Notes under the pieces: model-generated
The model's database searches: none
What the model was told of the DNA's origin: nothing
Seen by the model: the letters and a program-made list of their open reading frames with translations, nothing else
Assembly (NCBI RefSeq): GCF_901538355.1
Contig: NZ_LR593887.1
Coordinates: 3,076,920 to 3,140,919 of the forward strand
From: Tuwongella immobilis
GTDB taxonomy: Bacteria; Planctomycetota; Planctomycetia; Gemmatales; Gemmataceae
DNA length: 64,000 nt
Direction: 5' to 3'
Shown here: positions 1 to 64,000 of the stretch, piece after piece
How positions within the stretch are numbered: the first letter of the stretch is position 1
How the letters are laid out: each line of letters opens with the position of its first letter
Translations under genes and position numbers: made by a program

Positions 1-376
1 GACCTTGTTAGAATTCAACCCCTGTGATGGGAAGACGTTACGACGATTGCTGCCGTTGGAACTTCGGGAACGAAATGATCTGGCAGCTGAGTCGATGAGT
101 CGAGATTGGGTGCGACTGTCGCCACAAGCGATCCGTGAGGTCATGACGGTCTGGCAGGCCGAGCGAATTCGGCGACGGGACGCCGGGGCATCGGCGTGGA
201 TGCAAGCGGAATTGCTGAATCGGGGCATGCGAGCCTGTCGCGCGGGATTACCCCCCGATTCAACGATTGCGGTGGGGCCGACGGGGATTCAATCCGCCGA
301 TTCTGAAAGAGCGGAACTGTGGTTGCAACGGTTCGATCGCTGGGTTGAAGCGGGCGATTCGACCCCGCAAAATTGA
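1..376 (+). CDS. Hypothetical protein, 3' part
   Basis: The reading frame is open from the left window edge to a TGA at 374-376, so this is probably the C-terminal part of a longer gene; the in-frame TTG at 5 is not a convincing start. The visible 124 or so residues are soluble, rich in Arg, Glu and Ala, and look helical. I recognise no family and see no membrane segment or catalytic motif. It is followed after about 95 bases by an exported protein gene on the same strand. It could be an internal or C-terminal domain of almost any cytoplasmic protein; function is left open. Confidence 0.5.
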   Translation, partial: TLLEFNPCDGKTLRRLLPLELRERNDLAAESMSRDWVRLSPQAIREVMTVWQAERIRRRDAGASAWMQAELLNRGMRACRAGLPPDSTIAVGPTGIQSADSERAELWLQRFDRWVEAGDSTPQN

Positions 377-471
377 TGCGTCACCAGATGAGCCGCGTGG
401 GGTTCATTCTTGGAGTCCTGATTCCTTCCGCTGGATGATCGATTCGATTGGTACGATCCGGGAGACGAGAG

Positions 472-1191
472 ATGACGACGACGTGGATTCGCCGAGTGAT
501 CGGCATGCTGGCATTGGTCGCCTTGCTTGGGCTGACCAGCATTTCTGAAGCACAACAACCCGGTGGCAAGCGACAAGGCGGTCGTCCGGGCGGTGGTTTT
601 GGCGGCTTCGGCGGCGGATTTGGCGGCGCTGGCGGCGGCGGCTGGACCGGCGTGATGAATTTCCCCGGTGTGCGCGAAGAACTCAAGCTGTCGGAAGAAC
701 AGCAAGAAGAATTCGGCAAACTGATGTCCGAACAACGCGAAAAACAAAAGGGAATCTTCGAAAAGATGAAGGATCTCTCGCGTGAAGAACGGATGACCAA
801 GTTCAACGAACTCCGCAAGGAAATGTCGGAAGAAAACACCAAGAATCTGACCAAAGTGCTGAAGCCGGAACAAATCACCCGGTTGAAGCAAATTTACTTC
901 CAGCAAATTGGCGTGCTGGGCTACGAAGACAGCGACGATCTGAAGAAAGAATTGTCGCTGAGCGAAGATCAACGCGAAAAGCTGAAGTCGATCAGCACGG
1001 ATTTCCGCAAGGATATGCAAGATTTGTTCTCGGGCGGACCGGGGAATGCCGGGAATTTTGAGAAGATGCAGATGATTCGCAAAGAAGCGATGGAATCCGC
1101 CCAAAATCTCCTGACCGACGACCAAAAGAAGAAGTGGGAATCGCTGGTGGGCGAGCCGTTTGAAATGCGAATTCGCCGTCGCGATAACTGA
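472..1191 (+). CDS. Exported Gly-rich protein with Spy/CpxP-like LTxxQ-type repeats
   Basis: I chose the ATG at 472 because a GGAGA-type ribosome site lies just upstream and the protein then begins directly with a signal peptide (basic start, hydrophobic run LALVALLGLTSI, cleavage after SEAQQ). A low-complexity Gly/Phe stretch (about residues 30-58) follows. The rest is highly charged and helical, with two blocks of the form LxLSEEQxEExxKL and LSLSEDQREKLKSI. These resemble the LTxxQ motifs of periplasmic Spy/CpxP proteins, which bind unfolded proteins or sense envelope stress. Planctomycetes carry many such proteins. The periplasmic chaperone or sensor role is inference; the export and helical repeat pattern are visible. 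Confidence 0.72.
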   Translation: MTTTWIRRVIGMLALVALLGLTSISEAQQPGGKRQGGRPGGGFGGFGGGFGGAGGGGWTGVMNFPGVREELKLSEEQQEEFGKLMSEQREKQKGIFEKMKDLSREERMTKFNELRKEMSEENTKNLTKVLKPEQITRLKQIYFQQIGVLGYEDSDDLKKELSLSEDQREKLKSISTDFRKDMQDLFSGGPGNAGNFEKMQMIRKEAMESAQNLLTDDQKKKWESLVGEPFEMRIRRRDN

Positions 1192-1466
1192 TCCCAACCG
1201 GTTGAAGGCATCCGTGGCACCCCACATGCCGTGGAGCGGGCATCGATCGAAGCCATCCCAGCTTCGTCGGTGCCTGTCTTCGTTTGAATCGATTGCACTT
1301 CTTGCCATGCCGCGCGAAAAGTTCTCTGAGAATTCACCACTTTTTCAGCAGATGATTGCTTGCCTGAGATAGGCCGATTACACTGCAAGCACGGATTTCT
1401 CGGCGAAGCTCTCGCACCGAGATACGATTCCGCCTCGCCATCGATTTTGACTGGAAAGGGCCCTCA

Positions 1467-2792
1467 ATGTCGCACCGATTGGATCGTCGTGACTTCCTGC
1501 AAACGACCGCTGCCATCAGCGCCTCGGCGTGGTTGCTGCAAGATGAGTTGGTGACTGCTGCGGAACGCAAATCGCCCAACGAAAAGCTGAACATCGGCTT
1601 GATTGGTGCGGGCGGTAAGGGCGAAGCCAATCGCGATGGCGTGGCCAGCGAAAATATCGTCGCCCTTTGCGATGTGGATGACAACCGCGCGGCCAACTCG
1701 TTCCGCAAGTATCCGAAGGCGGCTCGCTATCGTGATTTCCGCCAAATGCTGGAAAAAGAAAAGCTCGATGCCGTCGTGGTCAGCACGCCCGATCACACGC
1801 ACGCGATTGCGGCCATCTCGGCGATGAAACTCGGGCTGCATGTGTATTGCGAAAAGCCGCTGACCTGGTCGGTCGAAGAAGCGCGATTGATGACCAAAGT
1901 GGCCCGCGAGCAAAAAGTCGCCACGCAAATGGGCAACCAAGGGACCGCCGAAAGCGGACTCCGCCAAGCGGTCGAAGTGATCCAAGCAGGCACTATCGGC
2001 GAAGTGACCGAAGTGCATGTTTGGACGAATCGCCCGATTTGGCCGCAAGGAATGATGGAACGGCCCAAGCAGATGATGTCGCCGCCGTCGAGCCTGTCGT
2101 GGGATCTGTTCCTGGGTGGAGCCAAGGAAACGCCGTATCACAGCTCGTATCTGCCGTTCTCGTGGCGGGGCTGGTGGGATTACGGCACGGGTGCGCTGGG
2201 GGATATGGCGTGCCATACCGCCAACATGGCCTACATGGCGCTCAAATTGGGCGCTCCGAAGTCGGTGGAAGTGGTCTATTCGTCGGGACTTAGCCCGGTT
2301 AGCCCGCCGAAATCCAGCGTGCTGAAGTATACCTTCCCGGCACGCGGCGAAGGGTACCCGGCGGTGACCCTGTTCTGGTACGACGGTGGGAAACTGCCGC
2401 CCGCCGATCTGGTCAAGGGGCTGAATCTCCCCTCCAGCGGATCGCTCTTGGTCGGGAAGAAGGGGATGCTGTATTCGCCCAATGATTACGGTGCGCAATA
2501 CAAGCTGCTTCCAGAAGCCGATTTCAAGGAAGTGAAATTGCCTCCGCAGACGATCGCTCGTTCGCCTGGGCATTATCGGGAATGGATCGAGGCTTGCAAG
2601 GGCGGCAAACCGGCGATGTCGAATTTCGATTACGCGGGTCCGTTCACCGAATTCGTGTTGCTCGGCAACGTCGCATTGCGCGTCGGCAAGACCATCAACT
2701 GGGATGCCGAATCCCTGAAGGCTGCCGGCTGCCCCGAAGCCGATGAATTCATTCGCCGCGAATATCGCAAGGGTTGGGCTTTGCCCGTGTAA
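1467..2792 (+). CDS. Gfo/Idh/MocA family oxidoreductase with Tat signal
   Basis: The 441-residue protein starts with a twin-arginine signal (RRDFLQ at 7-12), so it is likely exported folded with its cofactor. A Rossmann dinucleotide fold follows (LNIGLIGAGGKG, 41-52, with an acidic residue at 70). The conserved EKP of the family is at 129-131 (YCEKPLTWSVEEA), and a C-terminal alpha/beta substrate domain completes it. Such enzymes oxidise or reduce sugars and related polyols with NAD(P). Tat-exported members are abundant in planctomycetes and are linked to polysaccharide breakdown. The substrate cannot be read from the sequence. It sits alone, with a perfect inverted repeat about 20 bases past its stop codon. 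Confidence 0.9.
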   Translation: MSHRLDRRDFLQTTAAISASAWLLQDELVTAAERKSPNEKLNIGLIGAGGKGEANRDGVASENIVALCDVDDNRAANSFRKYPKAARYRDFRQMLEKEKLDAVVVSTPDHTHAIAAISAMKLGLHVYCEKPLTWSVEEARLMTKVAREQKVATQMGNQGTAESGLRQAVEVIQAGTIGEVTEVHVWTNRPIWPQGMMERPKQMMSPPSSLSWDLFLGGAKETPYHSSYLPFSWRGWWDYGTGALGDMACHTANMAYMALKLGAPKSVEVVYSSGLSPVSPPKSSVLKYTFPARGEGYPAVTLFWYDGGKLPPADLVKGLNLPSSGSLLVGKKGMLYSPNDYGAQYKLLPEADFKEVKLPPQTIARSPGHYREWIEACKGGKPAMSNFDYAGPFTEFVLLGNVALRVGKTINWDAESLKAAGCPEADEFIRREYRKGWALPV

Positions 2793-2814
2793 TCGACCGA
2801 CTTGCTCCGCTATC

Positions 2815-2853
2815 ATTCCTTCGGAGGCACTTGCACGCGGCCTCCGAAGGAAT
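2815..2853. terminator. Perfect 14-bp inverted repeat between oxidoreductase and sirB1-like genes
   Basis: Arms at 2815-2828 and 2840-2853 are exact reverse complements (ATTCCTTCGGAGGC and its complement) around an 11-base loop. It lies 23 bases after the oxidoreductase stop and 20 bases before the next start. No T-run follows, so it is not a textbook intrinsic terminator. It could be a transcript-end or processing hairpin, or a cis element controlling the downstream gene, whose ribosome site (GGAAGG) begins a few bases after the right arm. Confidence 0.6.
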
Positions 2854-2873
2854 CCGATCGGAAGGTACGTCAT

Positions 2874-3698
2874 ATGACGTTCGAGCAAGCGTTGGTGATT
2901 CTTTCCCAAGCACCCCAGGCATCGCTGGATCTGGAATGGCTCGCGCTCTTGCTCGCGCAGGACGAGTCCCCGGAATTGGATGTCTCCGTTTATCTGTCCA
3001 AATTGGACGATCTGGCAGAACAATGCGGCGATCAACTCCTCGGCGAGTGGCCGAATCGTGTGCAACAGTTTGCCGATTGGCTGTTTCACCCCAATCGATT
3101 CCGCGGCAATCAACACGATTATTACGATCCGCGCAATAGTTTTCTAAGCGATGTCATCGACCGCCAACTGGGGATTCCCATCACCCTGTCGATTCTGGCA
3201 ATCGCGGTGGGACAGCGGCTGGGCCTCACCCTTCACGGCGTTGGGTTACCGGGTCATTTCGTTGTCTGTGCCAGAGAGGCCGGATATGCTCCAATCCTGT
3301 TCGACCCATTCCACGGTGGAAAACTTCTGAATCGCAGCGATTGCGAGTTGCTCATTCAATCCTCGACCGGGTTGCAGGTGCCAGTGACCGATGACACCCT
3401 TGCTCCGCTGTCCAAGCCATTGATTGTCTTGCGCATGCTGGCGAATCTGAAGGCGATCTATCTGCAACGGGGCGACCTGAATCGGGCTCGCCGCGTCATC
3501 GCCCGCATGCAGACGCTGATGCCGCGAGACCCCATCCATCGCCGCGACCTGGGAGTTGTCTGCCTGCAACTGGGGCAGGCCGGGCGTGCGATCGACGAAC
3601 TCACCGCATACGTCGAAATGTCGCCGTATGCTGCGGATCGTTCGATGGTCGAATCGGCAATTGCGCAAGCGAAAGCGGAAGTCGCAAAATGGAACTAA
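2874..3698 (+). CDS. SirB1 family protein (transglutaminase-like fold with TPR tail)
   Basis: The start at ATG 2874 is set by GGAAGG eight bases upstream and gives 274 residues. The family block is clear: HDYYDPRNSFLSDVIDRQLG (81-100), IPITLSILAIAVGQRLGL and GVGLPGHFVV (123-131), followed by FDPFHGGKLL. This is the SirB1/transglutaminase-like core with its conserved Pro-Gly-His. Residues about 180-270 form helical TPR-like repeats (RARRVIARMQTLMPRDPIHRRDLGVVCLQLG). SirB1 proteins are widespread and cytoplasmic, but their biochemical role is poorly defined. The usual transglutaminase catalytic Cys is not obvious here, so enzymatic activity should not be assumed. Confidence 0.85.
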   Translation: MTFEQALVILSQAPQASLDLEWLALLLAQDESPELDVSVYLSKLDDLAEQCGDQLLGEWPNRVQQFADWLFHPNRFRGNQHDYYDPRNSFLSDVIDRQLGIPITLSILAIAVGQRLGLTLHGVGLPGHFVVCAREAGYAPILFDPFHGGKLLNRSDCELLIQSSTGLQVPVTDDTLAPLSKPLIVLRMLANLKAIYLQRGDLNRARRVIARMQTLMPRDPIHRRDLGVVCLQLGQAGRAIDELTAYVEMSPYAADRSMVESAIAQAKAEVAKWN

Positions 3699-3758
3699 CC
3701 GTTTCCCGAAATGTTGTTCGAGAAACGGTTGCGTTGGAAGTTGGTCGGCGTGGATGGA

Positions 3759-4595
3759 TTACGGCTTGGGACCGAGCGGACGGTTCGGGATGCCGTTTTC
3801 CGGCCGTGCATCGCCCATCGGCATTACCGATCGACCAGGCCCAGGATTCGGCTGAGCCTGCGGTGCCTGGGCATTGGCCCGCACCACTTGCCAATCCTTC
3901 GGAGCCGACGGCGCAACGAAATCATTGCGTTCGAGCTGCACGTTCGTTTGAATCGTGTTGAACTCCCACATGATTTCATCGCCATTGGGATGCTCAAACC
4001 AGAGTCGGCGAGGAAGCATCGCATTGGAAGCGGGCGACGCATAGAACACCATTTGAGCCTTGGTGAACTCTTGCTTGTCGGCCGGGTATTTGGGCAGAAT
4101 ATCGACATAAATCCAAAAGTTGTCTTCTTTTCGGAGTGTGAGCTGGAAGCGCTGTTTGGCTTCGTCCGCCTTCATGCCGAAGATGAACGACATCGACGCA
4201 TTGTCGGCCACCGCGTTCCCGTTCCCCTTGGGCATATCGTGAATCCGCACCAACTTATTTTTGGGGCGATATTCATACAGATACGTGCCCGTGCAGACAT
4301 ATTTCTCGTAATTGTTCGGATCGTCTTTTTTCAGCAGATCCAGCCGCGCGAGATTCGGCTTCATGTATCGCGCTTGCCCAGTAAAGACTTCGGTCGTGTT
4401 GAAGGTCTTATTAATTTCTGTGCGGGTGCACTCGGTATACAAAGTCGAAGTGTTTTTCATTCGATCTTCCCAGGCTTTGAGCAGTACATCAAGACGGCTC
4501 GCCATGGGATCGGCGGGAGGTGCCACCGGATTCTGTGCGAACACCGATCCGGTCAGGATCAGCATTCCTGTAACGCACCAAACTGCGCAACGCAT
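3759..4595 (-). CDS. TIGR03009 family exported protein
   Basis: The start at 4595 is supported by AGGAGAG nine bases upstream and puts a signal peptide at the N terminus (MRCAVWCVTGMLILTGSVFAQ). The mature part contains WEDRMKNTSTLYTECTR, a segment beginning GQARYMKPNLARLDL, and YVCTGTYLYEYRPKNKLVRIH. This looks like the planctomycete-specific TIGR03009 family, related in shape to LolA/outer-membrane lipoprotein-sorting proteins. Length (278) fits. The C-terminal 40 residues are Pro/Gln/Asn-rich and probably disordered. It is convergent with the SirB1-like gene and divergent from rsmD. Function is unknown; a periplasmic lipid- or lipoprotein-binding role is only inferred from the fold. Confidence 0.75.
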   Translation of the reverse strand: MRCAVWCVTGMLILTGSVFAQNPVAPPADPMASRLDVLLKAWEDRMKNTSTLYTECTRTEINKTFNTTEVFTGQARYMKPNLARLDLLKKDDPNNYEKYVCTGTYLYEYRPKNKLVRIHDMPKGNGNAVADNASMSFIFGMKADEAKQRFQLTLRKEDNFWIYVDILPKYPADKQEFTKAQMVFYASPASNAMLPRRLWFEHPNGDEIMWEFNTIQTNVQLERNDFVAPSAPKDWQVVRANAQAPQAQPNPGPGRSVMPMGDARPENGIPNRPLGPKP

Positions 4596-4938
4596 GGGTA
4601 TCTCTCCTAGAGGAGTTCGTTCCCGCGGGTCGGTCAGAGTTGACCCCACGGAACAAACCGCTCGATCCATCGCGGCACTTGTAACAAGGTGTCTGTTTCG
4701 CCACAAGCCGAAGCAGGAATCGGAATGCACGGCGCGGCCTCTTGCTTCTGAGAACTGAATTTCCACAATAACCGTTGACCGAAAGCGGAACGGAGTGGTG
4801 TGGAGATTGGCAGCATCCGTGAACCGAAGCGCTCGGTCCATGTGTCAGAAATCCCGATGTCGGAAACGGCTCGACGAGCTAATCTTGCATCAATCTGTGG
4901 TCGGAATGAAGGCCCCTTGGTTGGGGACAGTAGCAGTG
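4596..4938. other. Divergent intergenic region, no gene seen
   Basis: These 343 bases separate the TIGR03009 gene (minus) from rsmD (plus). I see a short palindrome CTCCTAGAGGAG over the minus-strand ribosome site and a GGGTC/GACCC hairpin near 4630-4650, but no convincing promoter pair, RNA gene or coding sequence. In-frame codons upstream of the rsmD start exist but show no family similarity. Confidence 0.5.
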
Positions 4939-5688
4939 ATGCAACGTACGCAAATTCGCATCGTTTCGGGAAGTTTACGGGGCCGAAAAATCGAGTGCCT
5001 GGTGCACGAATCGATGCGCCCCACCCCGCAAATGGTCCGCGAAGCCTTGTTCAGCATTTTAGGAAACGCCGTCCCGGGACGAGTTTTTTACGACATTTTT
5101 TCCGGCACCGGCGTCAACGGCTTCGAAGCCATCAGTCGCGGGGCCAAACAATCGGTATTTCTGGAACGCGATCCGAAACTCGCCAACGAAATCGAACGGT
5201 ATCTCAATCGATTCACCGTGACCGATCGCGGCCAAGTCATTCGCACCGATGTTTATCGCTGGGCTGAGCGCTGGATTCCGCTGGGCGGAAAGCCGGTGAA
5301 TCTGTTCCTCAGTCCGCCATTCCCGGATTTGGGTGCCCGTCACGAAGCCTTTGAAAAGCTCGTTCGGACGCTCATTCAAAAGATGCCGGATAATTCCGTG
5401 ATCGCGCTGCAAACCGAAGATGGCTACGCGCTGGATTGGCTGCCCGATTTGGATCAATGGGATATTCGCAAGTACGGTCGCAATGTCTTGGCCTTCTGGG
5501 TGAAGGAAGCCCCGGATGCCGACGATGCAGATGCGGACAACGGTGCAGAAGCCGATGCCTCGCCGAAATCGCCGCGTTCATCGGCGATTCGGGAGTTCTC
5601 GGGCGATTCGCTTCCAGATTCGAACCGTCGGCCAGCCGATGATGCGGATGCTGGGGATGACTCCACATCGACATCGGATCGGGCATGA
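4939..5688 (+). CDS. rsmD: RsmD-family rRNA (guanine-N2)-methyltransferase with acidic tail
   Basis: RsmD methylates G966 of 16S rRNA using S-adenosylmethionine. The start at ATG 4939 gives RIVSGSLRGRKI (7-18) and RPTPQMVREALFSILG (27-42), both hallmark RsmD blocks, then the SAM-binding motif DIFSGTGVNGFEA (52-64). The catalytic motif, usually (D/N)PPY, here reads SPPF (125-128). Ser and Phe are allowed in the wider (D/N/S)PP(Y/F/W) class but unusual for RsmD. From about residue 180 the protein ends in an Asp/Ala/Ser-rich low-complexity tail absent from standard RsmD. The stop overlaps the acpH start by 4 bases, so the two are probably co-translated. A related small-molecule or DNA methyltransferase cannot be excluded. 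Confidence 0.82.
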   Translation: MQRTQIRIVSGSLRGRKIECLVHESMRPTPQMVREALFSILGNAVPGRVFYDIFSGTGVNGFEAISRGAKQSVFLERDPKLANEIERYLNRFTVTDRGQVIRTDVYRWAERWIPLGGKPVNLFLSPPFPDLGARHEAFEKLVRTLIQKMPDNSVIALQTEDGYALDWLPDLDQWDIRKYGRNVLAFWVKEAPDADDADADNGAEADASPKSPRSSAIREFSGDSLPDSNRRPADDADAGDDSTSTSDRA

Positions 5689-6323
5689 ATCATTTGGCGC
5701 ATCTGTTTCTGGCACCTGACGATCGAGAATCGCGACTCGGAAATCTGTTCGCCGATTTTGTCAAAGGCGCAGACAGCATCGCGCAGCTACCGGAACGGGT
5801 TCGGGACGGAGTTCGGCTGCATCGCAAGATCGATTCCTTTACCGACTCCCACCCGGTGGTGCATCGCAGTATTGGCCGAATTTCGACACAATGGGGATGG
5901 TTTTCGGGAATCATCCTCGATGTCTACTTCGATTATTTGCTGATTCATTCGTGGAATCGCTACACCACCATTGATTATTCGACCTTCGTGGAATCGATTG
6001 AGGCCATGCTCGAACCCGCTCCCGAGTGGTTCGATCCGGCCATGCAGATCATGGCCCAACGGATGCGGCAATATCATTGGTTGACCGCCTACGGTTCGCT
6101 GGACGGAATCGCCGATACGCTGGAGCGAATCAGCGAACGAATTGCCATCCGCATGCCACGCCGAGCCATGCCGCTTCAACAAGCGATGGTGGATCTGATG
6201 GCCCATTCGGATGCGCTTGCCGACGATTTCGCGGAATTTTTCCCCAGTTTGATGGCGTTTGCGGCTGCCCACGGTGGACGAAGCGACCCGCCCCCCTCGA
6301 CCACCCCGAGATTGCTTCCATGA
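5685..6323 (+). CDS. acpH: Acyl carrier protein phosphodiesterase (AcpH family)
   Basis: AcpH-type enzymes remove 4'-phosphopantetheine from acyl carrier protein. The N terminus MNHLAHLFLAPDDRESRLGNLFADFVKG is the family signature, and the conserved blocks GVRLHRKIDSFTDSHPVV and FSGIILDVYFDYLLIHSW follow. The His and Asp residues in these blocks match the HD-like metal site expected for the family. Length, 212 residues, is close to typical (about 195) with a short Pro-rich tail. It overlaps rsmD by 4 bp (ATGA) at its start and cca by 4 bp at its end, giving a tightly coupled three-gene unit. Confidence 0.85.
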   Translation: MNHLAHLFLAPDDRESRLGNLFADFVKGADSIAQLPERVRDGVRLHRKIDSFTDSHPVVHRSIGRISTQWGWFSGIILDVYFDYLLIHSWNRYTTIDYSTFVESIEAMLEPAPEWFDPAMQIMAQRMRQYHWLTAYGSLDGIADTLERISERIAIRMPRRAMPLQQAMVDLMAHSDALADDFAEFFPSLMAFAAAHGGRSDPPPSTTPRLLP

Positions 6324-7564
6324 CCGAGCGAGATTTCTCCATTCAGATTATTCGACGATTGCGAGATGCCGGTTTCGAAGCGTACTGGGCGGGGGGCTGT
6401 GTTCGCGATCATCTCTTGGGGCGTGCGCCTGCGGATTATGATGTGGCCACCTCTGCCGAACCCGCGCAAGTCACGCCGCTGTTTCGACATACGCTGCAAA
6501 TTGGTGCCGCCTTCGGGGTCGTTCAAGTGGTGGGGCCGCGAATCGGCGATCAGCCCCCGTTGAGCTGCGAGGTCGCCACCTTTCGCACCGATGGTTCGTA
6601 TACGGATGGTCGCCGACCGGATTCGGTGCGCTACTGTTCGGCAGAGGAAGATGCCCAGCGTCGCGATTTTACCATCAACGGAATGTTCTATGATCCGATT
6701 GATGGGCGGCTGATCGATTATGTCGGCGGGGAAGCGGATCTCCAAGCCAAAGTGCTTCGCGCTATTGGGAATCCGACGGCACGCTTTACCGAGGACAAGT
6801 TGCGATTGCTCCGCGGAATTCGCATGGCGATGCGGTTTGATCTGGCGATTGAGACGGAAACCGCTGCCGCGATTCAGCAGATGGCCTCGCAAATTGGGGT
6901 GGTCAGCGCGGAGCGCATCTCCGATGAACTGCACAAAATCGCAGACCATCCCCGACGCGCGGCCGGATTCCAATCGTTGTTGGAATTCGGTTTGTTGGCG
7001 ACGATCTTCCCAGAATTTGCCGAGTCTGCCACAGACTCCGACGCATGGACAGAGGTGATTCAGTCTTTGCAATGTCTCCCCCGCCATGCCAGCTTCCCGT
7101 TGGTGATGGCATCATTATTCCAACTTCGAACCGATGCTGAGGTTCGCCGAACTGCCCAACGCTTGCGGCTTTCCAACGAGGAACGCGATCGATGGAGTTG
7201 GCTCCATGCCCATCGTTCCAAGTTGTTGGACTGGCAGCAGTTACCGTTGCATCAGCAGAAACGCTTGGTGGTGCATCCGGGATTTCCCGAACTTGCACAG
7301 TTGGTCGAAAGTCACGCGGCAGCGACGGGTACCTCGACCGATCCCGTGACGGCGGCGCAGGCCATGCTGGCAACCACGCCACGCGAGCGATTGGATCCAC
7401 CCGTGCTGTTGACCGGGGACGATCTGACCGCCTTTGGTCTAAAGCCTGGGCCGATGTTCAAGCGATTGCTCGATGCCATTCGCGTGGCGCAATTGGATGA
7501 AGAAATTTCAACTCCCGAAGCAGCGTGGGACCGCATTCACACACTGCTCCAGTCGCATTCTTGA
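6320..7564 (+). CDS. cca: CCA tRNA nucleotidyltransferase / poly(A) polymerase family
   Basis: This 414-residue class II nucleotidyltransferase adds or repairs the CCA end of tRNAs. Visible motifs are WAGGCVRDHLLG (23-34), the metal-binding DYD at 39-41 within ADYDVATSA, RRDFTINGMFYD, and RFTEDKLRLLRGIRMAMRF, the template-recognition helix region. The remaining C-terminal half is helical as in bacterial CCA enzymes. The start at ATG 6320 overlaps the acpH stop. Some planctomycete genomes carry several members, so a CC-adding, A-adding or poly(A) polymerase specialisation is possible and cannot be settled by reading alone. Confidence 0.88.
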   Translation: MTERDFSIQIIRRLRDAGFEAYWAGGCVRDHLLGRAPADYDVATSAEPAQVTPLFRHTLQIGAAFGVVQVVGPRIGDQPPLSCEVATFRTDGSYTDGRRPDSVRYCSAEEDAQRRDFTINGMFYDPIDGRLIDYVGGEADLQAKVLRAIGNPTARFTEDKLRLLRGIRMAMRFDLAIETETAAAIQQMASQIGVVSAERISDELHKIADHPRRAAGFQSLLEFGLLATIFPEFAESATDSDAWTEVIQSLQCLPRHASFPLVMASLFQLRTDAEVRRTAQRLRLSNEERDRWSWLHAHRSKLLDWQQLPLHQQKRLVVHPGFPELAQLVESHAAATGTSTDPVTAAQAMLATTPRERLDPPVLLTGDDLTAFGLKPGPMFKRLLDAIRVAQLDEEISTPEAAWDRIHTLLQSHS

Positions 7565-7629
7565 AAAAAATTGCAAATCGCTAACCACTGATTGGGTAAC
7601 AGTTTCGGACGAACGGGTGCGATCTGCAC

Positions 7630-7679
7630 TTGAAATAGAATTTTTGCGGTTCTATCTTGGTAGGTAGATATAGAACCGC
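7630..7679 (+). promoter_or_regulatory. isc promoter with overlapping palindromic operator
   Basis: A sigma-70-like promoter reads TTGAAA (7630-7635), a 17-base spacer, then TATCTT (7653-7658). A perfect inverted repeat GCGGTTCTAT / ATAGAACCGC (7646-7655 and 7670-7679) covers the -10 region, and a second ATAGAA/TTCTAT pair overlaps the spacer. It lies 50 bases ahead of the Rrf2/IscR gene. IscR-type proteins are known to repress their own operon from such sites, so autoregulation is likely. The actual binding protein is inferred. Confidence 0.65.
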
Positions 7680-7729
7680 ATCTGTGCTGTATGCGGGACA
7701 GCCCCACAATTCCGACAGGAGGAAACGCG

Positions 7730-8281
7730 ATGCCGATGCTGAGTCGAAAAGCCGACTACGCGCTTCTCATTCTGTCCTATTTGCATCATCACCCAGAAGG
7801 GGGATGTGCGCGTGGAATTGCCGAGCATTTTTCGCTGAGTCGCGGTTTTTTGGCGAACATCCTGAAGGAGCTATGCCAAAAGGGATTTGTGAGCAGTCAC
7901 CGGGGTGTGAACGGTGGTTATGTCATGAATCGCCCGGCGGAATCGATCACCCTTGCCGAGTTACTCGAAGCTCTGGATGACGGTTTTCGACTTGCCGAAT
8001 GCAGCGATCACGAAGGCCACGACACCTGTTCATTAACCTCGGTTTGCCCGATGAAAACGCCGATTCGAGCGGTTCATCATCGCATTCACGAAGTGCTTCG
8101 CCAAGTCACCCTGGCAGAGTTGTTCCCGAATACCCAATCGGTCGCGGAATTGATTCCGTTGTTGGGAATGCTGCCAGATCGCTCCGATATTGCCGAATCC
8201 GGGCATCGATCGCCATGCTCGGCTCATCCCTTGGAATCACCCAGCAGTGGGGTCACCCCGCTGGCTGAAGTGCTGAAGTGA
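7730..8281 (+). CDS. iscR: Rrf2 family Fe-S cluster-sensing regulator (IscR-like)
   Basis: The start at 7730 has a strong AGGAGG site. The 183-residue protein opens with the Rrf2 winged helix ([39 protein letters not shown], and a wing [12 protein letters not shown]). Three cysteines at 91, 100 and 106 (C-x8-C-x5-C) sit where IscR holds its [2Fe-2S] cluster; the first spacing is longer than the x5 of E. coli IscR. It heads the isc operon and its promoter carries an overlapping palindrome, so it is likely a cluster-dependent autorepressor. The last 40 residues are a variable Ser/Pro tail. CymR- or NsrR-like roles are less likely given the context. Confidence 0.87.
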
Positions 8282-8292
8282 GGCTCGCACCC

Positions 8293-9510
8293 ATGTTGAA
8301 GTTCCCGATTTATATGGACAACAACTCCACCACCCGAACCGATCCGCGGGTTGTGGATGCCATGCTGCCCTACTTCACGGAAAAATTCGGCAACGCCGCA
8401 AGCCGAAACCACGCCTATGGTTGGGAAGCCGAAGAAGCAGTCGAATTGGCTCGCGAGCAAATTGCGGCGATCATCGGCGCATCGGGGAAGGAAATCATCT
8501 TCACCAGCGGTGCGACCGAGAGCAACAACCTGGCCATCAAGGGCGTTGCTCACATGTATCGCAAGAAGGGCAACCACATCATCACCGCAGCTACCGAGCA
8601 CAAAGCGGTGTTGGACCCTTGCAAGCGGCTGGAGCAAGAAGGCTTCCAGGTGACGGTGCTGCCGGTCGATCCGCAAGGGCGAGTCTCCGCCGAGCAAGTC
8701 GAAGCCGCGATGACGGATCAGACGATTCTGGTCAGCATTATGACCGCGAATAACGAAATCGGCACCATTCAACCGATCGCCGAAATCGGCAAACTGTGCA
8801 AGTCGCGTGGCGTGTTGTTCCACACCGACGCCGTGCAAGCGGTTGGCAAGATTCCGATGGATGTCGAAGCCATGGGAATCGATCTGTTGAGCCTGACCGG
8901 ACATAAACTTTACGGTCCCAAGGGGATCGGCGCGCTGTATGTGCGCAAGAAGAATCCCCGAGTGCGGCTGGATGCGATTATCGATGGCGGTGGCCACGAA
9001 CGCGGCATGCGCTCCGGAACCCTCCCGGTGCCGATGATTGTCGGCCTGGGCAAAGCGTGCGAGATTGCTCGCCTGGAGATGCCCGAAGAGACGCAACGAT
9101 TGTTCCGACTTCGGGAAAAACTCCGCGAAGGGATTATGGGACAATTGCCCGAGACGTACCTGAACGGGCATCCGACCGAGCGACTCCCTGGAAATGCCAA
9201 TATCAGCTTCGCGTTCGTGGAAGGCGAAGGGCTGATGATGGGCATCAAAGACATTGCTTGCTCGTCGGGATCGGCTTGCACCAGCGCTAGCCTGGAACCC
9301 AGCTATGTGCTTCGCGCCTTGGGCGTGGGCGATGAATTGGCACACTCGAGCATCCGCTTTGGGATTGGACGATTCAATACGGAAGAAGAAGTGGACTTCG
9401 TCGTGGATCGCGTGGTGAAAGAAGTGACGCGTCTGCGTGAAATGAGCCCGCTGTTCGAGATGGCCCAGCAGGGGATTGACCTGAAAACCGTGCAATGGGC
9501 AGCCCACTAA
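8293..9510 (+). CDS. iscS: Cysteine desulfurase IscS
   Basis: IscS is a pyridoxal-phosphate enzyme that takes sulfur from cysteine and passes it to IscU. The chosen ATG (8293) gives [14 protein letters not shown], aligning with the usual IscS N terminus; a GTG 15 bases earlier is possible. The PLP lysine is K205 ([12 protein letters not shown]), and the catalytic cysteine loop is [21 protein letters not shown] with C329. The length (405) and the C-terminal extension for IscU contact match group I desulfurases. It is transcribed directly after iscR and 50 bases before iscU. Confidence 0.95.
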
Positions 9511-9561
9511 TTGCTTCTGATTCTTTCAAAACGAACCGTCTTCAGACGAGGAGAACCGATC

Positions 9562-9987
9562 ATGGCATATAGCGAACGCGTGCTCGATCACTACAGCAAT
9601 CCGCGCAACGTCGGCAGCTTCAATCAAAGCGACCCAACCGTCGGCACAGGGCTGGTTGGGGCTCCGGAATGCGGCGACGTCATGAAACTGCAGATCAAGG
9701 TGAACCCGGAAACCGGCGTCATCGAAGATGCCAAGTTCAAGACGTTCGGTTGTGGCAGTGCGATCGCCTCCAGCAGCCTGGCAACGGAATGGCTGAAGGG
9801 GAAAACGATTGAAGAAGCGATGGCAATCCGTAATACTGAGATCGTGGAAGAACTGGCCTTGCCGCCGGTGAAGGTCCACTGCTCGGTTCTTGCCGAAGAT
9901 GCGATCAAGGCCGCGATCAAGAACTATCAAGACAAGAACCAAGACGCGGTTGCCTCTGACAATCTGCAAACGCTGTCGGTGAGCTAA
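9562..9987 (+). CDS. iscU: Fe-S cluster scaffold IscU
   Basis: The scaffold on which [2Fe-2S] clusters are built. All ligand residues are present: C37 with D39 (APECGDVM), C64 (TFGCGSAIASSS) and C107 (KVHCSVLAEDAI). The LPPVK peptide at 100-104 is the recognition site for the HscA chaperone, consistent with hscB two genes downstream. The start at ATG 9562 is preceded by GAGGAGA. The 141 residues fit IscU with a slightly longer C-terminal tail. SufU is excluded because the SufU insertion is missing and LPPVK is present. Confidence 0.95.
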   Translation: MAYSERVLDHYSNPRNVGSFNQSDPTVGTGLVGAPECGDVMKLQIKVNPETGVIEDAKFKTFGCGSAIASSSLATEWLKGKTIEEAMAIRNTEIVEELALPPVKVHCSVLAEDAIKAAIKNYQDKNQDAVASDNLQTLSVS

Positions 9988-10034
9988 CCGTTTGAGAATG
10001 ATTGAACTCACACCTCCCAACAGGAGTTGAAACC

Positions 10035-10427
10035 ATGGCAACTGCCGAAACCACCGCACCGGAAACCACCGGCACCAAGCCGGCGATTACGATCAACCTG
10101 AGCGAACGCGCCGCTCAAGAAGTGCTCCGAATCGTGAGCGAACAAAAGGCTGCGGGCGTCGCCGAAAAGCTCTACCTGCGCATGCGAGTCGTCGGTGGTG
10201 GCTGCTCCGGCTTCCAACACAAGCTCGACTTGGACCCCCAAGTCAATGAAAAGCTCGATGAAGTTCTGAATATCCACGGTGTGGACGTTGTCATCGACAA
10301 GCGAAGCATGCTGTATCTCGACGGCGTGCAAGTCGATTTCCATGACGAGCTGAACAAGCGCGGATTCAGCATTTCCAACCCGTCGGCAAAGAGCACCTGC
10401 GGATGCGGTAGCTCCTTCTCGATGTAA
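10035..10427 (+). CDS. iscA: A-type Fe-S carrier (IscA/ErpA family)
   Basis: A carrier that delivers clusters or iron to target proteins. The three ligand cysteines are C57 (VVGGGCSGFQ) and C122/C124 (STCGCGSSFSM). The start at 10035 follows CAGGAG. Compared with E. coli IscA (107 residues) it has an extra Thr/Ala-rich N-terminal stretch of about 16 residues. ErpA or HesB cannot be told apart from IscA by motif alone; gene order (between iscU and hscB) favours IscA. Confidence 0.9.
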   Translation: MATAETTAPETTGTKPAITINLSERAAQEVLRIVSEQKAAGVAEKLYLRMRVVGGGCSGFQHKLDLDPQVNEKLDEVLNIHGVDVVIDKRSMLYLDGVQVDFHDELNKRGFSISNPSAKSTCGCGSSFSM

Positions 10428-10442
10428 TTCTCGGGATTTCAG

Positions 10443-10988
10443 GTGACTCACGTGGTTGACCACTTCGATCGCCTTGGGTTTCCAAGGCGATTCGATCTTG
10501 ATATTCACGCGATCGAACAGGCATACCTGGCTCGGTCGCGTGAGGTGCATCCGGACTATTTCTCCGATGCCGCCTCTGCGGATCAGCTCGCCAGTTTGGA
10601 CCTAGCTTCCAAGCTCAATGAATCGATCGCGATTCTGCGCGAACCTTTCCGACGTGCTGAACATCTTCTGGAATTACTTGGTGGCCCATCGGCTTCTGAA
10701 ATGAAGCAAATGTCCCCGGAGTTTCTCGAAGAAATGCTCGAGTTGCGCATGGCGATCGAAGAGATCCGCGATGCACAACCCCGCGATTTTGCAGCGATCG
10801 ATCATCTGGAACAATCGTTGCAACAACGCCAATCCGATGCGTTCGAGCAGATTGCCCAACATTTCGCGGAAATCGAACGGATGCCACCCGAGGCTTCGAA
10901 TCGTATACTGCATATGAAGATGATCCGCGAGCAACTCAACGCCGTGAAGTATCTTCAAGGCCTGCTTCGCGATCTTCTCTCCGATTGA
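10443..10988 (+). CDS. hscB: Co-chaperone HscB (J-domain)
   Basis: HscB brings IscU to HscA and stimulates its ATPase. The N-terminal J-domain holds the essential HPD at 36-38 (SREVHPDYF). The C-terminal half is the three-helix IscU-binding domain (LNESIAILREPFRRAEHLLELLGG, then MSPEFLEEMLELRMAIEEI). The length of 181 residues is typical. The only plausible starts are GTG 10443 or GTG 10452; both have a weak ribosome site, suggesting coupling to iscA 15 bases upstream. No hscA or ferredoxin gene follows, because a tRNA and an integrated element come next. Confidence 0.9.
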   Translation: MTHVVDHFDRLGFPRRFDLDIHAIEQAYLARSREVHPDYFSDAASADQLASLDLASKLNESIAILREPFRRAEHLLELLGGPSASEMKQMSPEFLEEMLELRMAIEEIRDAQPRDFAAIDHLEQSLQQRQSDAFEQIAQHFAEIERMPPEASNRILHMKMIREQLNAVKYLQGLLRDLLSD

Positions 10989-10999
10989 ACGACTCAATC

Positions 11000-11071
11000 G
11001 GGCGCTTAGCTCAGCGGTAGAGCGCTCGCCTTACACGCGATCGGTCACAGGTTCGAATCCTGTAGCGCCCA
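11000..11071 (+). tRNA. tRNA-Val (anticodon TAC)
   Basis: A complete cloverleaf can be folded: acceptor GGGCGCT/AGCGCCC, D arm GCTC..GAGC, anticodon stem CTCGC/GCGAT (outer pair C-T mismatched) with loop CTTACAC and anticodon TAC at 11032-11034, and T arm ACAGG-TTCGAAT-CCTGT. The discriminator base is A at 11071 and CCA is not encoded. The T loop and 3' end are duplicated at 36417, showing that the gene is the integration target of the downstream element and was restored by it. The integrase stop codon lies in the anticodon loop on the other strand. Confidence 0.95.
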
Positions 11072-12362
11072 TTTGAATGATTTGCAAGACTTCGTCAAGA
11101 ATCGCAGGATCTGCCATAAGGTCCTGCGATTCTTTCGTTTGCGCTCCAAGTTGTGATAACGCTCGAAGTACCGCGATGATCTGCTGTGCTGCGTTTTGCG
11201 CCCCGATTGCGTCGCTTTTTGCGTCAGGTTTTTCGACCGAAATTCCTTCCGTTGCGGCCTGTTGGAAGTGCTCGTCTCGCACCATCCGATAAAAGGCATC
11301 CGCAATTGCTTCGGTGTGGCCAAGCCAAGCCGCACAGACATGCGACGGGTAGCGGTCGGCCAATTCCGTTGCCCGAGTCGCTCGCATGTTCTGGTAAGGT
11401 TTCTTCCATGGCCGAACGCCAGCCATCAGGCACCAACGGTTCAATTGGGTGCGAAGGTTGACACTGGTTCCTTCTCGATACCGCGTAATCAGCCGATCTT
11501 CTCCAACTCCCGCAATCTCCCAGAGCGTTTCCAGGTACGGTCGCAGTTCCGCGAAGATCGGTACGATGCGGATGCCGCCATCCTCATGATGCTCGGTCTT
11601 GGATGCACGGACAATCATTCGCCCTTCAGCAAGGTTGACATCTGACCAACGCAACGCCATCACTTCGGTCGGACAGCGCAGGCCACCCCACCGCGCCAAT
11701 GCGATGATCGCACGAAATTGCGGACATGGCACCACTTCCATGACTTTTTGAACTTCCGATGCCGGAATGATCTGCTGGCGGGATCGATCCCCGACAACCG
11801 CGAGGCCGCGGATATGCCCGAAGGGATTGGTTTCGATGATCTTGCGAGTGACAGCGGCGTTGAAGAATTCTCGAATCAATCGGGTCCATTTGTTGGCGGT
11901 GGCTCGCGCTCGCCCTTTCAGCAACCCGAGCCGAACCCGGTCGGCATCTGCGGTGGTGATTTCATCCAATCGCATCTCACCTGGCAGCGCCCGAAGCAGC
12001 CACCGAGCCGCCTGGCGCAGGACTGTCATCGTGGAGGCTTTCACCTCGGCAGTTCGGCGATTGAGATGATCTTCGATGAATTCTTGGAGCGTAGGAATAA
12101 CTGCTCTTGGATCGTCGTCGAGCAAGCCCGCTTTGGTCAATCGATCCCGCAGTTGATCGCCAATCTCGGTGACCCAAAGCGCGGTATCGCGGGGTAGGGG
12201 TTGGCCGTTGAGCCGGGTATTCAGAATGAGTTCAATCTGTCTGCAAATCCCATCGGCATCTTTGCGACTGATTTTTCCGAGTCGGACCGTTCGCCGCCGT
12301 CCATCGGGGCCGGTGAACTGAATGCGCCGCCGTCCGTTGGGATCGTTAATCACACTTGCCAC
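11031..12362 (-). CDS. int: Tyrosine-type site-specific integrase
   Basis: The 443-residue recombinase has an N-terminal arm-binding-like region (RRRIQFTGPDGRRRTVRLG), a core-binding SAM-like domain (about 88-190) and a catalytic domain. Catalytic residues visible are R229 (ARWGGLRCPTEVMALRW), R327/R330 (QNMRATRATEL, where the usual box II His is replaced), H349 (AAWLGHT) and the nucleophile Y358 (DAFYRM). The last 13 or so codons are read from the antisense of the tRNA-Val gene, a common arrangement for integrases that target a tRNA 3' end. It is the first gene of the element and points into attL, so it should catalyse integration and, with an excisionase, excision. Confidence 0.93.
   Translation of the reverse strand: MASVINDPNGRRRIQFTGPDGRRRTVRLGKISRKDADGICRQIELILNTRLNGQPLPRDTALWVTEIGDQLRDRLTKAGLLDDDPRAVIPTLQEFIEDHLNRRTAEVKASTMTVLRQAARWLLRALPGEMRLDEITTADADRVRLGLLKGRARATANKWTRLIREFFNAAVTRKIIETNPFGHIRGLAVVGDRSRQQIIPASEVQKVMEVVPCPQFRAIIALARWGGLRCPTEVMALRWSDVNLAEGRMIVRASKTEHHEDGGIRIVPIFAELRPYLETLWEIAGVGEDRLITRYREGTSVNLRTQLNRWCLMAGVRPWKKPYQNMRATRATELADRYPSHVCAAWLGHTEAIADAFYRMVRDEHFQQAATEGISVEKPDAKSDAIGAQNAAQQIIAVLRALSQLGAQTKESQDLMADPAILDEVLQIIQMGATGFEPVTDRV
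11052..11142. repeat. attL: left copy of 91-bp direct repeat
   Basis: Runs from the T loop of tRNA-Val through its 3' end into the last codons of the integrase. It matches 36417-36507 at 87 of 91 positions. The crossover core is probably the tRNA part, beginning TTCGAATCCTGTAGCGCCCA, which is identical in both copies; the four differences all fall in the integrase-tail part. Confidence 0.9.
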
Positions 12363-12557
12363 GGTGTGGATCTCCTGGTTGACCGTTCCGGGGTCATCAG
12401 CAGGCTATCCAATCGCCATAGGTGACACAATTCCAACTGAGCAGAATTTCAGATTTTCTCCTAAATCCATACTGGACAAGTTGCCAGATCCGATTACCAT
12501 GGGCATTGCTTCAACAATTGTGAACGCATCAAGTCTGATTGGCAGGAGAAAATCCAA

Positions 12558-12809
12558 ATGGTGAATCTCCCGTTTCCGATGGGTGTGGATGTGTCGCTTC
12601 TGAATCGGTTGCTTCGCCGTGTCGATGCAGGCCGTGAGCAACCGGAAGCGTGTACCGTCTTGCTCTCGATTCCCGATGGACGACGGGTGCTGCTCCGATC
12701 GCCCGCGCCGGGGCTGCAACCGAACTCGCTTTGGGAAGCTGCGGATGAGGGAATTTTCTGTGTCGAGGTAATGCCAGCGGTCGATCTTGGAGAACGCATC
12801 GCCGCGTGA
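12558..12809 (+). CDS. Small hypothetical protein
   Basis: An 83-residue product starting at ATG 12558 behind AGGAGAAAATCCAA. It contains LLNRLLRRVDAG, ACTVLLSIPDGRRVLLRSPAPG and LWEAADEGIFCVEVM, a compact alpha/beta-looking protein without a recognised motif. It lies between the integrase and the repressor, opposite in strand to both. Its place next to the lysogeny genes suggests a regulatory or excision role, but nothing in the sequence demonstrates one. Confidence 0.45.
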   Translation: MVNLPFPMGVDVSLLNRLLRRVDAGREQPEACTVLLSIPDGRRVLLRSPAPGLQPNSLWEAADEGIFCVEVMPAVDLGERIAA

Positions 12810-12824
12810 TGGGCTTGCTTGCCC

Positions 12825-13412
12825 TCAGTGATAGCGCCGGTAGACGGCAACCAGCTTGCCATATACGTGATCCCCCGGTGACAGGGTGTGTGCCCAGCCA
12901 TCGGGGGAACGCAGTTTCCCACGCTGGAGCTTCTTGCAGACACATCCTTCGCCTTCGACCCATGCCACCACAATATCGCCGGATTTCACCTCCACGCCGG
13001 GCCGCACGATGATGAAATCCCCATCTTGGATATGCTCTTCTGTCATAGAGGAGCCACGCACCCGGTAGGCGATGCAATTGGCGAATTCCTGCCCCACCGA
13101 CAGCATCTCCCCATATTCGCCCTCGGCAACCGATGGCGGCCCAACTCCGACCGTCCCCGCCATGATGATCGAGACGCTGTTGGCCAAATTGACGCCGTGG
13201 GATTCTGGCAGATGGCTCGAAAGCGTCCCTTGGCTGATCTTCAGCGCACGCTCGATTTTCAGCGCCGTATCAACATCCGGTTGTCGTCTTCCCGTTTCGA
13301 TATGGGCCACCATTCCTTGCGTGATCCCCACCAGCGCCGCTAACTCCACTTGGGTCATCTTCTGGCGAATTCGCGCGAGCCGGACTGCTTCTCCATAAGC
13401 GTTTGGATCCAT
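12825..13412 (-). CDS. XRE/S24 phage-type repressor (LexA/CI-like)
   Basis: From ATG 13412 the 195-residue protein has an XRE helix-turn-helix (VRLARIRQKMTQVELAALVG, then ITQGMVAHIETGRRQPDVDT) and a C-terminal S24 peptidase domain. The peptidase shows the Ser nucleophile in RGSSMTEEHIQDGD (S122) and a Lys in CVCKKLQRG (160-161). An Ala/Val-Gly stretch (AGTVGVG, 85-91) is a likely self-cleavage region. Such repressors hold prophages or islands silent and are inactivated by RecA after DNA damage, or by a helper-phage protein in satellites. It faces the plus-strand genes across a palindrome-rich operator region. The ribosome site is weak and longer N termini are possible. Confidence 0.87.
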   Translation of the reverse strand: MDPNAYGEAVRLARIRQKMTQVELAALVGITQGMVAHIETGRRQPDVDTALKIERALKISQGTLSSHLPESHGVNLANSVSIIMAGTVGVGPPSVAEGEYGEMLSVGQEFANCIAYRVRGSSMTEEHIQDGDFIIVRPGVEVKSGDIVVAWVEGEGCVCKKLQRGKLRSPDGWAHTLSPGDHVYGKLVAVYRRYH

Positions 13413-13445
13413 GGTCAACCCCAAAAACAATACAGGAGTATTGAT

Positions 13446-13494
13446 TGACAACTGTTTACTGAGTAATATGCCTTGAGTAATAATACGGTTGTCA
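13446..13494. promoter_or_regulatory. Candidate repressor operator region
   Basis: Just upstream of the repressor start lie the inverted pair TGACAAC (13446-13452) / GTTGTCA (13488-13494), the palindrome TTACTGAGTAA (13456-13466) and a second TGAGTAA half site (13474-13480). The symmetrical elements, A+T-rich bases and position between divergent genes fit a lysogeny switch operator. Binding is inferred. Confidence 0.55.
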
Positions 13495-13571
13495 TTTTCC
13501 TGCGTCAAGTGCGTGCCTTGCTCCCCTCATTGGCACCCGCACCCAGAGACTCCCGCACAGGAACTGCCGCG

Positions 13572-13733
13572 ATGGATCGATTACTGACCGCAGTACAAGT
13601 GTCGAAAATGCTCTCCGTCCGAGTCTCGGAAGTTTTGCGTTGGAACAAAGGAGGGAACGGGCCGGTCCCAATCGTGATCCCTGGAATCGGTCTGCGATGG
13701 AGTCAGTCCGAGATCGAATTGTGGATTCACTAG
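13572..13733 (+). CDS. Excisionase/AlpA-like helix-turn-helix protein
   Basis: A 53-residue product from ATG 13572: MDRLLTAVQVSKMLSVRVSE, then VLRWNKGGNGPVPIVIPG and LRWSQSEIELWI. This is the standard MerR-like excisionase/AlpA layout (HTH, K-G-x-G-P wing, R-W-x-x-x-E-I-x-x-W). A longer N terminus from TTG 13473 is possible but is low complexity. Next to the repressor and integrase it is the best candidate for the excision director of the element. Confidence 0.7.
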   Translation: MDRLLTAVQVSKMLSVRVSEVLRWNKGGNGPVPIVIPGIGLRWSQSEIELWIH

Positions 13734-13823
13734 CAGGCGACACATCCACCCAAAGCAGGGATTCCCGATCCGCCTGCAATCGTTCCAGCGCCGGTTCCGA
13801 CGTTGCCAACACGGTCCACGGCA

Positions 13824-14159
13824 ATGCCAGCGGCCCCCACGATTGAAGCTGCGGAGTCGCGGCCGGCCCAACCCGAAACGCGCCCAGTGCCCCAGACGGA
13901 GTCGTTGCCGACGCTCGCCCAGGAGATTTTGCAGGTTCTCAGCCAGCGACGGGATTGGATGAACGGAGTCGAGATTGCGAGACGGATTTCCCCCAGCATC
14001 AACCCGCATGCAGGGAATTGGTACCGCATGCTGCGCCGGCTGCGAGGACTGGGTCTGATTGTTTCGGACAAGAGCCGAGGCTACCGCATTGCGCCACGAC
14101 CCAATTCGGGGGATGCAGACAATTCAAATCTGTCAATGCCCGTAGAAATGGGCAGGTGA
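13824..14159 (+). CDS. Probable winged-helix DNA-binding protein
   Basis: From ATG 13824 the first 35 residues are Pro/Ala/Glu-rich. A winged-helix-like domain follows: LAQEILQVLSQRRDWMNGVE, IARRISPSINPHAGNWYRML and RRLRGLGLIVSDKSRGYRI, where the last segment looks like the wing of a small transcription factor. The tail is polar. No clear ribosome site is visible, so the start is uncertain. It ends just before the GGGC repeat tract. A role in control of the early genes is plausible but unproven. Confidence 0.5.
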   Translation: MPAAPTIEAAESRPAQPETRPVPQTESLPTLAQEILQVLSQRRDWMNGVEIARRISPSINPHAGNWYRMLRRLRGLGLIVSDKSRGYRIAPRPNSGDADNSNLSMPVEMGR

Positions 14160-14161
14160 GA

Positions 14162-14190
14162 GGCGGGCGGGCGGGCGGGCGGGCGGGCGG
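14162..14190 (+). repeat. GGGC tetranucleotide microsatellite
   Basis: About seven uninterrupted GGGC units in 29 bases immediately after the winged-helix gene stop. Four or more G3 runs with single-base loops can form a G-quadruplex, and tetranucleotide tracts can change length by slippage. The opposite strand would carry the matching C-rich tract. Confidence 0.9.
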
Positions 14191-14320
14191 AAGACGTTGT
14201 ATAACCTGGCCAAAAATGGGCGATCTTCAACCAATTCGACGGCGGAAATCTCTCGTCGTCCAACAGCGATCAACAAAACTGCCCGTCTGCTCGCTACCTT
14301 GGCGGTGGAAGGTGACTCCG

Positions 14321-14375
14321 AAAGGGCAATCAAGGGGCAATCAAGGGGCAGTCAAGGGGCAATCAAGGGGCAGGA
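14321..14375 (+). repeat. Five 11-bp tandem repeats (iteron-like)
   Basis: Five head-to-tail units with consensus AAGGGGCAATC. Units 2 and 4 are exact; the others differ by one to three bases. An A-run (AAAAAAAT) follows within 20 bases. Helically phased short direct repeats beside an A-rich patch are typical of protein-binding iterons, but an origin in the replication gene at 20.5 kb is a stronger candidate. Confidence 0.8.
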
Positions 14376-14532
14376 CTTGGGCAAAAAAATCGTCAAAGAG
14401 GCGGGACCGAGGCGGGAGTTGCCCCCAAAAAGGGCGGGCGGCACCGAGGCAGTCAAGAGGCAGTGCCGACCGCGAAAACCGCTGACAGAGTTCTCGTGTC
14501 GATTGGAAATGAACGACCGAATCGCCAGTGAC

Positions 14533-14772
14533 TCAGTCACGGATCGGTTTATTCGCTTTGAAAGGTTGGATTGGTTTCATGAAAGGTTCCATGACCTCAA
14601 CAGGGTATCCAGTGATGAGAATGTGCATCCAATTCCAACCGGTGGCATATGAAAGCGTCCAGAGTGAGCACTTCACAATTGCAAAGCCCAACGCGATCGC
14701 AATTCCTCGTGCGACCCATTTGCCAAACGCAACCCCTTCGGATGGGGCAACCGGATTTGTCGGTGATTGCAT
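14533..14772 (-). CDS. Small membrane protein
   Basis: From ATG 14772, with GGAG eight bases upstream, 79 residues: a polar N terminus, a hydrophobic segment (GIAIALGFAIVKCSLWTLSY) and a second weaker one (WMHILITGYPVEVM), then a basic tail. No family recognised. It is on the opposite strand to the main gene run of the element. Confidence 0.45.
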   Translation of the reverse strand: MQSPTNPVAPSEGVAFGKWVARGIAIALGFAIVKCSLWTLSYATGWNWMHILITGYPVEVMEPFMKPIQPFKANKPIRD

Positions 14773-14851
14773 GAACGATCTCCATGAAAGTGGGATCGTC
14801 ACACGATACAGCAGTGATTCAACCAGATCAACGCAAAACCAAATTAAGGGT

Positions 14852-15049
14852 TTACTCTAGATCAGCTTCATCGGCTGGAGGCCATAAACCTTCACGCTCA
14901 AGTTTTTCACGCAATGCATCGTTCACAATCTGGGTCAAATCATGATCCAGACGATTCGCCAGAATGGCAGCTCGCGCAGCGAGTCGTGCACGAATTCCGA
15001 CCATTTTTCTAGGTTTATGACGGTCGTTTTTGGATTGTGGTTTTTCCAT
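14852..15049 (-). CDS. Small ribbon-helix-helix-like protein
   Basis: From ATG 15049 (GGAG just upstream) a 65-residue product: a Lys/Arg-rich start (MEKPQSKNDRHKPRKMVGIR), then ARLAARAAILANRLDHDLTQ and IVNDALREKLEREGLWP, ending acidic. The pattern hydrophobic strand, helix LTQIVNDAL, helix REKLEREG resembles CopG/ParD ribbon-helix-helix proteins. No toxin partner is visible next to it, so antitoxin status is not claimed. The surrounding bases are A+T-rich. Confidence 0.5.
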   Translation of the reverse strand: MEKPQSKNDRHKPRKMVGIRARLAARAAILANRLDHDLTQIVNDALREKLEREGLWPPADEADLE

Positions 15050-15279
15050 AACTCCATTGTGGAACATCGATGCACCCCTGGCGAGAGTTTTTTTACACTC
15101 TTGGAACCCACAATCATCAGAAATGATACCACTAAACATTGTAATTGATAAAAATTATTCTCATGGTCATATTGTGGATACCACAAGTGTACCAGTTGTT
15201 GATTTCAATCATCGACAACTGAGCCGAGCAAATTCAGCAACTATTCGGTGGCAAGTTTCAATTCGATGGAGAGAAAGAG

Positions 15280-16032
15280 ATGACTGGAATCGATTTGATC
15301 CGCCGCGAGATTGCTGGGCATGCGGTACAGCAGCGCCAAGATGGCTACGTCAACGCGACGCAACTTTGCCGAGCAGCCCGAAGACAACTCAACGACTACA
15401 CCCGGCTTGGTTCAACCAGCGAGTTTTTGAACTGTTTGGCGAGCGAAACGGGAATTCCCGTTATGGGGCTTGTTCAAGCATCGAAGGGTGGGAATTCCCC
15501 GCAAGGGACTTGGGTACATCCTCGGGTTGCGATTGATCTTGCGCGGTGGCTGTCGCCGCAATTCGCAGTTGTCGTGAATGGTTGGGTCTTCGAGATCATG
15601 ACAAAAGGGACTGCGAGCGTTCATGCTCGTAATCCGGAATCTCCAGGCATCTCGATGGAAGGGTTGCGGGCGGTCTTGGAGCAGTTGCTCTCGCCGGTCT
15701 TGAAGCGGCTGGATGCGTTGGAGCAACGGTCCCAGACATCCGCATGGTTTGCCATCCCGCCAGCCAACGGGCCACTCACGACGGTGAAGGATCGTTGCGA
15801 GCATCTGGGTTGGCAGGACTCATCGAATCGGGAACGAGAAGCCATTCGGCGGCTGACGCAACAACTCCTCTCGCGCCACTGCAAACACGGGCCACATCTG
15901 CTGAGTGGTGGCAACACGCTGCATTTTGATTCGGTGCAGATTCCCGAGCTGGACGAAGCGATTCTCTCCGTTTGGGTGAAGGCGCGAGGCGAGCGGAAGA
16001 ATCAGCCCACGATGTTCAGCGCGGCAGGCTGA
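15280..16032 (+). CDS. KilA-N domain protein
   Basis: From ATG 15280 (GGAGAGAAAGAG upstream), 250 residues. The KilA-N domain occupies about 1-112: RREIAGHAVQQRQDGYVNATQLCRAARRQLNDY, with EFLNCLASETGIPVMGLVQ and the closing block GTWVHPRVAIDLARWLSPQFAVVVNGWVFEI. KilA-N is a DNA-binding fold of phages and large DNA viruses, often an anti-repressor or regulator. The rest is a helical linker and a C-terminal region (TVKDRCEHLGWQDSSNREREAIRRLTQQLLSRHC) like phage antirepressor tails. It is the first gene of a long plus-strand run. Confidence 0.88.
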   Translation: MTGIDLIRREIAGHAVQQRQDGYVNATQLCRAARRQLNDYTRLGSTSEFLNCLASETGIPVMGLVQASKGGNSPQGTWVHPRVAIDLARWLSPQFAVVVNGWVFEIMTKGTASVHARNPESPGISMEGLRAVLEQLLSPVLKRLDALEQRSQTSAWFAIPPANGPLTTVKDRCEHLGWQDSSNREREAIRRLTQQLLSRHCKHGPHLLSGGNTLHFDSVQIPELDEAILSVWVKARGERKNQPTMFSAAG

Positions 16033-16123
16033 GTGACGGGATCGGCAGCCCGTGACATCGGGCAGGGCAGAGGACTGGAACCAGAGACGACCCCATTTCA
16101 TTTCGTGGACAGGAGATTTGAAG

Positions 16124-16357
16124 ATGAACGCTGGAATTCTCAAAGAGAAACCCGCCGTGATTGTTCCGCTTGCACTTCATCCATGCGAGGCGGCCAAGGC
16201 GATGGGCATCAGCGAACGCTTGCTATGGGAGCAGACCAAGAACGGCAGCGTTCCACACGTCCGCATCGGGAGCCGAATTGTCTACCCGGTGAAGGAACTC
16301 ACCGACTGGTTGACCAAGAAAACCCAATCCAATGTGGTCGAAGAGTCTGAGCAATGA
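16124..16357 (+). CDS. Helix-turn-helix (HTH_17/excisionase-type) protein
   Basis: From ATG 16124 (AGGAGATTTGAAG upstream), 77 residues: LHPCEAAKAMGISERLLWEQ followed by TKNGSVPHVRIGSRIVYPVK and ELTDWL. This is the classic small helix-turn-helix domain of excisionases and phage regulators, with the R-I-G-x-R-I-x-Y-P wing. It is a second excisionase-type protein of the element besides the one at 13.6 kb; one may serve excision and the other transcription control. Confidence 0.75.
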   Translation: MNAGILKEKPAVIVPLALHPCEAAKAMGISERLLWEQTKNGSVPHVRIGSRIVYPVKELTDWLTKKTQSNVVEESEQ

Positions 16358-16403
16358 CCGGTTGTCCCGATTCCGTCATTCGTGGACCTGGAGCCCCTTT
16401 CCG

Positions 16404-16967
16404 ATGCGAGGAAAAACAGAACTGCAGCCAGTGAACGAGGAGCAGAAGCAGTTGGTGGCGAAGAATTTTCGATTGGCGGGGTATTTGGTGGTTCGGTTTC
16501 TCAAGCAATATCCCGAATCGCGCTTCGCTTTCGACGACTTCTATTCCAATGCGTGCGAGGCCATGCTCCACGCCGCCCGAAAGTTTGATCCGAACCGCGG
16601 ATTCCAATTTGCAACGTTGGCTCGCAAGTTCATCCTCGGAGTATTTCGGAATCAGAAACGCAAAATCGATCTGCGATGCGGCCGCGAAACTCCATGGGAA
16701 GACGCATTCCCAGGTGGGATTGGCCCTGTAACCATCGGGAAACGGTTGGCGCGATTGGAGGAGGAGGATTGGGATGCGTTGGTGCGTCCACTCCCGGAAG
16801 CCTGTCAGTTTGTGTTGTATGCCCGCTATCGCTTGGGATTGTCGCCGCAACGGGCCGCGCTGGAATTGGGAATTCCACGCTCGGCGGTGGACATCTACGA
16901 GGCAAGGGCGGTGCGAGGTCTGAAACGACGAAAAGCCGTGCTTTCACCGGGAGATTTTTATGGCTGA
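16404..16967 (+). CDS. Sigma-70-like RNA polymerase sigma factor of the element
   Basis: From ATG 16404, 187 residues (a start at 16332 is also open). Region 2 is readable: FYSNACEAMLHAARKFDPNRGFQFATLARKFILGVFRNQKRK, matching the DLxQEGxxGLxxAxxKFDPxxGxxFxTYA pattern. Region 4-like HTH: LGLSPQRAALELGIPRSAVDIYEARAVRGLKRRK. The Asp/Gln polymerase-contact residues of region 2.2 are largely replaced, so it may be a divergent late-gene sigma or a DNA-binding derivative. It sits between two regulator-type genes and overlaps the next start, pointing to element-specific transcription control. Confidence 0.68.
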   Translation: MRGKTELQPVNEEQKQLVAKNFRLAGYLVVRFLKQYPESRFAFDDFYSNACEAMLHAARKFDPNRGFQFATLARKFILGVFRNQKRKIDLRCGRETPWEDAFPGGIGPVTIGKRLARLEEEDWDALVRPLPEACQFVLYARYRLGLSPQRAALELGIPRSAVDIYEARAVRGLKRRKAVLSPGDFYG

Positions 16968-17340
16968 GCCGATCCGCATCGAAGTGTTGCCAAGCTGGTC
17001 GAGTGGCTCACTGTTGCCTACCCGACTCCGAGAGTCGATGCGAGCCGGTCGCCTGAGTTGCTCCGAGTTTGGCAGTCACTTCGCGGCGATTGAATGGATG
17101 AGTTGGGCGAGCCAGCGGTTGACGAATACGGACGCTGATCCGCTCGACACGATCCAGCGAATGAAAACCGCTCTGGAAGCGGCGGCATCAACCGAAGGTG
17201 ACGAGGCAATGGAGGCCAGCATCGCGGAATTGCAGATCCTCTTGTGGGAACTCAATCGGCGAACCGGCAAAGGCCCGATGGAATTACTGATTGCGATTTA
17301 TGACAAGGTGTCCAAAACCCTGAAAGGAATTCAAGGATGA
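16960..17340 (+). CDS. Hypothetical protein
   Basis: Starts at ATG 16960 behind GGGAG and overlaps the sigma-like gene stop by 8 bases; its own stop overlaps the next ATG (ATGA). The 126 residues are helical and acidic in the middle (DADPLDTIQRMKTALEAAASTEGDEAMEASIAELQ). I recognise no family. The tight coupling on both sides indicates membership in one operon with the sigma-like gene and the following gene. Confidence 0.6.
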   Translation: MAEPIRIEVLPSWSSGSLLPTRLRESMRAGRLSCSEFGSHFAAIEWMSWASQRLTNTDADPLDTIQRMKTALEAAASTEGDEAMEASIAELQILLWELNRRTGKGPMELLIAIYDKVSKTLKGIQG

Positions 17341-17825
17341 ACGCAAAAATGGGCATGTTCGAGGCTGCCACAGAATTGGCGGCGAAGGGGCGGGAAATGC
17401 TCCAGCGACGCGAATACGACAGCGAGTTGCTGCGATCCCGCATCGAAGAACGCAGGGCGTTGGATCTCCGCCATGAATGGCAATTTCTTTGGGCGGCGAT
17501 GGAGGCCCAACTCGGTGTGTTGAATCCATGGGCATTGCATACGGTGCCGCCAGAATTCAATCTGTATTCACCCTGGACATTCGATCTGCGGCCGTTTGGT
17601 AATGCACCGATGCGAGTCAATTTCTTCTGCCCATCAAGATCGAAGCTGTGGGTACTCAGCACGATCGGTTATCCGCGCACGGTGAAGAAATCCGGCGAGA
17701 CACTGCAATTCCTCGATTGGGGCGTGCTCGATGGCAATGAGTTACCCATCGTCATGGCGTATTTGCAGGAGATGGAAAAGCGAATCGCAGAAAACAAATT
17801 CGAGAACACGAGCGATCATGCGTAA
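17337..17825 (+). CDS. Hypothetical protein
   Basis: Starts at ATG 17337 in an ATGA overlap with AAGGAATTCAAGG upstream. The first 60 residues form a charged helix (ELAAKGREMLQRREYDSELLRSRIEERRAL). The second half looks like a beta-rich globular domain (RPFGNAPMRVNFFCPSRSKLWVLSTIGYPRTVKKSG). No family recognised, no signal or membrane segment. It is the last gene before a structured non-coding stretch. Confidence 0.6.
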   Translation: MNAKMGMFEAATELAAKGREMLQRREYDSELLRSRIEERRALDLRHEWQFLWAAMEAQLGVLNPWALHTVPPEFNLYSPWTFDLRPFGNAPMRVNFFCPSRSKLWVLSTIGYPRTVKKSGETLQFLDWGVLDGNELPIVMAYLQEMEKRIAENKFENTSDHA

Positions 17826-17852
17826 GGGATGCCCCGCATGAACCCGGTTCCG

Positions 17853-17963
17853 TCCGGTGGGGGTGGTCCCCGCCGGAAGGGTACACGATGGAAACACCCT
17901 GGCCCGCCGGTCGGCGCGGTGCCGACAGTCGATCCGTTCCGGGGTCACACGACGGGCCAGGGT
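17853..17963 (+). other. Highly structured intergenic stretch, candidate RNA
   Basis: Between two element genes (gap 17826-18021) lie three strong foldings. The first is a 10-bp G+C hairpin with a 5-base loop (17853-17877). The second is an 11-bp perfect stem ACCCTGGCCCG/CGGGCCAGGGT closing 17896-17963. Inside that is a third hairpin GTCGGC-GCGGT-GCCGAC. No supported reading frame is present. It could be a small RNA, an mRNA processing or terminator structure, or a DNA site; the direction is assumed from the neighbours. Confidence 0.5.
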
Positions 17964-18021
17964 TGCGCCTTCAATTCGACCTGATTTCCACTGACTCTAA
18001 CGACTCCCGAGGAACCTTGCC

Positions 18022-18243
18022 ATGGCCAAGGCACACTACCGGTGCGCAAAAACTGGTGCACTCTTGCTGCCTGAATTACCCCCAGCGGATGTCGGGCCGA
18101 CCCAATCCATTCCTGGTTCCGAGGAACGGCAAGCCGTCTATGCGGCACGATTCGCTGCCGGGCTTCCCATGTTCGATCCCCTTGATTTCAAGGACAACGA
18201 GGACTTTCGCCCCATCGAATTGTTCAGCAAACGTAGCGCGTGA
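18022..18243 (+). CDS. Small hypothetical protein
   Basis: From ATG 18022 with GAGGAACCTTGCC upstream, 73 residues: MAKAHYRCAKTGALLLPELP, then a polar stretch and AVYAARFAAGLPMFDPLDFK. No recognised motif; a single Cys near the start is not a zinc site. It precedes the CsrA-like gene by 42 bases. Confidence 0.5.
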   Translation: MAKAHYRCAKTGALLLPELPPADVGPTQSIPGSEERQAVYAARFAAGLPMFDPLDFKDNEDFRPIELFSKRSA

Positions 18244-18285
18244 ATTGCATCCCGATCCTGACATGATCCCGAAAAGGAAATTCCC

Positions 18286-18510
18286 ATGATGACTGTGCTT
18301 GTTCCCGGTGAAGCCCTTCTCATTGGTGATGTACTGGTAACGCTGGTGGGTGGCACTCCCAGCCGAGCGATGGTGCGGATTACCAAGCCCAGCGCAACCC
18401 CTGTGTCGCTGCTGGATGACCACGAAGCAGAAGAAACCATGCACGCGCTGCGGGGAATCGATTCGATCGATCTTTGCCCGCCGGAAGAACCGGAGTCATT
18501 GCATGCCTGA
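18286..18510 (+). CDS. CsrA-like small RNA-binding protein (divergent)
   Basis: Starts at ATG 18286 behind AAGGAAATTCCC; 74 residues. The segment VPGEALLIGDVLVTLVGGTP, then SRAMVRITKPSATPVSL, follows the CsrA pattern (VGExLxIGDxVxVxVL, QVRIGxxAPxxVxVHREE). The GE-L-IGD and VRI blocks are well kept. The RNA-contact Arg of the VHRE motif is missing (SLLDD instead), so RNA binding may be altered or lost. CsrA dimers bind GGA motifs in mRNA leaders; a copy inside a mobile element could tune host or element translation. Identification rests on pattern only. Confidence 0.5.
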   Translation: MMTVLVPGEALLIGDVLVTLVGGTPSRAMVRITKPSATPVSLLDDHEAEETMHALRGIDSIDLCPPEEPESLHA

Positions 18511-18841
18511 TGCGCTGTTGCGGGCTCCGATCGCCGCCCCGCACTCCGATCTGCCCCGCTCGCTGATGGTGGTGATTCACCACAGCGGCGCGGGCGGGCC
18601 GGTGATCGAGCTGCATCATCTGTGCGAGATTGCCGGCGTGCCGTGGGTGGTGCTGTCTCGGATGAGCGGAGATGTCTTTCGCCCGGCTGCGCAGCGGCTG
18701 CGGGCACTGGAACAACTACCGACGGGCGACCGATCGGCGCATCGTCTGGAATCGGGCTGGTTGGTCGGTCGAGGCGAATTGTCTCCCGCATGGATCGGCC
18801 CGGATTGGGGGTTGCTCAACGACCTGGCGCGGGCCGGGTAA
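18503..18841 (+). CDS. Hypothetical protein
   Basis: Starts at ATG 18503 overlapping the CsrA-like stop by 8 bases; 112 residues. It contains SLMVVIHHSGAGGPVIELHHLCEIAGVPWVVL and a C-terminal LESGWLVGRGELSPAWIGPDWGLLNDL. No family recognised; the His-rich HHSG...ELHHLCEI segment might bind metal. It lies directly before the annealing-protein gene, 10 bases away. Confidence 0.55.
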   Translation: MPDALLRAPIAAPHSDLPRSLMVVIHHSGAGGPVIELHHLCEIAGVPWVVLSRMSGDVFRPAAQRLRALEQLPTGDRSAHRLESGWLVGRGELSPAWIGPDWGLLNDLARAG

Positions 18842-18851
18842 CGAGGTACGC

Positions 18852-19655
18852 ATGAGCGAAGCATTGTTGGTGTGCATCATGGATGCGTTGGCCAAGCCAT
18901 TCGATCCCAGCGAGATCAAATGGAAGCCAAAGACCATTCGCGGGGACAAAGCCCTGATGCTCCCGTATGTGGACGCACGGGTCATCATGGATCGGCTGGA
19001 TGAAGTGATGACCATCGGCGGCTGGCGCGATTCCTACAAGGAATTGACTAGCGAAGCCGGTTCGGTGGAATGCACGCTGTCGCTGTTCATCAATGGGCAG
19101 TGGATCAGCAAATCCAATGTCGGTTCGCTCAGCGAACAACCCGACGATGGCGACAAACTCAAAGCAGCATATTCCGATGCCCTGAAGCGTGCCGCCGTCA
19201 ACTGGGGAATCGGTCGGTATCTCTACCGATGCGCCCCCCAATGGGTGGCATTCGATCCCGCCAAGAAAGTGCCGGTTGGCCATCCGAAATTGGTCATTCC
19301 ACCGCGAAATCGAAAAGCGTTGTCCGGTGGGGCCATGCTGCCGGATTCACCGATCTGCCAAGAGCAATCGGAGCGGCTCTCGAAGGTAATTCGACAACTC
19401 GCCGAGGCGGTAGATGTCAAGCCGGGGGTGATTTGGCGAAAGTTGTTGTCCAAGCTGAATCTGGGGGCGGAAGTCACCATGAGCCAGCTCACCGTGCAGC
19501 AGTATCAACACGCGTGCAAAATCGTGTTGGATGAACTGGTGCTCCTCGAAACACCAACGCACGTCCCAGTCATTGCCCAGGAACGGGGGGATGCCTTCGA
19601 GCCTCCCCAAGGCAACGCGGCCCCATTCGCATTGGAACCCCCCGCACGAGGATGA
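18852..19655 (+). CDS. Rad52/Sak-type single-strand annealing protein
   Basis: From ATG 18852, 267 residues. The N-terminal 130 residues carry the phage Rad52-like core: KPFDPSEIKWKPKTIRGDKALMLPYVDARVIMDRLDEV, GGWRDSYKEL, and the glycine-aromatic end DALKRAAVNWGIGRYLYRC. These proteins form rings on single-stranded DNA and anneal homologous strands for phage recombination and replication. The C-terminal region is helical (QEQSERLSKVIRQLAEAVDV) and may contact a single-strand-binding protein. It stands at the head of the replication-type genes, as in many phages. Confidence 0.82.
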   Translation: MSEALLVCIMDALAKPFDPSEIKWKPKTIRGDKALMLPYVDARVIMDRLDEVMTIGGWRDSYKELTSEAGSVECTLSLFINGQWISKSNVGSLSEQPDDGDKLKAAYSDALKRAAVNWGIGRYLYRCAPQWVAFDPAKKVPVGHPKLVIPPRNRKALSGGAMLPDSPICQEQSERLSKVIRQLAEAVDVKPGVIWRKLLSKLNLGAEVTMSQLTVQQYQHACKIVLDELVLLETPTHVPVIAQERGDAFEPPQGNAAPFALEPPARG

Positions 19656-19661
19656 TTCGCC

Positions 19662-20054
19662 ATGTCATCGGAATGGATGCCGATCCCGCTCACGCTGGCC
19701 AAAGATGTTCGGCTGGATGAGCTTGCGTTTCGCTTGCGGGTGAATCGCTGCTGGGTGCTGGGTGTGCTGATCGACTTATGGACCACCGCTTACCACCAAG
19801 CCGCCGATGGTGTGTTCCCGGTATTTCGACCGGAGACGCTGGATGCGATCTATGGCATCCATGGTTTGTGCCGCGAGTTGGCCTCAATGGGCTGGCTGGA
19901 GATTGATGGCGACTCGCTCAGGCTGCCGCGCTTTCGGGAACAGTTTGGTGCCGAGGGGAAACGTCGCGCAATGGAAGCACGCCGAAAAGCGAACAACCGA
20001 ACCCGCAGCGAATTACCCGCTCCGCGAAATCCGCGAACCAACCCCGCCGCGTGA
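19662..20054 (+). CDS. Phage replication-type protein, short paralogue
   Basis: From ATG 19662 (GAGGATGATTCGCC upstream), 130 residues. It begins SSEWMPIPLTLAKDVRLDEL with AFRLRVNRCWVLGVLIDLWT, and continues with FPVFRPETLDAIYGIHGLCRELASMGWLEI and RREQF-type basic tail. The same N-terminal domain starts the next gene (ALDWMPVRLSLTSDMRIQQI). This winged-helix-like domain is typical of DnaD/phage replication initiator N termini. Here it stands alone with a short Arg-rich tail, so it may be a duplicated, truncated copy acting as a regulator or partner of the full-length paralogue. Confidence 0.6.
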   Translation: MSSEWMPIPLTLAKDVRLDELAFRLRVNRCWVLGVLIDLWTTAYHQAADGVFPVFRPETLDAIYGIHGLCRELASMGWLEIDGDSLRLPRFREQFGAEGKRRAMEARRKANNRTRSELPAPRNPRTNPAA

Positions 20055-20069
20055 AAGGAGGAATACCCA

Positions 20070-21158
20070 ATGGCACTCGATTGGATGCCGGTGCGGCTCT
20101 CCCTCACCAGTGATATGCGAATTCAGCAGATCGCAGCGCAATTGAACGTCACTCGTTATCACGTTGTGGGAGCGTTGATCGATTTGTGGACCAATGCGAA
20201 CCTTCAGACCATGGAAGGTGTGTTCCGCTATTTCCCGCGTCAGAAGCTGGACATGGTTTATCAACTGCCTGGCTTTGCCCAAGCCTTGGAGGAACTGGGT
20301 TGGATTTCATTCCAAGGCAACAGTTTGAAGATTGAGAACTTTGAAGAACACAACGGAAAAGGAGCCCGTCGTCGGGCGCTCGAAAACCGCCGAAAAGCGA
20401 TTAGCCGTGAAAAACAACGAGTCCACAAGACGGCGCAAGATGTCTTCGACGAAGCGGACGAAAATGCGGACACCCTGACCGATGGTCCGCATGAAGACGG
20501 ACTGTTTGCGCCCGTGGTGCGGACAGATGCGGACAAAAATGCGGACACATGCGCCCCACATGCGGACAAAAATGCGGACACATGCGCCCCACATGCGGAC
20601 AAAAATGCGGACACATGCGCCTCTCATGCGGACAATCGCGGACGTGCTGCGCCCCAAGAACAACAACAATATATACAGAGAGGAAGAATCCTCTCTGTAC
20701 TCTCCTCTTGCTCGGAGCCGGAACAATCCGGCCCCGAACCAACGCCACCCGCCGCCAAACCGAAATCGGTTCCTGGCCTTTGGGGCAAACCACCGATCCA
20801 ATTCGATCCCGCCCAAAGCACCTGGGTGGGGATCACCGATGCGATTCGCTCATCCTGGGCCGTTGCCTGCCCAGCGGTGGACATCGATCAAGAACTGGCC
20901 AAGTCCGCCATATGGGTGGCGAGCATCGGCGCGAAGGGGAAGAAATCCAATTATCGCGCGTTCCTGACCAAGTGGATGTTGCGATCTCAGGAGCAATCCA
21001 GTCGCAAAGGCGGCCATCCGCCTCGGAAGTCGCTTCCGAGACCTCAAGGCGACGCTTCTCCCATCTCCATGAGTCGGGACGAATTACGGGCCCAATTTCG
21101 CAAGATCTCCGAATCCGCTCCACCCGCTCCGGAAGGGGGTGACGAATGGCTGCAATGA
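20070..21158 (+). CDS. Probable replication initiation protein with internal iterons
   Basis: From ATG 20070 (AAAGGAGG, strong site), 362 residues. Residues 1-115 form the same initiator-like domain as the preceding gene (MALDWMPVRLSLTSDMRIQQ, IGNF-type wing replaced by GNSLKIENFEEHNGKG, then RRRALENRRKAISR). Residues about 150-190 are three 11-residue repeats HADKNADTCAP. The C-terminal domain (STWVGITDAIRSSWAVACPAV, KSNYRAFLTKWML) resembles the C-terminal part of phage replication proteins. The repeats plus the A+T-rich patch and palindrome behind them look like a replication origin inside the gene, as in lambda gene O. Helicase loading is the inferred role. Confidence 0.62.
   Translation: MALDWMPVRLSLTSDMRIQQIAAQLNVTRYHVVGALIDLWTNANLQTMEGVFRYFPRQKLDMVYQLPGFAQALEELGWISFQGNSLKIENFEEHNGKGARRRALENRRKAISREKQRVHKTAQDVFDEADENADTLTDGPHEDGLFAPVVRTDADKNADTCAPHADKNADTCAPHADKNADTCASHADNRGRAAPQEQQQYIQRGRILSVLSSCSEPEQSGPEPTPPAAKPKSVPGLWGKPPIQFDPAQSTWVGITDAIRSSWAVACPAVDIDQELAKSAIWVASIGAKGKKSNYRAFLTKWMLRSQEQSSRKGGHPPRKSLPRPQGDASPISMSRDELRAQFRKISESAPPAPEGGDEWLQ
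20527..20699 (+). repeat. 33-bp tandem repeats plus AT-rich patch and palindrome: candidate replication origin
   Basis: Three in-frame 33-bp units (20527-20559, 20560-20592, 20593-20625), each holding two GCGGACA cores; further cores flank them. Thirty bases later comes an A+T-rich patch (CAACAACAATATATA) and a perfect 11-bp palindrome TACAGAGAGGA/TCCTCTCTGTA with a 4-base loop (20674-20699). Order and position inside a replication gene copy the lambda ori layout. Confidence 0.6.
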
Positions 21159-21769
21159 GCGTGCCGGAATGGTACCTCGCGCTGATCGAAAATCATCGCG
21201 CGTTGCTCTTGGTTGATTCCCGAGCGATCGAGCATTTGCATGCCTGGTTCCAGATTTTCAGCCGGGCAGCGTACACCGAAGCGGAATTGGCCAAAGCGTT
21301 TGCGGCGATGGAGGCCGATCCGAAGCGACCGAATTGGCGGAAAGAGCAGTTGGCGTATGTGCAGCAGCACATTTTCCGCCAACGGGAAGCGAGTCGGCGC
21401 GGCGGCGGTGAGGCCCGCGATGGGCCGAAGTGCCCGCTCTGCAGCGGGATGGCTGTTGTCTCGGTGCCGTTCCGGGGCGATGTCTGGGATGGCAATTGGG
21501 TGGCCCCATTTCGCCGCGTCACGGTGGCATGCAGTTGCCCCGCCGGCGAGCGAACCGCCCAGTGGTTCCGCGAGGAAGTCGAGCCCGGCCGCCCCCGATA
21601 CTCGAAACCGATCATGCGACTCGTGGACTACGAGTTTCGCAATCCGCTCTGGCAAGAGCAGTTGCGATACCGCGAGGAAGATGCCCGCGTGGAAAAACAA
21701 GTGCTTGGTCTGACGGAAGAACTGGACTATCGGCTTGGGAAAATTGGAAGAATGCCTCGAAAGGAATAA
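21146..21769 (+). CDS. Hypothetical protein with zinc-ribbon-like cysteines
   Basis: Starts at ATG 21146 inside the end of the preceding gene (a second ATG at 21155 is also possible); 207 residues. N-terminal helical half: MSVPEWYLALIENHRALLLV and AELAKAFAAMEADPKRPNWRKEQLAYVQQHIF. The middle has CPLCSGMAVVSVPF and, 30 residues later, VACSCPAGE, a C-x2-C...C-x-C set that could bind zinc. The tail is charged and helical. Position after a replication-type protein suggests a helper or loader, but no ATP-binding motif is visible. Confidence 0.55.
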   Translation: MAAMSVPEWYLALIENHRALLLVDSRAIEHLHAWFQIFSRAAYTEAELAKAFAAMEADPKRPNWRKEQLAYVQQHIFRQREASRRGGGEARDGPKCPLCSGMAVVSVPFRGDVWDGNWVAPFRRVTVACSCPAGERTAQWFREEVEPGRPRYSKPIMRLVDYEFRNPLWQEQLRYREEDARVEKQVLGLTEELDYRLGKIGRMPRKE

Positions 21770-21795
21770 ACCATGATCTTTGGGAAAGCACTCCA

Positions 21796-22074
21796 ATGAA
21801 CAGGACAACAACAATGACGCTCGCAGTAGCCCCAGAACTTTTGGCTCAACTTTGCGCGGATCGAATTGCGGCAGGCGCTGGCACGGTTGAATTCGAGGTC
21901 ATCGATCGCCAACCAGGTGCCAAGCGGCAAATCGCCGGGAAGAATAGCCCGCCCGCATCAATTCTTTCGGAAACCAAGGATGGCCAACGACTTCGCGCCG
22001 ACGCTGGAGCGGTGCTGCTCTGGCTGATCCGCTCGGAACAAGTCTCCGTTCAGTGTTCGAGGAAAACCGAATAA
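21796..22074 (+). CDS. Hypothetical protein
   Basis: From ATG 21796, 92 residues: MNRTTTMTLAVAPELLAQLC, a short beta-like stretch (GAGTVEFEVIDRQPGAKRQIAG) and a C-terminal GAVLLWLIRSEQVSVQCSRK. No family recognised. It is the last gene of the left phage-like block, 140 bases before the IS3-family element, and could have been longer before that insertion, although its stop is upstream of the IS end. Confidence 0.45.
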   Translation: MNRTTTMTLAVAPELLAQLCADRIAAGAGTVEFEVIDRQPGAKRQIAGKNSPPASILSETKDGQRLRADAGAVLLWLIRSEQVSVQCSRKTE

Positions 22075-22277
22075 GCGAACGAACAAAGACGTGGTGCGGT
22101 TGCTTTGGAGCATGGTTTCGCACATCGCACCGCTTTGCATCAGTTTTTAATCATCATCCCGTCGGTGAGCGATTCGAGCGAACGAACAATGGGAGCGAGA
22201 GCCGGGATTTATAATGGACCCCGGAAATCGGACCACCGGCTAAGCTACAAAATCCGGCGGTCCATGAGGGGGAATCG

Positions 22278-22568
22278 ATGGCGAAAAAGCGGCAGCGGCA
22301 CTCGGCCGAGTTCACGGCGAAGGTGGCCTTGACGGCGCTGAGAGGGGACAAGACGGTCAACGAATTGGCCGGACAATTTGGTGTCCACCCGACCATGATC
22401 CACGCTTGGAAAAAGCAACTTCTTGATGGAGCTAGCGAGTGATTCGCCAGGGGGACTCCGAAGCCTGAGCAGTCCGAAGGCCCAGGAACTGGGGAGTTGT
22501 TCGAACAAATCGGCCGATTGAAGATGGAACTGGAGTGGATCAAAACAAAAGCTGAGCGGCTCGCCTGA
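22278..22568 (+). pseudogene. IS3 transposase orfA, interrupted by a stop codon
   Basis: The frame opens at ATG 22278 with the OrfA helix-turn-helix (MAKKRQRHSAEFTAKVALTA, VNELAGQFGVHPTMIHAWKKQLL). It hits an in-frame TGA at 22440-22442 after GASE. The same frame then continues with F-ARGTPKPEQSEGPGTGELF and FEQIGRLKMELEWIKTKAERL, ending in TGA 22566-22568. So codon 55 (normally Leu in such proteins) has become a stop. The product would lose its coiled-coil half. Confidence 0.85.
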
Positions 22569-22569
22569 G

Positions 22570-23391
22570 TTGCTCCGGGAGTTGATCGAGCCGAACCACA
22601 AGAAATTGAGCGTCCGCCGACAGTGCGAGCTACTTGGGCTGAACCGCTCGGGATACTACCATGAGCCGGCCGGGGAGAGTCCTGAAAACCTGGAGTTGAT
22701 GGGGGTAATCGACCGGATCTACACCGACTCGCCGTTCTACGGATCGCGCAAGATGGCTGTGGAATTGAGTCGGCTTTCGGGGCGAGAGATCAACCGAAAG
22801 CGGGTCCAGCGTCTGATGCGCCAAATGGGCATCGAAGCGGTCTCCCCGAAGCCGCACTCCAGCAAGCCATGCCGAGGACACCAGGTCTACCCGTACTTGC
22901 TCCGAGGCGTCGCCGTAGAGCGGGTGAATCAGGTGTGGAGTGCGGACATCACGTACGTGCCGATGCCCCAAGGGTTTATGTACCTGGCGGCCGTGATCGA
23001 CTGGTACAGCCGGTTCGTGATCGGCTGGAAGTTGTCGAACACGCTCGACGGCTCGTTCTGCCTGGAACTGCTCATGGAGGCATTGGGAGTTGGTCGCCCC
23101 GAGGTGTTCAACACCGACCAAGGGGCCCAGTTCACGGCCCAGGCGTTCACAACCGCCTTGGAGCAAGCAGGCGTGGCGGTGAGCATGGACGGCAAAGGGC
23201 GTTGTCTGGACAACGTGTTCATCGAACGGCTCTGGAGGAGTGTGAAGCACGAGGATATCTACCCACGCTGCTACGCGAGCGTTCCCGAGTTGGCCGAGGG
23301 TCTCGGGAGATATTTCGAGTTCTACAACCACCGGCGGATCCACCAAGGCTTGGGATACGCCACACCAGCATCAGTGTATCATAGGGGTTAG
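22570..23391 (+). CDS. IS3 transposase orfB (DDE integrase)
   Basis: The 273-residue catalytic subunit begins at TTG 22570 just after the orfA stop; fusion to OrfA by frameshift is the usual expression route. HTH_21-type region near 35-95 (YTDSPFYGSRKMAVELSRLSG, KRVQRLMRQMGIEA). The rve catalytic core shows D in WSADITYVP, D in FNTDQGAQF and E in NVFIERLWRSVK with the K+7 residue. The family-ending YNHRRIHQGLGYATPASVY is intact. The catalytic subunit looks functional, but with orfA interrupted the element may not transpose by itself. Confidence 0.93.
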   Translation: MLRELIEPNHKKLSVRRQCELLGLNRSGYYHEPAGESPENLELMGVIDRIYTDSPFYGSRKMAVELSRLSGREINRKRVQRLMRQMGIEAVSPKPHSSKPCRGHQVYPYLLRGVAVERVNQVWSADITYVPMPQGFMYLAAVIDWYSRFVIGWKLSNTLDGSFCLELLMEALGVGRPEVFNTDQGAQFTAQAFTTALEQAGVAVSMDGKGRCLDNVFIERLWRSVKHEDIYPRCYASVPELAEGLGRYFEFYNHRRIHQGLGYATPASVYHRG

Positions 23392-23705
23392 ATAAGCGAT
23401 CACTGATCAGTATAGCTTAAGTTTCGCACATTTTGGTCTGGCAATTGGGGTCCACTTCAATTCGTTTGTTCGCTTAAAATATTGATTTGGTTGCAATCGC
23501 TGTTGAAACTCTGGTGGAAGTGGGCGCGTTCGATGTGGAGGGCTACCAGAACCGAAATCGACTGGAACAACGGTTCACGGTTGCGATGATTGTCTGTCCA
23601 TTCGCAACATGCGACGATCCACAATCTTCGATGTTCCTCGGCTTTACGCATCGGGTATTCCCATTTCACCGACTACTGAGTCCGAAGAACATCGAGCGAA
23701 CCAGA

Positions 23706-26700
23706 TTATGAGTGGGTAGAGGAGCGGTGTTCAAACATTTCACTTAATGGCTCATCGGTTTCTTCTTTCAGGAGTTTGCGGCCATCGCTCAGTTTGGCGA
23801 AGAAATAGTACAACCCCGGAATAATCAGAACTCCGATTACCGTGCCTAATAGCATTCCGCCAGCAGAGGTGGTGCCGATGGTTCGATTTCCGATCGCACC
23901 TGGTCCGGTCGCGAAAACCAATGGAATCAGCCCTGCGATGAAAGCAAACGAGGTCATTTGAATTGGCCGAAAGCGAAGTTTACCGCCTTCAACTGCTGCA
24001 TCCCAGAGAGATACCCCTTCACGACGTCGCTGAACTGCAAACTCCACAATTAAGATCGCATTCTTGCCGAGCAAGCCAACGAGCATCACGAGACCAATTT
24101 GGGCATAGACATCGTTCGAAAGACCATTCATTTCCAGGAAAAAGAATGACCCAAAAATCCCCACTGGGAGCGAAAGGATCACGGCTAATGGAAGAATAAA
24201 GCTCTCATACTGGCCAACAAGTACGAGATATACGAAGATCACAACGATCGCAAAGATAATCACGGCAAGATTCCCCTTTGATGATTCATCATAAGAGAGA
24301 CCTTCCCAGCCAATGCCATAACCGCGAGGAAGAACCGATTCTGCGACTTCCTGAATTGCTTGAATGGCTTGACCGCTACTGTATCCACCGGCTGGAGCCG
24401 CCTGAATTGCTGCGGAGAGATACAAGTTGTATCGCGTGATTTCGTTCAAGCCCTGCTTCTTCTTAATGCTCATGAATGCAGAATAGGGAACCATTTCTCC
24501 ACGATCATTCTTGATGAACATATCCTTCAAGTCTTCGGGATATCGTCGAAACTCTGGCGCTGCTTGGACATATACTTTGTAGAATTGTCCGAATCGAATG
24601 AATCCTTGCTCATACGTACTTCCGATTAGAATCGACAGGTTATCTAAGGCTTTTCCAATCGACACACCTTTCTGCATCGCAATATCATTGTTAATCACTA
24701 ATTCATATTGGGGGTAATTATTCGCAAAGAATGTGAATAATCCCTTGAGCTCCGGCCGCGTCGACAGAGCAGACATAAATTGGTTGGTAATGTCGCCAAG
24801 TTTTTTGTAGTCGCCGCTATTGGTCTTATCCAGGAGTCGGAAGGATAACCCACCTGCAGCACCGAAACCGGGGACTGCCGGCGGCTCAAAGAATTCTAGC
24901 TTCACATTCGCGATTTTCCGACAGGCTTTTTCAAGTTCCTCGGTGATCTCTTTCGCGGTTCGCTCCCGCTTATCCCAGGGTTTTAAATTGATGATACAAG
25001 TTCCAGCGTTCGATCCCCGGCCTTCGGTCAACACTTCATAACCGGCCAATGAGGAAACCGAGGTGATTCCATCGATTTCTTTGCAGATATCTTGCAATTC
25101 ATGGGCTTTGGCGTTCGTATACTCCAAAGTCGATCCAGGTGGGGTCTGAATGATTCCGTAAAGAATTCCCTGATCTTCGCTCGGAATAAAGCCCGCGGGA
25201 AGCTTGAGATTCACAAAATAAATCCCCACCGCGAAGCCTGAAATGGTGACGATCGTTAACAATCGAACCGTGACAATCTTTCGGAGGAGCCCAGCGTAAC
25301 TCCCGGTGATCCGCTCAACAAAACGATCGAAAAGTCTCAGAAACCATGCCAACGGACCGCGTTTTTTCACATTTGGATTGTGAGGCTTGAGAATCATCGC
25401 ACAGAGCACTGGTGTGAGCGTGAGGGCAACGATCCCAGAAAGCACGATCGATGTCGCCATGGTGATTCCGAACTGGCGATAAAATGTACCAACCGGACCC
25501 GTCATAAAGGTTACCGGCACGAAAACCGCTGTCATCACAAGCGTGATCGCGATGATCGCCCCGCTGATATCTTGCATCACCTCCATGGTTGCGCGATAGG
25601 GGCTGAGATGTTTTTCGTGCATTTTTGCATGGACTGCTTCGACTACGACAATGGCATCATCCACAACCACACCGATCGCAAGCACAAGTGCGAACAGCGT
25701 AATTAAGTTAATCGAAAGCCCCATCAATTGCATGAAGAAAAAGCTTCCGATTAACGAAACGGGAACTGCTAATGTGGGGATTAACGTTGATCGAAAATCA
25801 CCCAAGAAGAGAAACACCACAACCGAAACCAGGACAAATGCCTCAAATAATGTGTGAAGTACTTGCTCGATTGATGCATCCAGGAAGCTCGACACATCGT
25901 AACTGATCTCATAATCCATCCCAGGCGGAAAGGTATCTTTGCGAATTTCATTCAACCGCTCTTTCACCGTTTCAATCACGGTGGCCGCATTTGAACCCGG
26001 ATTTTGTTTCAACACGATGGCAGCGGAGGGATGCCCATCGATATCCGAATAAATATCAAAAAACTCGGAACCCAACTCTACTTCGGCGACATCCTTTAAT
26101 CGAAGAATTTCGCCATTTGAGTTTGATTTCAGAATAATTTCCGCATATTGTTCTGGTTTGTTATATCGTCCTTGATAAGTCAGAACGTACTCGATCGACT
26201 GTGAGGTTTTCCCCGTCGCTTGTCCTAATCGACCAGGTGAACCAATGACGCTCTGTTCTGCCAAGGCTTTCATCACATCTTCAGTCGAAAGCTTGTAGGC
26301 ACGCATTCGATCGAGTTTCAGCCAAACTCGCATCGCAAAGGTACGACTTCCGAGAATCTTTGCACTCCCAATCCCCCGAATACGCTGAATTTCGGGGAGT
26401 ACATTCACGCTCGCGAAATTATACAAAAACTTTTGGTCGACTCCTTTATCCGTGCTGTAGAGGTTGACATACATCAACATACTTGGCACCGACTGACTCA
26501 CGATAATCCCTTCCCGCTGGACGAGCGGAGGGAGCAAGTTTTTTACAATCGCGATCCGGTTTTGCACATTAACAACCGCAAGATTTGGATCTGTCCCCGG
26601 CTCAAAATAAATCTGGATAGTCGCCTCGCCGGCGCTTGTCGCACTGGAGGACATGTACCGCATATCTTGAACCCCGTTGATCGCTCGCTCGAGGGGAATC

Positions 26701-26885
26701 AGCGTCGAATCGACTAAAACATCGGCACTTGCACCAGGATAGGTGATAAACACGACGACGCTCGGGGGGGCAATCGAGGGAAACTGCGAAACTGGCAAGG
26801 TTTTAATCGCGAGACCACCCATAAATAAGATGATCAGCGAAATCACAATCGCCAATGCAGGTCGATAGAGAATATTCTTAAACAT
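23706..26885 (-). CDS. RND multidrug efflux permease (AcrB/MexF, HAE1 type)
   Basis: The 1,059-residue inner-membrane proton antiporter forms the pump of a tripartite efflux system. It begins MFKNILYRPALAIVISLIIL, then the porter-domain block PGASADVLVDSTLIPLERAINGV and NVQNRIAIVKNLLPP. The TM4 proton-relay pair of aspartates is kept (LAIGVVVDDAIVVVEAVHAK), as is the second repeat end (LVGLLGKNAILIVEFAVQRR). Two sets of six helices with two large periplasmic loops are apparent. These features fit the drug-exporting HAE1 class rather than metal-exporting HME pumps. It follows the adaptor gene by 40 bases in one operon. Codon use is visibly A+T-richer than in surrounding planctomycete genes, suggesting transfer. 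Confidence 0.95.
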   Translation of the reverse strand: MFKNILYRPALAIVISLIILFMGGLAIKTLPVSQFPSIAPPSVVVFITYPGASADVLVDSTLIPLERAINGVQDMRYMSSSATSAGEATIQIYFEPGTDPNLAVVNVQNRIAIVKNLLPPLVQREGIIVSQSVPSMLMYVNLYSTDKGVDQKFLYNFASVNVLPEIQRIRGIGSAKILGSRTFAMRVWLKLDRMRAYKLSTEDVMKALAEQSVIGSPGRLGQATGKTSQSIEYVLTYQGRYNKPEQYAEIILKSNSNGEILRLKDVAEVELGSEFFDIYSDIDGHPSAAIVLKQNPGSNAATVIETVKERLNEIRKDTFPPGMDYEISYDVSSFLDASIEQVLHTLFEAFVLVSVVVFLFLGDFRSTLIPTLAVPVSLIGSFFFMQLMGLSINLITLFALVLAIGVVVDDAIVVVEAVHAKMHEKHLSPYRATMEVMQDISGAIIAITLVMTAVFVPVTFMTGPVGTFYRQFGITMATSIVLSGIVALTLTPVLCAMILKPHNPNVKKRGPLAWFLRLFDRFVERITGSYAGLLRKIVTVRLLTIVTISGFAVGIYFVNLKLPAGFIPSEDQGILYGIIQTPPGSTLEYTNAKAHELQDICKEIDGITSVSSLAGYEVLTEGRGSNAGTCIINLKPWDKRERTAKEITEELEKACRKIANVKLEFFEPPAVPGFGAAGGLSFRLLDKTNSGDYKKLGDITNQFMSALSTRPELKGLFTFFANNYPQYELVINNDIAMQKGVSIGKALDNLSILIGSTYEQGFIRFGQFYKVYVQAAPEFRRYPEDLKDMFIKNDRGEMVPYSAFMSIKKKQGLNEITRYNLYLSAAIQAAPAGGYSSGQAIQAIQEVAESVLPRGYGIGWEGLSYDESSKGNLAVIIFAIVVIFVYLVLVGQYESFILPLAVILSLPVGIFGSFFFLEMNGLSNDVYAQIGLVMLVGLLGKNAILIVEFAVQRRREGVSLWDAAVEGGKLRFRPIQMTSFAFIAGLIPLVFATGPGAIGNRTIGTTSAGGMLLGTVIGVLIIPGLYYFFAKLSDGRKLLKEETDEPLSEMFEHRSSTHS

Positions 26886-26925
26886 GCTACACTTCCCATT
26901 TCATCTATTTCGTATGTCGAGAGAG

Positions 26926-28023
26926 TTATTCTGCCGCAAATTTCTGGTTCGACATCACAGATATGGGATCAACCATCTCATATTCGACTTCTTCGCCATT
27001 GTGAACCTGTTGCACCCCGTCGAGAACGATGCGCTCATTGGGTTTCAGGCCTTTGCTAACCACATAAATATCATCGAGTTCATGGGCAATTGTAATCTCT
27101 CGAATATGAACCGTCCGATCTTCGCCAACAATGTAAACATATTTTTTATCGAGGATTTCAAATGTGGATCGCTGAGGAATGACGACGGCCTGTTTCACGA
27201 GCTTGTGTAATAGAATGTTTCCTGTTTGCCCGTGTCGCAGAAGCCCCTTCGGATTTGGAAAGTCTGCACGAAATGGGATGTTTCCTGTCTCGCTGTTGAA
27301 TTTTGCTTCGATCGCACCAATCCTTCCCGACGCTTCGAAACGCTTTCCGTTCGCGAGCACCAATTCAATTTTCTGTGAGTCGGATTTTGTCCCACTTGCT
27401 TCCATATATTCGAGGTATTGGGCTTCCGGAACGTTGAAATAGACCCACATGTTTTGGTTATCGGAAAGCGTGGTCAAAACATCACCTTCTTTGACCAGAC
27501 TCCCTTGCTGTTCCTCGAGTTTGTCAACGATTCCATCAAACGGGGCACGCACGACTGTGAAATTCAGTTCCGCGGATGCCAACTCCGCATTCGCTTTGGC
27601 CTTGGCCAACTTGGCCGCTAAGAGCGCGACTTCATTCTGAGAAACCACATTCTGTTCAAAGAGTCGTTTTGTGTTGTTGTATTCCAGTTCCGCCAATTTC
27701 GCTTCCGCAAGTTCCGCATCTAGTTTTGCTTGATAAATTGCCGGGAGGATTCGGAACATCACCTCGCCACTTTTGACATATTGCCCTTCTTTGACCGGGA
27801 TCGCTTCCAAGTATCCATTTTCCAGAGCGCAAATATTAATGTGTCGTTGCGAATGGATCTGGCAAACATATTTTTGGGTGATTTCCACATCTTTTGCAAC
27901 TGCTGTGGTCACATGAATTTTGTGGGCTTCGTGGATATGCTCTGCATGGGTTTCATGGCACGCCGGAATGGAAAACAGGATCGAAACTGCTACTGCCAAT
28001 TTCAGTCCAGATCGTCGAGTCAT
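26926..28023 (-). CDS. RND periplasmic adaptor lipoprotein (membrane fusion protein)
   Basis: A 365-residue adaptor linking the permease to an outer-membrane channel. The signal peptide ends in a lipobox-like SIPAC (C22), so it is probably lipid-anchored. Then come a His-rich start (HETHAEHIHEAHKIH), the barrel-sandwich half GYLEAIPVKEGQYVKSGEVMF, a helical hairpin (KLDAELAEAKLAELEYNN through AKAKANAELASAELN), and the second half RAPFDGIVDKLEEQQGSLVKEGDVL with a beta-barrel domain. The family length fits. It is the first gene of the minus-strand operon, behind a sigma-54 promoter match. The histidines could bind metal, which is unusual for drug-type adaptors. Confidence 0.93.
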   Translation of the reverse strand: MTRRSGLKLAVAVSILFSIPACHETHAEHIHEAHKIHVTTAVAKDVEITQKYVCQIHSQRHINICALENGYLEAIPVKEGQYVKSGEVMFRILPAIYQAKLDAELAEAKLAELEYNNTKRLFEQNVVSQNEVALLAAKLAKAKANAELASAELNFTVVRAPFDGIVDKLEEQQGSLVKEGDVLTTLSDNQNMWVYFNVPEAQYLEYMEASGTKSDSQKIELVLANGKRFEASGRIGAIEAKFNSETGNIPFRADFPNPKGLLRHGQTGNILLHKLVKQAVVIPQRSTFEILDKKYVYIVGEDRTVHIREITIAHELDDIYVVSKGLKPNERIVLDGVQQVHNGEEVEYEMVDPISVMSNQKFAAE

Positions 28024-28113
28024 GTTCTGATCCTATGCTGATACCGATCGAAGCGTGGAGTGCCCCAATGGCATCGGGACAATCCACCTGATTTTGCTAC
28101 GACGGTTGCTGAG

Positions 28114-28129
28114 AGCAACTTGCATACCA
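28114..28129 (-). promoter_or_regulatory. Sigma-54 (-24/-12) promoter for adaptor-permease operon
   Basis: The minus strand reads TGGTATGCAAGTTGCT, which fits TGGCACG-N4-TTGCW with the invariant GG and GC exactly ten bases apart; 10 of 12 consensus positions match. It lies about 90 bases upstream of the adaptor start. An NtrC-type activator is encoded in the same cluster, which makes the match more credible. Confidence 0.68.
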
Positions 28130-28574
28130 AAGTGGTTGGTTCGCCATGTGTGATGCGAATTCTGACAATTCAACTGATCGCAATACCGCGGTTGCTTGCT
28201 GGATTTTGCCTCGTTCATGTTTGGTTATGTCTCGAAACGAAGGAACCACGCGGAACTGGCACCTCCATCGAATTGCGGAAGCTGGATCGATGCGAGGATT
28301 CGTTCGGAGAGAAGTTGCGAGATCGCATCACGATTCTGCAACTGAGCGTCCGGAAACCACCCTGAACGCTCAACGACCAGGAGTACCTTGATTCGGCGAA
28401 CGATAGGCCCGCGAAATGGTCCCCCAACTGCGTTTTGGTGGGGAATTTCCACATCGCGTCAATCAATACCAATGATTGCGAGCGAGTTGCACACCTGGAG
28501 CCAAATGGAATCGATGGTTCGAATTGAGGTGAACCAAGTTGGATAGTTGTTTCCAGCAATCCGAGAAAAAACTC

Positions 28575-28590
28575 CGGGATCTGGTTTGCA
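28575..28590 (+). promoter_or_regulatory. Weaker sigma-54-like site for the channel operon
   Basis: The plus strand reads CGGGATCTGGTTTGCA: GG and GC ten bases apart and a perfect TTGCA -12 box, but a poor -24 box. It lies 178 bases upstream of the outer-membrane channel start. Chance occurrence is possible. Confidence 0.35.
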
Positions 28591-28767
28591 GGGTTACAAT
28601 TGCGGTCTGAACGATTGGATTGATTCGCGAGTAAACAACTCTGAGCACCAAATCTGTCAGTTCTGTAATGGTTGCACGATTTGTATCGATTCAGAAAAGT
28701 TTCTTCTGAGCTTTTCCGATATTTCGCTTTAGTCGCCTCGCAATGCAAAATGTCAAGGATGATCGAG

Positions 28768-30288
28768 ATGGCCACACAATTAAATCGGTTTTCGAGTGAT
28801 CGACTTCGATGGCTGTCCCTTCGACTCGCCTTTTGTGGGATCGTTGTGGCGACACCGGCGTGTCACCTCCCGAGTCTTCGAGGACCGCTGCCCGGGCCAG
28901 CGATTCCCGAAACAGTAACTCAGTCTGCGATTCCGGCGGGTTCACCGACTGAAAACTCTGCGAATTTCAGCGTGGATGAATTCTTCCATGATTCCCGTCT
29001 TTCGAGCCTGATTCACGAAGGATTAGCGAATAATCAGGAATTGAGAATTGTTCAGGAAGAAATTCAAGTTGCCCGGAACGAGATTATGTCTCGTCAAGGA
29101 GCGTATCTCCCATTTTTGACGGGCGGTGCCAGCGCGGGGATTGAGAAGCCAAGCGAGTTTACACGGAACGGCGCTGTTGAAGATCAGTTGGAGATTCTTC
29201 CAGGCCGTTCTTTTCCAAATCCGTTGCCAAATTATGGAGCAGGGCTTAACTTCTTCTGGCAATTAGATATCTGGCGTCAACTCCGGAACGCAAAAGATGC
29301 TGCTTTCTTCCGCTATTTGGCCTCGATCGACCGGCGAAACTACTTGGTAACAAAGCTAGTGGCTGAAATTGCGGAAAATTATTATACGCTCATGGCGCTT
29401 GATCAACGAATGATTACACTGAATGAAACAATTCGCTTACAGTCGAAGAGCCTCGAGATTTCCAAGGCCAAAAAGGATGCTGGACGAGGAACCGAATTGG
29501 CCGTGCAGCGATTCGAAGCGGAAGTGAAAAAGAACCTCAGCGAAAAGCTGGTGGTTGAACAAGAAATCATTCAGACGGAAAACCGGATTAACTTCTTAGC
29601 AGGTCGTTATCCGCAACACATTGATCGCGATGCATCGAATTTTTTTGATCTCACCTTGCGACCGCTCAGCGTTGGCGTTCCTTCGGATCTGCTTCGGAAC
29701 CGTCCCGATATTCGTCAAGCAGAGCGGGAATTGTACGCGGCTGGACTCGACGTCAAAGTCGCTCGTGCTCGATTCTTCCCGACTTTGGCAATCACTGCAG
29801 GTGTTGGATACGAGGCGTTTAATCCCCGTTACATTGTTCGTCCGGAAGCGATCGCCTTTAACGTTGCGGGTGGGTTGATTGCACCGATTTTGAATAAGAA
29901 AGAAATCCGAGCGGATTATCTCTCCGCGAATGCGAAACAACTTCAGGCGATCTATCACTATCAACAATTGGTTCTGAATGCCTACGTTGAGGTAGTTAAT
30001 CGAGTTTCGAAAGCAGAAAATTATCGCAAGAGTTTGGATAACAAAAAATTGCAACTTTCTGCTTTGACAACTTCCGTCGATGTTGCCAGTAAATTGTTCG
30101 ATAATGCTCGAGCGGAATATGTCGAAGTGCTCTTAGCTCAGCGAGACTTGATGGATGCTCGAATGGAATTTATCGAATTGAAGCGAGAACAACTTGCCGC
30201 GATGACGAATGCTTATCAAGCATTAGGTGGCGGGAATATGTTCCAGAATATGGCACCTGCCCCCCCACGAATCATGGATAAAGAGTAA
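28768..30288 (+). CDS. Outer-membrane efflux channel lipoprotein (TolC/OprM, NodT family)
   Basis: The start at ATG 28768 follows AAGGATGATCGAG and gives 506 residues with a signal peptide ending in a lipobox (IVVATPAC). The two OEP repeats are readable: LIHEGLANNQELRIVQEEIQ with ARNEIMSRQGAYLPFL, then VPSDLLRNRPDIRQAERELYAAGLDVKVARARFFP. The second of these is the family signature. The long coiled coils (LETTSVDVASKL-type helices near the end) form the periplasmic tunnel. It is transcribed away from the adaptor and permease, sharing the regulatory region, and heads a unit with the histidine kinase and response regulator. It should complete the tripartite pump. Confidence 0.92.
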   Translation: MATQLNRFSSDRLRWLSLRLAFCGIVVATPACHLPSLRGPLPGPAIPETVTQSAIPAGSPTENSANFSVDEFFHDSRLSSLIHEGLANNQELRIVQEEIQVARNEIMSRQGAYLPFLTGGASAGIEKPSEFTRNGAVEDQLEILPGRSFPNPLPNYGAGLNFFWQLDIWRQLRNAKDAAFFRYLASIDRRNYLVTKLVAEIAENYYTLMALDQRMITLNETIRLQSKSLEISKAKKDAGRGTELAVQRFEAEVKKNLSEKLVVEQEIIQTENRINFLAGRYPQHIDRDASNFFDLTLRPLSVGVPSDLLRNRPDIRQAERELYAAGLDVKVARARFFPTLAITAGVGYEAFNPRYIVRPEAIAFNVAGGLIAPILNKKEIRADYLSANAKQLQAIYHYQQLVLNAYVEVVNRVSKAENYRKSLDNKKLQLSALTTSVDVASKLFDNARAEYVEVLLAQRDLMDARMEFIELKREQLAAMTNAYQALGGGNMFQNMAPAPPRIMDKE

Positions 30289-30315
30289 TCGCAACGCGAT
30301 TGGCTGAACCATTCA

Positions 30316-30358
30316 GAGTTTATCCACTTGTATCAATTCAATACGAGCGGATAAACTC
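30316..30358 (+). terminator. Long hairpin between channel and kinase genes
   Basis: GAGTTTATCC (30316-30325) and GGATAAACTC (30349-30358) pair perfectly. Between them CTTGTAT and ATACGAG pair with one mismatch, so a stem of about 18 pairs closes a 6-7 base loop. No T-run follows. It may reduce read-through into the kinase gene, stabilise the upstream message, or be an operator. Confidence 0.55.
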
Positions 30359-30464
30359 CGAATGTGTTCGACGAATTGCACATTTCGTTGGCCTCAGATG
30401 TCAAGCGATTCTTCTCCAATTCTGGTATTCGATTTGTTTGTCACCCGACATCGAGAGAAGCATC

Positions 30465-31937
30465 ATGAATTTAATTCATTGGCGGCTAGTTGGCCCTGTC
30501 TTGCTGATTGTGGGAGTGATCTTTTGTGTCTCGATCTCGATCGCAATCTCACTATTTTCGCAACAAACCTCCATTTCACGATTGTTGCGAGAAAATGTCT
30601 CCAGTCGAAGTGCGGCTTCAGAATTACGTGGTACATTAAACACGCTTATGGCTCTTGAGACGAATCGAATTGAGGATGTATCGGATTTGCACTCCCGAGC
30701 GGAGGCCGAATTAGTCGAGATCGAATCGTTTGCGAATTATCCAGATGAACAAGCGATCTCCAAACGCCTTCGAGAAGGATTCAATTCGTATATCCAATCC
30801 TGGAAATCATTATCCCCCAAAGACTCGCCTTCTCACCGCACCGAATTAGTCACCATCACCAAACAGCTCGAATTGGGAGTGATTTTTCCTTGTCGAGAGA
30901 TTGAAAATCTCAATGATTTTCGGATCAAACAGACAGTTGCAGAACATGAGCATTTCTTATCACAACTCGCATGGGGGATGGGAGTTGTTGGGATTCTGGT
31001 GGCGATTTCCGGTGTGGTGCTGGGATTCGGGGTTGCTCGATTATTCGCAAAGTCAATGCGAAAACTTCATATTCACATCCAAGATACTGCTGGAAAACTT
31101 GGGCCCGCTGGGCCGTCAATTGAAATCTCAGATGAAATGGATTTTGTCGGACTCCATGAAGAATTAGAATTGTTAAGCCAACGAATTGAATCAATGGTTC
31201 AAGAACTCAAAGCACGCGAGCAGGAGATCTTACGATCAGAACAGCTCGCTGCTGTGGGCCAACTTGCCGCAGGGGTTGGTCATGAATTACGAAATCCATT
31301 AACATCGATTAAGATACTCATACAGGCCGGCATGGAAGAGACCCCCCCTCAAATCACGATTGAAGACCTGCAAATAATCGAGGCAGAGGTTCGGCGAATG
31401 GAGCGGTCTTTGCAATCATTCCTCGATTTTACCCGGCCTCCGAGACTAGAGCGGCGAACAGTTTTGTTGAGCAAAATTCTCAACGATGTGATCGCCTTAG
31501 TTCGTGGCCGAGCCGAACAACAAAAAGTACAGATATTTGTGAGTGTCCCAGAATATCTTTCTCTAAACGCCGACCCGGTTCAACTTCAACAGGTTTTTGT
31601 AAACATCGTACTGAATGCATTGGATGTGATGCCTCTTGGTGGGATTCTACAACTCACCGCCCATCAGCGAAATCGGATGATCGATATCAAATTTCACGAT
31701 TCTGGTCCTGGAATCTCATCTGAGATGATACAACGGTTGTTTATGCCGTTTGCGAGCTCCAAGGAAACGGGTTTGGGCTTAGGACTTGTCATTAGCCGGA
31801 GAATTGTTGAAGATCATGGAGGAAGTATAACCGCCGCCAATGACATCAGTGGCGGTGCTGTATTCGTCGTGCAAATTCCCAATTGGCCGCATCCTGCTTT
31901 CGGAGAATCGACGCGTGCAGACACTCCTCGTAATTGA
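30465..31937 (+). CDS. Membrane sensor histidine kinase
   Basis: From ATG 30465, 490 residues. One membrane helix near 8-32 (VGPVLLIVGVIFCVSISIAI), a periplasmic helical sensor region of about 135 residues, a second helix near 168-193 (GMGVVGILVAISGVVLGFGV), then a HAMP-like linker. The kinase core shows the phospho-His at about 273 (AAGVGHELRNPLTSIKIL), N box NIVLNALDVM, G1 DSGPGI and G2 GLGLGLVISRRIVEDHGG. The layout is the NtrB/ZraS-like class that partners NtrC-type regulators. Its stop overlaps the regulator start by 23 bases, so they form one two-component system, probably sensing envelope stress or a pump substrate. Confidence 0.93.
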   Translation: MNLIHWRLVGPVLLIVGVIFCVSISIAISLFSQQTSISRLLRENVSSRSAASELRGTLNTLMALETNRIEDVSDLHSRAEAELVEIESFANYPDEQAISKRLREGFNSYIQSWKSLSPKDSPSHRTELVTITKQLELGVIFPCREIENLNDFRIKQTVAEHEHFLSQLAWGMGVVGILVAISGVVLGFGVARLFAKSMRKLHIHIQDTAGKLGPAGPSIEISDEMDFVGLHEELELLSQRIESMVQELKAREQEILRSEQLAAVGQLAAGVGHELRNPLTSIKILIQAGMEETPPQITIEDLQIIEAEVRRMERSLQSFLDFTRPPRLERRTVLLSKILNDVIALVRGRAEQQKVQIFVSVPEYLSLNADPVQLQQVFVNIVLNALDVMPLGGILQLTAHQRNRMIDIKFHDSGPGISSEMIQRLFMPFASSKETGLGLGLVISRRIVEDHGGSITAANDISGGAVFVVQIPNWPHPAFGESTRADTPRN

Positions 31938-33363
31938 CGATGAACCCGCGATCCAACACGCATTTCGGCGGGCATTTGGTGGAAAAATCAACGTGCTCGG
32001 AGCTGCGACGGCTCGCGAGGGCCTCTCAATCATTTCTCAGACACCACCAGATGTGATCGTCCTCGATGTGCATTTGCCAGATGCTACTGGATTAGAAACC
32101 TACCGAAAGATTCACCAAATCGATGCTCGAATACCAGTTATTTTGATTACCGGACATGGTACGACAGATCTTGCAATCGAGGCGATGAAAGACGGTGTCT
32201 ATGAATATTTGCTCAAGCCGTTAGAACTGTCGGCATTGAGGCGGCTGATTGAGCAAGCGATGCTTTCTGCGGCTAAAATGCGAATCCCGGCTAATTTAGG
32301 AAACGAAGAATCGGTACAGCCCGAAGGCGATCTCATGCTCGGGCAATGTGCTCGGATGCAGGATGTCTATAAATCGGTTGGCCGTGTTGCTGCACAGGAA
32401 ATCACGGTTCTCATTCAAGGTGAAAGTGGAACCGGAAAAGAATTAGTCGCTCGGGCAATTTATCAGCATTCTAAACGTGCTAAACAGCCATTTTTAGCAA
32501 TTAATTGTGCCGCAATTCCCGAAACGCTCCTGGAAAGTGAATTGTTTGGACACGAAAAGGGTTCATTCACAGGCGCTGAACGCAAACGGATTGGAAAATT
32601 TGAGCAATGCCATGGTGGCACGATTTTTTTAGATGAAATCGGTGAAATGCCGATCCTGATGCAATCGAAAATCCTTCGCCTCCTTCAAGAGCAGCAATTT
32701 GAGCGAGTTGGTGGGAATGAACTCATCCAGACTAATGTGCGACTCATCGCGGCCACAAATGCGGATCTGAAAAAACTTTGTGATGTTGGAAAATTCCGAA
32801 AAGATCTTTATTTTCGACTCAATGTCTTTTCGATTGAGCTGCCACCACTTCGTGATCGGGGTGGAGATATTGACCAGCTTATCGATTATTTCGTGAAGCG
32901 TTATTCACTACAATTAGGCCGTTCAGTCACGGAAATTGCCCAGGAAGCTCGTGATATTCTTCATAAATATCCTTGGCCCGGGAATGTCCGTGAATTACAG
33001 AGTGTCATTAAACAGTCGTTGATTCGGATGAACGGCAGTGCACTTCTCGCAGATTTTCTTCCGGAGTCGATTCGTCAATCGGATGAAGTGGATCAACCGA
33101 TTGCAGTCTTTCATGATGAGCAATTTTCGTGGGATTCGTTTATTGACGAACTCATTTCTCAATCCTGTGAAAATGTATATGCCGTTGCCTTGGAACGGAT
33201 GGAACGAGAGGTGATTCTTCGTGTCCTGAAACATACAGGTGGAAATCAGTTGCAATCTGCAAAGATTCTTGGAATCACTCGTGGCAGCCTTCGCACCAAA
33301 ATTCGCAATCTTGGAATCAATATTGGCCGAAATATTAGTCTGGAAGACGAGGAGATCCAATAG
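31915..33363 (+). CDS. NtrC-family sigma-54-dependent response regulator
   Basis: The start is GTG 31915 (GGAG nine bases upstream), inside the end of the kinase gene; 482 residues. The receiver domain carries the acidic pair at 8-9 and phospho-acceptor D51 (VIVLDVHLPDATG). The AAA+ domain has Walker A GESGTGKE (169-176), the sigma-54 contact loop GSFTGA (216-221) and Walker B FLDEIGEM (238-245). The Fis-type HTH closes the protein (GGNQLQSAKILGITRGSLRT). All parts are intact, so it should activate sigma-54 promoters. The adaptor-permease promoter in the same cluster is the obvious target. Confidence 0.95.
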   Translation: MQTLLVIDDEPAIQHAFRRAFGGKINVLGAATAREGLSIISQTPPDVIVLDVHLPDATGLETYRKIHQIDARIPVILITGHGTTDLAIEAMKDGVYEYLLKPLELSALRRLIEQAMLSAAKMRIPANLGNEESVQPEGDLMLGQCARMQDVYKSVGRVAAQEITVLIQGESGTGKELVARAIYQHSKRAKQPFLAINCAAIPETLLESELFGHEKGSFTGAERKRIGKFEQCHGGTIFLDEIGEMPILMQSKILRLLQEQQFERVGGNELIQTNVRLIAATNADLKKLCDVGKFRKDLYFRLNVFSIELPPLRDRGGDIDQLIDYFVKRYSLQLGRSVTEIAQEARDILHKYPWPGNVRELQSVIKQSLIRMNGSALLADFLPESIRQSDEVDQPIAVFHDEQFSWDSFIDELISQSCENVYAVALERMEREVILRVLKHTGGNQLQSAKILGITRGSLRTKIRNLGINIGRNISLEDEEIQ

Positions 33364-33438
33364 TTCGATAACGCTCGGTTGGGACTAAACCTCCGTAAGT
33401 TATGGCCCAGACGCTCCACCCCCACTCGTGGCAGCCGA

Positions 33439-33795
33439 CTAACTCGGGTGCCAATCCGCGACTCGCAGATCGAAGACCGGCTGCCATGTGCCTGTTTCGG
33501 CGAGCGATTCCACGGCGATTGAGGTACCGTCAAACGTGCGGAGCCGATGGCTTGGGGGCAGCGAGCGGGCTTCGATCCAGCCGAGCGACTCCTCGAAGAA
33601 GGGATGCTCACCGGTGGTGTCGATCGTCACTCCGCCCGTGAGCGTCAGCCGAAGGATCTCTGCGGTGCGGACGAAGACCTCTTCAACCACTTTACCACTC
33701 GCTGGCGATTCCGGCGAGTGCTCATCGCGGCTGAGAACCCTCTCGCCGAAACCAATTTCCTCGATCGGCTTGCGGGTGCCGTCCTCCAATTGCAC
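33439..33795 (-). pseudogene. Hint (intein/hedgehog-type) domain fragment
   Basis: The frame reads LEDGTRKPIEEIGFGERVLS, then VFVRTAEILRLTLTGGVTID, TTGEHPFFEESLGWIEARSL and VFDLRVADWHP. This is the Hint fold of polymorphic-toxin pretoxin-Hint modules, including the T-x-x-H-P-F block B. The N-terminal catalytic Cys block is missing: an in-frame TAG lies two codons before the GTG. The C-terminal end (usually WHTYFV) is cut short by a stop. So both ends of a formerly larger, probably Rhs- or toxin-like protein have been lost. It marks the right edge of the A+T-rich cargo. Confidence 0.75.
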
Positions 33796-33886
33796 ATTCT
33801 AATTCTCGATATTTCCCAAGTTCCTCGGTGATTAGGCAGGCTCCATTCGTTGCGGAGATGATCCGGAGTGAGTATGGAGACTCGGC

Positions 33887-34648
33887 ATGCGTGAGGATGC
33901 GCTGTTGGATGAGTTGCTGGGGGTGGTGCATGACCCTCAGCAAGTGGCTCGATCGCGGAACCGGGGGATTGCGTTGGAGCCGCCGGCGGCCCAGGTGCAG
34001 CCGATTTCCAGTCGGCGGTATTTCAACCAGTTGCGTTTGGAGAATGCGGCCAAGGCGATTCAGCGCTTGCCGGTGCCTGGCGAGATGCACCACCACATCA
34101 TCACGGGGAATTTCGATTCGTATCTGCTGATCCCGGCGATTCTCGAGCGCGTTGCCCGCCCGGTGCAGGAGTTACGATTGGCCACGCTCGGCTTCAATCG
34201 TCGCAATGCCGATGCACTCATCGCCGATCTGCGCTCCCAGCGAATTCAGCGGGCCACGTTGATTGTCTCGGAATACTACCAGGCTTCCGAAGATGCGGAA
34301 GTTTGCACGCAGTTGCAAACCGAGTTGGTGCGATATGGGGAACCACGCGGGTGGTTTTTGGCGACGCGCTGCCATGCCAAGATTATCCTGATGCGATTTG
34401 CCGATGGACCAGCATTCGTTGTTGAGTCCTCGGCGAACTTGCGAACATGCCGAAGTATCGAGCAATTCACGATTTGCGACGATGGCGAACTGTATTCCTT
34501 TCACGCTTCTTGGATGGACCAGCTTTATGGCGACCAGCGAGCATCCGCAGTTGAATCGGCTGATCCTCTTGATGGTGTCTGGCCTGACCGGGCCGGAACT
34601 GACGGCGGCGGCCAGCCGATTGGAGATCCCGGAATCGGAGATCGGTGA
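33887..34648 (+). CDS. PLD-like (phospholipase D fold) protein
   Basis: From ATG 33887 (GGAGACTCGGC upstream), 253 residues. The C-terminal domain shows one HxK motif in a typical setting (ATRCHAKIILMRFADGPAFV followed by VESSANLRTCRSIEQFTI), the single-HKD layout of phage-borne PLD-like nucleases that act as dimers. The N-terminal part LRLATLGFNRRNADALIADL and ATLIVSEYY fits the fold. The D of HxKx4D is not at the usual place, so activity is uncertain. The last 40 codons overlap the following gene by 122 bases in another frame, and that tail is Gly/Asp-rich. A role in packaging or DNA processing next to terminase-like genes is inferred. Confidence 0.68.
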   Translation: MREDALLDELLGVVHDPQQVARSRNRGIALEPPAAQVQPISSRRYFNQLRLENAAKAIQRLPVPGEMHHHIITGNFDSYLLIPAILERVARPVQELRLATLGFNRRNADALIADLRSQRIQRATLIVSEYYQASEDAEVCTQLQTELVRYGEPRGWFLATRCHAKIILMRFADGPAFVVESSANLRTCRSIEQFTICDDGELYSFHASWMDQLYGDQRASAVESADPLDGVWPDRAGTDGGGQPIGDPGIGDR

Positions 34649-35033
34649 GCTGATCGACGAGGCACGCCAGCGAATCCGCTTGGCTGCGTCATTCGATCAC
34701 CACCACGAACTGGGGGTGGCATATACTCGGCTCAATGATTTGTACATTCGAGCGATCAAGGTGGCAGACCTGAAAACCGCACTCACCGCCCAACGGGATT
34801 TGAATCGGCTGTCGGAGTCGCACACCCCGAGCAGCTCGGCAATCGATCCGTTGGCTGTGGAAGTGGATGCCCGCGAGGAGGTGGAAGCGATCCGATTGCA
34901 TCTGTTGCCATTGCAGTTGGCATCGCCATCGGCCCCGCTGCGTGAGCATGCCCGGATTGCGGCGGAGCGGATTCGCCAGCAGTCCGATGCGAGTTGCCAA
35001 GTTCCCGCCTCGGCATCGACATTGTCAGAATGA
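34527..35033 (+). CDS. Helix-turn-helix protein, small-terminase-like
   Basis: From ATG 34527, 168 residues. Helical N-terminal domain LNRLILLMVSGLTGPELTAAASRLEIPESEIGELIDEA looks like the DNA-binding domain of small terminase subunits. A helical middle follows (AYTRLNDLYIRAIKVADLKTALTAQRDLNRL), as in oligomerisation regions of TerS. It starts inside the PLD-like gene and its stop overlaps the next ATG. No large terminase follows, so packaging would need a helper phage if the role is right. Confidence 0.5.
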   Translation: MATSEHPQLNRLILLMVSGLTGPELTAAASRLEIPESEIGELIDEARQRIRLAASFDHHHELGVAYTRLNDLYIRAIKVADLKTALTAQRDLNRLSESHTPSSSAIDPLAVEVDAREEVEAIRLHLLPLQLASPSAPLREHARIAAERIRQQSDASCQVPASASTLSE

Positions 35034-35452
35034 GCACGCCACGCAAGAAGCGAAACGCTGGTGGCCGACCACCTGCACTGACGCCGGAGATTTTGAATCG
35101 CACGGTTCAATATCTACCGGCGGTGCTGTATTTGGAGACGCTGGCGGGGCTTCTCGAAGTGGATCGCACGACGATGTTTCGCTGGATGCGCCGTGGACGG
35201 AAGGAAGCGAGTCGATTGAGCCTGAATTCCAAGGCAAAACCGAAGGAAAGCGAGCGTCTGTACTTGGAGTTTTACCACGCCATAAAAAAGGGGCTGGCGA
35301 TTGGTGAACTGAATGCCTTGTTGGCGATCCGACACGCCGCGAATCGAGGATCATGGCAAGCGGCCGCCTGGCTCTTGGAACGACGCTACCCGGAACGACC
35401 TGCGAGCGAGGTGCCGAATGCCAGGCGGCTATCGAGTGCGACCGGTAAATGA
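35030..35452 (+). CDS. Helix-turn-helix protein, small-terminase-like
   Basis: From ATG 35030 (overlapping the previous stop), 140 residues. It begins MSTPRKKRNAGGRPPALTPE and continues ETLAGLLEVDRTTMFRWMRR and GRKEASRLSLNSKAKPKESERLYLEFYHAIKKG. The G-R-P-P start, HTH and following EFYHAIKKGLAIGELNAL helix strongly resemble phage small terminase subunits or related recombination-associated HTH proteins. The tail AAWLLERRYPERPASEVPN is also TerS-like. The second of two such genes in tandem. Confidence 0.6.
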   Translation: MSTPRKKRNAGGRPPALTPEILNRTVQYLPAVLYLETLAGLLEVDRTTMFRWMRRGRKEASRLSLNSKAKPKESERLYLEFYHAIKKGLAIGELNALLAIRHAANRGSWQAAAWLLERRYPERPASEVPNARRLSSATGK

Positions 35453-35714
35453 TCGCAACATCTATCAGGTTGGGTATCGCTTTCGGGTGCGCGTCCGTTG
35501 GCGAGGGCGGCTGTACCACCTTGGCAGTTTCGGCACAATCGCCGAGGCCAAGTCACGCCGAAACGAGTGGATGCTCGTCCATCTCGGCCCGAATTGGCGA
35601 GAGATCCAGGCCAGTCACGATCGGTATCGAACGCTGGGCCGCCCGCTCGGCGACGGCAGCCCAAGCGATCCTCGGTTGATCGGTAAAGGCAATCGACCGT
35701 TCAGCGCTAATTGA
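35418..35714 (+). CDS. Small AP2/arm-binding-like protein
   Basis: From ATG 35418, 98 residues, overlapping the previous gene by 35 bases. The segment NIYQVGYRFRVRVRWRGRLY, then HLGSFGTIAEAKSRRNEWML, has the three-strand plus helix pattern of AP2 and integrase arm-binding domains, which bind DNA repeats. A polar tail follows. It may be a DNA-binding accessory protein for the element ends, whose right boundary is 700 bases away. The call rests on pattern only. Confidence 0.5.
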   Translation: MPGGYRVRPVNDRNIYQVGYRFRVRVRWRGRLYHLGSFGTIAEAKSRRNEWMLVHLGPNWREIQASHDRYRTLGRPLGDGSPSDPRLIGKGNRPFSAN

Positions 35715-36243
35715 CGCTGAACTGGCCGGGGGCTGGGAGATCCCACTCGCCGCGCCCCCAGGCCAATTCTGCTTCGCCCACACAATTCAGCCGCACGCCA
35801 AATTGCCCGTGCAATCGCATCAGCGATGCCGCCACCAGCGGGACGCAGGATTCCTCTTTGCGGAAGTATCCCAACATTCGCCGATAGCCCATCGCCAACC
35901 CAGTCCGCCAGGCGGCCAGAAAGAGCAGAGCTTTGGCCTTCTCCGCATTCATCGACCACCCCGCGAGGATTTCCAGGGTGTATCCATTGTCAAGCTGAGG
36001 GACCAACGATTGACCACAAAGGGCCAGTGCTATCGGGTTGTCATCTGCATCCACGACTTGAATGGCGAAACGAGCCGCTTGCATCACCGCAAGAAACGGT
36101 TCGCTGGGCCAAGGTGACAAACAAACGTCCGTATCATTCCGACGGGCTTGGATGCGCGTCAGAGCTTCGGGAAGGCTGATCGGCTTGAGTTGGTACTTTG
36201 GCTGTCGAGGTTGGCGATCGCGGTTTGCGGAAACCATCTTCAT
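35707..36243 (-). CDS. Hypothetical protein, possibly GNAT-like (phage XF1762-type)
   Basis: From ATG 36243 (GAGGATTGCCC upstream), 178 residues. The centre DVCLSPWPSEPFLAVMQAAR is followed by FAIQVVDADDNPIALALCGQ and a long helix with AEKAKALLFLAAWRTGLAMGYRRMLGYFRKEESC. Strand-strand-helix order and the late aromatic/Gly-Tyr segment recall GNAT-like proteins found in phages (XF1762 type). The acetyl-CoA loop is not certain. It is the last gene of the element and converges on the AP2-like gene with an 8-base overlap. Confidence 0.45.
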   Translation of the reverse strand: MKMVSANRDRQPRQPKYQLKPISLPEALTRIQARRNDTDVCLSPWPSEPFLAVMQAARFAIQVVDADDNPIALALCGQSLVPQLDNGYTLEILAGWSMNAEKAKALLFLAAWRTGLAMGYRRMLGYFRKEESCVPLVAASLMRLHGQFGVRLNCVGEAELAWGRGEWDLPAPGQFSVN

Positions 36244-36299
36244 GGGCAATCCTCGGGACCGTCCGGGGTCATTGGGATTGTATCACGGTTTTGATTGTC

Positions 36300-36340
36300 G
36301 CGAGAAGCAGAGCAGGGAAGTGAATTGCGCTGCTTCTCGC
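36300..36340. repeat. Perfect 11-bp inverted repeat near the right end
   Basis: GCGAGAAGCAG (36300-36310) pairs exactly with CTGCTTCTCGC (36330-36340) around a 19-base loop. It lies upstream of the last gene of the element (minus strand) and about 80 bases inside attR. It may be a terminator-like hairpin or a binding site for excision proteins. Confidence 0.6.
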
Positions 36341-36416
36341 CGTCAGCCTGAAATTGCGTCGCTTTTTGCGTCAGCGAATCGACAATTTACGATTTTCGAG
36401 GTGTTTTTTGATTGTC

Positions 36417-36507
36417 TTCGAATCCTGTAGCGCCCATCTGAATGATTTGCAAGACTTCGTTAAGAATCGCAGGATCTGCCATCAGGTCTTGCGATTCTTT
36501 CGTTTGC
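36417..36507. repeat. attR: right copy of 91-bp direct repeat with integrase-tail remnant
   Basis: Starts with the tRNA-Val T loop and 3' end (TTCGAATCCTGTAGCGCCCA) and continues for 71 bases with the last codons of an integrase. In the minus-strand frame this reads QTKESQDLMADPAILNEVLQ then IIQMG. It differs from attL at four positions, and in the protein frame D has become N. Because this part is on the host side of the crossover, an older related integrase tail was already there. Confidence 0.88.
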
Positions 36508-36721
36508 ATTTGCCTGCCGTTGCCGAAAGGTCGCCTCGATGGTTCGCTCCCATCGCATTTCATGCATGAAGTTCATCGCACTCAGGCTCGGCGAAATTGG
36601 TGGCGAACCACGCCGCAAGATCGTTGGCACGGCCTGCATTCAGTCGTGATTGACAGAACGAGCGGATCCGGGTACATGCGAGGGGAATGGAGTTGTTTTC
36701 ACGCGAAAAAGGAATTTCCCG

Positions 36722-37846
36722 ATGGCGGCATCTCAATCGCTTGCGAATCCGTTGAAACTCGTCGGTCGGGCGGTCAAGCAATCGTTGCGATCCGTCTATC
36801 GGAGCTTTGTGCCGTTGCCGGTGCGGGAGCCGCTGCCGGCGGATGGCTGTCGAGCCGGGCTGGAAGTGCTGACACCGACACGGGTTGTGTCGCCGGGCGA
36901 GAGTTTCACGCTGGGGTTTCGCATTCGCAATTGCGGAACGCGGCATTGGAGTTCGGCGGGACAGGCACCTGTGTTGCTTCGCGCACGCTGGTTGACCACC
37001 AAGAAACAACCGACGCCGTTTCCGGAACGACTCATCGCGCTGCCGGGCACGATTCTTCCCGGCCAGCTCAAGCCGATGCCGATCACCATGACTGCTCCGC
37101 AATCACTGGGCCAATTCTTGCTTGAATTGGATCTGGTGCAGAATCCCGGAAAATCGTTCGCCGAGATGGGGAACCGAGTGGGATATGCAGATATTCAAGT
37201 GACTGGTCATGTGACCGATAACATCGATTACTACCAAGTGTTTGCCACGGCGGATTTGGAACGTGATTATTGGACTTCGGTGGGGCCATCGACCGAGGCG
37301 GAATATCATCGGTTGGCCTGGAAGAAGCTCGATCAACTCAAGGAAGTTGGGCTGAAACCGTCGTCACGCGTTTTGGATTTGGGATGCGGGACGGGGCAAC
37401 TGGCGGTCTCCTTGCAGGAATTCCTCTCCGAACAAGGGGAGTATTTTGGCACGGACATCGGTGCCGAAGCAATCGATTATTGCAAACGGAAGTTCAAACG
37501 CCCGAATTTTGGATTTGCAGTCAATGAAATGACGAAAATTCCAGTTGCAGGGCGGCAGTTTGATTTCATCACCCTCTTTAGTGTGTTCACGCACACGTAC
37601 CCCGATGAGACCGTCTTGTTGCTGGCGGAAGCGAAACGACTGTTGGCTCCCAATGGTTTGATTTTCGCCGACACTTTCGTGTCGCCGTTGGTGGATCGGT
37701 TCTCGGGCAATCGCTATGCCATCGAATGGAATCTGGAGCATCTCCACCGACTGATTGCTTTGGCCGGTTTGAAAGCGACCAAGCATGAATCGTGGAAATG
37801 GCAAGAGAATGCCGAGCGCGTCATCTGGTTGATTCGGCATGCGTAA
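36722..37846 (+). CDS. Class I SAM-dependent methyltransferase with N-terminal Ig-like domain
   Basis: From ATG 36722 (AAGGAATTTCCCG upstream), 374 residues. Residues about 40-150 look like a beta-sandwich domain (VVSPGESFTLGFRIRNCGTRHWSSAGQ). The methyltransferase core follows: SRVLDLGCGTGQLAVSLQEF (motif I), YFGTDIGAEAIDYCKRKF, FDFITLFSVFTHTYPDETV (post I/motif IV) and LLAPNGLIFADTFVSPL. The fusion of an Ig-like or NBR1-like sandwich to a methyltransferase suggests a surface-sugar or lipid substrate, but none can be named. It is the first intact host gene right of the element. Confidence 0.85.
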   Translation: MAASQSLANPLKLVGRAVKQSLRSVYRSFVPLPVREPLPADGCRAGLEVLTPTRVVSPGESFTLGFRIRNCGTRHWSSAGQAPVLLRARWLTTKKQPTPFPERLIALPGTILPGQLKPMPITMTAPQSLGQFLLELDLVQNPGKSFAEMGNRVGYADIQVTGHVTDNIDYYQVFATADLERDYWTSVGPSTEAEYHRLAWKKLDQLKEVGLKPSSRVLDLGCGTGQLAVSLQEFLSEQGEYFGTDIGAEAIDYCKRKFKRPNFGFAVNEMTKIPVAGRQFDFITLFSVFTHTYPDETVLLLAEAKRLLAPNGLIFADTFVSPLVDRFSGNRYAIEWNLEHLHRLIALAGLKATKHESWKWQENAERVIWLIRHA

Positions 37847-37972
37847 TCGCTTGGGTGACAGAACACCTCGCCACCGATGAAGGAATCGCTGCGTTCACTT
37901 GCGAATCAGGATCGGTTTGATTCAATGAATCTTCGGATTCTGAATTCGCAAGCAAGGCAGCGAGGTTTGGCG

Positions 37973-38743
37973 ATGCGCATTTTGTTGACAAACGATGATG
38001 GAATTTACGCACCGGGCTTACGCGCACTTCGGAAAGAACTCCTCTCACTGGGCGAAGTGATGACCATTGCACCCGCAGCCGAACAGAGCGCGGCCGGGCA
38101 TTCGGTGACATTGTTGACCCCATTATTGATCCAAGAAGTGTTTGATGATGAACGCAAACCAATCGGATACGCGGTCGAAGGGCGACCTGCCGATTGCGTG
38201 AAATTGGCATTGCTCGAGTTGCTGCCCTGGAAGCCGGATTTGATCGTCTCGGGAATGAATGCTGGCTCGAACGCGGGAATCAATGTTCTGTATTCGGGGA
38301 CCGTCGCCGCGGCGATTGAAGGTGCATTCTACCACTATCCGGCGATTGCCGTTTCATTGGAATACACGAAGCTCAAGCCGTTGGATTTCCCGAAGGCCGC
38401 GACTTACGCCATTCAGATCATTCGGCAGATCCTTCGCAAGCCGCTGGGGGCCGGCTCGCTGTTCAACGTCAACATCCCGAGTCTGGAAAAGGGGCCGATT
38501 GCGGGGGTGAAAGTCGTTCCGCAAAATATCACCGCGTATACCGAGCGCTTCGATCGTCGCATGGATCCGCGAGGCCGGACCTATTTCTGGGCAGGCAGTG
38601 ACTTGGATTGCCCCGATCCGCATTCGGAAACCGATGTCACCGCGCTCGCGGAGAGTTATATCACGATCACGCCACTGCAATATGACCTGACGGCACATGC
38701 TAAGCTGGCCGATCTCCGCGAGCAATCGTGGACCGTGGAATAA
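37973..38743 (+). CDS. surE: 5'/3'-nucleotidase SurE
   Basis: SurE is a metal-dependent phosphatase acting on nucleoside monophosphates under stress. The start at ATG 37973 (CGAGGTTTGGCG upstream) gives MRILLTNDDGIYAPGLRALR with the metal-binding D8 and D9. The other metal-site blocks are AAEQSAAGHSVTL and VSGMNAGSNAGINVLYSGTVAAAIEG. At 256 residues it has the usual length, and the C-terminal swapping tail with YITITPLQYDLTAH is present. It stands alone, 126 bases after the methyltransferase. Confidence 0.95.
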   Translation: MRILLTNDDGIYAPGLRALRKELLSLGEVMTIAPAAEQSAAGHSVTLLTPLLIQEVFDDERKPIGYAVEGRPADCVKLALLELLPWKPDLIVSGMNAGSNAGINVLYSGTVAAAIEGAFYHYPAIAVSLEYTKLKPLDFPKAATYAIQIIRQILRKPLGAGSLFNVNIPSLEKGPIAGVKVVPQNITAYTERFDRRMDPRGRTYFWAGSDLDCPDPHSETDVTALAESYITITPLQYDLTAHAKLADLREQSWTVE

Positions 38744-38749
38744 TCTCCG

Positions 38750-39319
38750 TCATCGTCCCAAGCCTGGAACATCAACCGGGGGAGCATTCGTGCGATTGAG
38801 CGGGTGATACAGCTCGAGTGTTTGCATCCGCCAATCGCCATCGGCTTCGCGTTGAAACGTGCTGCGACAATAGAACAGGGCGTTATATCCCTTGGCCTTT
38901 GACATAAAGCCGATTTCGACCCGATCGTCGGTGATATACTTCACTTCCGATCGGTCGAAGTCCCAAACTTCCGCACCTTCCCATCCGTATGTCGTATCGA
39001 TCTGCTGGAACCGATTTGCAAGCTGATTTTTCCCGATACTGCGCACACGAAAGTCGGCAGTAAGTCGGGGGAGAATCTCGGAATACCGCTTTTGTCGCGT
39101 CGCTTCAGCCATCGCCTGCACTTGGGAATTGGCACGTTCGCGGCCGCTATCCCAGAAGGTATCCACCAGAAACAGGCCAACCAACGCCACGAGGCAGCCG
39201 GCGAATAAGAGAAGTGCCGATCGATTCTGCTTCAACAGCAGCCGAACGCCACCTAGAAGCACGGCAAGCACCAAGACGCAATACGTCAGGAATGATGGAT
39301 CTGCCAACCAGCGTGGCAT
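38750..39319 (-). CDS. Membrane-anchored protein with NTF2/SnoaL-like domain
   Basis: The start at 39319 (TTGAGGGAACTCCC upstream) gives 189 residues with two membrane helices (FLTYCVLVLAVLLGGVRLLL and ALLLFAGCLVALVGLFLVDT). A soluble C-terminal domain follows with the cone-shaped NTF2-like pattern: AMAEATRQKRYSEILPRLTADFRV, QIDTTYGWEGAEVWDF, NALFYCRSTFQREADGDWRM. Such domains bind small ligands or mediate dimerisation. Function unknown. It converges on surE with a 6-base gap. Confidence 0.65.
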   Translation of the reverse strand: MPRWLADPSFLTYCVLVLAVLLGGVRLLLKQNRSALLLFAGCLVALVGLFLVDTFWDSGRERANSQVQAMAEATRQKRYSEILPRLTADFRVRSIGKNQLANRFQQIDTTYGWEGAEVWDFDRSEVKYITDDRVEIGFMSKAKGYNALFYCRSTFQREADGDWRMQTLELYHPLNRTNAPPVDVPGLGR

Positions 39320-39472
39320 GGGAGTTCCCTCAAGTGGAATGTGGCAGAGTTTTAGGAGATTGGATCGATGAATCGAGAGTGAAGTGCCGCCGATCAAAAT
39401 ACGAACTCGAACTCAATGGATCGGATCGGCTCCACTTCGCGAGGACAATCGCAGTGGAATGAGACGATTTCG

Positions 39473-39522
39473 CATCCGGGCATTCGGGCGAAACCGGGTT
39501 GATTTCGCAGAACGCCCGGATG
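39473..39522 (-). terminator. Hairpin downstream of eno
   Basis: CATCCGGGC (39473-39481) and GCCCGGATG (39514-39522) are perfect complements, 34 bases past the eno stop in its direction of transcription. The loop is long (32 bases) and no T-run follows, so it is a possible transcript-end structure rather than a clear intrinsic terminator. Confidence 0.45.
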
Positions 39523-39555
39523 GAGTCGTGTGAGCCGATTGGCGACGAGGATCGA

Positions 39556-40860
<1,305 letters not shown>

Positions 40861-40939
40861 CTATTCCTACGAGCGAGTGGAGAAAATGACGGACCCTCGC
40901 AGTTGGGATACAGCCCTGAAGAAGAAGGTCAAGGAGGGT

Positions 40940-41455
40940 TCATCCGAACAGCAACAGGATATTCCAACTCGGCGTCTGGGCAAAGCGACAACCCAACTCG
41001 AAATACTTGCCATTCCAGCGGGTATAACAGATTTCGATCGGCACCCAGGGAATGGTATCTGGCGCATTTTCGGCTTTGACTTGCAGGACACATCCCGGCG
41101 GATAGTTTTCATGGGATGCCAGCCGCAGGCCCGTTGTGGAGCGATCCACGACGATGACCCGATTGGGTTTCATCCGTTCGGATTCGATGGTCAGCAACAC
41201 CGGGATGGGATTGCCACTGCGACGAACGGCCGTGCGGCGTTCCACTCCGCGTGCGGGAGTTGAGGTCTGTTCGAGTTGGAAATCGGCAGTGGACATGAGC
41301 CGGGGCCGATTATCAAATTCTTGCACGGCGACATTGGAGCGTCGCTGTTTGTTTCGTGGCTTGGTGAAAATTGCAATGCCCAAAGCGGCCAGCATGACAC
41401 CGACGCCGATTTGGATCGGGGTTCCAAAATGATACCAGAATAACCGCCAGTCCAT
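40940..41455 (-). CDS. Membrane-anchored PilZ domain protein
   Basis: The start at 41455 (GAGGTGATGTCTCG upstream) gives 171 residues. A membrane helix near 15-32 (IQIGVGVMLAALGIAIF) precedes a linker and a PilZ domain with RRTAVRRSG (the RxxxR-type c-di-GMP contact) and, 30 residues later, VVDRSTTGLRLAS (the D/NxSxxG motif), ending in a beta-barrel-like stretch. It probably binds cyclic di-GMP and links it to a membrane process. Target unknown; it is 85 bases upstream of eno on the other side. Confidence 0.82.
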   Translation of the reverse strand: MDWRLFWYHFGTPIQIGVGVMLAALGIAIFTKPRNKQRRSNVAVQEFDNRPRLMSTADFQLEQTSTPARGVERRTAVRRSGNPIPVLLTIESERMKPNRVIVVDRSTTGLRLASHENYPPGCVLQVKAENAPDTIPWVPIEICYTRWNGKYFELGCRFAQTPSWNILLLFG

Positions 41456-41510
41456 CGAGACATCACCTCACGCGATGCAAGCCTCGTCGGGATGTCGGTT
41501 CGTCGAACGA

Positions 41511-41762
41511 TTACGAGACGCCACTGTCTGCAGGGACTCGACGGGGCATCGCACCACGTCGCAGCGAATAGCGCGACGATTGGATTCGACGAGACGACCG
41601 AGAGCTTTCGGTTTCGATTGTGGATTCCAACTCATCCAGCACCGGACAGCCTTGCAGTCCTTCGCAGCAATGAATCGATCCAAAACCACTGCATTCCGGG
41701 CAAGGGCGTGGGGTACCTTGCACGAATGACCATTGTTTGCCGTGACACATCGGGCAAATCAT
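41511..41762 (-). CDS. Small protein with DnaJ-like zinc-binding cysteines
   Basis: From ATG 41762, 83 residues. It has MICPMCHGKQWSFVQGTPRP and CPECSGFGSIHCCEGLQGC, a C-x2-C...C-x2-C-x-G-x-G pattern like the CxxCxGxG zinc repeats of DnaJ. A Ser/Arg-rich basic tail follows. It is likely a zinc-ribbon protein; the tail could bind nucleic acid. It lies upstream of, and on the same strand as, the PilZ gene, separated by 55 bases. Confidence 0.6.
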   Translation of the reverse strand: MICPMCHGKQWSFVQGTPRPCPECSGFGSIHCCEGLQGCPVLDELESTIETESSRSSRRIQSSRYSLRRGAMPRRVPADSGVS

Positions 41763-41926
41763 GATGTCGGTTCCTGGTGTTGGATTTGGAGTGATCCGGA
41801 CAATTCGCATCCGCGCTACGAACCGGATAACCCCAAAACTTCACCAATTTTACTCACATGATGGAATCGGAGACAACCCCGTTTTTTGCTCGGGGCGCGA
41901 AAATTCAGAAAAGGATTCGCAAATGA

Positions 41927-43270
41927 TTATAGCCGAGCGACTTTTCGGCCCAAACTGGCACGCAATCGATGCCGATCTTGCGGGGGAATCGGATTTTCGC
42001 GGAGATCCAACATCGATAATTTGGGCAATTGGGCCAACCGGCGTTGTGCGATCACTTCCGCGCCGGCAAATCCGACATCGTTTTGTCGCAAATCCAAGGT
42101 GTGCAGGTGGGACAGCGGCGATTCGGTATGCGCCAGTGCGGTCGCGGCTGCATCGCCCAGATAATTCTTTCGCAGCAATAACGAGCGAAGCTGGGTGACA
42201 TGCGGGGATTGCGAGATGGCCACCAAACCGGCATCGGTCAAGCGATTGCTCGATAGATCGATTCGCCGCAACTGATGCAGCGTCGAACTGGCCGCCAACG
42301 CTTGGGCACCTCGAATCCCGATCTGATTTCCCCGAAGATCGAGCTGTGTGAGACTTGGCAATCCTGCCGAGGCGGCGAGAATCTGCGCCCCGTGGCTGCC
42401 GAGTTTGCAGCGTTCCAATGATAGCACCGTGAGCGAATCCAGACAGTTTGGCAACCCAAACGCATCGATTCCGGCCGATCCCAATGCAGTCTGATCGAGT
42501 TTCAGCATGCGAAGATTGCGCAATCGGCCGCTGCGGATGAGTGCCGCGATGGCTTCGCCGTCCAAGCCGGGGTGTTCCTCGGTCGTTTCACGATGGTGGC
42601 TGACTTCCAGAGAGTGAAGTTCCGCTAATCCCGGCCAGGCAATCAGATCCTCCATGCAGCGATTGGTTAAATTCTGCTTCTCGAAATGCAGGTGCTTCAA
42701 CTGCGTAAGTTGCTCCGATTCGAGCAGGATTCGCAATCCGCTGTGGCCCAGTCCCGGTTCGGAATAGCGTGCCGGTTCAAACTCCAGGCTTTGGATTTGC
42801 CGCAGTTGTTCGCAGATGAACAGGGCTTTGAGTTGCTCGCGATCGCTTGTCCCGAGTCGAAACCGCAATTGAGTCAGGGGGAACGCGCGGAATAATTCGT
42901 GTCGGTAGCGAAGAAAATCAGGGACGGTGACGGTTACACAATCAATCAGCCCGCGATGAAAGCGATAGCCCAAAATCGCTTTGGTGAAGGCGGCCTGTTG
43001 GGATTCCGGGATCGCATCGCGAACCGCGCGTCGAAACCAGGCTTCCCCGAACTGATTGAGCAGGCGGAGTTCTTCGGCACGGAGTTCGCGTTCGCAATCG
43101 GCATTCCAGCGAATGGTGTGCAAGCCCATCTGAACGCGAATGAATTCGGCCCGCGCATCGGCATCGGGACTATTCCCATGATCGACCAGCCAATCAGCGA
43201 AGATCCAACGGAGGTCATCATCCGCTGGATTCTCACGAATCTGGGCATAGACGTTCTCATGGGAGTTCAT
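41927..43270 (-). CDS. TIGR02996 domain plus leucine-rich repeat protein
   Basis: The 447-residue protein begins with the planctomycete TIGR02996 domain (VYAQIRENPADDDLRWIFADWLVDHGNSPDADARAEFIRVQ). About ten leucine-rich repeats of the RNI type follow (for example LRNLRMLKLDQTALGSAGID and LRSLLLRKNYLGDAAATAL). The same pairing is expanded many-fold in Gemmata-like genomes and is a good lineage marker. No signal peptide or membrane segment is seen, so it should act in the cytoplasm as a protein-binding scaffold; its partner is unknown. Confidence 0.9.
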   Translation of the reverse strand: MNSHENVYAQIRENPADDDLRWIFADWLVDHGNSPDADARAEFIRVQMGLHTIRWNADCERELRAEELRLLNQFGEAWFRRAVRDAIPESQQAAFTKAILGYRFHRGLIDCVTVTVPDFLRYRHELFRAFPLTQLRFRLGTSDREQLKALFICEQLRQIQSLEFEPARYSEPGLGHSGLRILLESEQLTQLKHLHFEKQNLTNRCMEDLIAWPGLAELHSLEVSHHRETTEEHPGLDGEAIAALIRSGRLRNLRMLKLDQTALGSAGIDAFGLPNCLDSLTVLSLERCKLGSHGAQILAASAGLPSLTQLDLRGNQIGIRGAQALAASSTLHQLRRIDLSSNRLTDAGLVAISQSPHVTQLRSLLLRKNYLGDAAATALAHTESPLSHLHTLDLRQNDVGFAGAEVIAQRRLAQLPKLSMLDLRENPIPPQDRHRLRASLGRKVARL

Positions 43271-43487
43271 TCGGGGAGTCCTCGATTAGACGGGGTGAAT
43301 CCGCTTCACCCAGATTGGATAGGGGGTGTTTGTATCAGGTTTCCTCGGGGGATACTAAGGGTTTTTCCGGGTTCTTCGCGGACTTCAGTCAAACCGCGCG
43401 AAATTGGGAAAAATGGCGTGAGTGGTGGAAGTGACTATAGATGGAAAAGAACCACTCGGAATCGATCTTTGGCGTTGAGGAATCATC

Positions 43488-44519
43488 ATGAGTTTGACGG
43501 AATCCCCCGCTGGCGTTCGCTCGGAATCTGCCCACATCAGCCCACGGTGGATGCGGATCGTTCTGAAACTCGCGGGCGTTTACAATCTGCTTTGGGGGAG
43601 TTGGGTCGTCTTTTTCCCGACCCTTTCGTTCGCGCTGTCGGGGATGCAGAAGCCGGAGGTGCCATTGGCGTATCCCCAACTATGGCAATGCATTGGGATG
43701 ATCGTCGGCGTGTATGGGATCGGCTACTGGCTCGCATCGCGAGACCCGATTCGACATTGGCCGATTGTCTTGGTCGGCTTTTTGGGCAAGATTTTTGGAC
43801 CGATCGGTTACGTTGATGGCGCGATAAAAGGCGATTTACCCTGGTCAACCGGCTGGACCAATTTATTCAATGATGTCATCTGGTGGGTGCCATTCGCTCT
43901 CATTTTGCGGGCAGCGTTTGAGCGTTGGCGATCGGAGTCCGAAGCCGCTCCGCCCAAACCCGTGACAGAAGCGATGGCATCCGCACGAACTTCGACGGGT
44001 GAATCGCTGGCAACCTTATCGCAGCGTCAAAAATTGCTGGTGGTATTCCTTCGACATACGGGATGCACCTTCTGTCAAGAGGCATTGATCGAATTGCGAC
44101 AAGTGCGGGACCATTTTGCGAAACTGGGCGATTCGGCTCCTCAGATCGTGCTGGTTCATCTGGGACAGGTTCATCAAGGGCAGGCGACCTTCGCACGCGC
44201 CGGGCTGGACGATTTGCCACAAATCAGCGACCCGGATGCGGAATTGTATCGCAGCTTCGGCCTTGCTCGCGGCACACTGGGACAACTCTTCGGCTGGCGT
44301 TCGTTTGTGCGCGGGTGGGAGGTCGTTCGCAAGCATGGCAAGGGGATTGGCCCGCTCGTGGGGGATGGCTTCCGAATGCCCGGAATTTTCTGGGTTGAGG
44401 ATGGGAAAATCGTCAAAGCATTTCGGCATCAGACGGCTTCCGATCGCCCCGATTACGCGGCGTTTATGGACTGTCCGACGCCGAAAATCGACGAATCGGA
44501 ATTGGCTGCGAAGGGGTGA
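43488..44519 (+). CDS. Membrane protein fused to AhpC/TSA peroxiredoxin-like domain
   Basis: From ATG 43488 (GAGGAATCATC upstream), 343 residues. The first 150 residues have three or four membrane segments (VYNLLWGSWVVFFPTLSFAL, CIGMIVGVYGIGYWLA, WPIVLVGFLGKIFGPIGYV, VIWWVPFALILRAAF). Residues about 180-335 form a thioredoxin-fold domain with the active-site C-x2-C in RHTGCTFCQEALIELRQV and the ends PGIFWVEDGKIVKAFRH. This is like SelL/AhpC-TSA proteins. A membrane-tethered peroxide or disulfide reductase is likely. The fusion of both parts in one chain is notable; the next gene starts 6 bases after its stop. Confidence 0.8.
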   Translation: MSLTESPAGVRSESAHISPRWMRIVLKLAGVYNLLWGSWVVFFPTLSFALSGMQKPEVPLAYPQLWQCIGMIVGVYGIGYWLASRDPIRHWPIVLVGFLGKIFGPIGYVDGAIKGDLPWSTGWTNLFNDVIWWVPFALILRAAFERWRSESEAAPPKPVTEAMASARTSTGESLATLSQRQKLLVVFLRHTGCTFCQEALIELRQVRDHFAKLGDSAPQIVLVHLGQVHQGQATFARAGLDDLPQISDPDAELYRSFGLARGTLGQLFGWRSFVRGWEVVRKHGKGIGPLVGDGFRMPGIFWVEDGKIVKAFRHQTASDRPDYAAFMDCPTPKIDESELAAKG

Positions 44520-44525
44520 TGGACC

Positions 44526-45794
44526 ATGGCGGAAGCGAAGGTATGGATCGTCGGGGCCGGACTTGCGGGATTGGCCACGGCTCGAAGATTGGCCCAATGT
44601 CAGATCCCGTTCGGGATTCTGGAAGCCTCGGATGGAGTGGGCGGGCGAGTCCGTACCGACGTGGTCGATGGATTTCGCCTCGACCGTGGCTTTCAGATTT
44701 ACTTGGACGCCTATCCCGAAGGTCGCCGCGTGCTGGATCTTCCGGCGTTGAATTTGAAGCCGTTCACCCGTGGAGTCAAGATTCGTCTGCAAGGCAAATT
44801 CCAAACGCTGGTTCACCCACGCGAAGGAATGCTTGAAACGCTCCGTGGCGGTCTTGGCTCCATCGGGACGTTCCGCGACAAATTGCGATTGCTCCGCTTG
44901 GCCTACGAATTGACCCGCGGCAAACTCGACGAGCAACTGGCCAAACCCGACGGATTAACCCTCGATTATCTTCGTTGGCACGGAAAATTTACGCCGAACA
45001 TGATCGAACGATTCTTTCGTCCGTTCCTTCGTGGCGTGTTTCTGGAACCGAATCTGACGACATCCAGCCGCATGTTTCGCTTCGTCTTTCGGATGTTCGT
45101 TCGGGGGAATGCTACCGTTCCGGCACTAGGAATGCAGCAGATTCCCGAGCAAATCGCGCGATCGCTGCCCGCGGATTCGATTCGCTTCTCGACTCGGGTG
45201 CAGGGAATTGAACCGAATCGAATCATGCTCCAATCGGGCGAACGGATCGACGCCAAGGCGGTGGTCGTGGCCACGGAGGGACCCGAAGCCAATCGCTTGC
45301 TTGGAGAATCGAGTTTGCCGCAGGTGCGATCCTGTGGCACGATCACACTTTATTTCGCGGCCAACCATCCGCCGGAATCGCGGCCCATTCTCGTGCTGAA
45401 CGGTGAAGGGCAGGGGATTGTCAACAATCTGGTGGTGATGAGTGCCGCCTCGGCAGAATACGCACCGGCGGGGCAGTCACTGGTGAGCGTGTCGATCGTC
45501 GGAATCCCCGACCGAACCGATGCGGAGCTGGATGCCCAAGTCCGCGAGGAATTGCGCGGCTGGTACGGCGAGGGGGTCACGGGGTGGCGGCTGTTGCGAA
45601 TCGATCGGATTCCGCATGCGCTCCCGGAACAGCCAACGGATTGGCTGGAGCCGGCCCGACGATCGGTTCGGCTGCGACCCGGGTTGTACGTCTGCGGCGA
45701 TCACCGCGATTTGGCATCGATCGATGGTGCCTTGACCAGCGGATTTCGATGTGCCCAGGAACTATTGGAGGATCTGCATACCAAGCGGATCTGA
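44526..45794 (+). CDS. FAD-dependent oxidoreductase (protoporphyrinogen oxidase-like)
   Basis: The 422-residue flavoprotein starts with the dinucleotide motif VWIVGAGLAGLATARRLAQ and the family block ILEASDGVGGRVRTDVVDGFRLDRGFQIY. Its amine-oxidase/phytoene-desaturase type end reads RPGLYVCGDHRDLASIDGALTSGFRCAQEL. It probably oxidises an isoprenoid, porphyrin or amine substrate. It is 6 bases after the peroxiredoxin fusion gene, so the two are likely co-expressed, and its 3' end overlaps the HAD gene on the other strand by 33 bases. Confidence 0.88.
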   Translation: MAEAKVWIVGAGLAGLATARRLAQCQIPFGILEASDGVGGRVRTDVVDGFRLDRGFQIYLDAYPEGRRVLDLPALNLKPFTRGVKIRLQGKFQTLVHPREGMLETLRGGLGSIGTFRDKLRLLRLAYELTRGKLDEQLAKPDGLTLDYLRWHGKFTPNMIERFFRPFLRGVFLEPNLTTSSRMFRFVFRMFVRGNATVPALGMQQIPEQIARSLPADSIRFSTRVQGIEPNRIMLQSGERIDAKAVVVATEGPEANRLLGESSLPQVRSCGTITLYFAANHPPESRPILVLNGEGQGIVNNLVVMSAASAEYAPAGQSLVSVSIVGIPDRTDAELDAQVREELRGWYGEGVTGWRLLRIDRIPHALPEQPTDWLEPARRSVRLRPGLYVCGDHRDLASIDGALTSGFRCAQELLEDLHTKRI

Positions 45795-46550
45795 GCCGCT
45801 CAATATCGGCTCCAATTCCGCGAGTTGTCGAATGGTCTGCACCTGCCCGTTGGGATCGCCTTTCGGTTGCAGCCAAACGGCCTGAAAACCCGCTGCTTGG
45901 GCACCGAGCACATCGTTTTGCAGATCATCGCCCACGAATAAAATCTGGTGGGCAGGGATCTGCAATCGCTGTTGAACGGCCTCAAAAAATCCAATCGCCG
46001 GTTTCCGCCATCCCACCAATGAGCTGATGATGAGATTGTCCCGAAGTCGAGCCAATTCGGGGAGTTCGCTCATGACCCGTTGCAATCGGGAGTCGTAGTT
46101 CGACGCCATCGCCAATCGGAAGCCGCGCTGATGCAACCGCTCCAGCAATTCTGCGGTTCCGTCGGGGACGCGCCAGGCCGCACCACGGGAATAGTGGCCG
46201 AATAAATCCGCGAATGCCGCCTGGGGATCGGCGACATCATCCAGACTATGCGAGACGATCTCCCACCAGCGCTGGCGCTCGCGTTCTTCGCTCGTCTGCC
46301 ACTGCGCGGCTTGGTCGATCTGTTCCTGAATGGCGTAAGCATGGCGAAAGGCGGCCTGCAATTGCGGAACGGGTTTGCGACTTCCGCCATGACGCTCGGC
46401 CACATCGCCATACACTTCGGTGATCGACGGATTCGGGAAAATCACCGTAGCGACCGCATCGAAAACAACGGCTCGAATCTCGTTCCATGCGGGGGAATTC
46501 TCAGGGACTCCCTGGACGGATGACGGCGAATTCGGCATGATACCCACCAT
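45762..46550 (-). CDS. HAD superfamily hydrolase (HDHD3-like)
   Basis: The 262-residue phosphatase-like enzyme has motif I VVFDAVATVIFP, where the second Asp of DxD is replaced by Val as in the HDHD3-type FDAVGTL group. The other blocks are ASNYDSRLQRVMSEL (motif II), GWRKPAIGFFEAVQ (Lys of motif III) and LFVGDDLQNDVLGAQAAGFQAVWL (motif IV). The cap domain lies between 40 and 130. With one missing Asp the acid/base role is altered, so catalysis should be tested. ATG 46550 or ATG 46538 may start it; ribosome sites for both are weak. Confidence 0.85.
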   Translation of the reverse strand: MVGIMPNSPSSVQGVPENSPAWNEIRAVVFDAVATVIFPNPSITEVYGDVAERHGGSRKPVPQLQAAFRHAYAIQEQIDQAAQWQTSEERERQRWWEIVSHSLDDVADPQAAFADLFGHYSRGAAWRVPDGTAELLERLHQRGFRLAMASNYDSRLQRVMSELPELARLRDNLIISSLVGWRKPAIGFFEAVQQRLQIPAHQILFVGDDLQNDVLGAQAAGFQAVWLQPKGDPNGQVQTIRQLAELEPILSGSDPLGMQILQ

Positions 46551-46594
46551 ACTCCAAATGGAATCGGATAGATTCTGGGGATTCGAGGCTGTTC

Positions 46595-46942
46595 ATGAGT
46601 GAGTCTGCGCCGAAGTCGGGCAACGAAGCCAAGCCCACGCCACGTCGTCGTCCCAAAGTGGATCGCAGCGAACTTCCTCTGAAAGCGTATTTACCGGAAA
46701 AAAATCGACCGGCCCGCTGGGCCTATCAATCGCTGATTTACTCATTGATTCCGGGGTTAGGGGTTCTGTTCCCAATCCCCGCAATGGTGTTTGGTCTGTT
46801 GGGCTGGCTGCGATCTCGTGGCAATGCCGAGGATGACGGCAATCTGCATGCCCGCGTGGCGATGTTTGCCAGCCCCGTGATTCTGGCCTGTCAAGCGGGC
46901 GGTTGGTGGTTGGTTGCAGATGGTTTGGGCTGGTTCGATTGA
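46595..46942 (+). CDS. Small membrane protein
   Basis: A 115-residue product: a Lys/Arg/Pro-rich start (GNEAKPTPRRRPKVDRSELP), then two membrane helices (YSLIPGLGVLFPIPAMVFGL and FASPVILACQAGGWWLVADG). The pattern resembles short DUF4190-like membrane proteins of planctomycetes. Divergent from the HAD gene; its end overlaps the next minus-strand gene by 52 bases. Confidence 0.6.
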   Translation: MSESAPKSGNEAKPTPRRRPKVDRSELPLKAYLPEKNRPARWAYQSLIYSLIPGLGVLFPIPAMVFGLLGWLRSRGNAEDDGNLHARVAMFASPVILACQAGGWWLVADGLGWFD

Positions 46943-47229
46943 TTCGCCTTCGGGCGATTCGAACGGCGTGGTTCCACCTTCGCCAGTGGCGGATTGCCCG
47001 CCCGCGATTTTGTCGTTGGCGCGGTGAGCGATTCGCGGCAAATGCGCGCGGCAATGGCGACTTTGAGCAGATGAATTCCGCCTCGGAAAATGATGAACCC
47101 CATGAACGCCATCGGGCCGGCCTCGAAAATCTGCCGATTCCGAAGAAATTGCAGATAACATAGCCCGAAAATCACCAATCCGACCGCCACCAGCAGCCAG
47201 CCAACGATTTCACGAATCCAACCGCTCAT
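46891..47229 (-). CDS. Small membrane protein
   Basis: A 112-residue product with two membrane segments (IVGWLLVAVGLVIFGLCYL and PMAFMGFIIFRGGIHLLKVA) and a basic, Asn/Pro/Gln-rich cytoplasmic-type tail. Its start overlaps the stop of the upstream gene (4 bases), so it is the last gene of the MoxR/DUF58 operon. No family recognised. Confidence 0.6.
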   Translation of the reverse strand: MSGWIREIVGWLLVAVGLVIFGLCYLQFLRNRQIFEAGPMAFMGFIIFRGGIHLLKVAIAARICRESLTAPTTKSRAGNPPLAKVEPRRSNRPKANQSNQPKPSATNHQPPA

Positions 47230-48056
47230 TTGCGTTCGCTCCGTTCGGATTGTTGTTCGACATCGTTCGCAATCAGGGGCTCAGGGCGTCCCGATCGATA
47301 CCATTGCCGCCAGTGATGCAACCGCTCTTGTTCGCGTCGGGTTTCCCACCAGAGGGCATCGCGGAGAATCATCGATGCCTCGTCGCGGCGCATATTTCGC
47401 CAACTGAGATAGCTCAGCACGACGTGCCCCACCATCATCGAACCGGCGATGCTCCAGACCGCGATCCAAAATCGCACCGTTGTCGATGGGAATCCGCGTG
47501 CGCCGATGGGGGGATAATACAGGAATACCCACCCGACTAAACTTGCCAAGGTGAAGACCACCCCTTGAATCAAGATCGATTTGACTTCGGAATCGTGTAC
47601 CGAGGTATTGGGACGCTGTGCGGGCGCATCCAGTGGCGGCTCATCGGGAATCGCAGTGCGATGAATCAACGGCCGCTCCAACGGGAAGGCTTGGCTGAGC
47701 AGTGAGTTCACGCGATATTGCGCGATGAGATAGACCAACACGGCTGCGGTGATGAGCAAATCCGTCAATTGCAGCGAGGGGACTTCTTCCACGAATGCGC
47801 GGGACATCGGCACGCCGGCGGGTGCCAGCATGAAATAAAAGCTCAAAATCAGCACCAAAATTGGGGCAAATGTCCAGCGGAATAGCAATCCTGGAATCCC
47901 CAGAAAAAGGCAAATCAACCCGCCTGCCAGTGCGTTTCGCTCGCCCAAGACGAAGAGCAGGAATAACAGCGCAGCGAAGCCGAGGTACAAATAGATGCGC
48001 AGGCCGGGCAGGGTCATCCGGTCGAAGACCATCTGAAAATTGCTGGATGGTTTCAT
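47226..48056 (-). CDS. Multi-pass membrane protein of the DUF58 operon
   Basis: The 276-residue protein has about seven hydrophobic segments, including GFAALLFLLFVLGERNALAGG, APILVLILSFYFMLAPAGV, LLITAAVLVYLIAQYRV, VVFTLASLVGWVFLYYPPI and MMVGHVVLSYLSWRN, with a charged tail. Both ends overlap its neighbours by 4 bases, placing it firmly in the operon with DUF58 and MoxR. Function unknown; a membrane partner of the complex built by MoxR is possible. Confidence 0.7.
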   Translation of the reverse strand: MKPSSNFQMVFDRMTLPGLRIYLYLGFAALLFLLFVLGERNALAGGLICLFLGIPGLLFRWTFAPILVLILSFYFMLAPAGVPMSRAFVEEVPSLQLTDLLITAAVLVYLIAQYRVNSLLSQAFPLERPLIHRTAIPDEPPLDAPAQRPNTSVHDSEVKSILIQGVVFTLASLVGWVFLYYPPIGARGFPSTTVRFWIAVWSIAGSMMVGHVVLSYLSWRNMRRDEASMILRDALWWETRREQERLHHWRQWYRSGRPEPLIANDVEQQSERSERK

Positions 48057-50005
48057 CCGATCCTCTGCGGTTGCCGCATGCGTTCCATCCGTTCCAGAAT
48101 GAGTTTCGGATTACTGTGCTGGGGAACCAGCAGCATCGCAATCCCGAGTCGTGCTAATTCGTGTCGGACTCGATCGGCCTGTCGATGGTAGTTGGCAATC
48201 ACTTGCTGACGGAGTTGCTTCTGTAAATCCGCGACTCGGAATGTCGGATTCACCGGTTGCGGCTCGAGTTCGAGCGGCTCGTGGGGTAACGGAATCCCAT
48301 CCATCCACGGACAAAGCACGATGATTTGGTGATGCCGAGCCCGTGCCACGCGAAGGGTGCGAATCAACGGCTCGAGCTGATCGGCAACCGCGATGCAATC
48401 GATGAGCAGGACAAACAGTTCGTGATCACGCGCCCGAGCGATTGCCTGCGATAGACCCGCGCAGAATTGATCGATCTTGGCCTCTCCCGCCTGGCGATCC
48501 GCTTGCCCATCCAGTTTCGGTAACGGTGGCAGCGGAATCTGATGTTGCTGCAAAAACAGTTGCAACCGTTGGCTGAAATAGGCGTCATCGTGCTGCATCC
48601 GCGCGATCGCACCGGCTGGCAGCGATTGCAATTCGGACAAGAGGCCCGCCAAACGCTTGCGTTGCCCCATTCGGAATTGCACGCCGGGGAGTAACCCTTG
48701 CAAGCCGTACAGCCCCCACAGGATGAGCGCCAATAATCCCGGAGAGAGACACAGCAAGACGAAAATCGGCAGAATCCACCGGTCGCTCCCGGCAAGCCCG
48801 CCGGCGAGTGCGGCGACTTGACTGCGCACCCACGGGAAGACAAGTAGCATCGGCGAGGCGAACAATGCGATCAGCCACTTCCCCCATCGGCTATCTAGTG
48901 CCGCATGCCAGTACATCCGCAAGGGCGTTGAATTGACTTCGCTTCGCAGCAAATCGGGATAGACTTCTTGGGCCAACGACCCTGCCAATGGCAAGAGTGG
49001 CGCCAGCGTCGTCGGGGCGGGGGTATCGTCATTGCTGGGCAGACTCGACAGCGCAAGTGATCGCATCAATTGCAACAAATGCTGTGAGGAGCGTGCGGGG
49101 CGGTGGATCGTCACCGATTGTTCGCGGACCAGCACCATGCCGACGAGATCCCGCCGCAAAATGGCTGCTTGAGCCACTGCGGAGACTAGTTCCATCACCT
49201 GTTGCAGGGGCGTGTTGCCCGGCGGACCTTGACGCATGCCCGAGGACGCATCCACGAATAGCGTGCAGCGAATCGGCACTTCGGCTTCGTACTCTCGGAC
49301 GATCAGGCGATCGCGGCGTGCGGATGCCTTCCAGGCGATGAGTTTGGGCGGATCACCGGGACGATAATCACGAAGATCGAGCAATTCGCTCCCGCTCCCG
49401 GGCCGACGATGCTCATGCGAACCAGGCGGCGGAAGTAAATTGAGTTTCTTATCGACCCGCGAATCACCCTCGGCATCCCGCAAAATCGGGAGAACCGGGA
49501 CAATCACGGGATCGCGGAGGCAGACCCTCCGATAGAAGAACCCCTGAAGGTCGGATAGTCGCAACTGGATTCCGTCAAAGCGAATGGTGCCAACGGCCTG
49601 CGTGCGAATGTGGTAGCGAATGGAGAGTTGCCGATCGCCGGGGTTGGCGAATCGGGTCAACTTGCCGTCAAGGTGTTCCACTGTGACCGGCAGAATCTCT
49701 TGGCACAGTGCCATCGGCAAGCCTGCGTCGTGCTCGCATTCGACGGTAACGGCAATTTCGGCTTCTCGGTTGGCCCACAACGACGGGACCGGGCGGCCAT
49801 CAACGATCACGAGTCGTCGGCATCGCAAATGTGGCAGAACTTGGGACAATCGCCACCGAAAGCGTGCCCATTCGCTGGCAAACCACACGAACAATGCCAT
49901 GGGCAGCACAAGCACGACGTTCTCGGATCGCTGCTCGATAATCAAGCTCAGCAGCATTAATCCCAGCACAATCAGCAGGAACCACCATCCACGAGAAGTA
50001 AGCAC
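48053..50005 (-). CDS. DUF58 domain protein
   Basis: The 650-residue protein begins with two membrane helices (WWFLLIVLGLMLLSLIIEQ, VLVLPMALFVWFASEW). The DUF58 signature follows (PGSGSELLDLRDYRPGDPPK and LIAWKASARRDRLIVREYEA) and then a von Willebrand A-like region with a D-x-S-x-x-M pattern (CTLFVDASSGMRQG). A second pair of membrane segments (LIALFASPMLLVFPWV, ILPIFVLLCLSPGLLALILW) and a helical C-terminal part close it. DUF58 and MoxR proteins act together, often in envelope or metallo-enzyme maturation. The length is about twice the usual (300-450) because of the extra C-terminal region. Confidence 0.88.
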   Translation of the reverse strand: MLTSRGWWFLLIVLGLMLLSLIIEQRSENVVLVLPMALFVWFASEWARFRWRLSQVLPHLRCRRLVIVDGRPVPSLWANREAEIAVTVECEHDAGLPMALCQEILPVTVEHLDGKLTRFANPGDRQLSIRYHIRTQAVGTIRFDGIQLRLSDLQGFFYRRVCLRDPVIVPVLPILRDAEGDSRVDKKLNLLPPPGSHEHRRPGSGSELLDLRDYRPGDPPKLIAWKASARRDRLIVREYEAEVPIRCTLFVDASSGMRQGPPGNTPLQQVMELVSAVAQAAILRRDLVGMVLVREQSVTIHRPARSSQHLLQLMRSLALSSLPSNDDTPAPTTLAPLLPLAGSLAQEVYPDLLRSEVNSTPLRMYWHAALDSRWGKWLIALFASPMLLVFPWVRSQVAALAGGLAGSDRWILPIFVLLCLSPGLLALILWGLYGLQGLLPGVQFRMGQRKRLAGLLSELQSLPAGAIARMQHDDAYFSQRLQLFLQQHQIPLPPLPKLDGQADRQAGEAKIDQFCAGLSQAIARARDHELFVLLIDCIAVADQLEPLIRTLRVARARHHQIIVLCPWMDGIPLPHEPLELEPQPVNPTFRVADLQKQLRQQVIANYHRQADRVRHELARLGIAMLLVPQHSNPKLILERMERMRQPQRIG

Positions 50006-50014
50006 GCGCGGGCC

Positions 50015-51019
50015 TCAGTTGCGAGATTTTGGCTTTTCGACCACCGGAACCGAGTCGAGGATTTCACCCAGAATATCGGCGACCCGTCGCCCTTCGATCT
50101 CCGCTTCGGGGCGAATGATCAGTCGATGCCCCAAGACCGGCAGTGCCATCGCTTGAACGTCGGCATGCGTGCAGAACGAACGCCCTTCCAACATGGCATG
50201 CGCGCGAGCGCAGCGAAGCAGGCAGAGTGCTGCGCGGGGGCTGGCACCCAGCGCGACATCGGGATGCTCGCGACTGACTTCCGCCAGATTCACGATGTAG
50301 TGCAGCAGTTCCTCACTCGCGTGAATCGATGGCAGGCTATTTTGAAGCTGTTCGATGCTTTCCGGGCTGAACATCGGCTCCAGCGGAATCGTCGGGTGGC
50401 TATGCAGTTGCAGCATCCGCACTTCGGAATCGTGACCGGGGTAACTCATTTCGATGCGAACCAGAAAGCGATCCAATTGCGCTTCCGGCAATCGGTAGAC
50501 CCCTTCTTGCTCGATCGGATTTTGCGTGGCCATCACCAAAAACGGACGCGGAAGCGGCAGACTCGCTCCATCGACGGTCACCTGATATTCTTGCATGGCT
50601 TCGAGCAATGCGGATTGTGTCTTGGCCGGTGCGCGGTTGATTTCGTCGGCAAGGAGCAGTTGCGTGAAAATCGGCCCTTTCCGCAGGACGAAATCGTTGG
50701 TCTTGCGATCCAAAATCGAGGTGCCGGTGACGTCCGATGGGAGCAAATCGGGGGTAAATTGCACCCGTTGATACTGGCACCCCAGCAGTTTGGCGAACGT
50801 CTTGGAAAGGGTGGTCTTCGCAACGCCGGGCACCCCTTCCAGCAGGACGTGGCCGTTGGCAATCAGGGCGATCAGCAATTGTCGCACCACATCATCGACA
50901 CCCACCACCACACGACTGACCTCGGAGAGGACTCGATCTGTGAGCTGCTTCCCGAGTTCCGCGTGGGGGATCGTCCCACGAATCGCATCTGCAACCGAGT
51001 TGGACGGGACGTTCGTCAT
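50015..51019 (-). CDS. MoxR-family AAA+ ATPase
   Basis: The 334-residue AAA+ chaperone has Walker A GVPGVAKTT (in HVLLEGVPGVAKTTLSKTFAKL), Walker B LLADEINRAPAKTQSALLEA, sensor 1 MATQNPIEQEGVYRLPEAQL and arginine-finger and C-terminal lid regions. MoxR proteins use ATP to assemble or activate complexes and normally lie beside DUF58 and VWA genes, as here. In this operon the order is HEAT, DUF4129, DUF4350-like, MoxR, DUF58, membrane proteins. The start overlaps the end of the DUF4350-like gene by 4 bases. Confidence 0.95.
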   Translation of the reverse strand: MTNVPSNSVADAIRGTIPHAELGKQLTDRVLSEVSRVVVGVDDVVRQLLIALIANGHVLLEGVPGVAKTTLSKTFAKLLGCQYQRVQFTPDLLPSDVTGTSILDRKTNDFVLRKGPIFTQLLLADEINRAPAKTQSALLEAMQEYQVTVDGASLPLPRPFLVMATQNPIEQEGVYRLPEAQLDRFLVRIEMSYPGHDSEVRMLQLHSHPTIPLEPMFSPESIEQLQNSLPSIHASEELLHYIVNLAEVSREHPDVALGASPRAALCLLRCARAHAMLEGRSFCTHADVQAMALPVLGHRLIIRPEAEIEGRRVADILGEILDSVPVVEKPKSRN

Positions 51020-52512
51020 GCCGAAACCTCATTGTCTTTTGCAAATCCCCAGACGCCAGACTGGGCTTGTTGCTGCAGGTGTTGCCAGTGGAGTGCCAGG
51101 GACAACCATCGCTTGCGTCGAATGGATGCCGGGTACGAATCCCACGCGAGTCGCCAGAATCGCAGGACTTGAGCACGGACGCGACGCCGATGCCACCAAC
51201 TGCCCGTGACCCAAATCGCCGGCAGATCCGTGGGGGGGACGGTTCCGCCGAGTAGTTGGCGAAACGACTCCCGAATCCATGTTTGGACGCCGATGCCAAC
51301 ATCATCCATCGGTGCCAATGCGAGAATTTTTGCATCCAATGTCGTCGGGGGAGAGGTCGCAGATTTTGCAGCGCGGGTCGTTCCGCCTGCTGCAACTGGG
51401 GGCGGCGTGGATTTCTTGACATTCCCGGCAATCGCATCCACTCGGAATCGTGATCGCCACAGCCGAAAGATCCCCCAAGCGATGATTGCCAACGTCCCCA
51501 GATTCCACAGGGTGCTAATCAGTTCGCTGCGCGATCGCCGTCCCAAGAATCGATCGTTGAACACGTTGCGATCTTCCGCCTGGGCAATCACTTGATTTCC
51601 CGTCTGCATCAGAGCGTTCGCCAAGACGTTAATCGGTGGCAGTGGTGGCGCGGGCGATTCGGACAATCGGAAGTTGAAATCGTCCCGTGGAACCCCATTG
51701 TCCAGATACAAGATTCGGTCGCGTTGACCCGAACCGCCTTTCAACCAGGTGACCATTCGCTCGGCGAAATCCAGATTCTGATTGTCGGTTTGCAGCATCA
51801 TTTCGTTGATGAAGATACTGTGGTCAGACAAGATCATGACTCGGCCCACATCCGCACCGACATCATCCGTCAACGCTCGCCCCACACCAAAATAATATTG
51901 TTGATTCAGCAAGCGGCGATTGATCCCATCTTGAATTTCGCAGCCATTCGGGAACATGGCGACTGGCTGAAGTTGACTGCCCCAGGCGGTCAGCGCATTG
52001 GGCCGATTCGTGGCGATTTTCGTCAGCCCCTGGAATGGCTCGCGGAGCTGCTTCTCGCCCGCTGAGTTCCACAACCCCAGCATTTGCCCCAGATTGCCAG
52101 CGACTGGTTTCACCAGCGGACAATCGGCTTGATCCCGATAGGTGTTTTTCAGGTCGGTTGCGCGAACAAACGAATTCGTACTGGAAATTCCGAAGACTGC
52201 CAGACATTCGATGGTGTAGGGGCGATATTGGCGAAAATCGGTGGCAATCAACACCGCGCCGCCGTCGTTGATGAACTCGCGCACGGGGAATCGATCCAAC
52301 ACGAACGGATCGCCGAGCACCACCAGAATCGATTGGGTGGGACGATTGCGCAGCAAGTTTAGCGACCGCACCGGGCGAATTCCGGCCGTATTGAACAAGG
52401 CGCGAAACGCTTCGGTTCCCGTGCGTTCAAACGTCGGTTTGTCTTGGCCAATCGCGGAGTTGCTGCCCAAGGTGACCGCCATCCAGGTCACGAGGATCAG
52501 TCGGTACCTCAT
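51016..52512 (-). CDS. DUF4350-like exported membrane protein
   Basis: The start at ATG 52512 overlaps the upstream stop (ATGA) and gives a signal peptide (MRYRLILVTWMAVTLGSNSAIG). The 498 residues then show LFNTAGIRPVRSLNLLRNRP, then SILVVLGDPFVLDRFPVREF and VNDGGAVLIATDF, which resembles the DUF4350 fold (class I glutamine amidotransferase-like). A single C-terminal membrane helix (LISTLWNLGTLAIIAWGIFRL) anchors it, with a basic cytoplasmic end. DUF4350 is a usual partner of MoxR, DUF58 and DUF4129 genes. Function unknown. Confidence 0.72.
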   Translation of the reverse strand: MRYRLILVTWMAVTLGSNSAIGQDKPTFERTGTEAFRALFNTAGIRPVRSLNLLRNRPTQSILVVLGDPFVLDRFPVREFINDGGAVLIATDFRQYRPYTIECLAVFGISSTNSFVRATDLKNTYRDQADCPLVKPVAGNLGQMLGLWNSAGEKQLREPFQGLTKIATNRPNALTAWGSQLQPVAMFPNGCEIQDGINRRLLNQQYYFGVGRALTDDVGADVGRVMILSDHSIFINEMMLQTDNQNLDFAERMVTWLKGGSGQRDRILYLDNGVPRDDFNFRLSESPAPPLPPINVLANALMQTGNQVIAQAEDRNVFNDRFLGRRSRSELISTLWNLGTLAIIAWGIFRLWRSRFRVDAIAGNVKKSTPPPVAAGGTTRAAKSATSPPTTLDAKILALAPMDDVGIGVQTWIRESFRQLLGGTVPPTDLPAIWVTGSWWHRRRVRAQVLRFWRLAWDSYPASIRRKRWLSLALHWQHLQQQAQSGVWGFAKDNEVSA

Positions 52513-53801
52513 GCCAGGCTCACTTGTGCGAATGTTTGCAGAATCTGACAAGCGGACTGGAATTCGGAATCGGGCAAGCCGGTCGGATTCGGGGCATATC
52601 GCAAAAAGGCATACGCATTCGCCAGTCGATGAGCTTGGTCGCGGGCTTCTGGAAACTGCCGCGCCAATCCCCATTCGATTTCTTGATGATTCCAAGATTG
52701 GGCGACTAACCCGCATCGACTGAGTGCCAGATACTCAAATGCTTGGAGAAATTGGGCGGCGGATTGAATCCTTGACGGATCCACCGGCCACGGTCCAAGT
52801 TCAATCGGGATCATCCGTTGCGGCGCTTCTGGCTCACGTTTCATCTGGGACGCCCAGTAAATCATCCCGCCGATCATGAGGATACCCAAAAGAATCACGG
52901 GGGCCCACGTGACATCGCCACTGGGAGCAAAGCTGCCGCCACCAAAACTGCCACCGCTGGAACTATTCCCGCCATTCATGCTGAAGTTGGGCATTTTGGG
53001 AAAACTGAGTTCCGGGAAGGAAAAGTTTCCAGATTTGGCACTCTGATCGAGCCAAGACTTCAGAGATTGGATCTCGCCCTTCCACTCATTCAAACTCGCC
53101 GCCCAATTTTGGTCGCCCGGGAGCCACGATTGCAAATCCCCTTTCCCCAAATCCTTCAAAAAGTCGCCCACGGCCGGAAAATCTTCGATGGGACCAACAT
53201 GGTCTTCAAACCATTGCAACCAATTTTGCGTTCGCTCATCCGTAGGAAGTTCACTGGATTTTACCGGTTCCGCTTCTGGGATGGTCTGTTGTTTGGGGTC
53301 GGGAGAGGTCGTCGTCATCGGATCTTCGAGTTTCGGCTTACCCTCCGATTCTGGATCGTTCGACTCTTTCGGTGGAGTGGTGGGATCCTGGGTCATTTTG
53401 GAGAGTTTCTCGAGTTGCTCGGGCGACAAGCGATCGCTCAGGCCACCGGTTTTGCCTTCCGCAAAGGATTTGAGCCGTTCCAACACTTTGGGATCTTGCA
53501 ATTCCGGAATCGCCTTTAACATCTCTTCGGGCGATTTACCCGACTTCCACTGCTTTAGCAGCTCCGAAATCAGCTTCGAATCGGTTTGTCGGTTCCCAAG
53601 TCGCTCCGAAAGTCGGCTGCGGTAATCGGTTTCGCTTCCAGAGTCAATCGGCGCGTGCGATTCTTCCAGCAGTCGGAAGCGGCCATTGCCCATCCCGGGC
53701 GGGCCGGGCGGGAAGACTGGCTCAAACGGCTGGGCCGAGGCCGACGAGACGACCAGCAACAAACCGACCCCGATGCAAACGACACGAGCGATACAGGTCA
53801 T
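52509..53801 (-). CDS. DUF4129-type exported membrane protein
   Basis: A signal peptide (MTCIARVVCIGVGLLLVVSSASAQ) is followed by a long Glu/Ser/Pro-rich, mostly disordered region, a Gly/Ser/Phe-rich stretch (NFSMNGGNSSSGGSFGGGSF), a membrane helix (APVILLGILMIGGMIYWASQ) and a C-terminal helical domain (AQFLQAFEYLALSRCGLVAQ, WGLARQFPEARDQAHRLANAYAFLRYAP). The C-terminal part is like DUF4129, typical of MoxR/DUF58 loci. 430 residues. Overlaps both neighbours by 4 bases. Confidence 0.68.
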   Translation of the reverse strand: MTCIARVVCIGVGLLLVVSSASAQPFEPVFPPGPPGMGNGRFRLLEESHAPIDSGSETDYRSRLSERLGNRQTDSKLISELLKQWKSGKSPEEMLKAIPELQDPKVLERLKSFAEGKTGGLSDRLSPEQLEKLSKMTQDPTTPPKESNDPESEGKPKLEDPMTTTSPDPKQQTIPEAEPVKSSELPTDERTQNWLQWFEDHVGPIEDFPAVGDFLKDLGKGDLQSWLPGDQNWAASLNEWKGEIQSLKSWLDQSAKSGNFSFPELSFPKMPNFSMNGGNSSSGGSFGGGSFAPSGDVTWAPVILLGILMIGGMIYWASQMKREPEAPQRMIPIELGPWPVDPSRIQSAAQFLQAFEYLALSRCGLVAQSWNHQEIEWGLARQFPEARDQAHRLANAYAFLRYAPNPTGLPDSEFQSACQILQTFAQVSLA

Positions 53802-54352
53802 GGTGTTTGATCCGGTTTACGAGATGCGGGGACTGGGACGACTCGCAAGGGTGGCACGGCTGGGATGACCGGGGCGATTGGGACAAATGGCGTAATCACC
53901 GGGCGTGGCATGCCGTTTGCATTGGGGGCATTCAGCAACCGACGTTCCGGCGTGAGAATTCGACTGATGGCCAACGCGGTCTGTCGGCGGACGATGACAT
54001 CCGGGTCCTTCAAATTGGCAACAAGATTCGGAATTGCCGACTTTGCGCTCGGGCCCATCTGTCCAAGCGCGTACGCTGCGCCGCCGCGTCTGGCTGGCAA
54101 TTTGTCGGACAAGGCCTCGATTAACGGCGGAAGGGCTTCGGGGCCGCACTGGGAAAGCGCGGTCGCGAGATGCAGCCGCACCTCGGAATCCGCATCTGTC
54201 AGCGATTCGACGAGCGATGCGATCAATTTCCGATCGGGATATGCCTCGGTGGGAGCCTGTTTCGGCGGGGGCGGAAGATCCGCCGGTTGCCCACGGCTCG
54301 CGGGGACAACCAGTGCCAACCACACGAGTGCCAAACAATGGTGCCAGTTCAT
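53798..54352 (-). CDS. Exported HEAT-repeat protein
   Basis: The 184-residue product has a signal peptide (MNWHHCLALVWLALVVPASRG), two or three HEAT repeats (LIASLVESLTDADSEVRLHLATALSQCG, and LPARRGGAAYALGQMGPSAKSAIPNLVANLKDPD) and a Pro/Val-rich tail. It is the first gene of the MoxR operon and its stop overlaps the next start. HEAT proteins act as scaffolds, here probably in the periplasm. Confidence 0.75.
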   Translation of the reverse strand: MNWHHCLALVWLALVVPASRGQPADLPPPPKQAPTEAYPDRKLIASLVESLTDADSEVRLHLATALSQCGPEALPPLIEALSDKLPARRGGAAYALGQMGPSAKSAIPNLVANLKDPDVIVRRQTALAISRILTPERRLLNAPNANGMPRPVITPFVPIAPVIPAVPPLRVVPVPASRKPDQTP

Positions 54353-54558
54353 GTCAATCTCGGTATTGGCAACTCAAGATCCCTAGCATGGAATTATCTT
54401 GCCTTGTCAAGCCAATCCTCGCAAGAGGGGCCGAACCAAGCGGATCCGATTTTCCAGAAATTCCGATTCGCATCGTGCGAATTGCTACCCAGCGTCTGGG
54501 TACAGGCTTATCATAAGGTGACACGAACCTGAATGACGCGTGTTGAACGAGGCTGTCC

Positions 54559-56229
54559 ATGGGCGAACGGTATATCTTCCAGATCGAAAGCTTAACGAAG
54601 ACCTACAATAAAAAGGAGGTCCTCAAAAATATTTGGCTTTCGTTCTATCCTGGGGCAAAGATCGGCGTGATCGGATCCAACGGGGCCGGGAAATCGACCC
54701 TGCTGAAGATCATGGCCGGGGTGGATACCGATTTTATCGGCACCGCTCGACCAGAATCGGGCATCTCGATCGGGCACGTCCCGCAAGAGCCGCGTTTGAA
54801 CGATGCGAAAGACGTTCGCGGCAACATCGAAGAAGCGGTCGCTTCAACTCGGGCATTGCTGACCCGCCAGGAAGAACTTGGCAACCGCATGGCCGAGGCC
54901 AGCCCCGAAGAATTCGACGCCATCAGCGAAGAAATGGCCCGCGTACAAGACGCCATCGACGCTTGCAACGCCTACGAACTCGATCGGCAACTCGAAATCG
55001 CCATGGATGCCATGCGCTTGCCTCCCAGCGATGCCATGCCAGCGACATTATCCGGGGGCGAACGCCGTCGCGTTGCACTCTGTAAAACGCTTCTCGCCCG
55101 ACCCGATATGCTCCTTCTCGATGAGCCGACCAACCACTTAGACGCCGAATCCGTCGATTGGCTCGAACGATTCCTGAAGGAATTCACCGGAACCGTCGTC
55201 AGCGTGACCCACGACCGTTACTTTTTGGATAATGTCGCGGAATGGATCTTGGAGCTGGATCGTGGCAACGGCTACCCGTTCCAAGGGAACTACACCTCCT
55301 GGTTGCAACAAAAGCAAGAGCGTCTGATTCGTGAAGAAAAGTCCGAATCCGCTCGCAAGAAGCAACTCGACCGCGAACTGGAATGGGCTCGCATGGCCCC
55401 TCGAGCGCGAGTCGCCAAGAACAAAGCCCGACTCGCCGCTTACGAAAAACTCGCCGCTCAAGAGTATGACGAGAAGGAAGAGAATCTCGTTTTGCAAATC
55501 CCGCCTGGACCGGCGCTCGGCGATTTAGTCGTGCGTGCCGAGGGGGTGCAAAAGGGCTACGGCGATCGGTTGTTGATGGAAGACCTGAATTTCGATCTGC
55601 CACGCGGGGGGATCGTCGGGGTCATCGGGCCGAACGGCGCAGGGAAAACCACGTTGTTCCGCATGATTGTCGGCCAGGAAAAGCCCGACACGGGTTCGCT
55701 GCGAGTCGGTGAGACAGTGGTGCCCGCGTATGTCGATCAGAATCGGGATGCCCTCAATCCGGATAAGACCGTATTCGAAGAAATCACCGGCGGGGTCGAT
55801 CACCTGATTCTCGGCAAGAAGCGAGTTGCCTCGCGCGGCTATGTCGCCCGATTCAATTTCAAAGGGGTCGATCAACAAAAGCGGGTTGGCGATCTGTCCG
55901 GTGGGGAACGCAACCGCGTCCACCTGGCCAAACTCCTTCGCGGTGGCGGCAACCTGCTGCTGCTTGACGAACCGACCAACGACTTGGATGTCGATACCCT
56001 GCGTGCCTTGGAAGAAGCGTTGATTAACTTCGGCGGTTGTGCCGTGGTGATTAGTCACGACCGCTGGTTCCTCGATCGAATTGCGACGCACATTCTCGCA
56101 TTCGAGGGAGATTCCCGAACGGTTTGGCACGAAGGGAATTATCGAAGTTACGAAGAAAATCGGAAAGCGCGGCTGGGGCTTGATGCCGATCAGCCATCGC
56201 GGGTGCGATTTAAGAAACTTCACCAGTAA
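54559..56229 (+). CDS. ettA: Energy-dependent translational throttle EttA (ABC-F)
   Basis: EttA is a ribosome-bound ABC-F ATPase that gates entry into elongation depending on ATP/ADP. The 556-residue protein has two ABC domains: Walker [12 protein letters not shown] and [11 protein letters not shown], signatures [13 protein letters not shown] and [13 protein letters not shown], and Walker [16 protein letters not shown] and [15 protein letters not shown]. The linker between them (about 240-320) is the charged arm [20 protein letters not shown]. Length, the N terminus and the [11 protein letters not shown] segment match EttA rather than Uup or YheS. Start at ATG 54559, GAGG upstream. Confidence 0.95.
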
Positions 56230-56286
56230 TCTGCGGGTAATCCCAAGCAGTCCTCGACTCCTCGTTTCGATGGGTGGAATTCGACC

Positions 56287-57000
56287 ATGATGGAACTGGT
56301 GCAGGTGACCAAGGTATACGAACAAGGGCGACGGACCGTGCAAGCCGTGCGGGGTGTGTCGCTGCGAATCGGTACCGGTGAGTTTGTTTCCATCATGGGG
56401 CCCAGCGGATCGGGTAAATCCACGCTCCTCCATCTGTTGGGGGGGCTGGATGTGCCCACCACTGGCCAAGCCATCTTTCAGGGAGATGATTTGCAGGCCA
56501 TGTCCGATCGCCAACGGACGATGATCCGTCGGCATCGCATCGGCTTTGTCTTCCAGTTCTTCAATCTGTTGCCCACGCTCACCGCGATTGAAAATGTCGC
56601 GCTGCCGTTGCTGCTTGCCGGGGAAAAGCGACGAGTCGCCCACGAACGTGCCCGTGCAAGTATCGATCGCATCGGCATGTTGCGGCGGGCGGATCACCTC
56701 CCGGATGAACTTTCGGGTGGCGAAATGCAGCGAATCGCCATCGCCCGCGCGTTGGTGACCGATCCGGAAGCCATTCTTTGCGATGAGCCGACCGGGAATC
56801 TCGATTCGGCCAACTCCAAAGCGATTCTCGAACTGCTCCGCACGCTCCCCGAACCGGGAAAACGATCGGTGGTCATGGTCACCCACGACCCCAACTCCGC
56901 GCATTATGCCGATCGGCTCATCACGATTCGCGATGGTCTGTTGGATTCCGACATCTCGACCAATCGGGTGCCTGCGAAAGCCACCGCCGCGATTGCCTGA
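56287..57000 (+). CDS. ABC transporter ATP-binding protein (MacB/LolD type)
   Basis: The 237-residue ATPase has Walker A MGPSGSGKSTLLHLLGGLD, Q-loop FQFFNLLPTLTA, signature ELSGGEMQRIAIARAL and Walker B AILCDEPTGNLDSANS, ending in the H-loop MVTHDPNSAHYADR. These match the LolD/MacB/FtsE class, which power extraction of lipoproteins or export of peptides. The permease gene follows after 34 bases, so this is a two-gene transporter. Confidence 0.92.
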   Translation: MMELVQVTKVYEQGRRTVQAVRGVSLRIGTGEFVSIMGPSGSGKSTLLHLLGGLDVPTTGQAIFQGDDLQAMSDRQRTMIRRHRIGFVFQFFNLLPTLTAIENVALPLLLAGEKRRVAHERARASIDRIGMLRRADHLPDELSGGEMQRIAIARALVTDPEAILCDEPTGNLDSANSKAILELLRTLPEPGKRSVVMVTHDPNSAHYADRLITIRDGLLDSDISTNRVPAKATAAIA

Positions 57001-57034
57001 TGAAACCCTCGTCCGCACCCACAGGATTCCACGC

Positions 57035-59629
57035 ATGGTCTCGCTGCTGATCCTCGTCCGCACGCTCAGCCTGCGTTATCTTCGCATGCATTTGGGCCGA
57101 ATGCTGCTCATTGTGGCCAGCATCGCACTGGGGGTGGCCACGCTGGTCTCCACTCAGATTCTCAACCAATGCTTAGAGAGCGCTGCGGTTTCGACCACGA
57201 CACCCATCAAAGGGGCGGCGAATCTCTACGTTGCCAGCGGCGAATTTGGGGTTCCAACCGAACTGGCCGAGCGAATTCGTCAGGTGCCTGGCGTTGACTC
57301 GGTGCAGCCGCTAGTGTTTGAGCGCGTGACGCTGCCCGACCTGAATCAGCGCGATGCCATTCTGGTGGGGGTGGATGTGAGCCAGGTTGCCAGCCAAGAG
57401 GCCGGGACGCAACTGGGCGTCAAGGTAACCTTGTTCGGGAAACTCCCCCGGCGATTCCTTCCACCCGTATTTTTAGGCCGCGCGTTATTCGAACAGCGAA
57501 CCGCTGCCGGCGTCGCGGACGATGAACCGATTCGACTGCGCGCGGCAGGGAACATCGTCGATCTCTTGCCCATCGGTGTGGTCGATCTTGAAGGCCCAGC
57601 CGCCAGTCTCGGCCAGAACGTGCTGGCCATGGAGATGAACCAAGCCAGCCGCGTGGTGGGGCGAGCGGGGCGGGTCAACCGCATGGATGTCTTCGTTCGT
57701 TCCGGCGAAGATGTGGGCGTGGTGCGGGAACGGCTGATCGAAATTGTCGGCGATCCCCGCTCGGTCCGCACACCCGAAATGCAGGGCCAATCGACGAATG
57801 AAGTGGTGAACGGCTTCAAAACCGGTTTTCTCCTCTGTTCCGCAGGTGCGATGGTCGTTGGAATGTTCTTGGTCTACAACGCACTCTCGGTCTCTGTGGC
57901 GGAGCGTCGTCACGACATCGGCATTCTTCGCTCATTGGGAGCGACTCGCGGCCAGATCGGCCGATTGTTCACCATCGAGGCGATGATTCTCGGGCTGGCC
58001 GGGGCTGCCTGTGGGGTGCCATTGGGATTGGGGCTGGCCGACTTGGCACTCAAACTTGTGGCCGAAGAACTGCGAGCGATCTTTTTGAGCGGCGAAATCA
58101 ATCCGGTTCGACTCGATTGGTATCTCACCTCGATTGCCATGCTCGCGGGCGTGACGACCGCCTTGCTTGCGTCGATCATTCCAGCGATGCAAGCCGCTTC
58201 CGATTCGCCAGCGGATGTTGTGCGTCGGGCCTCGCTCGCGGGGCAGGGCTTCTACGCGATGCTGCACCGCTTGATCTGTGCCACGCTGGTCTTGGGCGGA
58301 CTCGCGGCGGTGTTGGCCCGCGATTGGCTGCCGCCGCGAATGGGCAGCCTCATCGGATTGGCGGTGATGCTAACCGGGCTGTTGCTAGCCACGCCGATCT
58401 TTGTCGGCTGGGTGGCGGGCCTGCTACGTGCCCCTGCGAAGTGGTTGCTGGGATTGGAGTTACGCATCGCCGCCGATAATCTGATCCGCGCGCCGGGACG
58501 CACCGGCGTGGTGATCGGGGCGTTCGGCGCGGGCGTGGCGCTGATGATCCAGATTTCCGGCGTCGGCCGCTCCAACGAAGAACCCGTCATGGATTGGTTG
58601 GAGCGTGGGGTGCGGGCGGACTTGTTCCTGTTTTCGGGCAGTTTGGCAACCGCCAACAGCAGTTCATCGCCGATTCAGGCGAATGTGATTGACTCGCTTC
58701 GCAAACAAGTGCCCACGTTGGAGAGTGCCATTCCGCTCCGATTCGCTCGCGCGGAGCTCAACGAGATGGTCGTCTACATCGTGGCACTCGATGCGATGGA
58801 GTACTACGATTCGACCGCGAGACGCAACACGGAACCGCTCCCCGGTTTGGAGAATTTCAAGCGGCTGACCGAGCCAAATACGATCGTGGTTTCTGAGAAT
58901 TTCGCCGTCAAGCATCGCGTTCAAGTGGGGGATACCGTTCGCCTCCCCGGACCCGATCCGCGAAAGCCGATCGAAGTGACGATTGTCGGCACGATTGTCG
59001 ATTACACCTGGGCACGCGGTACGATTTTCATGGATCGGGCCGCTTATGCTGAATTGTTCGCCGATCCATTGGTGGATATTTGCCATGTCTTTCTGCCGCT
59101 GAATGCGACCGACGCCGAGCGGGCATCCACTGCCGACGCGGTGAAGCGATTTGCCAGTGATAATCTGCTGGTGGTGCAAGATCACGATGCCGTCTGGAAA
59201 TACGTCGGCGATGTTGTGAAGCGTGTTTACACATTTGCGTATCTGCAGCAATTCGTGGTCGGGGCCGTGGCATCGCTCGGCATTGTCACCGCTTTGCTGA
59301 TCTCCGTGTTGCAACGACAACGAGAACTGGGGCTGCTGCGGGCCGTGGGTGCGACGCGAACGCAAGTCCTTCGCATGGTGATCTTTGAGGCGTTGCTGAT
59401 GGGCGGCATCGGGACGCTGTTTGGCATCGCCATCGGCATTCCGTTGGAGTGGTACGTTCTGGACATTGTGCTGTACGAAGAATCGGGCTTTGTTTATGAG
59501 ACGTTGATTCCCTGGCGAGAAGGTTTGGGGATTGCTGCTGGGGCGATGATCGTTTCCGGAATCGCGGGGCTGATCCCCGCAGTCAATGCGATGCGGCTGC
59601 AAATTACCGAAGCCATCGCCTACGAGTGA
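57035..59629 (+). CDS. FtsX-like ABC transporter permease, two-repeat type
   Basis: From ATG 57035 (AGGATTCCACGC upstream), 864 residues. The N-terminal helix (HLGRMLLIVASIALGVATLV) leads a MacB-type periplasmic domain. A three-helix FtsX block follows (GAMVVGMFLVYNALSVSVAE, SLGATRGQIGRLFTIEAMIL), then a middle group of helices, a second periplasmic domain and a second FtsX block (RELGLLRAVGATRTQVLRMV, GIAAGAMIVSGIAGLIPAVN). The doubled architecture is like YbbP/LolCE-type exporters. Substrate may be a lipoprotein, lipid or peptide. Confidence 0.9.
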   Translation: MVSLLILVRTLSLRYLRMHLGRMLLIVASIALGVATLVSTQILNQCLESAAVSTTTPIKGAANLYVASGEFGVPTELAERIRQVPGVDSVQPLVFERVTLPDLNQRDAILVGVDVSQVASQEAGTQLGVKVTLFGKLPRRFLPPVFLGRALFEQRTAAGVADDEPIRLRAAGNIVDLLPIGVVDLEGPAASLGQNVLAMEMNQASRVVGRAGRVNRMDVFVRSGEDVGVVRERLIEIVGDPRSVRTPEMQGQSTNEVVNGFKTGFLLCSAGAMVVGMFLVYNALSVSVAERRHDIGILRSLGATRGQIGRLFTIEAMILGLAGAACGVPLGLGLADLALKLVAEELRAIFLSGEINPVRLDWYLTSIAMLAGVTTALLASIIPAMQAASDSPADVVRRASLAGQGFYAMLHRLICATLVLGGLAAVLARDWLPPRMGSLIGLAVMLTGLLLATPIFVGWVAGLLRAPAKWLLGLELRIAADNLIRAPGRTGVVIGAFGAGVALMIQISGVGRSNEEPVMDWLERGVRADLFLFSGSLATANSSSSPIQANVIDSLRKQVPTLESAIPLRFARAELNEMVVYIVALDAMEYYDSTARRNTEPLPGLENFKRLTEPNTIVVSENFAVKHRVQVGDTVRLPGPDPRKPIEVTIVGTIVDYTWARGTIFMDRAAYAELFADPLVDICHVFLPLNATDAERASTADAVKRFASDNLLVVQDHDAVWKYVGDVVKRVYTFAYLQQFVVGAVASLGIVTALLISVLQRQRELGLLRAVGATRTQVLRMVIFEALLMGGIGTLFGIAIGIPLEWYVLDIVLYEESGFVYETLIPWREGLGIAAGAMIVSGIAGLIPAVNAMRLQITEAIAYE

Positions 59630-59643
59630 GGCATCGGGATTCG

Positions 59644-59680
59644 CCCGATCGCTCCAATTCTCTGGATGGTGGCGATCGGG
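59644..59680. terminator. Hairpin between convergent genes
   Basis: CCCGATCGC (59644-59652) and GCGATCGGG (59672-59680) are perfect complements in the 73-base gap between the permease and DUF1501 gene ends. Symmetry and position suit a bidirectional terminator; T-runs are short. Confidence 0.55.
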
Positions 59681-59702
59681 GAGTTCTGCTGCAATCACTT
59701 CT

Positions 59703-61136
59703 TCAAGCGAGAATTCCGGAGATGACTTGGCCATGCACTTCGGTTAGCCGAAAGTCTCTCCCGGAAAAGCGATAGGTCAATCGCTCATGGTCGAAGCCTA
59801 GCAGATGCAACATGGTGGCGTGTAGGTCATGAACATGCACTGGATTTTCCACGGCTCGGAATCCGAATTCATCCGTCGCACCATATGCCATGCCGCCGCG
59901 AACGCCACCGCCGGCCAACCACATGCTGAAACCGTAATGATTGTGATCGCGTCCGTTGGCGTTGGGTAACTCCGCCACCGGCGTGCGGCCAAATTCGCCT
60001 CCCCACATCACCAACGTGGAATCGAGTAACCCGCGCTGCTTGAGGTCTTGCAAGAACGCGGCGATCGGGCGATCCCATTGTCGGGCGAGTGTTCGATGCT
60101 GATTGGCGAGATTCTCATGCGAATCCCACGGTTGACCGGCCCCGGACCACAATTGTACCACTCGAACACCGCGTTCCAGCATTCGTCGCGCAATCAGAAG
60201 TTGCCGGCCCTGCTCATGATGGCCGTACCAGTCGCGAATGCGTGTCGGTTCCCGCGACAAATCAAACACATCGCTAGCTTCCATCTGCATGCGATAGGCC
60301 AACTCGAAGCTCTGGATGCGGGCGTCGAGCATCGGTTCGAACGAGCGTTCCGCCCGATGTTCCGCATTCATCGCTTGGGTCAGGTCGAGCATCCCGCGTT
60401 GGTCGTTCCGAGACAGCGAACGATTGCGGATATTCTCGATTAATTTTTCGACTTCCGCATATTGCGTATCCAGATACGTTCCCTGATACGCCCCCGGCAA
60501 GAATGCGGCCCGCCAGTTTTGCGTGCCGACCACCGGATAACCACCCGGACACATGACCACGAAACCGGGGAGATTCTGATTTTCAGATCCCAATCCGTAG
60601 GTGATCCATGCCCCGTAACTCGGTCGTGGCAGCCGGGAGTCGCCGCAGTTCATCAGCAACAACGACGGCTCATGATTCGGCACATCCGCATGCATCGAGC
60701 GAATCACGCAAAGCTCATCGGCACAACGGGTTGCGGCTTCTTGGAATAGTTCGCTAATCGCCAATCCCGATTGCCCATATGGTCGAAATCGAAACGGGGA
60801 TTGGAACGCAGCCCCGGTCTTTCGTTCGGTGCGGAATGATTGCGGGAGCGCTTGACCGTGGTATTTTGCGAGCAGCGGTTTGGGATCGAACGTATCGACC
60901 TGACTGGGGCCACCGTTCATGAACAGATGGACGATTCTTTTGGCTTTGCCGGGAAAATGCGGCGGACGAGCGGCCATCAGCGTGAGTCGGGTGACCGACT
61001 CGCTCGCCATGGTTCGTTCTGATTCCAGCAGGGGGAGTAGGCCGATGCCGCCGATCCCCATGCCGCAACGTCGGAGCCAATCCCGGCGAGTCATGCCCGG
61101 AGGCATCACCCGCCGATGATTTGCAGAATCAATCAT
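59703..61136 (-). CDS. DUF1501 (sulfatase-like) protein with Tat signal
   Basis: I chose the ATG at 61136, which overlaps the end of the large HEAT gene; 477 residues. A Tat signal (MTRRDWLRRCGMGIGGIGLL) is followed by the DUF1501 blocks RIVHLFMNGGPSQVDTFDPK, IRSMHADVPNHEPSLLLMNC, FGRTPVAELPNANGRDHNHY and TMLHLLGFDHERLTYRFSGRDF. This alkaline-phosphatase-like fold is expanded in planctomycetes, usually beside PSD1/DUF1549-DUF1553 genes. Here its partner is a HEAT-repeat gene instead. Substrate unknown. Confidence 0.9.
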   Translation of the reverse strand: MIDSANHRRVMPPGMTRRDWLRRCGMGIGGIGLLPLLESERTMASESVTRLTLMAARPPHFPGKAKRIVHLFMNGGPSQVDTFDPKPLLAKYHGQALPQSFRTERKTGAAFQSPFRFRPYGQSGLAISELFQEAATRCADELCVIRSMHADVPNHEPSLLLMNCGDSRLPRPSYGAWITYGLGSENQNLPGFVVMCPGGYPVVGTQNWRAAFLPGAYQGTYLDTQYAEVEKLIENIRNRSLSRNDQRGMLDLTQAMNAEHRAERSFEPMLDARIQSFELAYRMQMEASDVFDLSREPTRIRDWYGHHEQGRQLLIARRMLERGVRVVQLWSGAGQPWDSHENLANQHRTLARQWDRPIAAFLQDLKQRGLLDSTLVMWGGEFGRTPVAELPNANGRDHNHYGFSMWLAGGGVRGGMAYGATDEFGFRAVENPVHVHDLHATMLHLLGFDHERLTYRFSGRDFRLTEVHGQVISGILA

Positions 61137-64000
61137 CATCATCGTCTTCATCTTCATCATCGACGAAGTCGTCATCGTCATCTGACGTTGAAGCACTGGA
61201 ACCGGCCCGTGCCAGCGCAACCGCTTCCGTCTGAATCGCTTGTTGCCGTACCGAGGCTTCGGTATCGTCACCAAGTCGTTTGAGTGTTGCGGCGAGTGCG
61301 GCAGGTCGATCGGTCCAATTGATTAACAACCAAGCGAGTCCAAGCCGAAGTTGCAGCAATGGCTCGGTCGTGGCCGCTTGCCAGTACGGGACACCGGCGT
61401 CGCCGATCTCCCGAGCCGCTTCCAACAACAGACTACGAACCGATGGCAATCGACACGCCAACAATCGCACGGCGATCGGCATGAACTCGGCGGGATCGCT
61501 CTTGAGAGCGACACTTGCCAGCAGCGCTCCAGCCAGTTCACGGGGATCATCCGATTGCAGCGACTTGGCCACCGCGGCGGCGATGGTTTTTTGCTGCGCC
61601 GGGATCGATGCCAAGACTGGAAGCACTGCCGCACGAATTTCCGGATTTTTCGAATCGGCAAACTTGTTGAGGCGTTCGATTGCCTTCGGCGGAATCGTGG
61701 GCAATCGGCGAAGCACATTGCAAATCGGAATCAGCGCTGCAGGTTCGATATTCTTATTTTTCAACAGCGGGATGATTTTGTCGGCCGGAATTCGGCTCAA
61801 ATCACCCATCGCGGAGAGTGCCCGAATCGCAACCGATCGAACATTCTGGTAGTTGTCTTGGAGCAATTCCAACACCCCTGCGGCGATTGGCAGGGCACGA
61901 GCCCCCAGTGCCACGACCACTTCGGTGGAATGCTCCCGAACATCGTTATCACTATCTTTCAACGCTTTTTCGAGAGTTTCCAGCAACTCCGGAAGGTGCG
62001 CCTCGGGCATGCGCTCCGATTGCACCATCAACCGCAGCGAATCGGCGGCCGCTTGTCGGGTGTACCAACTGGTATTTTCCCGCAGCGTTTTCATGACGTC
62101 CAGCGGATTTTCCGACTGCACGCCGGATTGTGTCGGTTGCCATTCATCAAACGCCGATTCGAGTTCATCATACAGTTCCGGCGTCGGCTTGGAGAGCCGT
62201 TTTCGGAACGGTCGCAAGGAGTTACCGAGCCGCCAGTCGATCCAGTTCACCCGTTCGAGCATTTGCATGCGAACCGATTCCAGCGGGTGAGTCAGCAGAT
62301 CCTTGATCGCGGGAATGGCGACTCGCCCCAAGACGTTCAGCGCTCGCCCGCCTTGGTAGCTCCCCTTCGCCAAGATTGCCGCGAAGAGGTGGGCCGCTGG
62401 GGCGGCTTCGCTTCCGAATCGGATCAACTCTTCAATCGCCCAATTGCGTTGCTGCAGATTCGGCGTAATCAACGCATCACAAAGAGCAGGAACGAGTTGC
62501 GCCGATTCGACTTTCATCTCGCGAAGCAGTCGCATCGCCGGTTCGCGGATCACCTGCAACGGCGAACTGAGCAGTTTGAGCAACGACGGAATCAGCGGCG
62601 TTGCATTGCTCGGATCTTCGATGAGAAGTTGGAGCGATTCCATCAGCAGAATGGTGTCTTCTTCGCGGATGGTTTGTTCGACCAACGCGCGGAAGTCTTT
62701 GGGCGTTAGGATGTTCCGTAACGAGCGAAACGCGGTGCGTCGCAAGACGGAATTCTCGAGTTTGAGCGTCTCACGCAGAATCGGTTCCGCCGAGCGATTC
62801 CCCGAACCAAGACTATGAATCAGGTTAATCTGCACCGCAATTGGGCCAGAGGTGCGAATATCCTGAATCATTCGGGAAATGGTTGGATGATCCATGCCGA
62901 TGAGGAAGCCGACAATCTCGGCAATTAGTCGCTGACTGGCCAAGGATTTGGCGCGATTCTGGGCAGTGGTGAATCCGGACAGTTCGTCTTCGGAGAGCGG
63001 GTTCACCAGAATCGGAATCGGTTCCACGGCATAGCGAATCGCCAATAAGTGGGCGTCCAATGCGGAGTCTGAGCAGGTTTTCGCTTGGGCAAACAACAAT
63101 TCGCGGGATTTGCGGACCTGTTTGGTCAATTTGCCCAAAGTGACGGCTGCTTGGTGGGCAATCGCCGAATCGGGATCGCTCAATTTCGGCATTAGCACGG
63201 GGACCAGTGCGTTGACGAAATCGGGGTTGCACGGGATTCTGCCAATGGCCCAAACCGCCTCCAAGCCGACGAGCGCATCGGTCGATTGCAGCGCGAGTTT
63301 GAGTTGTTCGATCACGGCGGCATTCGAACGAGCGATCACACCAAAGGCATGAATGAGCCGACTTCGTTCCTCTGCGAGTGTCGTCGATTCGGCGGATTCG
63401 CAGAGGCCATTCAAGGCCGATTCGCCCAGTTGGGAAAGCGTTTCGGTAATGAATCGCGCGATGGTCGGATCGTCGCACTCCCGCAACTGCGTGATGAGTT
63501 CGGGAACGGCTTCCGCAGCGGCGGCTTCGAGTCGGGCCAATGCCGAGATTGCGGCAATGCGCACGCTTCGATTTTCGGAACGTGTTGCGGTGATGATACT
63601 TGGGACCGCCGAGGCTCCGATCGACACGAGCGCCGCAAAGACATCTTCGCTATGCTCGCTTCGGCGTCGGACTAATTCGACCAGCAGTGGCGTGAGTGGG
63701 GCCGCCGTCGGGCCGAGCAGTCGAATGCAATTGAGCAGTGCCACCGGATCGCGGCCTTCTCGGGCAAGTCGATCGATCAGCAACGGGATGATTCGCTCAC
63801 CCTTGGTGGAGAGTCGGAGTGCTGCCCATTCGCGGAGTTCTTCGACATTGTTTTCCAACAACTCCATGAGTGGTTTTTGTTGGGCGAAATCCTCTCTCGC
63901 GATTTCTCGCAACGCACGCAATGCGGGTTCTCGCGCGGGGGATTGCGGATCGCAAAGTAATGCCGCAAGTGGGTTTAGGGCAATTCGTCCAGCCGGTCCC
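61129..64000 (-). CDS. Giant HEAT-repeat protein, 5' end outside the window
   Basis: The frame stays open from the stop at 61129-61131 to the right window edge, so the N terminus is missing; at least 957 residues are present. It is built from about 20 HEAT repeats, for example ALLNCIRLLGPTAAPLTPLL, SIGASAVPSIITATRSENRS and AGVLELLQDNYQNVRSVAIRAL. The C terminus is an extremely acidic tail (SASTSDDDDDFVDDEDEDDD). HEAT solenoids bind proteins. Its stop codon overlaps the DUF1501 start, so the two are translationally coupled. In planctomycetes such proteins are sometimes fused to c-type cytochrome or PVC-specific domains, which may lie upstream. Confidence 0.85.
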   Translation of the reverse strand, partial: GPAGRIALNPLAALLCDPQSPAREPALRALREIAREDFAQQKPLMELLENNVEELREWAALRLSTKGERIIPLLIDRLAREGRDPVALLNCIRLLGPTAAPLTPLLVELVRRRSEHSEDVFAALVSIGASAVPSIITATRSENRSVRIAAISALARLEAAAAEAVPELITQLRECDDPTIARFITETLSQLGESALNGLCESAESTTLAEERSRLIHAFGVIARSNAAVIEQLKLALQSTDALVGLEAVWAIGRIPCNPDFVNALVPVLMPKLSDPDSAIAHQAAVTLGKLTKQVRKSRELLFAQAKTCSDSALDAHLLAIRYAVEPIPILVNPLSEDELSGFTTAQNRAKSLASQRLIAEIVGFLIGMDHPTISRMIQDIRTSGPIAVQINLIHSLGSGNRSAEPILRETLKLENSVLRRTAFRSLRNILTPKDFRALVEQTIREEDTILLMESLQLLIEDPSNATPLIPSLLKLLSSPLQVIREPAMRLLREMKVESAQLVPALCDALITPNLQQRNWAIEELIRFGSEAAPAAHLFAAILAKGSYQGGRALNVLGRVAIPAIKDLLTHPLESVRMQMLERVNWIDWRLGNSLRPFRKRLSKPTPELYDELESAFDEWQPTQSGVQSENPLDVMKTLRENTSWYTRQAAADSLRLMVQSERMPEAHLPELLETLEKALKDSDNDVREHSTEVVVALGARALPIAAGVLELLQDNYQNVRSVAIRALSAMGDLSRIPADKIIPLLKNKNIEPAALIPICNVLRRLPTIPPKAIERLNKFADSKNPEIRAAVLPVLASIPAQQKTIAAAVAKSLQSDDPRELAGALLASVALKSDPAEFMPIAVRLLACRLPSVRSLLLEAAREIGDAGVPYWQAATTEPLLQLRLGLAWLLINWTDRPAALAATLKRLGDDTEASVRQQAIQTEAVALARAGSSASTSDDDDDFVDDEDEDDDDD

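What the first reader, a model, noticed from the sequence alone, without database searches (positions are those of the whole stretch)
11000..36507. A complete integrated element in tRNA-Val with readable attL and attR
The tRNA 3' end plus integrase tail (11052-11142) is repeated at 36417-36507 with 87 of 91 identities, and a tyrosine integrase lies against the left copy. This fixes both ends of a 25.3-kb island to the base. The gene set combines lysogeny control, an annealing protein, replication-type and terS-like genes, without any capsid or tail gene. That is the layout of phage satellites such as PICIs, which to my knowledge are poorly described in planctomycetes.
Basis: partly seen in the sequence, partly recalled or inferred. 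Interest (0 to 1): 0.85.

Follow-up and report, generated by a model that had tools for sequence, protein, structure and literature searches.

The report
Gutted prophage carrying an efflux pump
A stretch of bacterial DNA that looked like a self-contained phage parasite is best read as the remains of a temperate phage that lost its virus-particle genes by deletion, carries a foreign pump for expelling compounds, and shares its chromosome with a close relative that still has particle genes.

Summary
In detail: the 91-bp repeats at 11052-11142 and 36417-36507 match at 87 of 91 (next best in the window 41 of 91), tRNA-Val is intact at the left, and matching repeats that look like integrase arm sites lie inside both ends. 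The satellite (PICI) reading fails as a membership claim. The same chromosome carries a 57-kb sibling prophage in the tmRNA gene with terminase, portal, head and tail-tape genes. The element's early block (91.5% DNA identity), packaging start (97%) and right end (96%) match it. But its terS is cut after 102 of 154 codons and joined, through 8 bp of microhomology, to sequence lying 38.9 kb further on in the sibling. Best explanation: a defective prophage made by one large deletion, still able on paper to excise and replicate but not to build particles. Whether the sibling mobilises it (a proto-satellite) is untested, but testable: integrase and site differ, the element's repressor has no match in the sibling, and replication and packaging sequences are near-identical.

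The parts
11000..11071 (+). tRNA-Val (tac), integration target, intact in the integrated state
   Evidence: ARAGORN; tRNA-Val(tac) just downstream of hscB in 27 of 29 relative loci examined
11052..11142 (+). attL (tRNA 3' end plus integrase tail and hairpin)
   Evidence: 87/91 identical to 36417-36507; next best 41/91; hairpin
36417..36507 (+). attR
   Evidence: also (96% over 91 bp)
11196..11225 (+). three TTGCGYC repeats spaced 11-12 bp (putative integrase arm-type sites, left)
   Evidence: such pairs occur in the 64-kb window only here and at 36354; the sibling has the same 3 + 2 arrangement
36354..36372 (+). two TTGCGTC repeats spaced 12 bp (putative arm-type sites, right)
11031..12362 (-). 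tyrosine integrase (443 aa)
   Evidence: phrog_1 6.9e-38; 40.7% aa identity to the sibling integrase
12825..13412 (-). CI-like repressor, HTH_3 plus S24 peptidase
   Evidence: no tblastn match in the sibling region at E 1e-3
13572..13733 (+). AlpA/excisionase-like small HTH protein
   Evidence: phrog_66 1.2e-6
15280..16032 (+). KilA-N protein
   Evidence: PF04383 8.1e-21
16124..16357 (+). HTH_17 protein
16332..16967 (+). sigma-70-family factor
   Evidence: Sigma70_r2 5.6e-7, phrog_351 1.5e-12
18852..19655 (+). Erf/Rad52-type annealing protein, 98.5% aa identical to sibling
   Evidence: (longer frame 18672-19655)
19662..20054 (+). replication-initiation-like protein A, 92.3% aa identical to sibling
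   Evidence: phrog_2509 1.9e-24
20070..21158 (+). replication-initiation-like protein B, 96.1% aa identical to sibling
   Evidence: phrog_2509 2.1e-35
20527..20635 (+). 3.3 copies of a 33-bp repeat inside the rep gene (possible origin iterons)
   Evidence: same array in sibling
21146..21769 (+). last gene of the early block shared with the sibling
22210..23459 (+). IS3-type insertion sequence with 3-bp target duplication (ATT)
   Evidence: rve and HTH_21 domains; flanks printed; three other full-length copies in the genome
23460..33400 (.). low-GC foreign cargo block (GC 0.474 versus 0.570 outside the element)
23706..26885 (-). RND efflux permease (AcrB/MexB type)
   Evidence: PF00873 3.4e-297; TIGR00915 1043 bits, above cut-off
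26926..28023 (-). RND periplasmic adaptor
   Evidence: TIGR01730 4.2e-64, above cut-off
28672..30288 (+). outer-membrane efflux channel; start uncertain
   Evidence: TIGR01845 1.5e-65, above cut-off
30300..31937 (+). sensor histidine kinase
   Evidence: HisKA and HATPase_c
31840..33363 (+). NtrC-type sigma-54 response regulator
   Evidence: Response_reg and Sigma54_activat; closest NCBIfam model ntrC, below its cut-off
33887..34648 (+). nuclease-like protein (PLD-like by eye only)
   Evidence: phrog_16945 endonuclease 4.3e-7; near-identical frame in sibling
34527..35033 (+). gene upstream of terS, 99.4% aa identical to sibling
35093..35452 (+). truncated terS: 102 native codons plus 17 out of context
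   Evidence: phrog_4102 7.6e-23 (longer frame 34994-35452); sibling TerS has 154 codons counted from the same start
35390..35397 (+). deletion junction, 8-bp microhomology CCGGAACG
   Evidence: aligns to sibling 4326256-4326263 and 4365114-4365121
35418..35714 (+). right-end gene shared with sibling (weak HNH match)
35707..36243 (-). right-end gene shared with sibling (XF1762-like, below cut-off)

Best explanation
A defective prophage in tRNA-Val. A temperate phage related to the one that also sits in the tmRNA gene integrated here through its tyrosine integrase. At some point one illegitimate recombination at an 8-bp repeat joined codon 102 of terS to the right-end genes and removed what measures 38.9 kb in the sibling, including TerL, portal, head and tail genes. 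Separately, about 5.75 kb after the replication module was exchanged for about 12 kb that includes a foreign low-GC cassette for a regulated RND efflux pump, in or beside which an IS inserted. Shown: att repeats, homology blocks, junction, truncated terS, cargo. Inferred: the direction (loss rather than gain), that the two exchanges were separate events, and that integrase and replication genes still work. Not shown: excision, pump expression, mobilisation.
For: Three blocks match sibling prophage G000:C1:4309495-4366516 at 91.5%, 97.1% and 96.1%; two of them abut in the window but lie 38.9 kb apart in the sibling. Base-level junction with 8-bp microhomology. TerS matches the sibling to codon 102, then diverges; its two best relatives in other genomes have longer open frames (233 aa in G012, 193 in G071). 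The sibling has TerL (phrog_979 2.7e-61), portal (2.1e-42), major head protein (3.1e-38), a head-tail adaptor (6.8e-31) and a tape measure protein (3.7e-8). Same 3 + 2 arm-like repeats and rep-gene repeats in both. The 13 gene pairs compared are open in both copies, dN/dS 0.00-0.38.
Against: The sibling is not the direct parent: its integrase is only 41% identical at protein level and it has no match to the S24 repressor, KilA-N protein or sigma factor, so the parent phage with this left end is not in hand. Direction rests on parsimony. No second genome of this genus was among those searched, so the deletion cannot be polarised in a population.
Confidence: 0.9

Rival explanations
1. Proto-satellite (an addition to, not a replacement of, the deletion account): the deleted element still excises, replicates with its own rep genes and is packaged in trans by the terminase and capsid of the tmRNA sibling, which recognises the retained packaging start; the efflux cassette rides along.
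For: Replication proteins 92-96% and Erf 98.5% identical to the sibling, terS 1-102 identical at protein level, 1.6 kb ending in terS 97% identical at DNA level. Its repressor has no match in the sibling and the two use different sites, so co-residence is possible. All 9 differences in the terS fragment are synonymous; at p 0.05 no more than about 2.1-2.5 of the 9 could have arisen free of constraint. Defective prophages as 'proto-hitchers' are proposed in PMC11389934 (passages seen).
Against: No packaging site was identified, there are no reads, and Rep and Erf searches of IMG/VR found only the sibling contig. A recent deletion explains the clean genes equally well. What represses the sibling was not identified. 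25.4 kb is not an obvious fraction of 57 kb.
Confidence: 0.3
2. A PICI-type phage satellite in a planctomycete.
For: int - regulator - rep - terS order, no structural genes, att repeats.
Against: Genes 91-97% identical to a full prophage in the same chromosome; terS truncated at a deletion junction; 25.4 kb rather than 12-15 kb; no satellite-specific gene recognised.
Confidence: 0.04
3. The late-gene-free order is ancestral and the sibling gained 38.9 kb by insertion or recombination.
For: Both orders exist in one chromosome, and phages are mosaic.
Against: It would need an insertion that completes a terS reading frame and brings terL, portal and head genes in order behind it; an 8-bp microhomology is what a deletion leaves.
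Confidence: 0.03
4. Integrative mobilizable or conjugative element rather than phage-derived.
For: tRNA integration and an adaptive cargo are common in such elements (recalled; no call).
Against: No relaxase or type IV secretion family among the 20 element proteins given to Pfam; phage repressor, Erf and terS present.
Confidence: 0.01

Closest known systems
Sibling prophage in the tmRNA gene of the same chromosome (G000:C1:4309495-4366516; its left 43.6 kb is IMGVR_UViG_2883404505_000003)
   Same: Early block 91.5%, packaging start 97%, right end 96% DNA identity; same arm-like and rep-gene repeat layout
   Different: Has head, packaging and tail-tape genes and its own cargo (ECF sigma factor, sulfatase); different integrase and site; no match to the S24 repressor
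Defective/cryptic prophages (for example the E. coli O157 defective prophage pool, Asadulghani 2009, seen only as cited in PMC11389934)
   Same: Phage genes with att sites kept, structural genes lost, possible rescue by co-resident prophages
   Different: Here the whole late region is gone at one readable junction, and a 10-kb efflux/two-component cassette is present
Phage-inducible chromosomal islands (PICIs)
   Same: Gene order int-regulator-rep-terS, no structural genes
   Different: Genes of a full-phage family, broken terS, larger size, no satellite-specific gene recognised

Membership tests
PICI (criteria from PMC6092414, passages seen) | integrase, replication module and master regulator in conserved order | tested here: met
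PICI (criteria from PMC6092414, passages seen) | no phage structural or lytic genes | tested here: met
   No head, tail or portal family in 30 element ORFs given to PHROGs; one terS; the KilA-N protein has a weak phrog_6095 (amidase) match, 7.1e-6, which I read as a shared N-terminal domain
PICI (criteria from PMC6092414, passages seen) | size typically 12-15 kb | tested here: not met
   25.4 kb between att repeats; about 13.4 kb without the 21768-33811 block
PICI (criteria from PMC6092414, passages seen) | genes unique to PICIs, distinct from prophages | tested here: not met
   17059-21767 and 33812-36286 are 91-97% identical to a full prophage
PICI (criteria from PMC6092414, passages seen) | att site never used by prophages | tested here: inconclusive
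   Other integrases sit beside the same tRNA in 2 of 29 relative loci, element type unknown
PICI (criteria from PMC6092414, passages seen) | induction by and interference with a helper | not testable with these tools
   needs culture
Intact temperate prophage | TerL, portal, capsid and tail genes | tested here: not met
   no such family among element ORFs scanned; present in sibling
Defective prophage | att-bounded phage genes with an essential module lost relative to a relative that has it | tested here: met
IME/ICE | relaxase or conjugation genes | tested here: not met
   no such Pfam family in 20 element proteins; oriT not searched

The most novel reading that the evidence does not exclude
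A satellite caught at birth: a phage stripped of all its particle genes by one microhomology deletion survives as a passenger of its co-resident sibling, packaged through the retained packaging start; its TerS fragment (the N-terminal, presumed DNA-binding part intact, the presumed TerL-recruiting part lost) acts as a dominant-negative brake on sibling packaging, while the element spreads a regulated efflux pump among planctomycetes.
Probability: 0.12. Interest if true: 0.8.

Novelty: new member of a known kind. Interest (0 to 1): 0.42.

Why it matters
How phage satellites arise is debated, and defective prophages have been proposed as precursors, with co-residence with a compatible helper as a bottleneck (PMC11389934, passages). 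Here the deleted element, its junction at base resolution and a sibling with head, packaging and tail genes lie in one chromosome; the element has its own integration site and a repressor without a match in the sibling, while replication and packaging sequences are nearly the same. That makes the transition testable. It also shows a prophage-borne RND efflux pump with its own two-component regulator.

Tried and rejected
PICI reading: rejected on the sibling comparison. IS-mediated capture of the cargo: considered, dropped because the IS has a clean 3-bp duplication (ATT/ATT, sequences printed), as has the sibling's copy (GTG/GTG), so it is a simple insertion. Defence genes: the 10 element ORFs given to PADLOC gave no match. 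Other copies in IMG/VR: the Rep and Erf searches each found only the sibling contig; TerS found 94 relatives (80 kept), the sibling at 99% and the next at 42%. Phage records: TerL of the sibling matched 1524 records, all under 60% identity (best of the 12 rows seen 38%); Rep matched 42 records, none covering 80% of the query, best of 12 rows seen 39%. Family genomes: TerS in 10 of 95 and Rep in 6 of 95, own genome included in both; the distant ones were not followed up. The integrase beside the same tRNA in G055 could not be followed because its contig ends. A strict empty-site test was not possible: relative loci carry about 1.5 kb of flank, and the right-flank DNA is hardly conserved (matches in 3 of 41 genomes, own included; the other two are short pieces). 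I first described three sibling genes near 4348.7-4351.2 kb as lysis genes; PHROGs gave no match, so that label is dropped. Gene calls come from my own script, so start codons are uncertain. No structure prediction, covariance model or taxonomy look-up was run.
Full report
Observation. The window is G000:C1:3076920-3140919, in a single-contig genome of 6,690,754 bases. The size fits the 6.7 Mb stated for Tuwongella immobilis, a Gemmataceae planctomycete (PMC8567305, passage); the name is my inference and comes from no sequence call. tRNA-Val(tac) lies at 11000-11071. The two 91-base copies match at 87 of 91, the next best place in the window at 41 of 91. Further support for site-specific integration: three TTGCGYC repeats at 11-12 bp spacing inside the left end and two inside the right end. 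Such pairs occur nowhere else in the window, and the sibling prophage has the same 3 + 2 arrangement. Calling them integrase arm-type sites is inference.

The site. The left neighbours are iron-sulphur cluster genes (NifU_N, Fe-S_biosyn and HSCB_C domains). The protein at 10452-10988 (hscB) matched 59 of 95 family genomes, own included; I examined the 29 best relative loci. tRNA-Val(tac) was found in 27 of the 29; of the other two, L153 runs into its contig edge and L132 has none within the roughly 1.5 kb held. In 2 of the 29 an integrase of about 34% identity sits beside the same tRNA, so the site is used repeatedly. The flank held is too short to show the whole empty site.

The sibling. The replication protein and TerS both have near-identical second copies at 4.317 and 4.326 Mb of the same chromosome. 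That region is a prophage with 20-bp att copies (19 of 20), the left one being the 3' end of the tmRNA gene: about 57.0 kb. Of the 20 sibling proteins scanned against PHROGs, an integrase, TerL, portal, head morphogenesis, a weaker head-protease match, major head protein, head-tail adaptor, tape measure and one family of unknown function matched; eleven had no match at the thresholds used. DNA comparison with the window gave 12145-12458 at 77%, 17059-21767 at 91.5%, 33812-35410 at 97.1%, 35389-36286 at 96.1%, and an IS copy at 98%. The last two phage blocks touch in the window but are 38,858 bases apart in the sibling. At base level both run to CCGGAACG, shared by all three sequences. The window terS therefore keeps 102 of 154 codons and runs into 17 foreign ones. 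The simplest account is a single microhomology deletion.

State of the retained genes. In 13 gene pairs compared, all are open in both copies; dN/dS is 0.05 for Erf, 0.14 and 0.20 for the two replication proteins, 0.14 and 0.20 for the right-end genes and 0.38 at most. In the terS fragment all 9 differences are synonymous; no more than about 2.1-2.5 of them could have arisen free of constraint at p 0.05. Either the deletion is recent relative to the split from the sibling lineage or the fragment is still constrained; the data do not separate these. The rep gene holds 3.3 copies of a 33-bp repeat, as in the sibling, which resembles the origin inside lambda gene O (recalled).

Not simply a copy of the sibling. 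The integrases are 41% identical, and the S24 repressor, KilA-N protein and sigma factor have no match there at E 1e-3. What represses the sibling was not identified. The repressor (44-49%) and sigma factor (26-28%) have relatives in two other prophages, at 6.406 and 1.948 Mb, which carry TerL, portal and tail-fibre matches. The chromosome thus holds at least three prophages with packaging genes, this deleted one, and an apparent remnant with a broken integrase at 3.205 Mb.

The cargo. Window 21768-33811 stands in place of 5.75 kb of the sibling. Within it, about 23460-33400 has GC 0.474 against 0.570 outside the element; GC3 of its five genes is 0.42-0.51 against 0.58-0.71 in five comparison genes. 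It encodes an RND permease (PF00873), adaptor, outer-membrane channel, histidine kinase and NtrC-type regulator. The permease is 80% identical to an unnamed bacterial MAG and 78% to Singulisphaera and Schlesneria, which are planctomycetes (548 relatives found, 80 kept). In 23 of those 80 loci examined, the adaptor was present in 23 and the channel in 22, the kinase in one weakly (29% identity) and the regulator in none; some of these contigs are short, so the absence of the regulators is only suggestive. The IS at 22210-23459 carries a 3-bp duplication and is a simple insertion.

Interpretation. The element is best filed as a defective prophage with cargo. On paper it could work as a satellite precursor: an end-to-end unit with its own control and replication genes, no particle genes, and a sibling whose packaging start is nearly the same. 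The literature seen holds the general idea (PMC11389934, passages) and the PICI criteria (PMC6092414, passages). In the library searched, 'phage satellite' with 'Planctomycet' gave 0 papers; a looser search listed 10 of 43 papers, none with planctomycetes in its text. Subscription journals are mostly not in that library, so this is no proof that nothing is in print.

Noticed in passing
L115-L118 (G000:C1:4309495-4366516): 57-kb prophage in the tmRNA gene; the IMG/VR record of it (43,618 bases from 4309629) stops about 13 kb short of the right att copy, leaving out a stretch with an ECF sigma factor and a sulfatase
   Followed up: partly
L241-L243 and L244-L246 (G000:C1 6406-6444 kb and 1948-1987 kb): Two further prophages, 66-99.9% identical to each other in blocks, with TerL, portal and tail-fibre matches; the second lies next to a tRNA-SeC gene
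   Followed up: partly
L239/L240 (G000:C1:3201844-3206173): Apparent remnant with an integrase frame broken by two stops, S24 repressor, HTH and sigma-factor relatives, about 90 kb from the element
   Followed up: no
window 33439-33795 (-): ORF with a pretoxin HINT domain (PF07591, 3.3e-12) at the right edge of the cargo; its DNA resembles (75-86%) five places at 1992-1998 kb of the genome, so it looks like a stray piece of a repeated HINT-protein family
   Followed up: partly
L156 and L157: Different integrases beside the same tRNA-Val in two relatives; in L156 the integrase match overlaps the tRNA 3' end as in the window
   Followed up: partly
window 11031-11142: The integrase C-terminus is encoded by the att repeat, so its last residues would change between the integrated and circular forms
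   Followed up: no

Follow-up and report, generated by a model that had tools for sequence, protein, structure and literature searches.

A predicted lambda-like replication origin inside a PHROG 2509 initiator gene of a Tuwongella immobilis prophage

The gene at 20070-21158 of the window (the whole 64-kb stretch of DNA analyzed here) very probably encodes a temperate-phage initiator of PHROG 2509 and harbors a phage origin laid out like that of lambda. We propose that ATGCGGACA iterons, situated where this gene encodes the linker of the protein, are recognized by the N-terminal winged-helix domain together with the basic helix that follows it. The iteron-bound initiator copies would then wrap the DNA and cause melting of the tract rich in A+T and purines (about 20655-20699), and the C-terminal part, together with the protein of the next gene, would bring in the host DnaB helicase. 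The first-pass annotation had proposed a lambda-like origin inside a replication gene; the architecture is backed by more than 100 diverse relatives and by the adjoining genes, but the protein has no match to the lambda O family. Iterons and an A+T tract thus lie in a gene whose protein belongs to another family, so the predicted origin is lambda-like by architecture with a different initiator family. This architecture is already known, and the predicted origin differs from known cases in its initiator family, its iteron cores and the match between residues and iterons. The features are listed in Table 1.

Table 1. Positions of the initiator gene, its predicted origin elements and the surrounding prophage features in the window
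Feature	Position	Strand	Basis or remark
tRNA-Val (11000-11071) and left attachment repeat (11052-11142)	11000-11142	+	
Tyrosine integrase	11031-12362	-	phrog_1 7.5e-38
CI/LexA-type repressor	12825-13508	-	HTH_3 and Peptidase_S24
Rad52/Erf-type single-strand annealing protein	18852-19655	+	Rad52_Rad22 1.5e-13; phrog_1097 5.9e-37
Stand-alone DNA-binding-domain copy, 130 aa, lacking iterons and C-terminal part	19662-20054	+	phrog_2509 1.9e-24
Probable phage replication initiator (PHROG 2509), 362 aa, origin-containing gene	20070-21158	+	phrog_2509 2.1e-35, aa 1-130
N-terminal winged-helix domain, aa about 10-88	20097-20333	+	AlphaFold2 model and fold matches
Putative iteron-recognition helix, aa 97-113	20358-20408	+	E105 codon 20382-20384; K109 codon 20394-20396
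Upstream iteron pair	20452-20472	+	2 mismatches relative to the array pair
Inverted iteron core GTCCGC	20485-20490	-	
Single iteron core TGCGGACA	20518-20525	+	different reading frame
Three 33-bp tandem repeats, two iterons per repeat	20527-20625	+	spacing 12 and 21 bp
Final two iteron cores	20627-20643	+	second core (20638) in a different frame
A+T-rich, purine-rich tract, proposed unwinding element	20655-20699	+	same place 3' of the last iteron in most relatives
Inverted repeat TACAGAGAGGA-AGAA-TCCTCTCTGTA	20674-20699	.	11-bp arms, 4-nt loop
Downstream partner gene, putative helicase loader	21146-21769	+	proposed from position only
Right attachment-like repeat	36417-36507	+	96% identical over 91 bp

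The initiator gene and its internal repeats

The reading frame of the initiator is intact. Its protein has no Pfam match at E<=1, including to the lambda O family (Pfam phage replication protein O), and a lambda O homologue by sequence was therefore rejected. Similarly, no Pfam Rep family was matched, and a plasmid replicon was rejected because only four plasmid records match, at low identity and over the N-terminal domain. Homologues occur in the phages epsilon15, SPN1S, phiPSA1 and Carin1, in the Rac prophage (ydaU) and in a few phage-like plasmid records, and the window gene forms a long branch within the family tree. Sequence searches returned no relatives among solved structures. The AlphaFold2 model of residues 1-133 (pLDDT 81.6, and above 90 for most of residues 11-90) consists of helices and a two-strand wing, and a long helix, 97-132, bears residues 105 and 109. 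Searching with this fold gave winged-helix matches with Z up to 5.8, including the plasmid initiators 4pt7 and 5kbj (Z about 5.4); these matches are generic, and the Z score shows only the common winged-helix arrangement. Based on the model and the alignment, we infer that the long helix from residue 97 might read the iterons.

The 33-bp unit contains two ATGCGGACA sites 12 bp apart and is repeated three times, and Tandem Repeats Finder (TRF) called 3.3 copies at 20527-20635 with 97% matches and a score of 204. Of the 12 copies of TGCGGACA in the window, 9 fall within 20465-20634; whole-window shuffles contain 2.8 on average and 8 at most. The paired-core pattern has 4 matches (0.01 expected), and GATGCGGACA with at most one mismatch has 9 copies within the gene, against at most 5 in codon shuffles. 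Across the 6.69-Mb genome, the paired pattern with at most 2 mismatches was found 8 times, always within this gene or its sister copy. TRF and the shuffle controls thus agree with the reported repeats of two cores each, but the set had been drawn too small. Exact GCGGAC stands in direct orientation at 11 places, starting at 20454, 20466, 20519, 20529, 20541, 20562, 20574, 20595, 20607, 20628 and 20638, and once in reverse at 20485.

Downstream of the array, the most A+T-rich 40 bp of the gene lie at 20660-20699 and overlap the inverted repeat. The A+T-rich patch noted earlier is real but modest, at 65% A+T. The supposed perfect 11-bp palindrome is actually an inverted repeat with a 4-nt loop, although its 11-bp arms are real and a hairpin of equal length arose in none of 100 codon shuffles of the gene. 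The hairpin with its 11-bp arms is also kept in the second prophage copy. Collectively, repeats, A+T patch and inverted repeat were all found again, which confirms the earlier observation. In the set of relatives, the hairpin was seen as such only in gene 20070-21158, and it was rejected as a conserved origin part.

Iterons, proposed unwinding tract and helicase-loading genes in the family

A first scan of genome contigs with the 20070-21158 protein alone gave no matches, and the broad alignment was too diverse for scanning. The enlarged set comprised 302 relatives from viral and genome contigs, with 109 representatives less than 80% identical over the N-terminal domain, and came from proteobacterial, planctomycete and verrucomicrobial phages. 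Of 22 homologues from phages or plasmids, most contain short repeated cores roughly 110-135 codons into the gene, immediately 3' of the part encoding the DNA-binding domain; the epsilon15 group has GCGGAC and the Rac group GTAACGC. The GCGGAC core, which the window gene has in common with the epsilon15 group, stands at the same intragenic place in epsilon15, SPN1S, Carin1, phiPSA1 and others. Most of the enlarged set likewise has iterons just after the DNA-binding domain. GCGTTAC and GTCCGCA were the top repeated words in the first 560 bases of these genes; the two main iteron types are ATGCGGACA and GTAACGC, and GTCACGC, GTGACGC and CTAACGC are rarer. The literature searched contained no paper on intragenic iterons of the PHROG 2509 family, which is not proof of absence.

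The array could also be a mere peptide-coding tandem repeat, in which slippage multiplied 11-residue ADKNADTCAPH units within an unstructured linker. The 33-bp period keeps the frame, and the sister gene departs from the window gene by small changes inside units, as such a repeat would. However, the extra cores of the window gene lie in other frames, one of them inverted, and the cores of the family occur in all three frames and in both orientations, with neighboring sites mostly 11, 12 or 13 bp apart. Cores in differing frames and orientations indicate that selection acts on the DNA and not on the peptide alone, and we regard a purely peptide-coding origin of the repeats as very improbable.

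The tract after the iterons also recurs. In 83 classified genes, the 40 bp following the last iteron exceed the gene mean in A+T by 12-17 points and contain 75-80% purines, and the A+T-richest 40 bp of the gene sit just after the last iteron in 83% of cases, compared with about 19% by chance. Additionally, the next genes, 66 of which were scanned including that of the window, encode DnaB (20), IstB/DnaC-like proteins (15), lambda P homologues (10) and DUF6475 proteins (4).

The partner gene in the window has no Pfam family, no convincing PHROG match and no match in phage records. As a known loader it was rejected because no family matched, and its single-sequence model (pLDDT 43) was too poor for use; its position suggests a helicase loader. 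Relatives of the partner gene in the same bacterial family adjoin several other initiator-like gene types with differing intragenic repeats. At two further loci of the T. immobilis genome, L342:835-954 and L343:835-954 (genome positions 6.416 and 1.958 Mb), an initiator-like gene of a different type has eight internal tandem 12-bp repeats of the ACCTGTTAAGGT type, and the gene after it is related to the partner gene at 39% identity. In other genomes of the same family, initiator-like genes adjoining partner-gene relatives contain 11-bp or palindromic repeats (L336:857-944 and L341:758-1007). In another genome (L338:882-1456), a relative appears frameshifted between the DNA-binding helix and a TGTCCCA-type repeat set.

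A different role for the same sites would be that of operators, through which the initiator or the stand-alone domain controls transcription or copy number while the true origin lies elsewhere. Iteron autoregulation is common in plasmids, and the stand-alone copy of the DNA-binding domain just upstream carries E and K at the equivalent positions and could recognize these sites too. Against this, the sites are located well within the gene rather than at its beginning, nothing resembling a promoter was detected near them, and the sites of the relatives are followed by an A+T-rich tract beside helicase-loading genes. We consider operators without an origin improbable.

Residues 105 and 109 and the iteron class

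The representatives were classed by iteron type. In the GCGGAC class (A), K109 and D/E105 are found in 38 of 38 sequences. In the GTAACGC class (B, n=40), V109 occurs in 38, T105 in 35 and K109 in 0. Columns 105 and 109 split both classes completely, at one full bit each (78 of the 109 representatives; Fisher p = 4e-23, uncorrected for kinship). In the window protein these two residues are E105 and K109, and its gene contains the GCGGAC iterons that the residue pattern predicts. Because the pattern was first noticed in an 18-sequence alignment, the remaining representatives serve as a test; outside this discovery alignment, a gene contains on average 2.53 copies of the predicted motif, compared with 0.11 for the other motif and 0.24 in codon shuffles.

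Moreover, in 11 non-overlapping gene pairs that are 60-82% identical over residues 1-92, the class and residues 105/109 differ together, and about 11 class changes were counted on a parsimony tree with few supported branches. Loci L207 and L238, for example, are 77% identical and belong to different classes. Owing to the scarcity of supported branches, a strict phylogenetic test of independent switches was not significant, with 3 usable pairs on well-supported branches, of which 2 agreed and 1 did not differ. The non-differing pair may involve row L325, a 2-2 tie in the tree test that was counted as class B thereafter. The helix and the iterons are about 100 bp apart, so recombination that passed on both together is a possible partial cause of the match.

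In each of the two prophages of this genome, the initiator gene is closely preceded by the stand-alone domain, and among the loci scanned the complete tandem arrangement of stand-alone domain and initiator was found only there. The stand-alone domain may compete for the iterons. More broadly, the relatives may represent a very widespread and barely studied initiator family of proteobacteria, planctomycetes and verrucomicrobia in which residues 105 and 109 would set GCGGAC versus GTAACGC and would have switched repeatedly together with the sites, with the stand-alone domain of this genome as a possible competitor controlling initiation. We give this wider proposal an even chance.

The host element, known origins and biological meaning

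The integrase of the window element adjoins tRNA-Val, the 3' part of which is repeated 25.4 kb downstream. A sister initiator gene, 96% identical (phrog_2509 1.8e-36), lies at 4.317 Mb in a prophage that adjoins tmRNA; this prophage has terminase, portal and head genes and is entered in IMG/VR as a 43.6-kb virus. The two elements share an early region that is 91% identical across 4.7 kb, as well as a 1.6-kb segment that precedes the terminase. In the sister array, one core is lost by a two-base change, and six extra bases lie 3' of the array. The window element has none of the sister's terminase large subunit, portal, head and tail genes and, by its gene content, is a defective prophage. Without head and tail genes, it would at most replicate after excision and form no particles alone.

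Several further observations concern the element. In the sister prophage region, an element 98% identical to the IS3-like element at 22210-23459 stands at the far end. Between 23706 and 33363, within the att-flanked element, a low-G+C segment (44-50%, compared with 56-58%) encodes RND efflux genes, an outer-membrane factor and a two-component system, and looks like cargo. The 11-bp tandem repeat GGGCAATCAAG, present in 4.5 copies at 14324-14372, lies between the genes for the repressor and KilA-N, close to the element's left end. At the edge of the prophage remnant, a reading frame on the minus strand (33439-33795) has an intein/Hint-like sequence (QLEDGTRKPIEEIGFGERVLSRDEHSPE...), as judged by eye.

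Since the element is defective, its origin may no longer be used. The array would then be a former origin inactivated through prophage decay, with only the sister copy at 4.32 Mb functional; this concerns present-day activity alone and is compatible with the anatomy of a PHROG 2509 initiator and its origin. The missing terminase large subunit, portal and head genes, the IS-like element and the low-G+C segment are in line with such decay. In contrast, the initiator reading frame, iterons, tract and partner gene are all intact, and all six array cores are present in the window array while the sister has lost one. We regard loss of function as possible but doubtful.

In lambda and Stx phages, the origin consists of iterons and, after them, an A+T-rich region midway through initiator gene O, beside the helicase-loader gene (PMC7466680). 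The window gene resembles this in having iterons and then an A+T-rich tract inside the initiator gene, and the 10 relatives adjoining a lambda P homologue extend the likeness. In contrast to these phages, the window protein has no Pfam match and its gene a different iteron core and more cores, and in PHROG 2509 relatives the spacing is 11-13 bp and pairs are often inverted. With the initiators of epsilon15, SPN1S, phiPSA1 and Rac (YdaU), the window gene shares family membership and the intragenic iteron site, but it differs in its C-terminal part, in its partner gene and in having a long tandem array where relatives have 2-4 sites. An active origin (oriJ) has been reported for the Rac prophage (PMC3945230), whose ydaU homologue carries GTAACGC iterons, the other iteron class. 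Iteron plasmid initiators (RepA/RepE type, pSK41 RepA) are similar in combining a winged-helix protein with directly repeated sites, which the modeled window protein is predicted to bind, whereas the predicted origin of the window lies inside the gene.

Collectively, these comparisons would make the origins of many uncharacterized prophages and phage-plasmids locatable from sequence alone, down to single predicted binding sites. The matched variation of protein and site found in nature would make initiator-origin specificity, and hence the compatibility of co-resident prophages, directly testable. The lambda principle of an origin within the initiator gene would thereby extend to a family that has no detectable similarity to lambda O, and to planctomycete phages.
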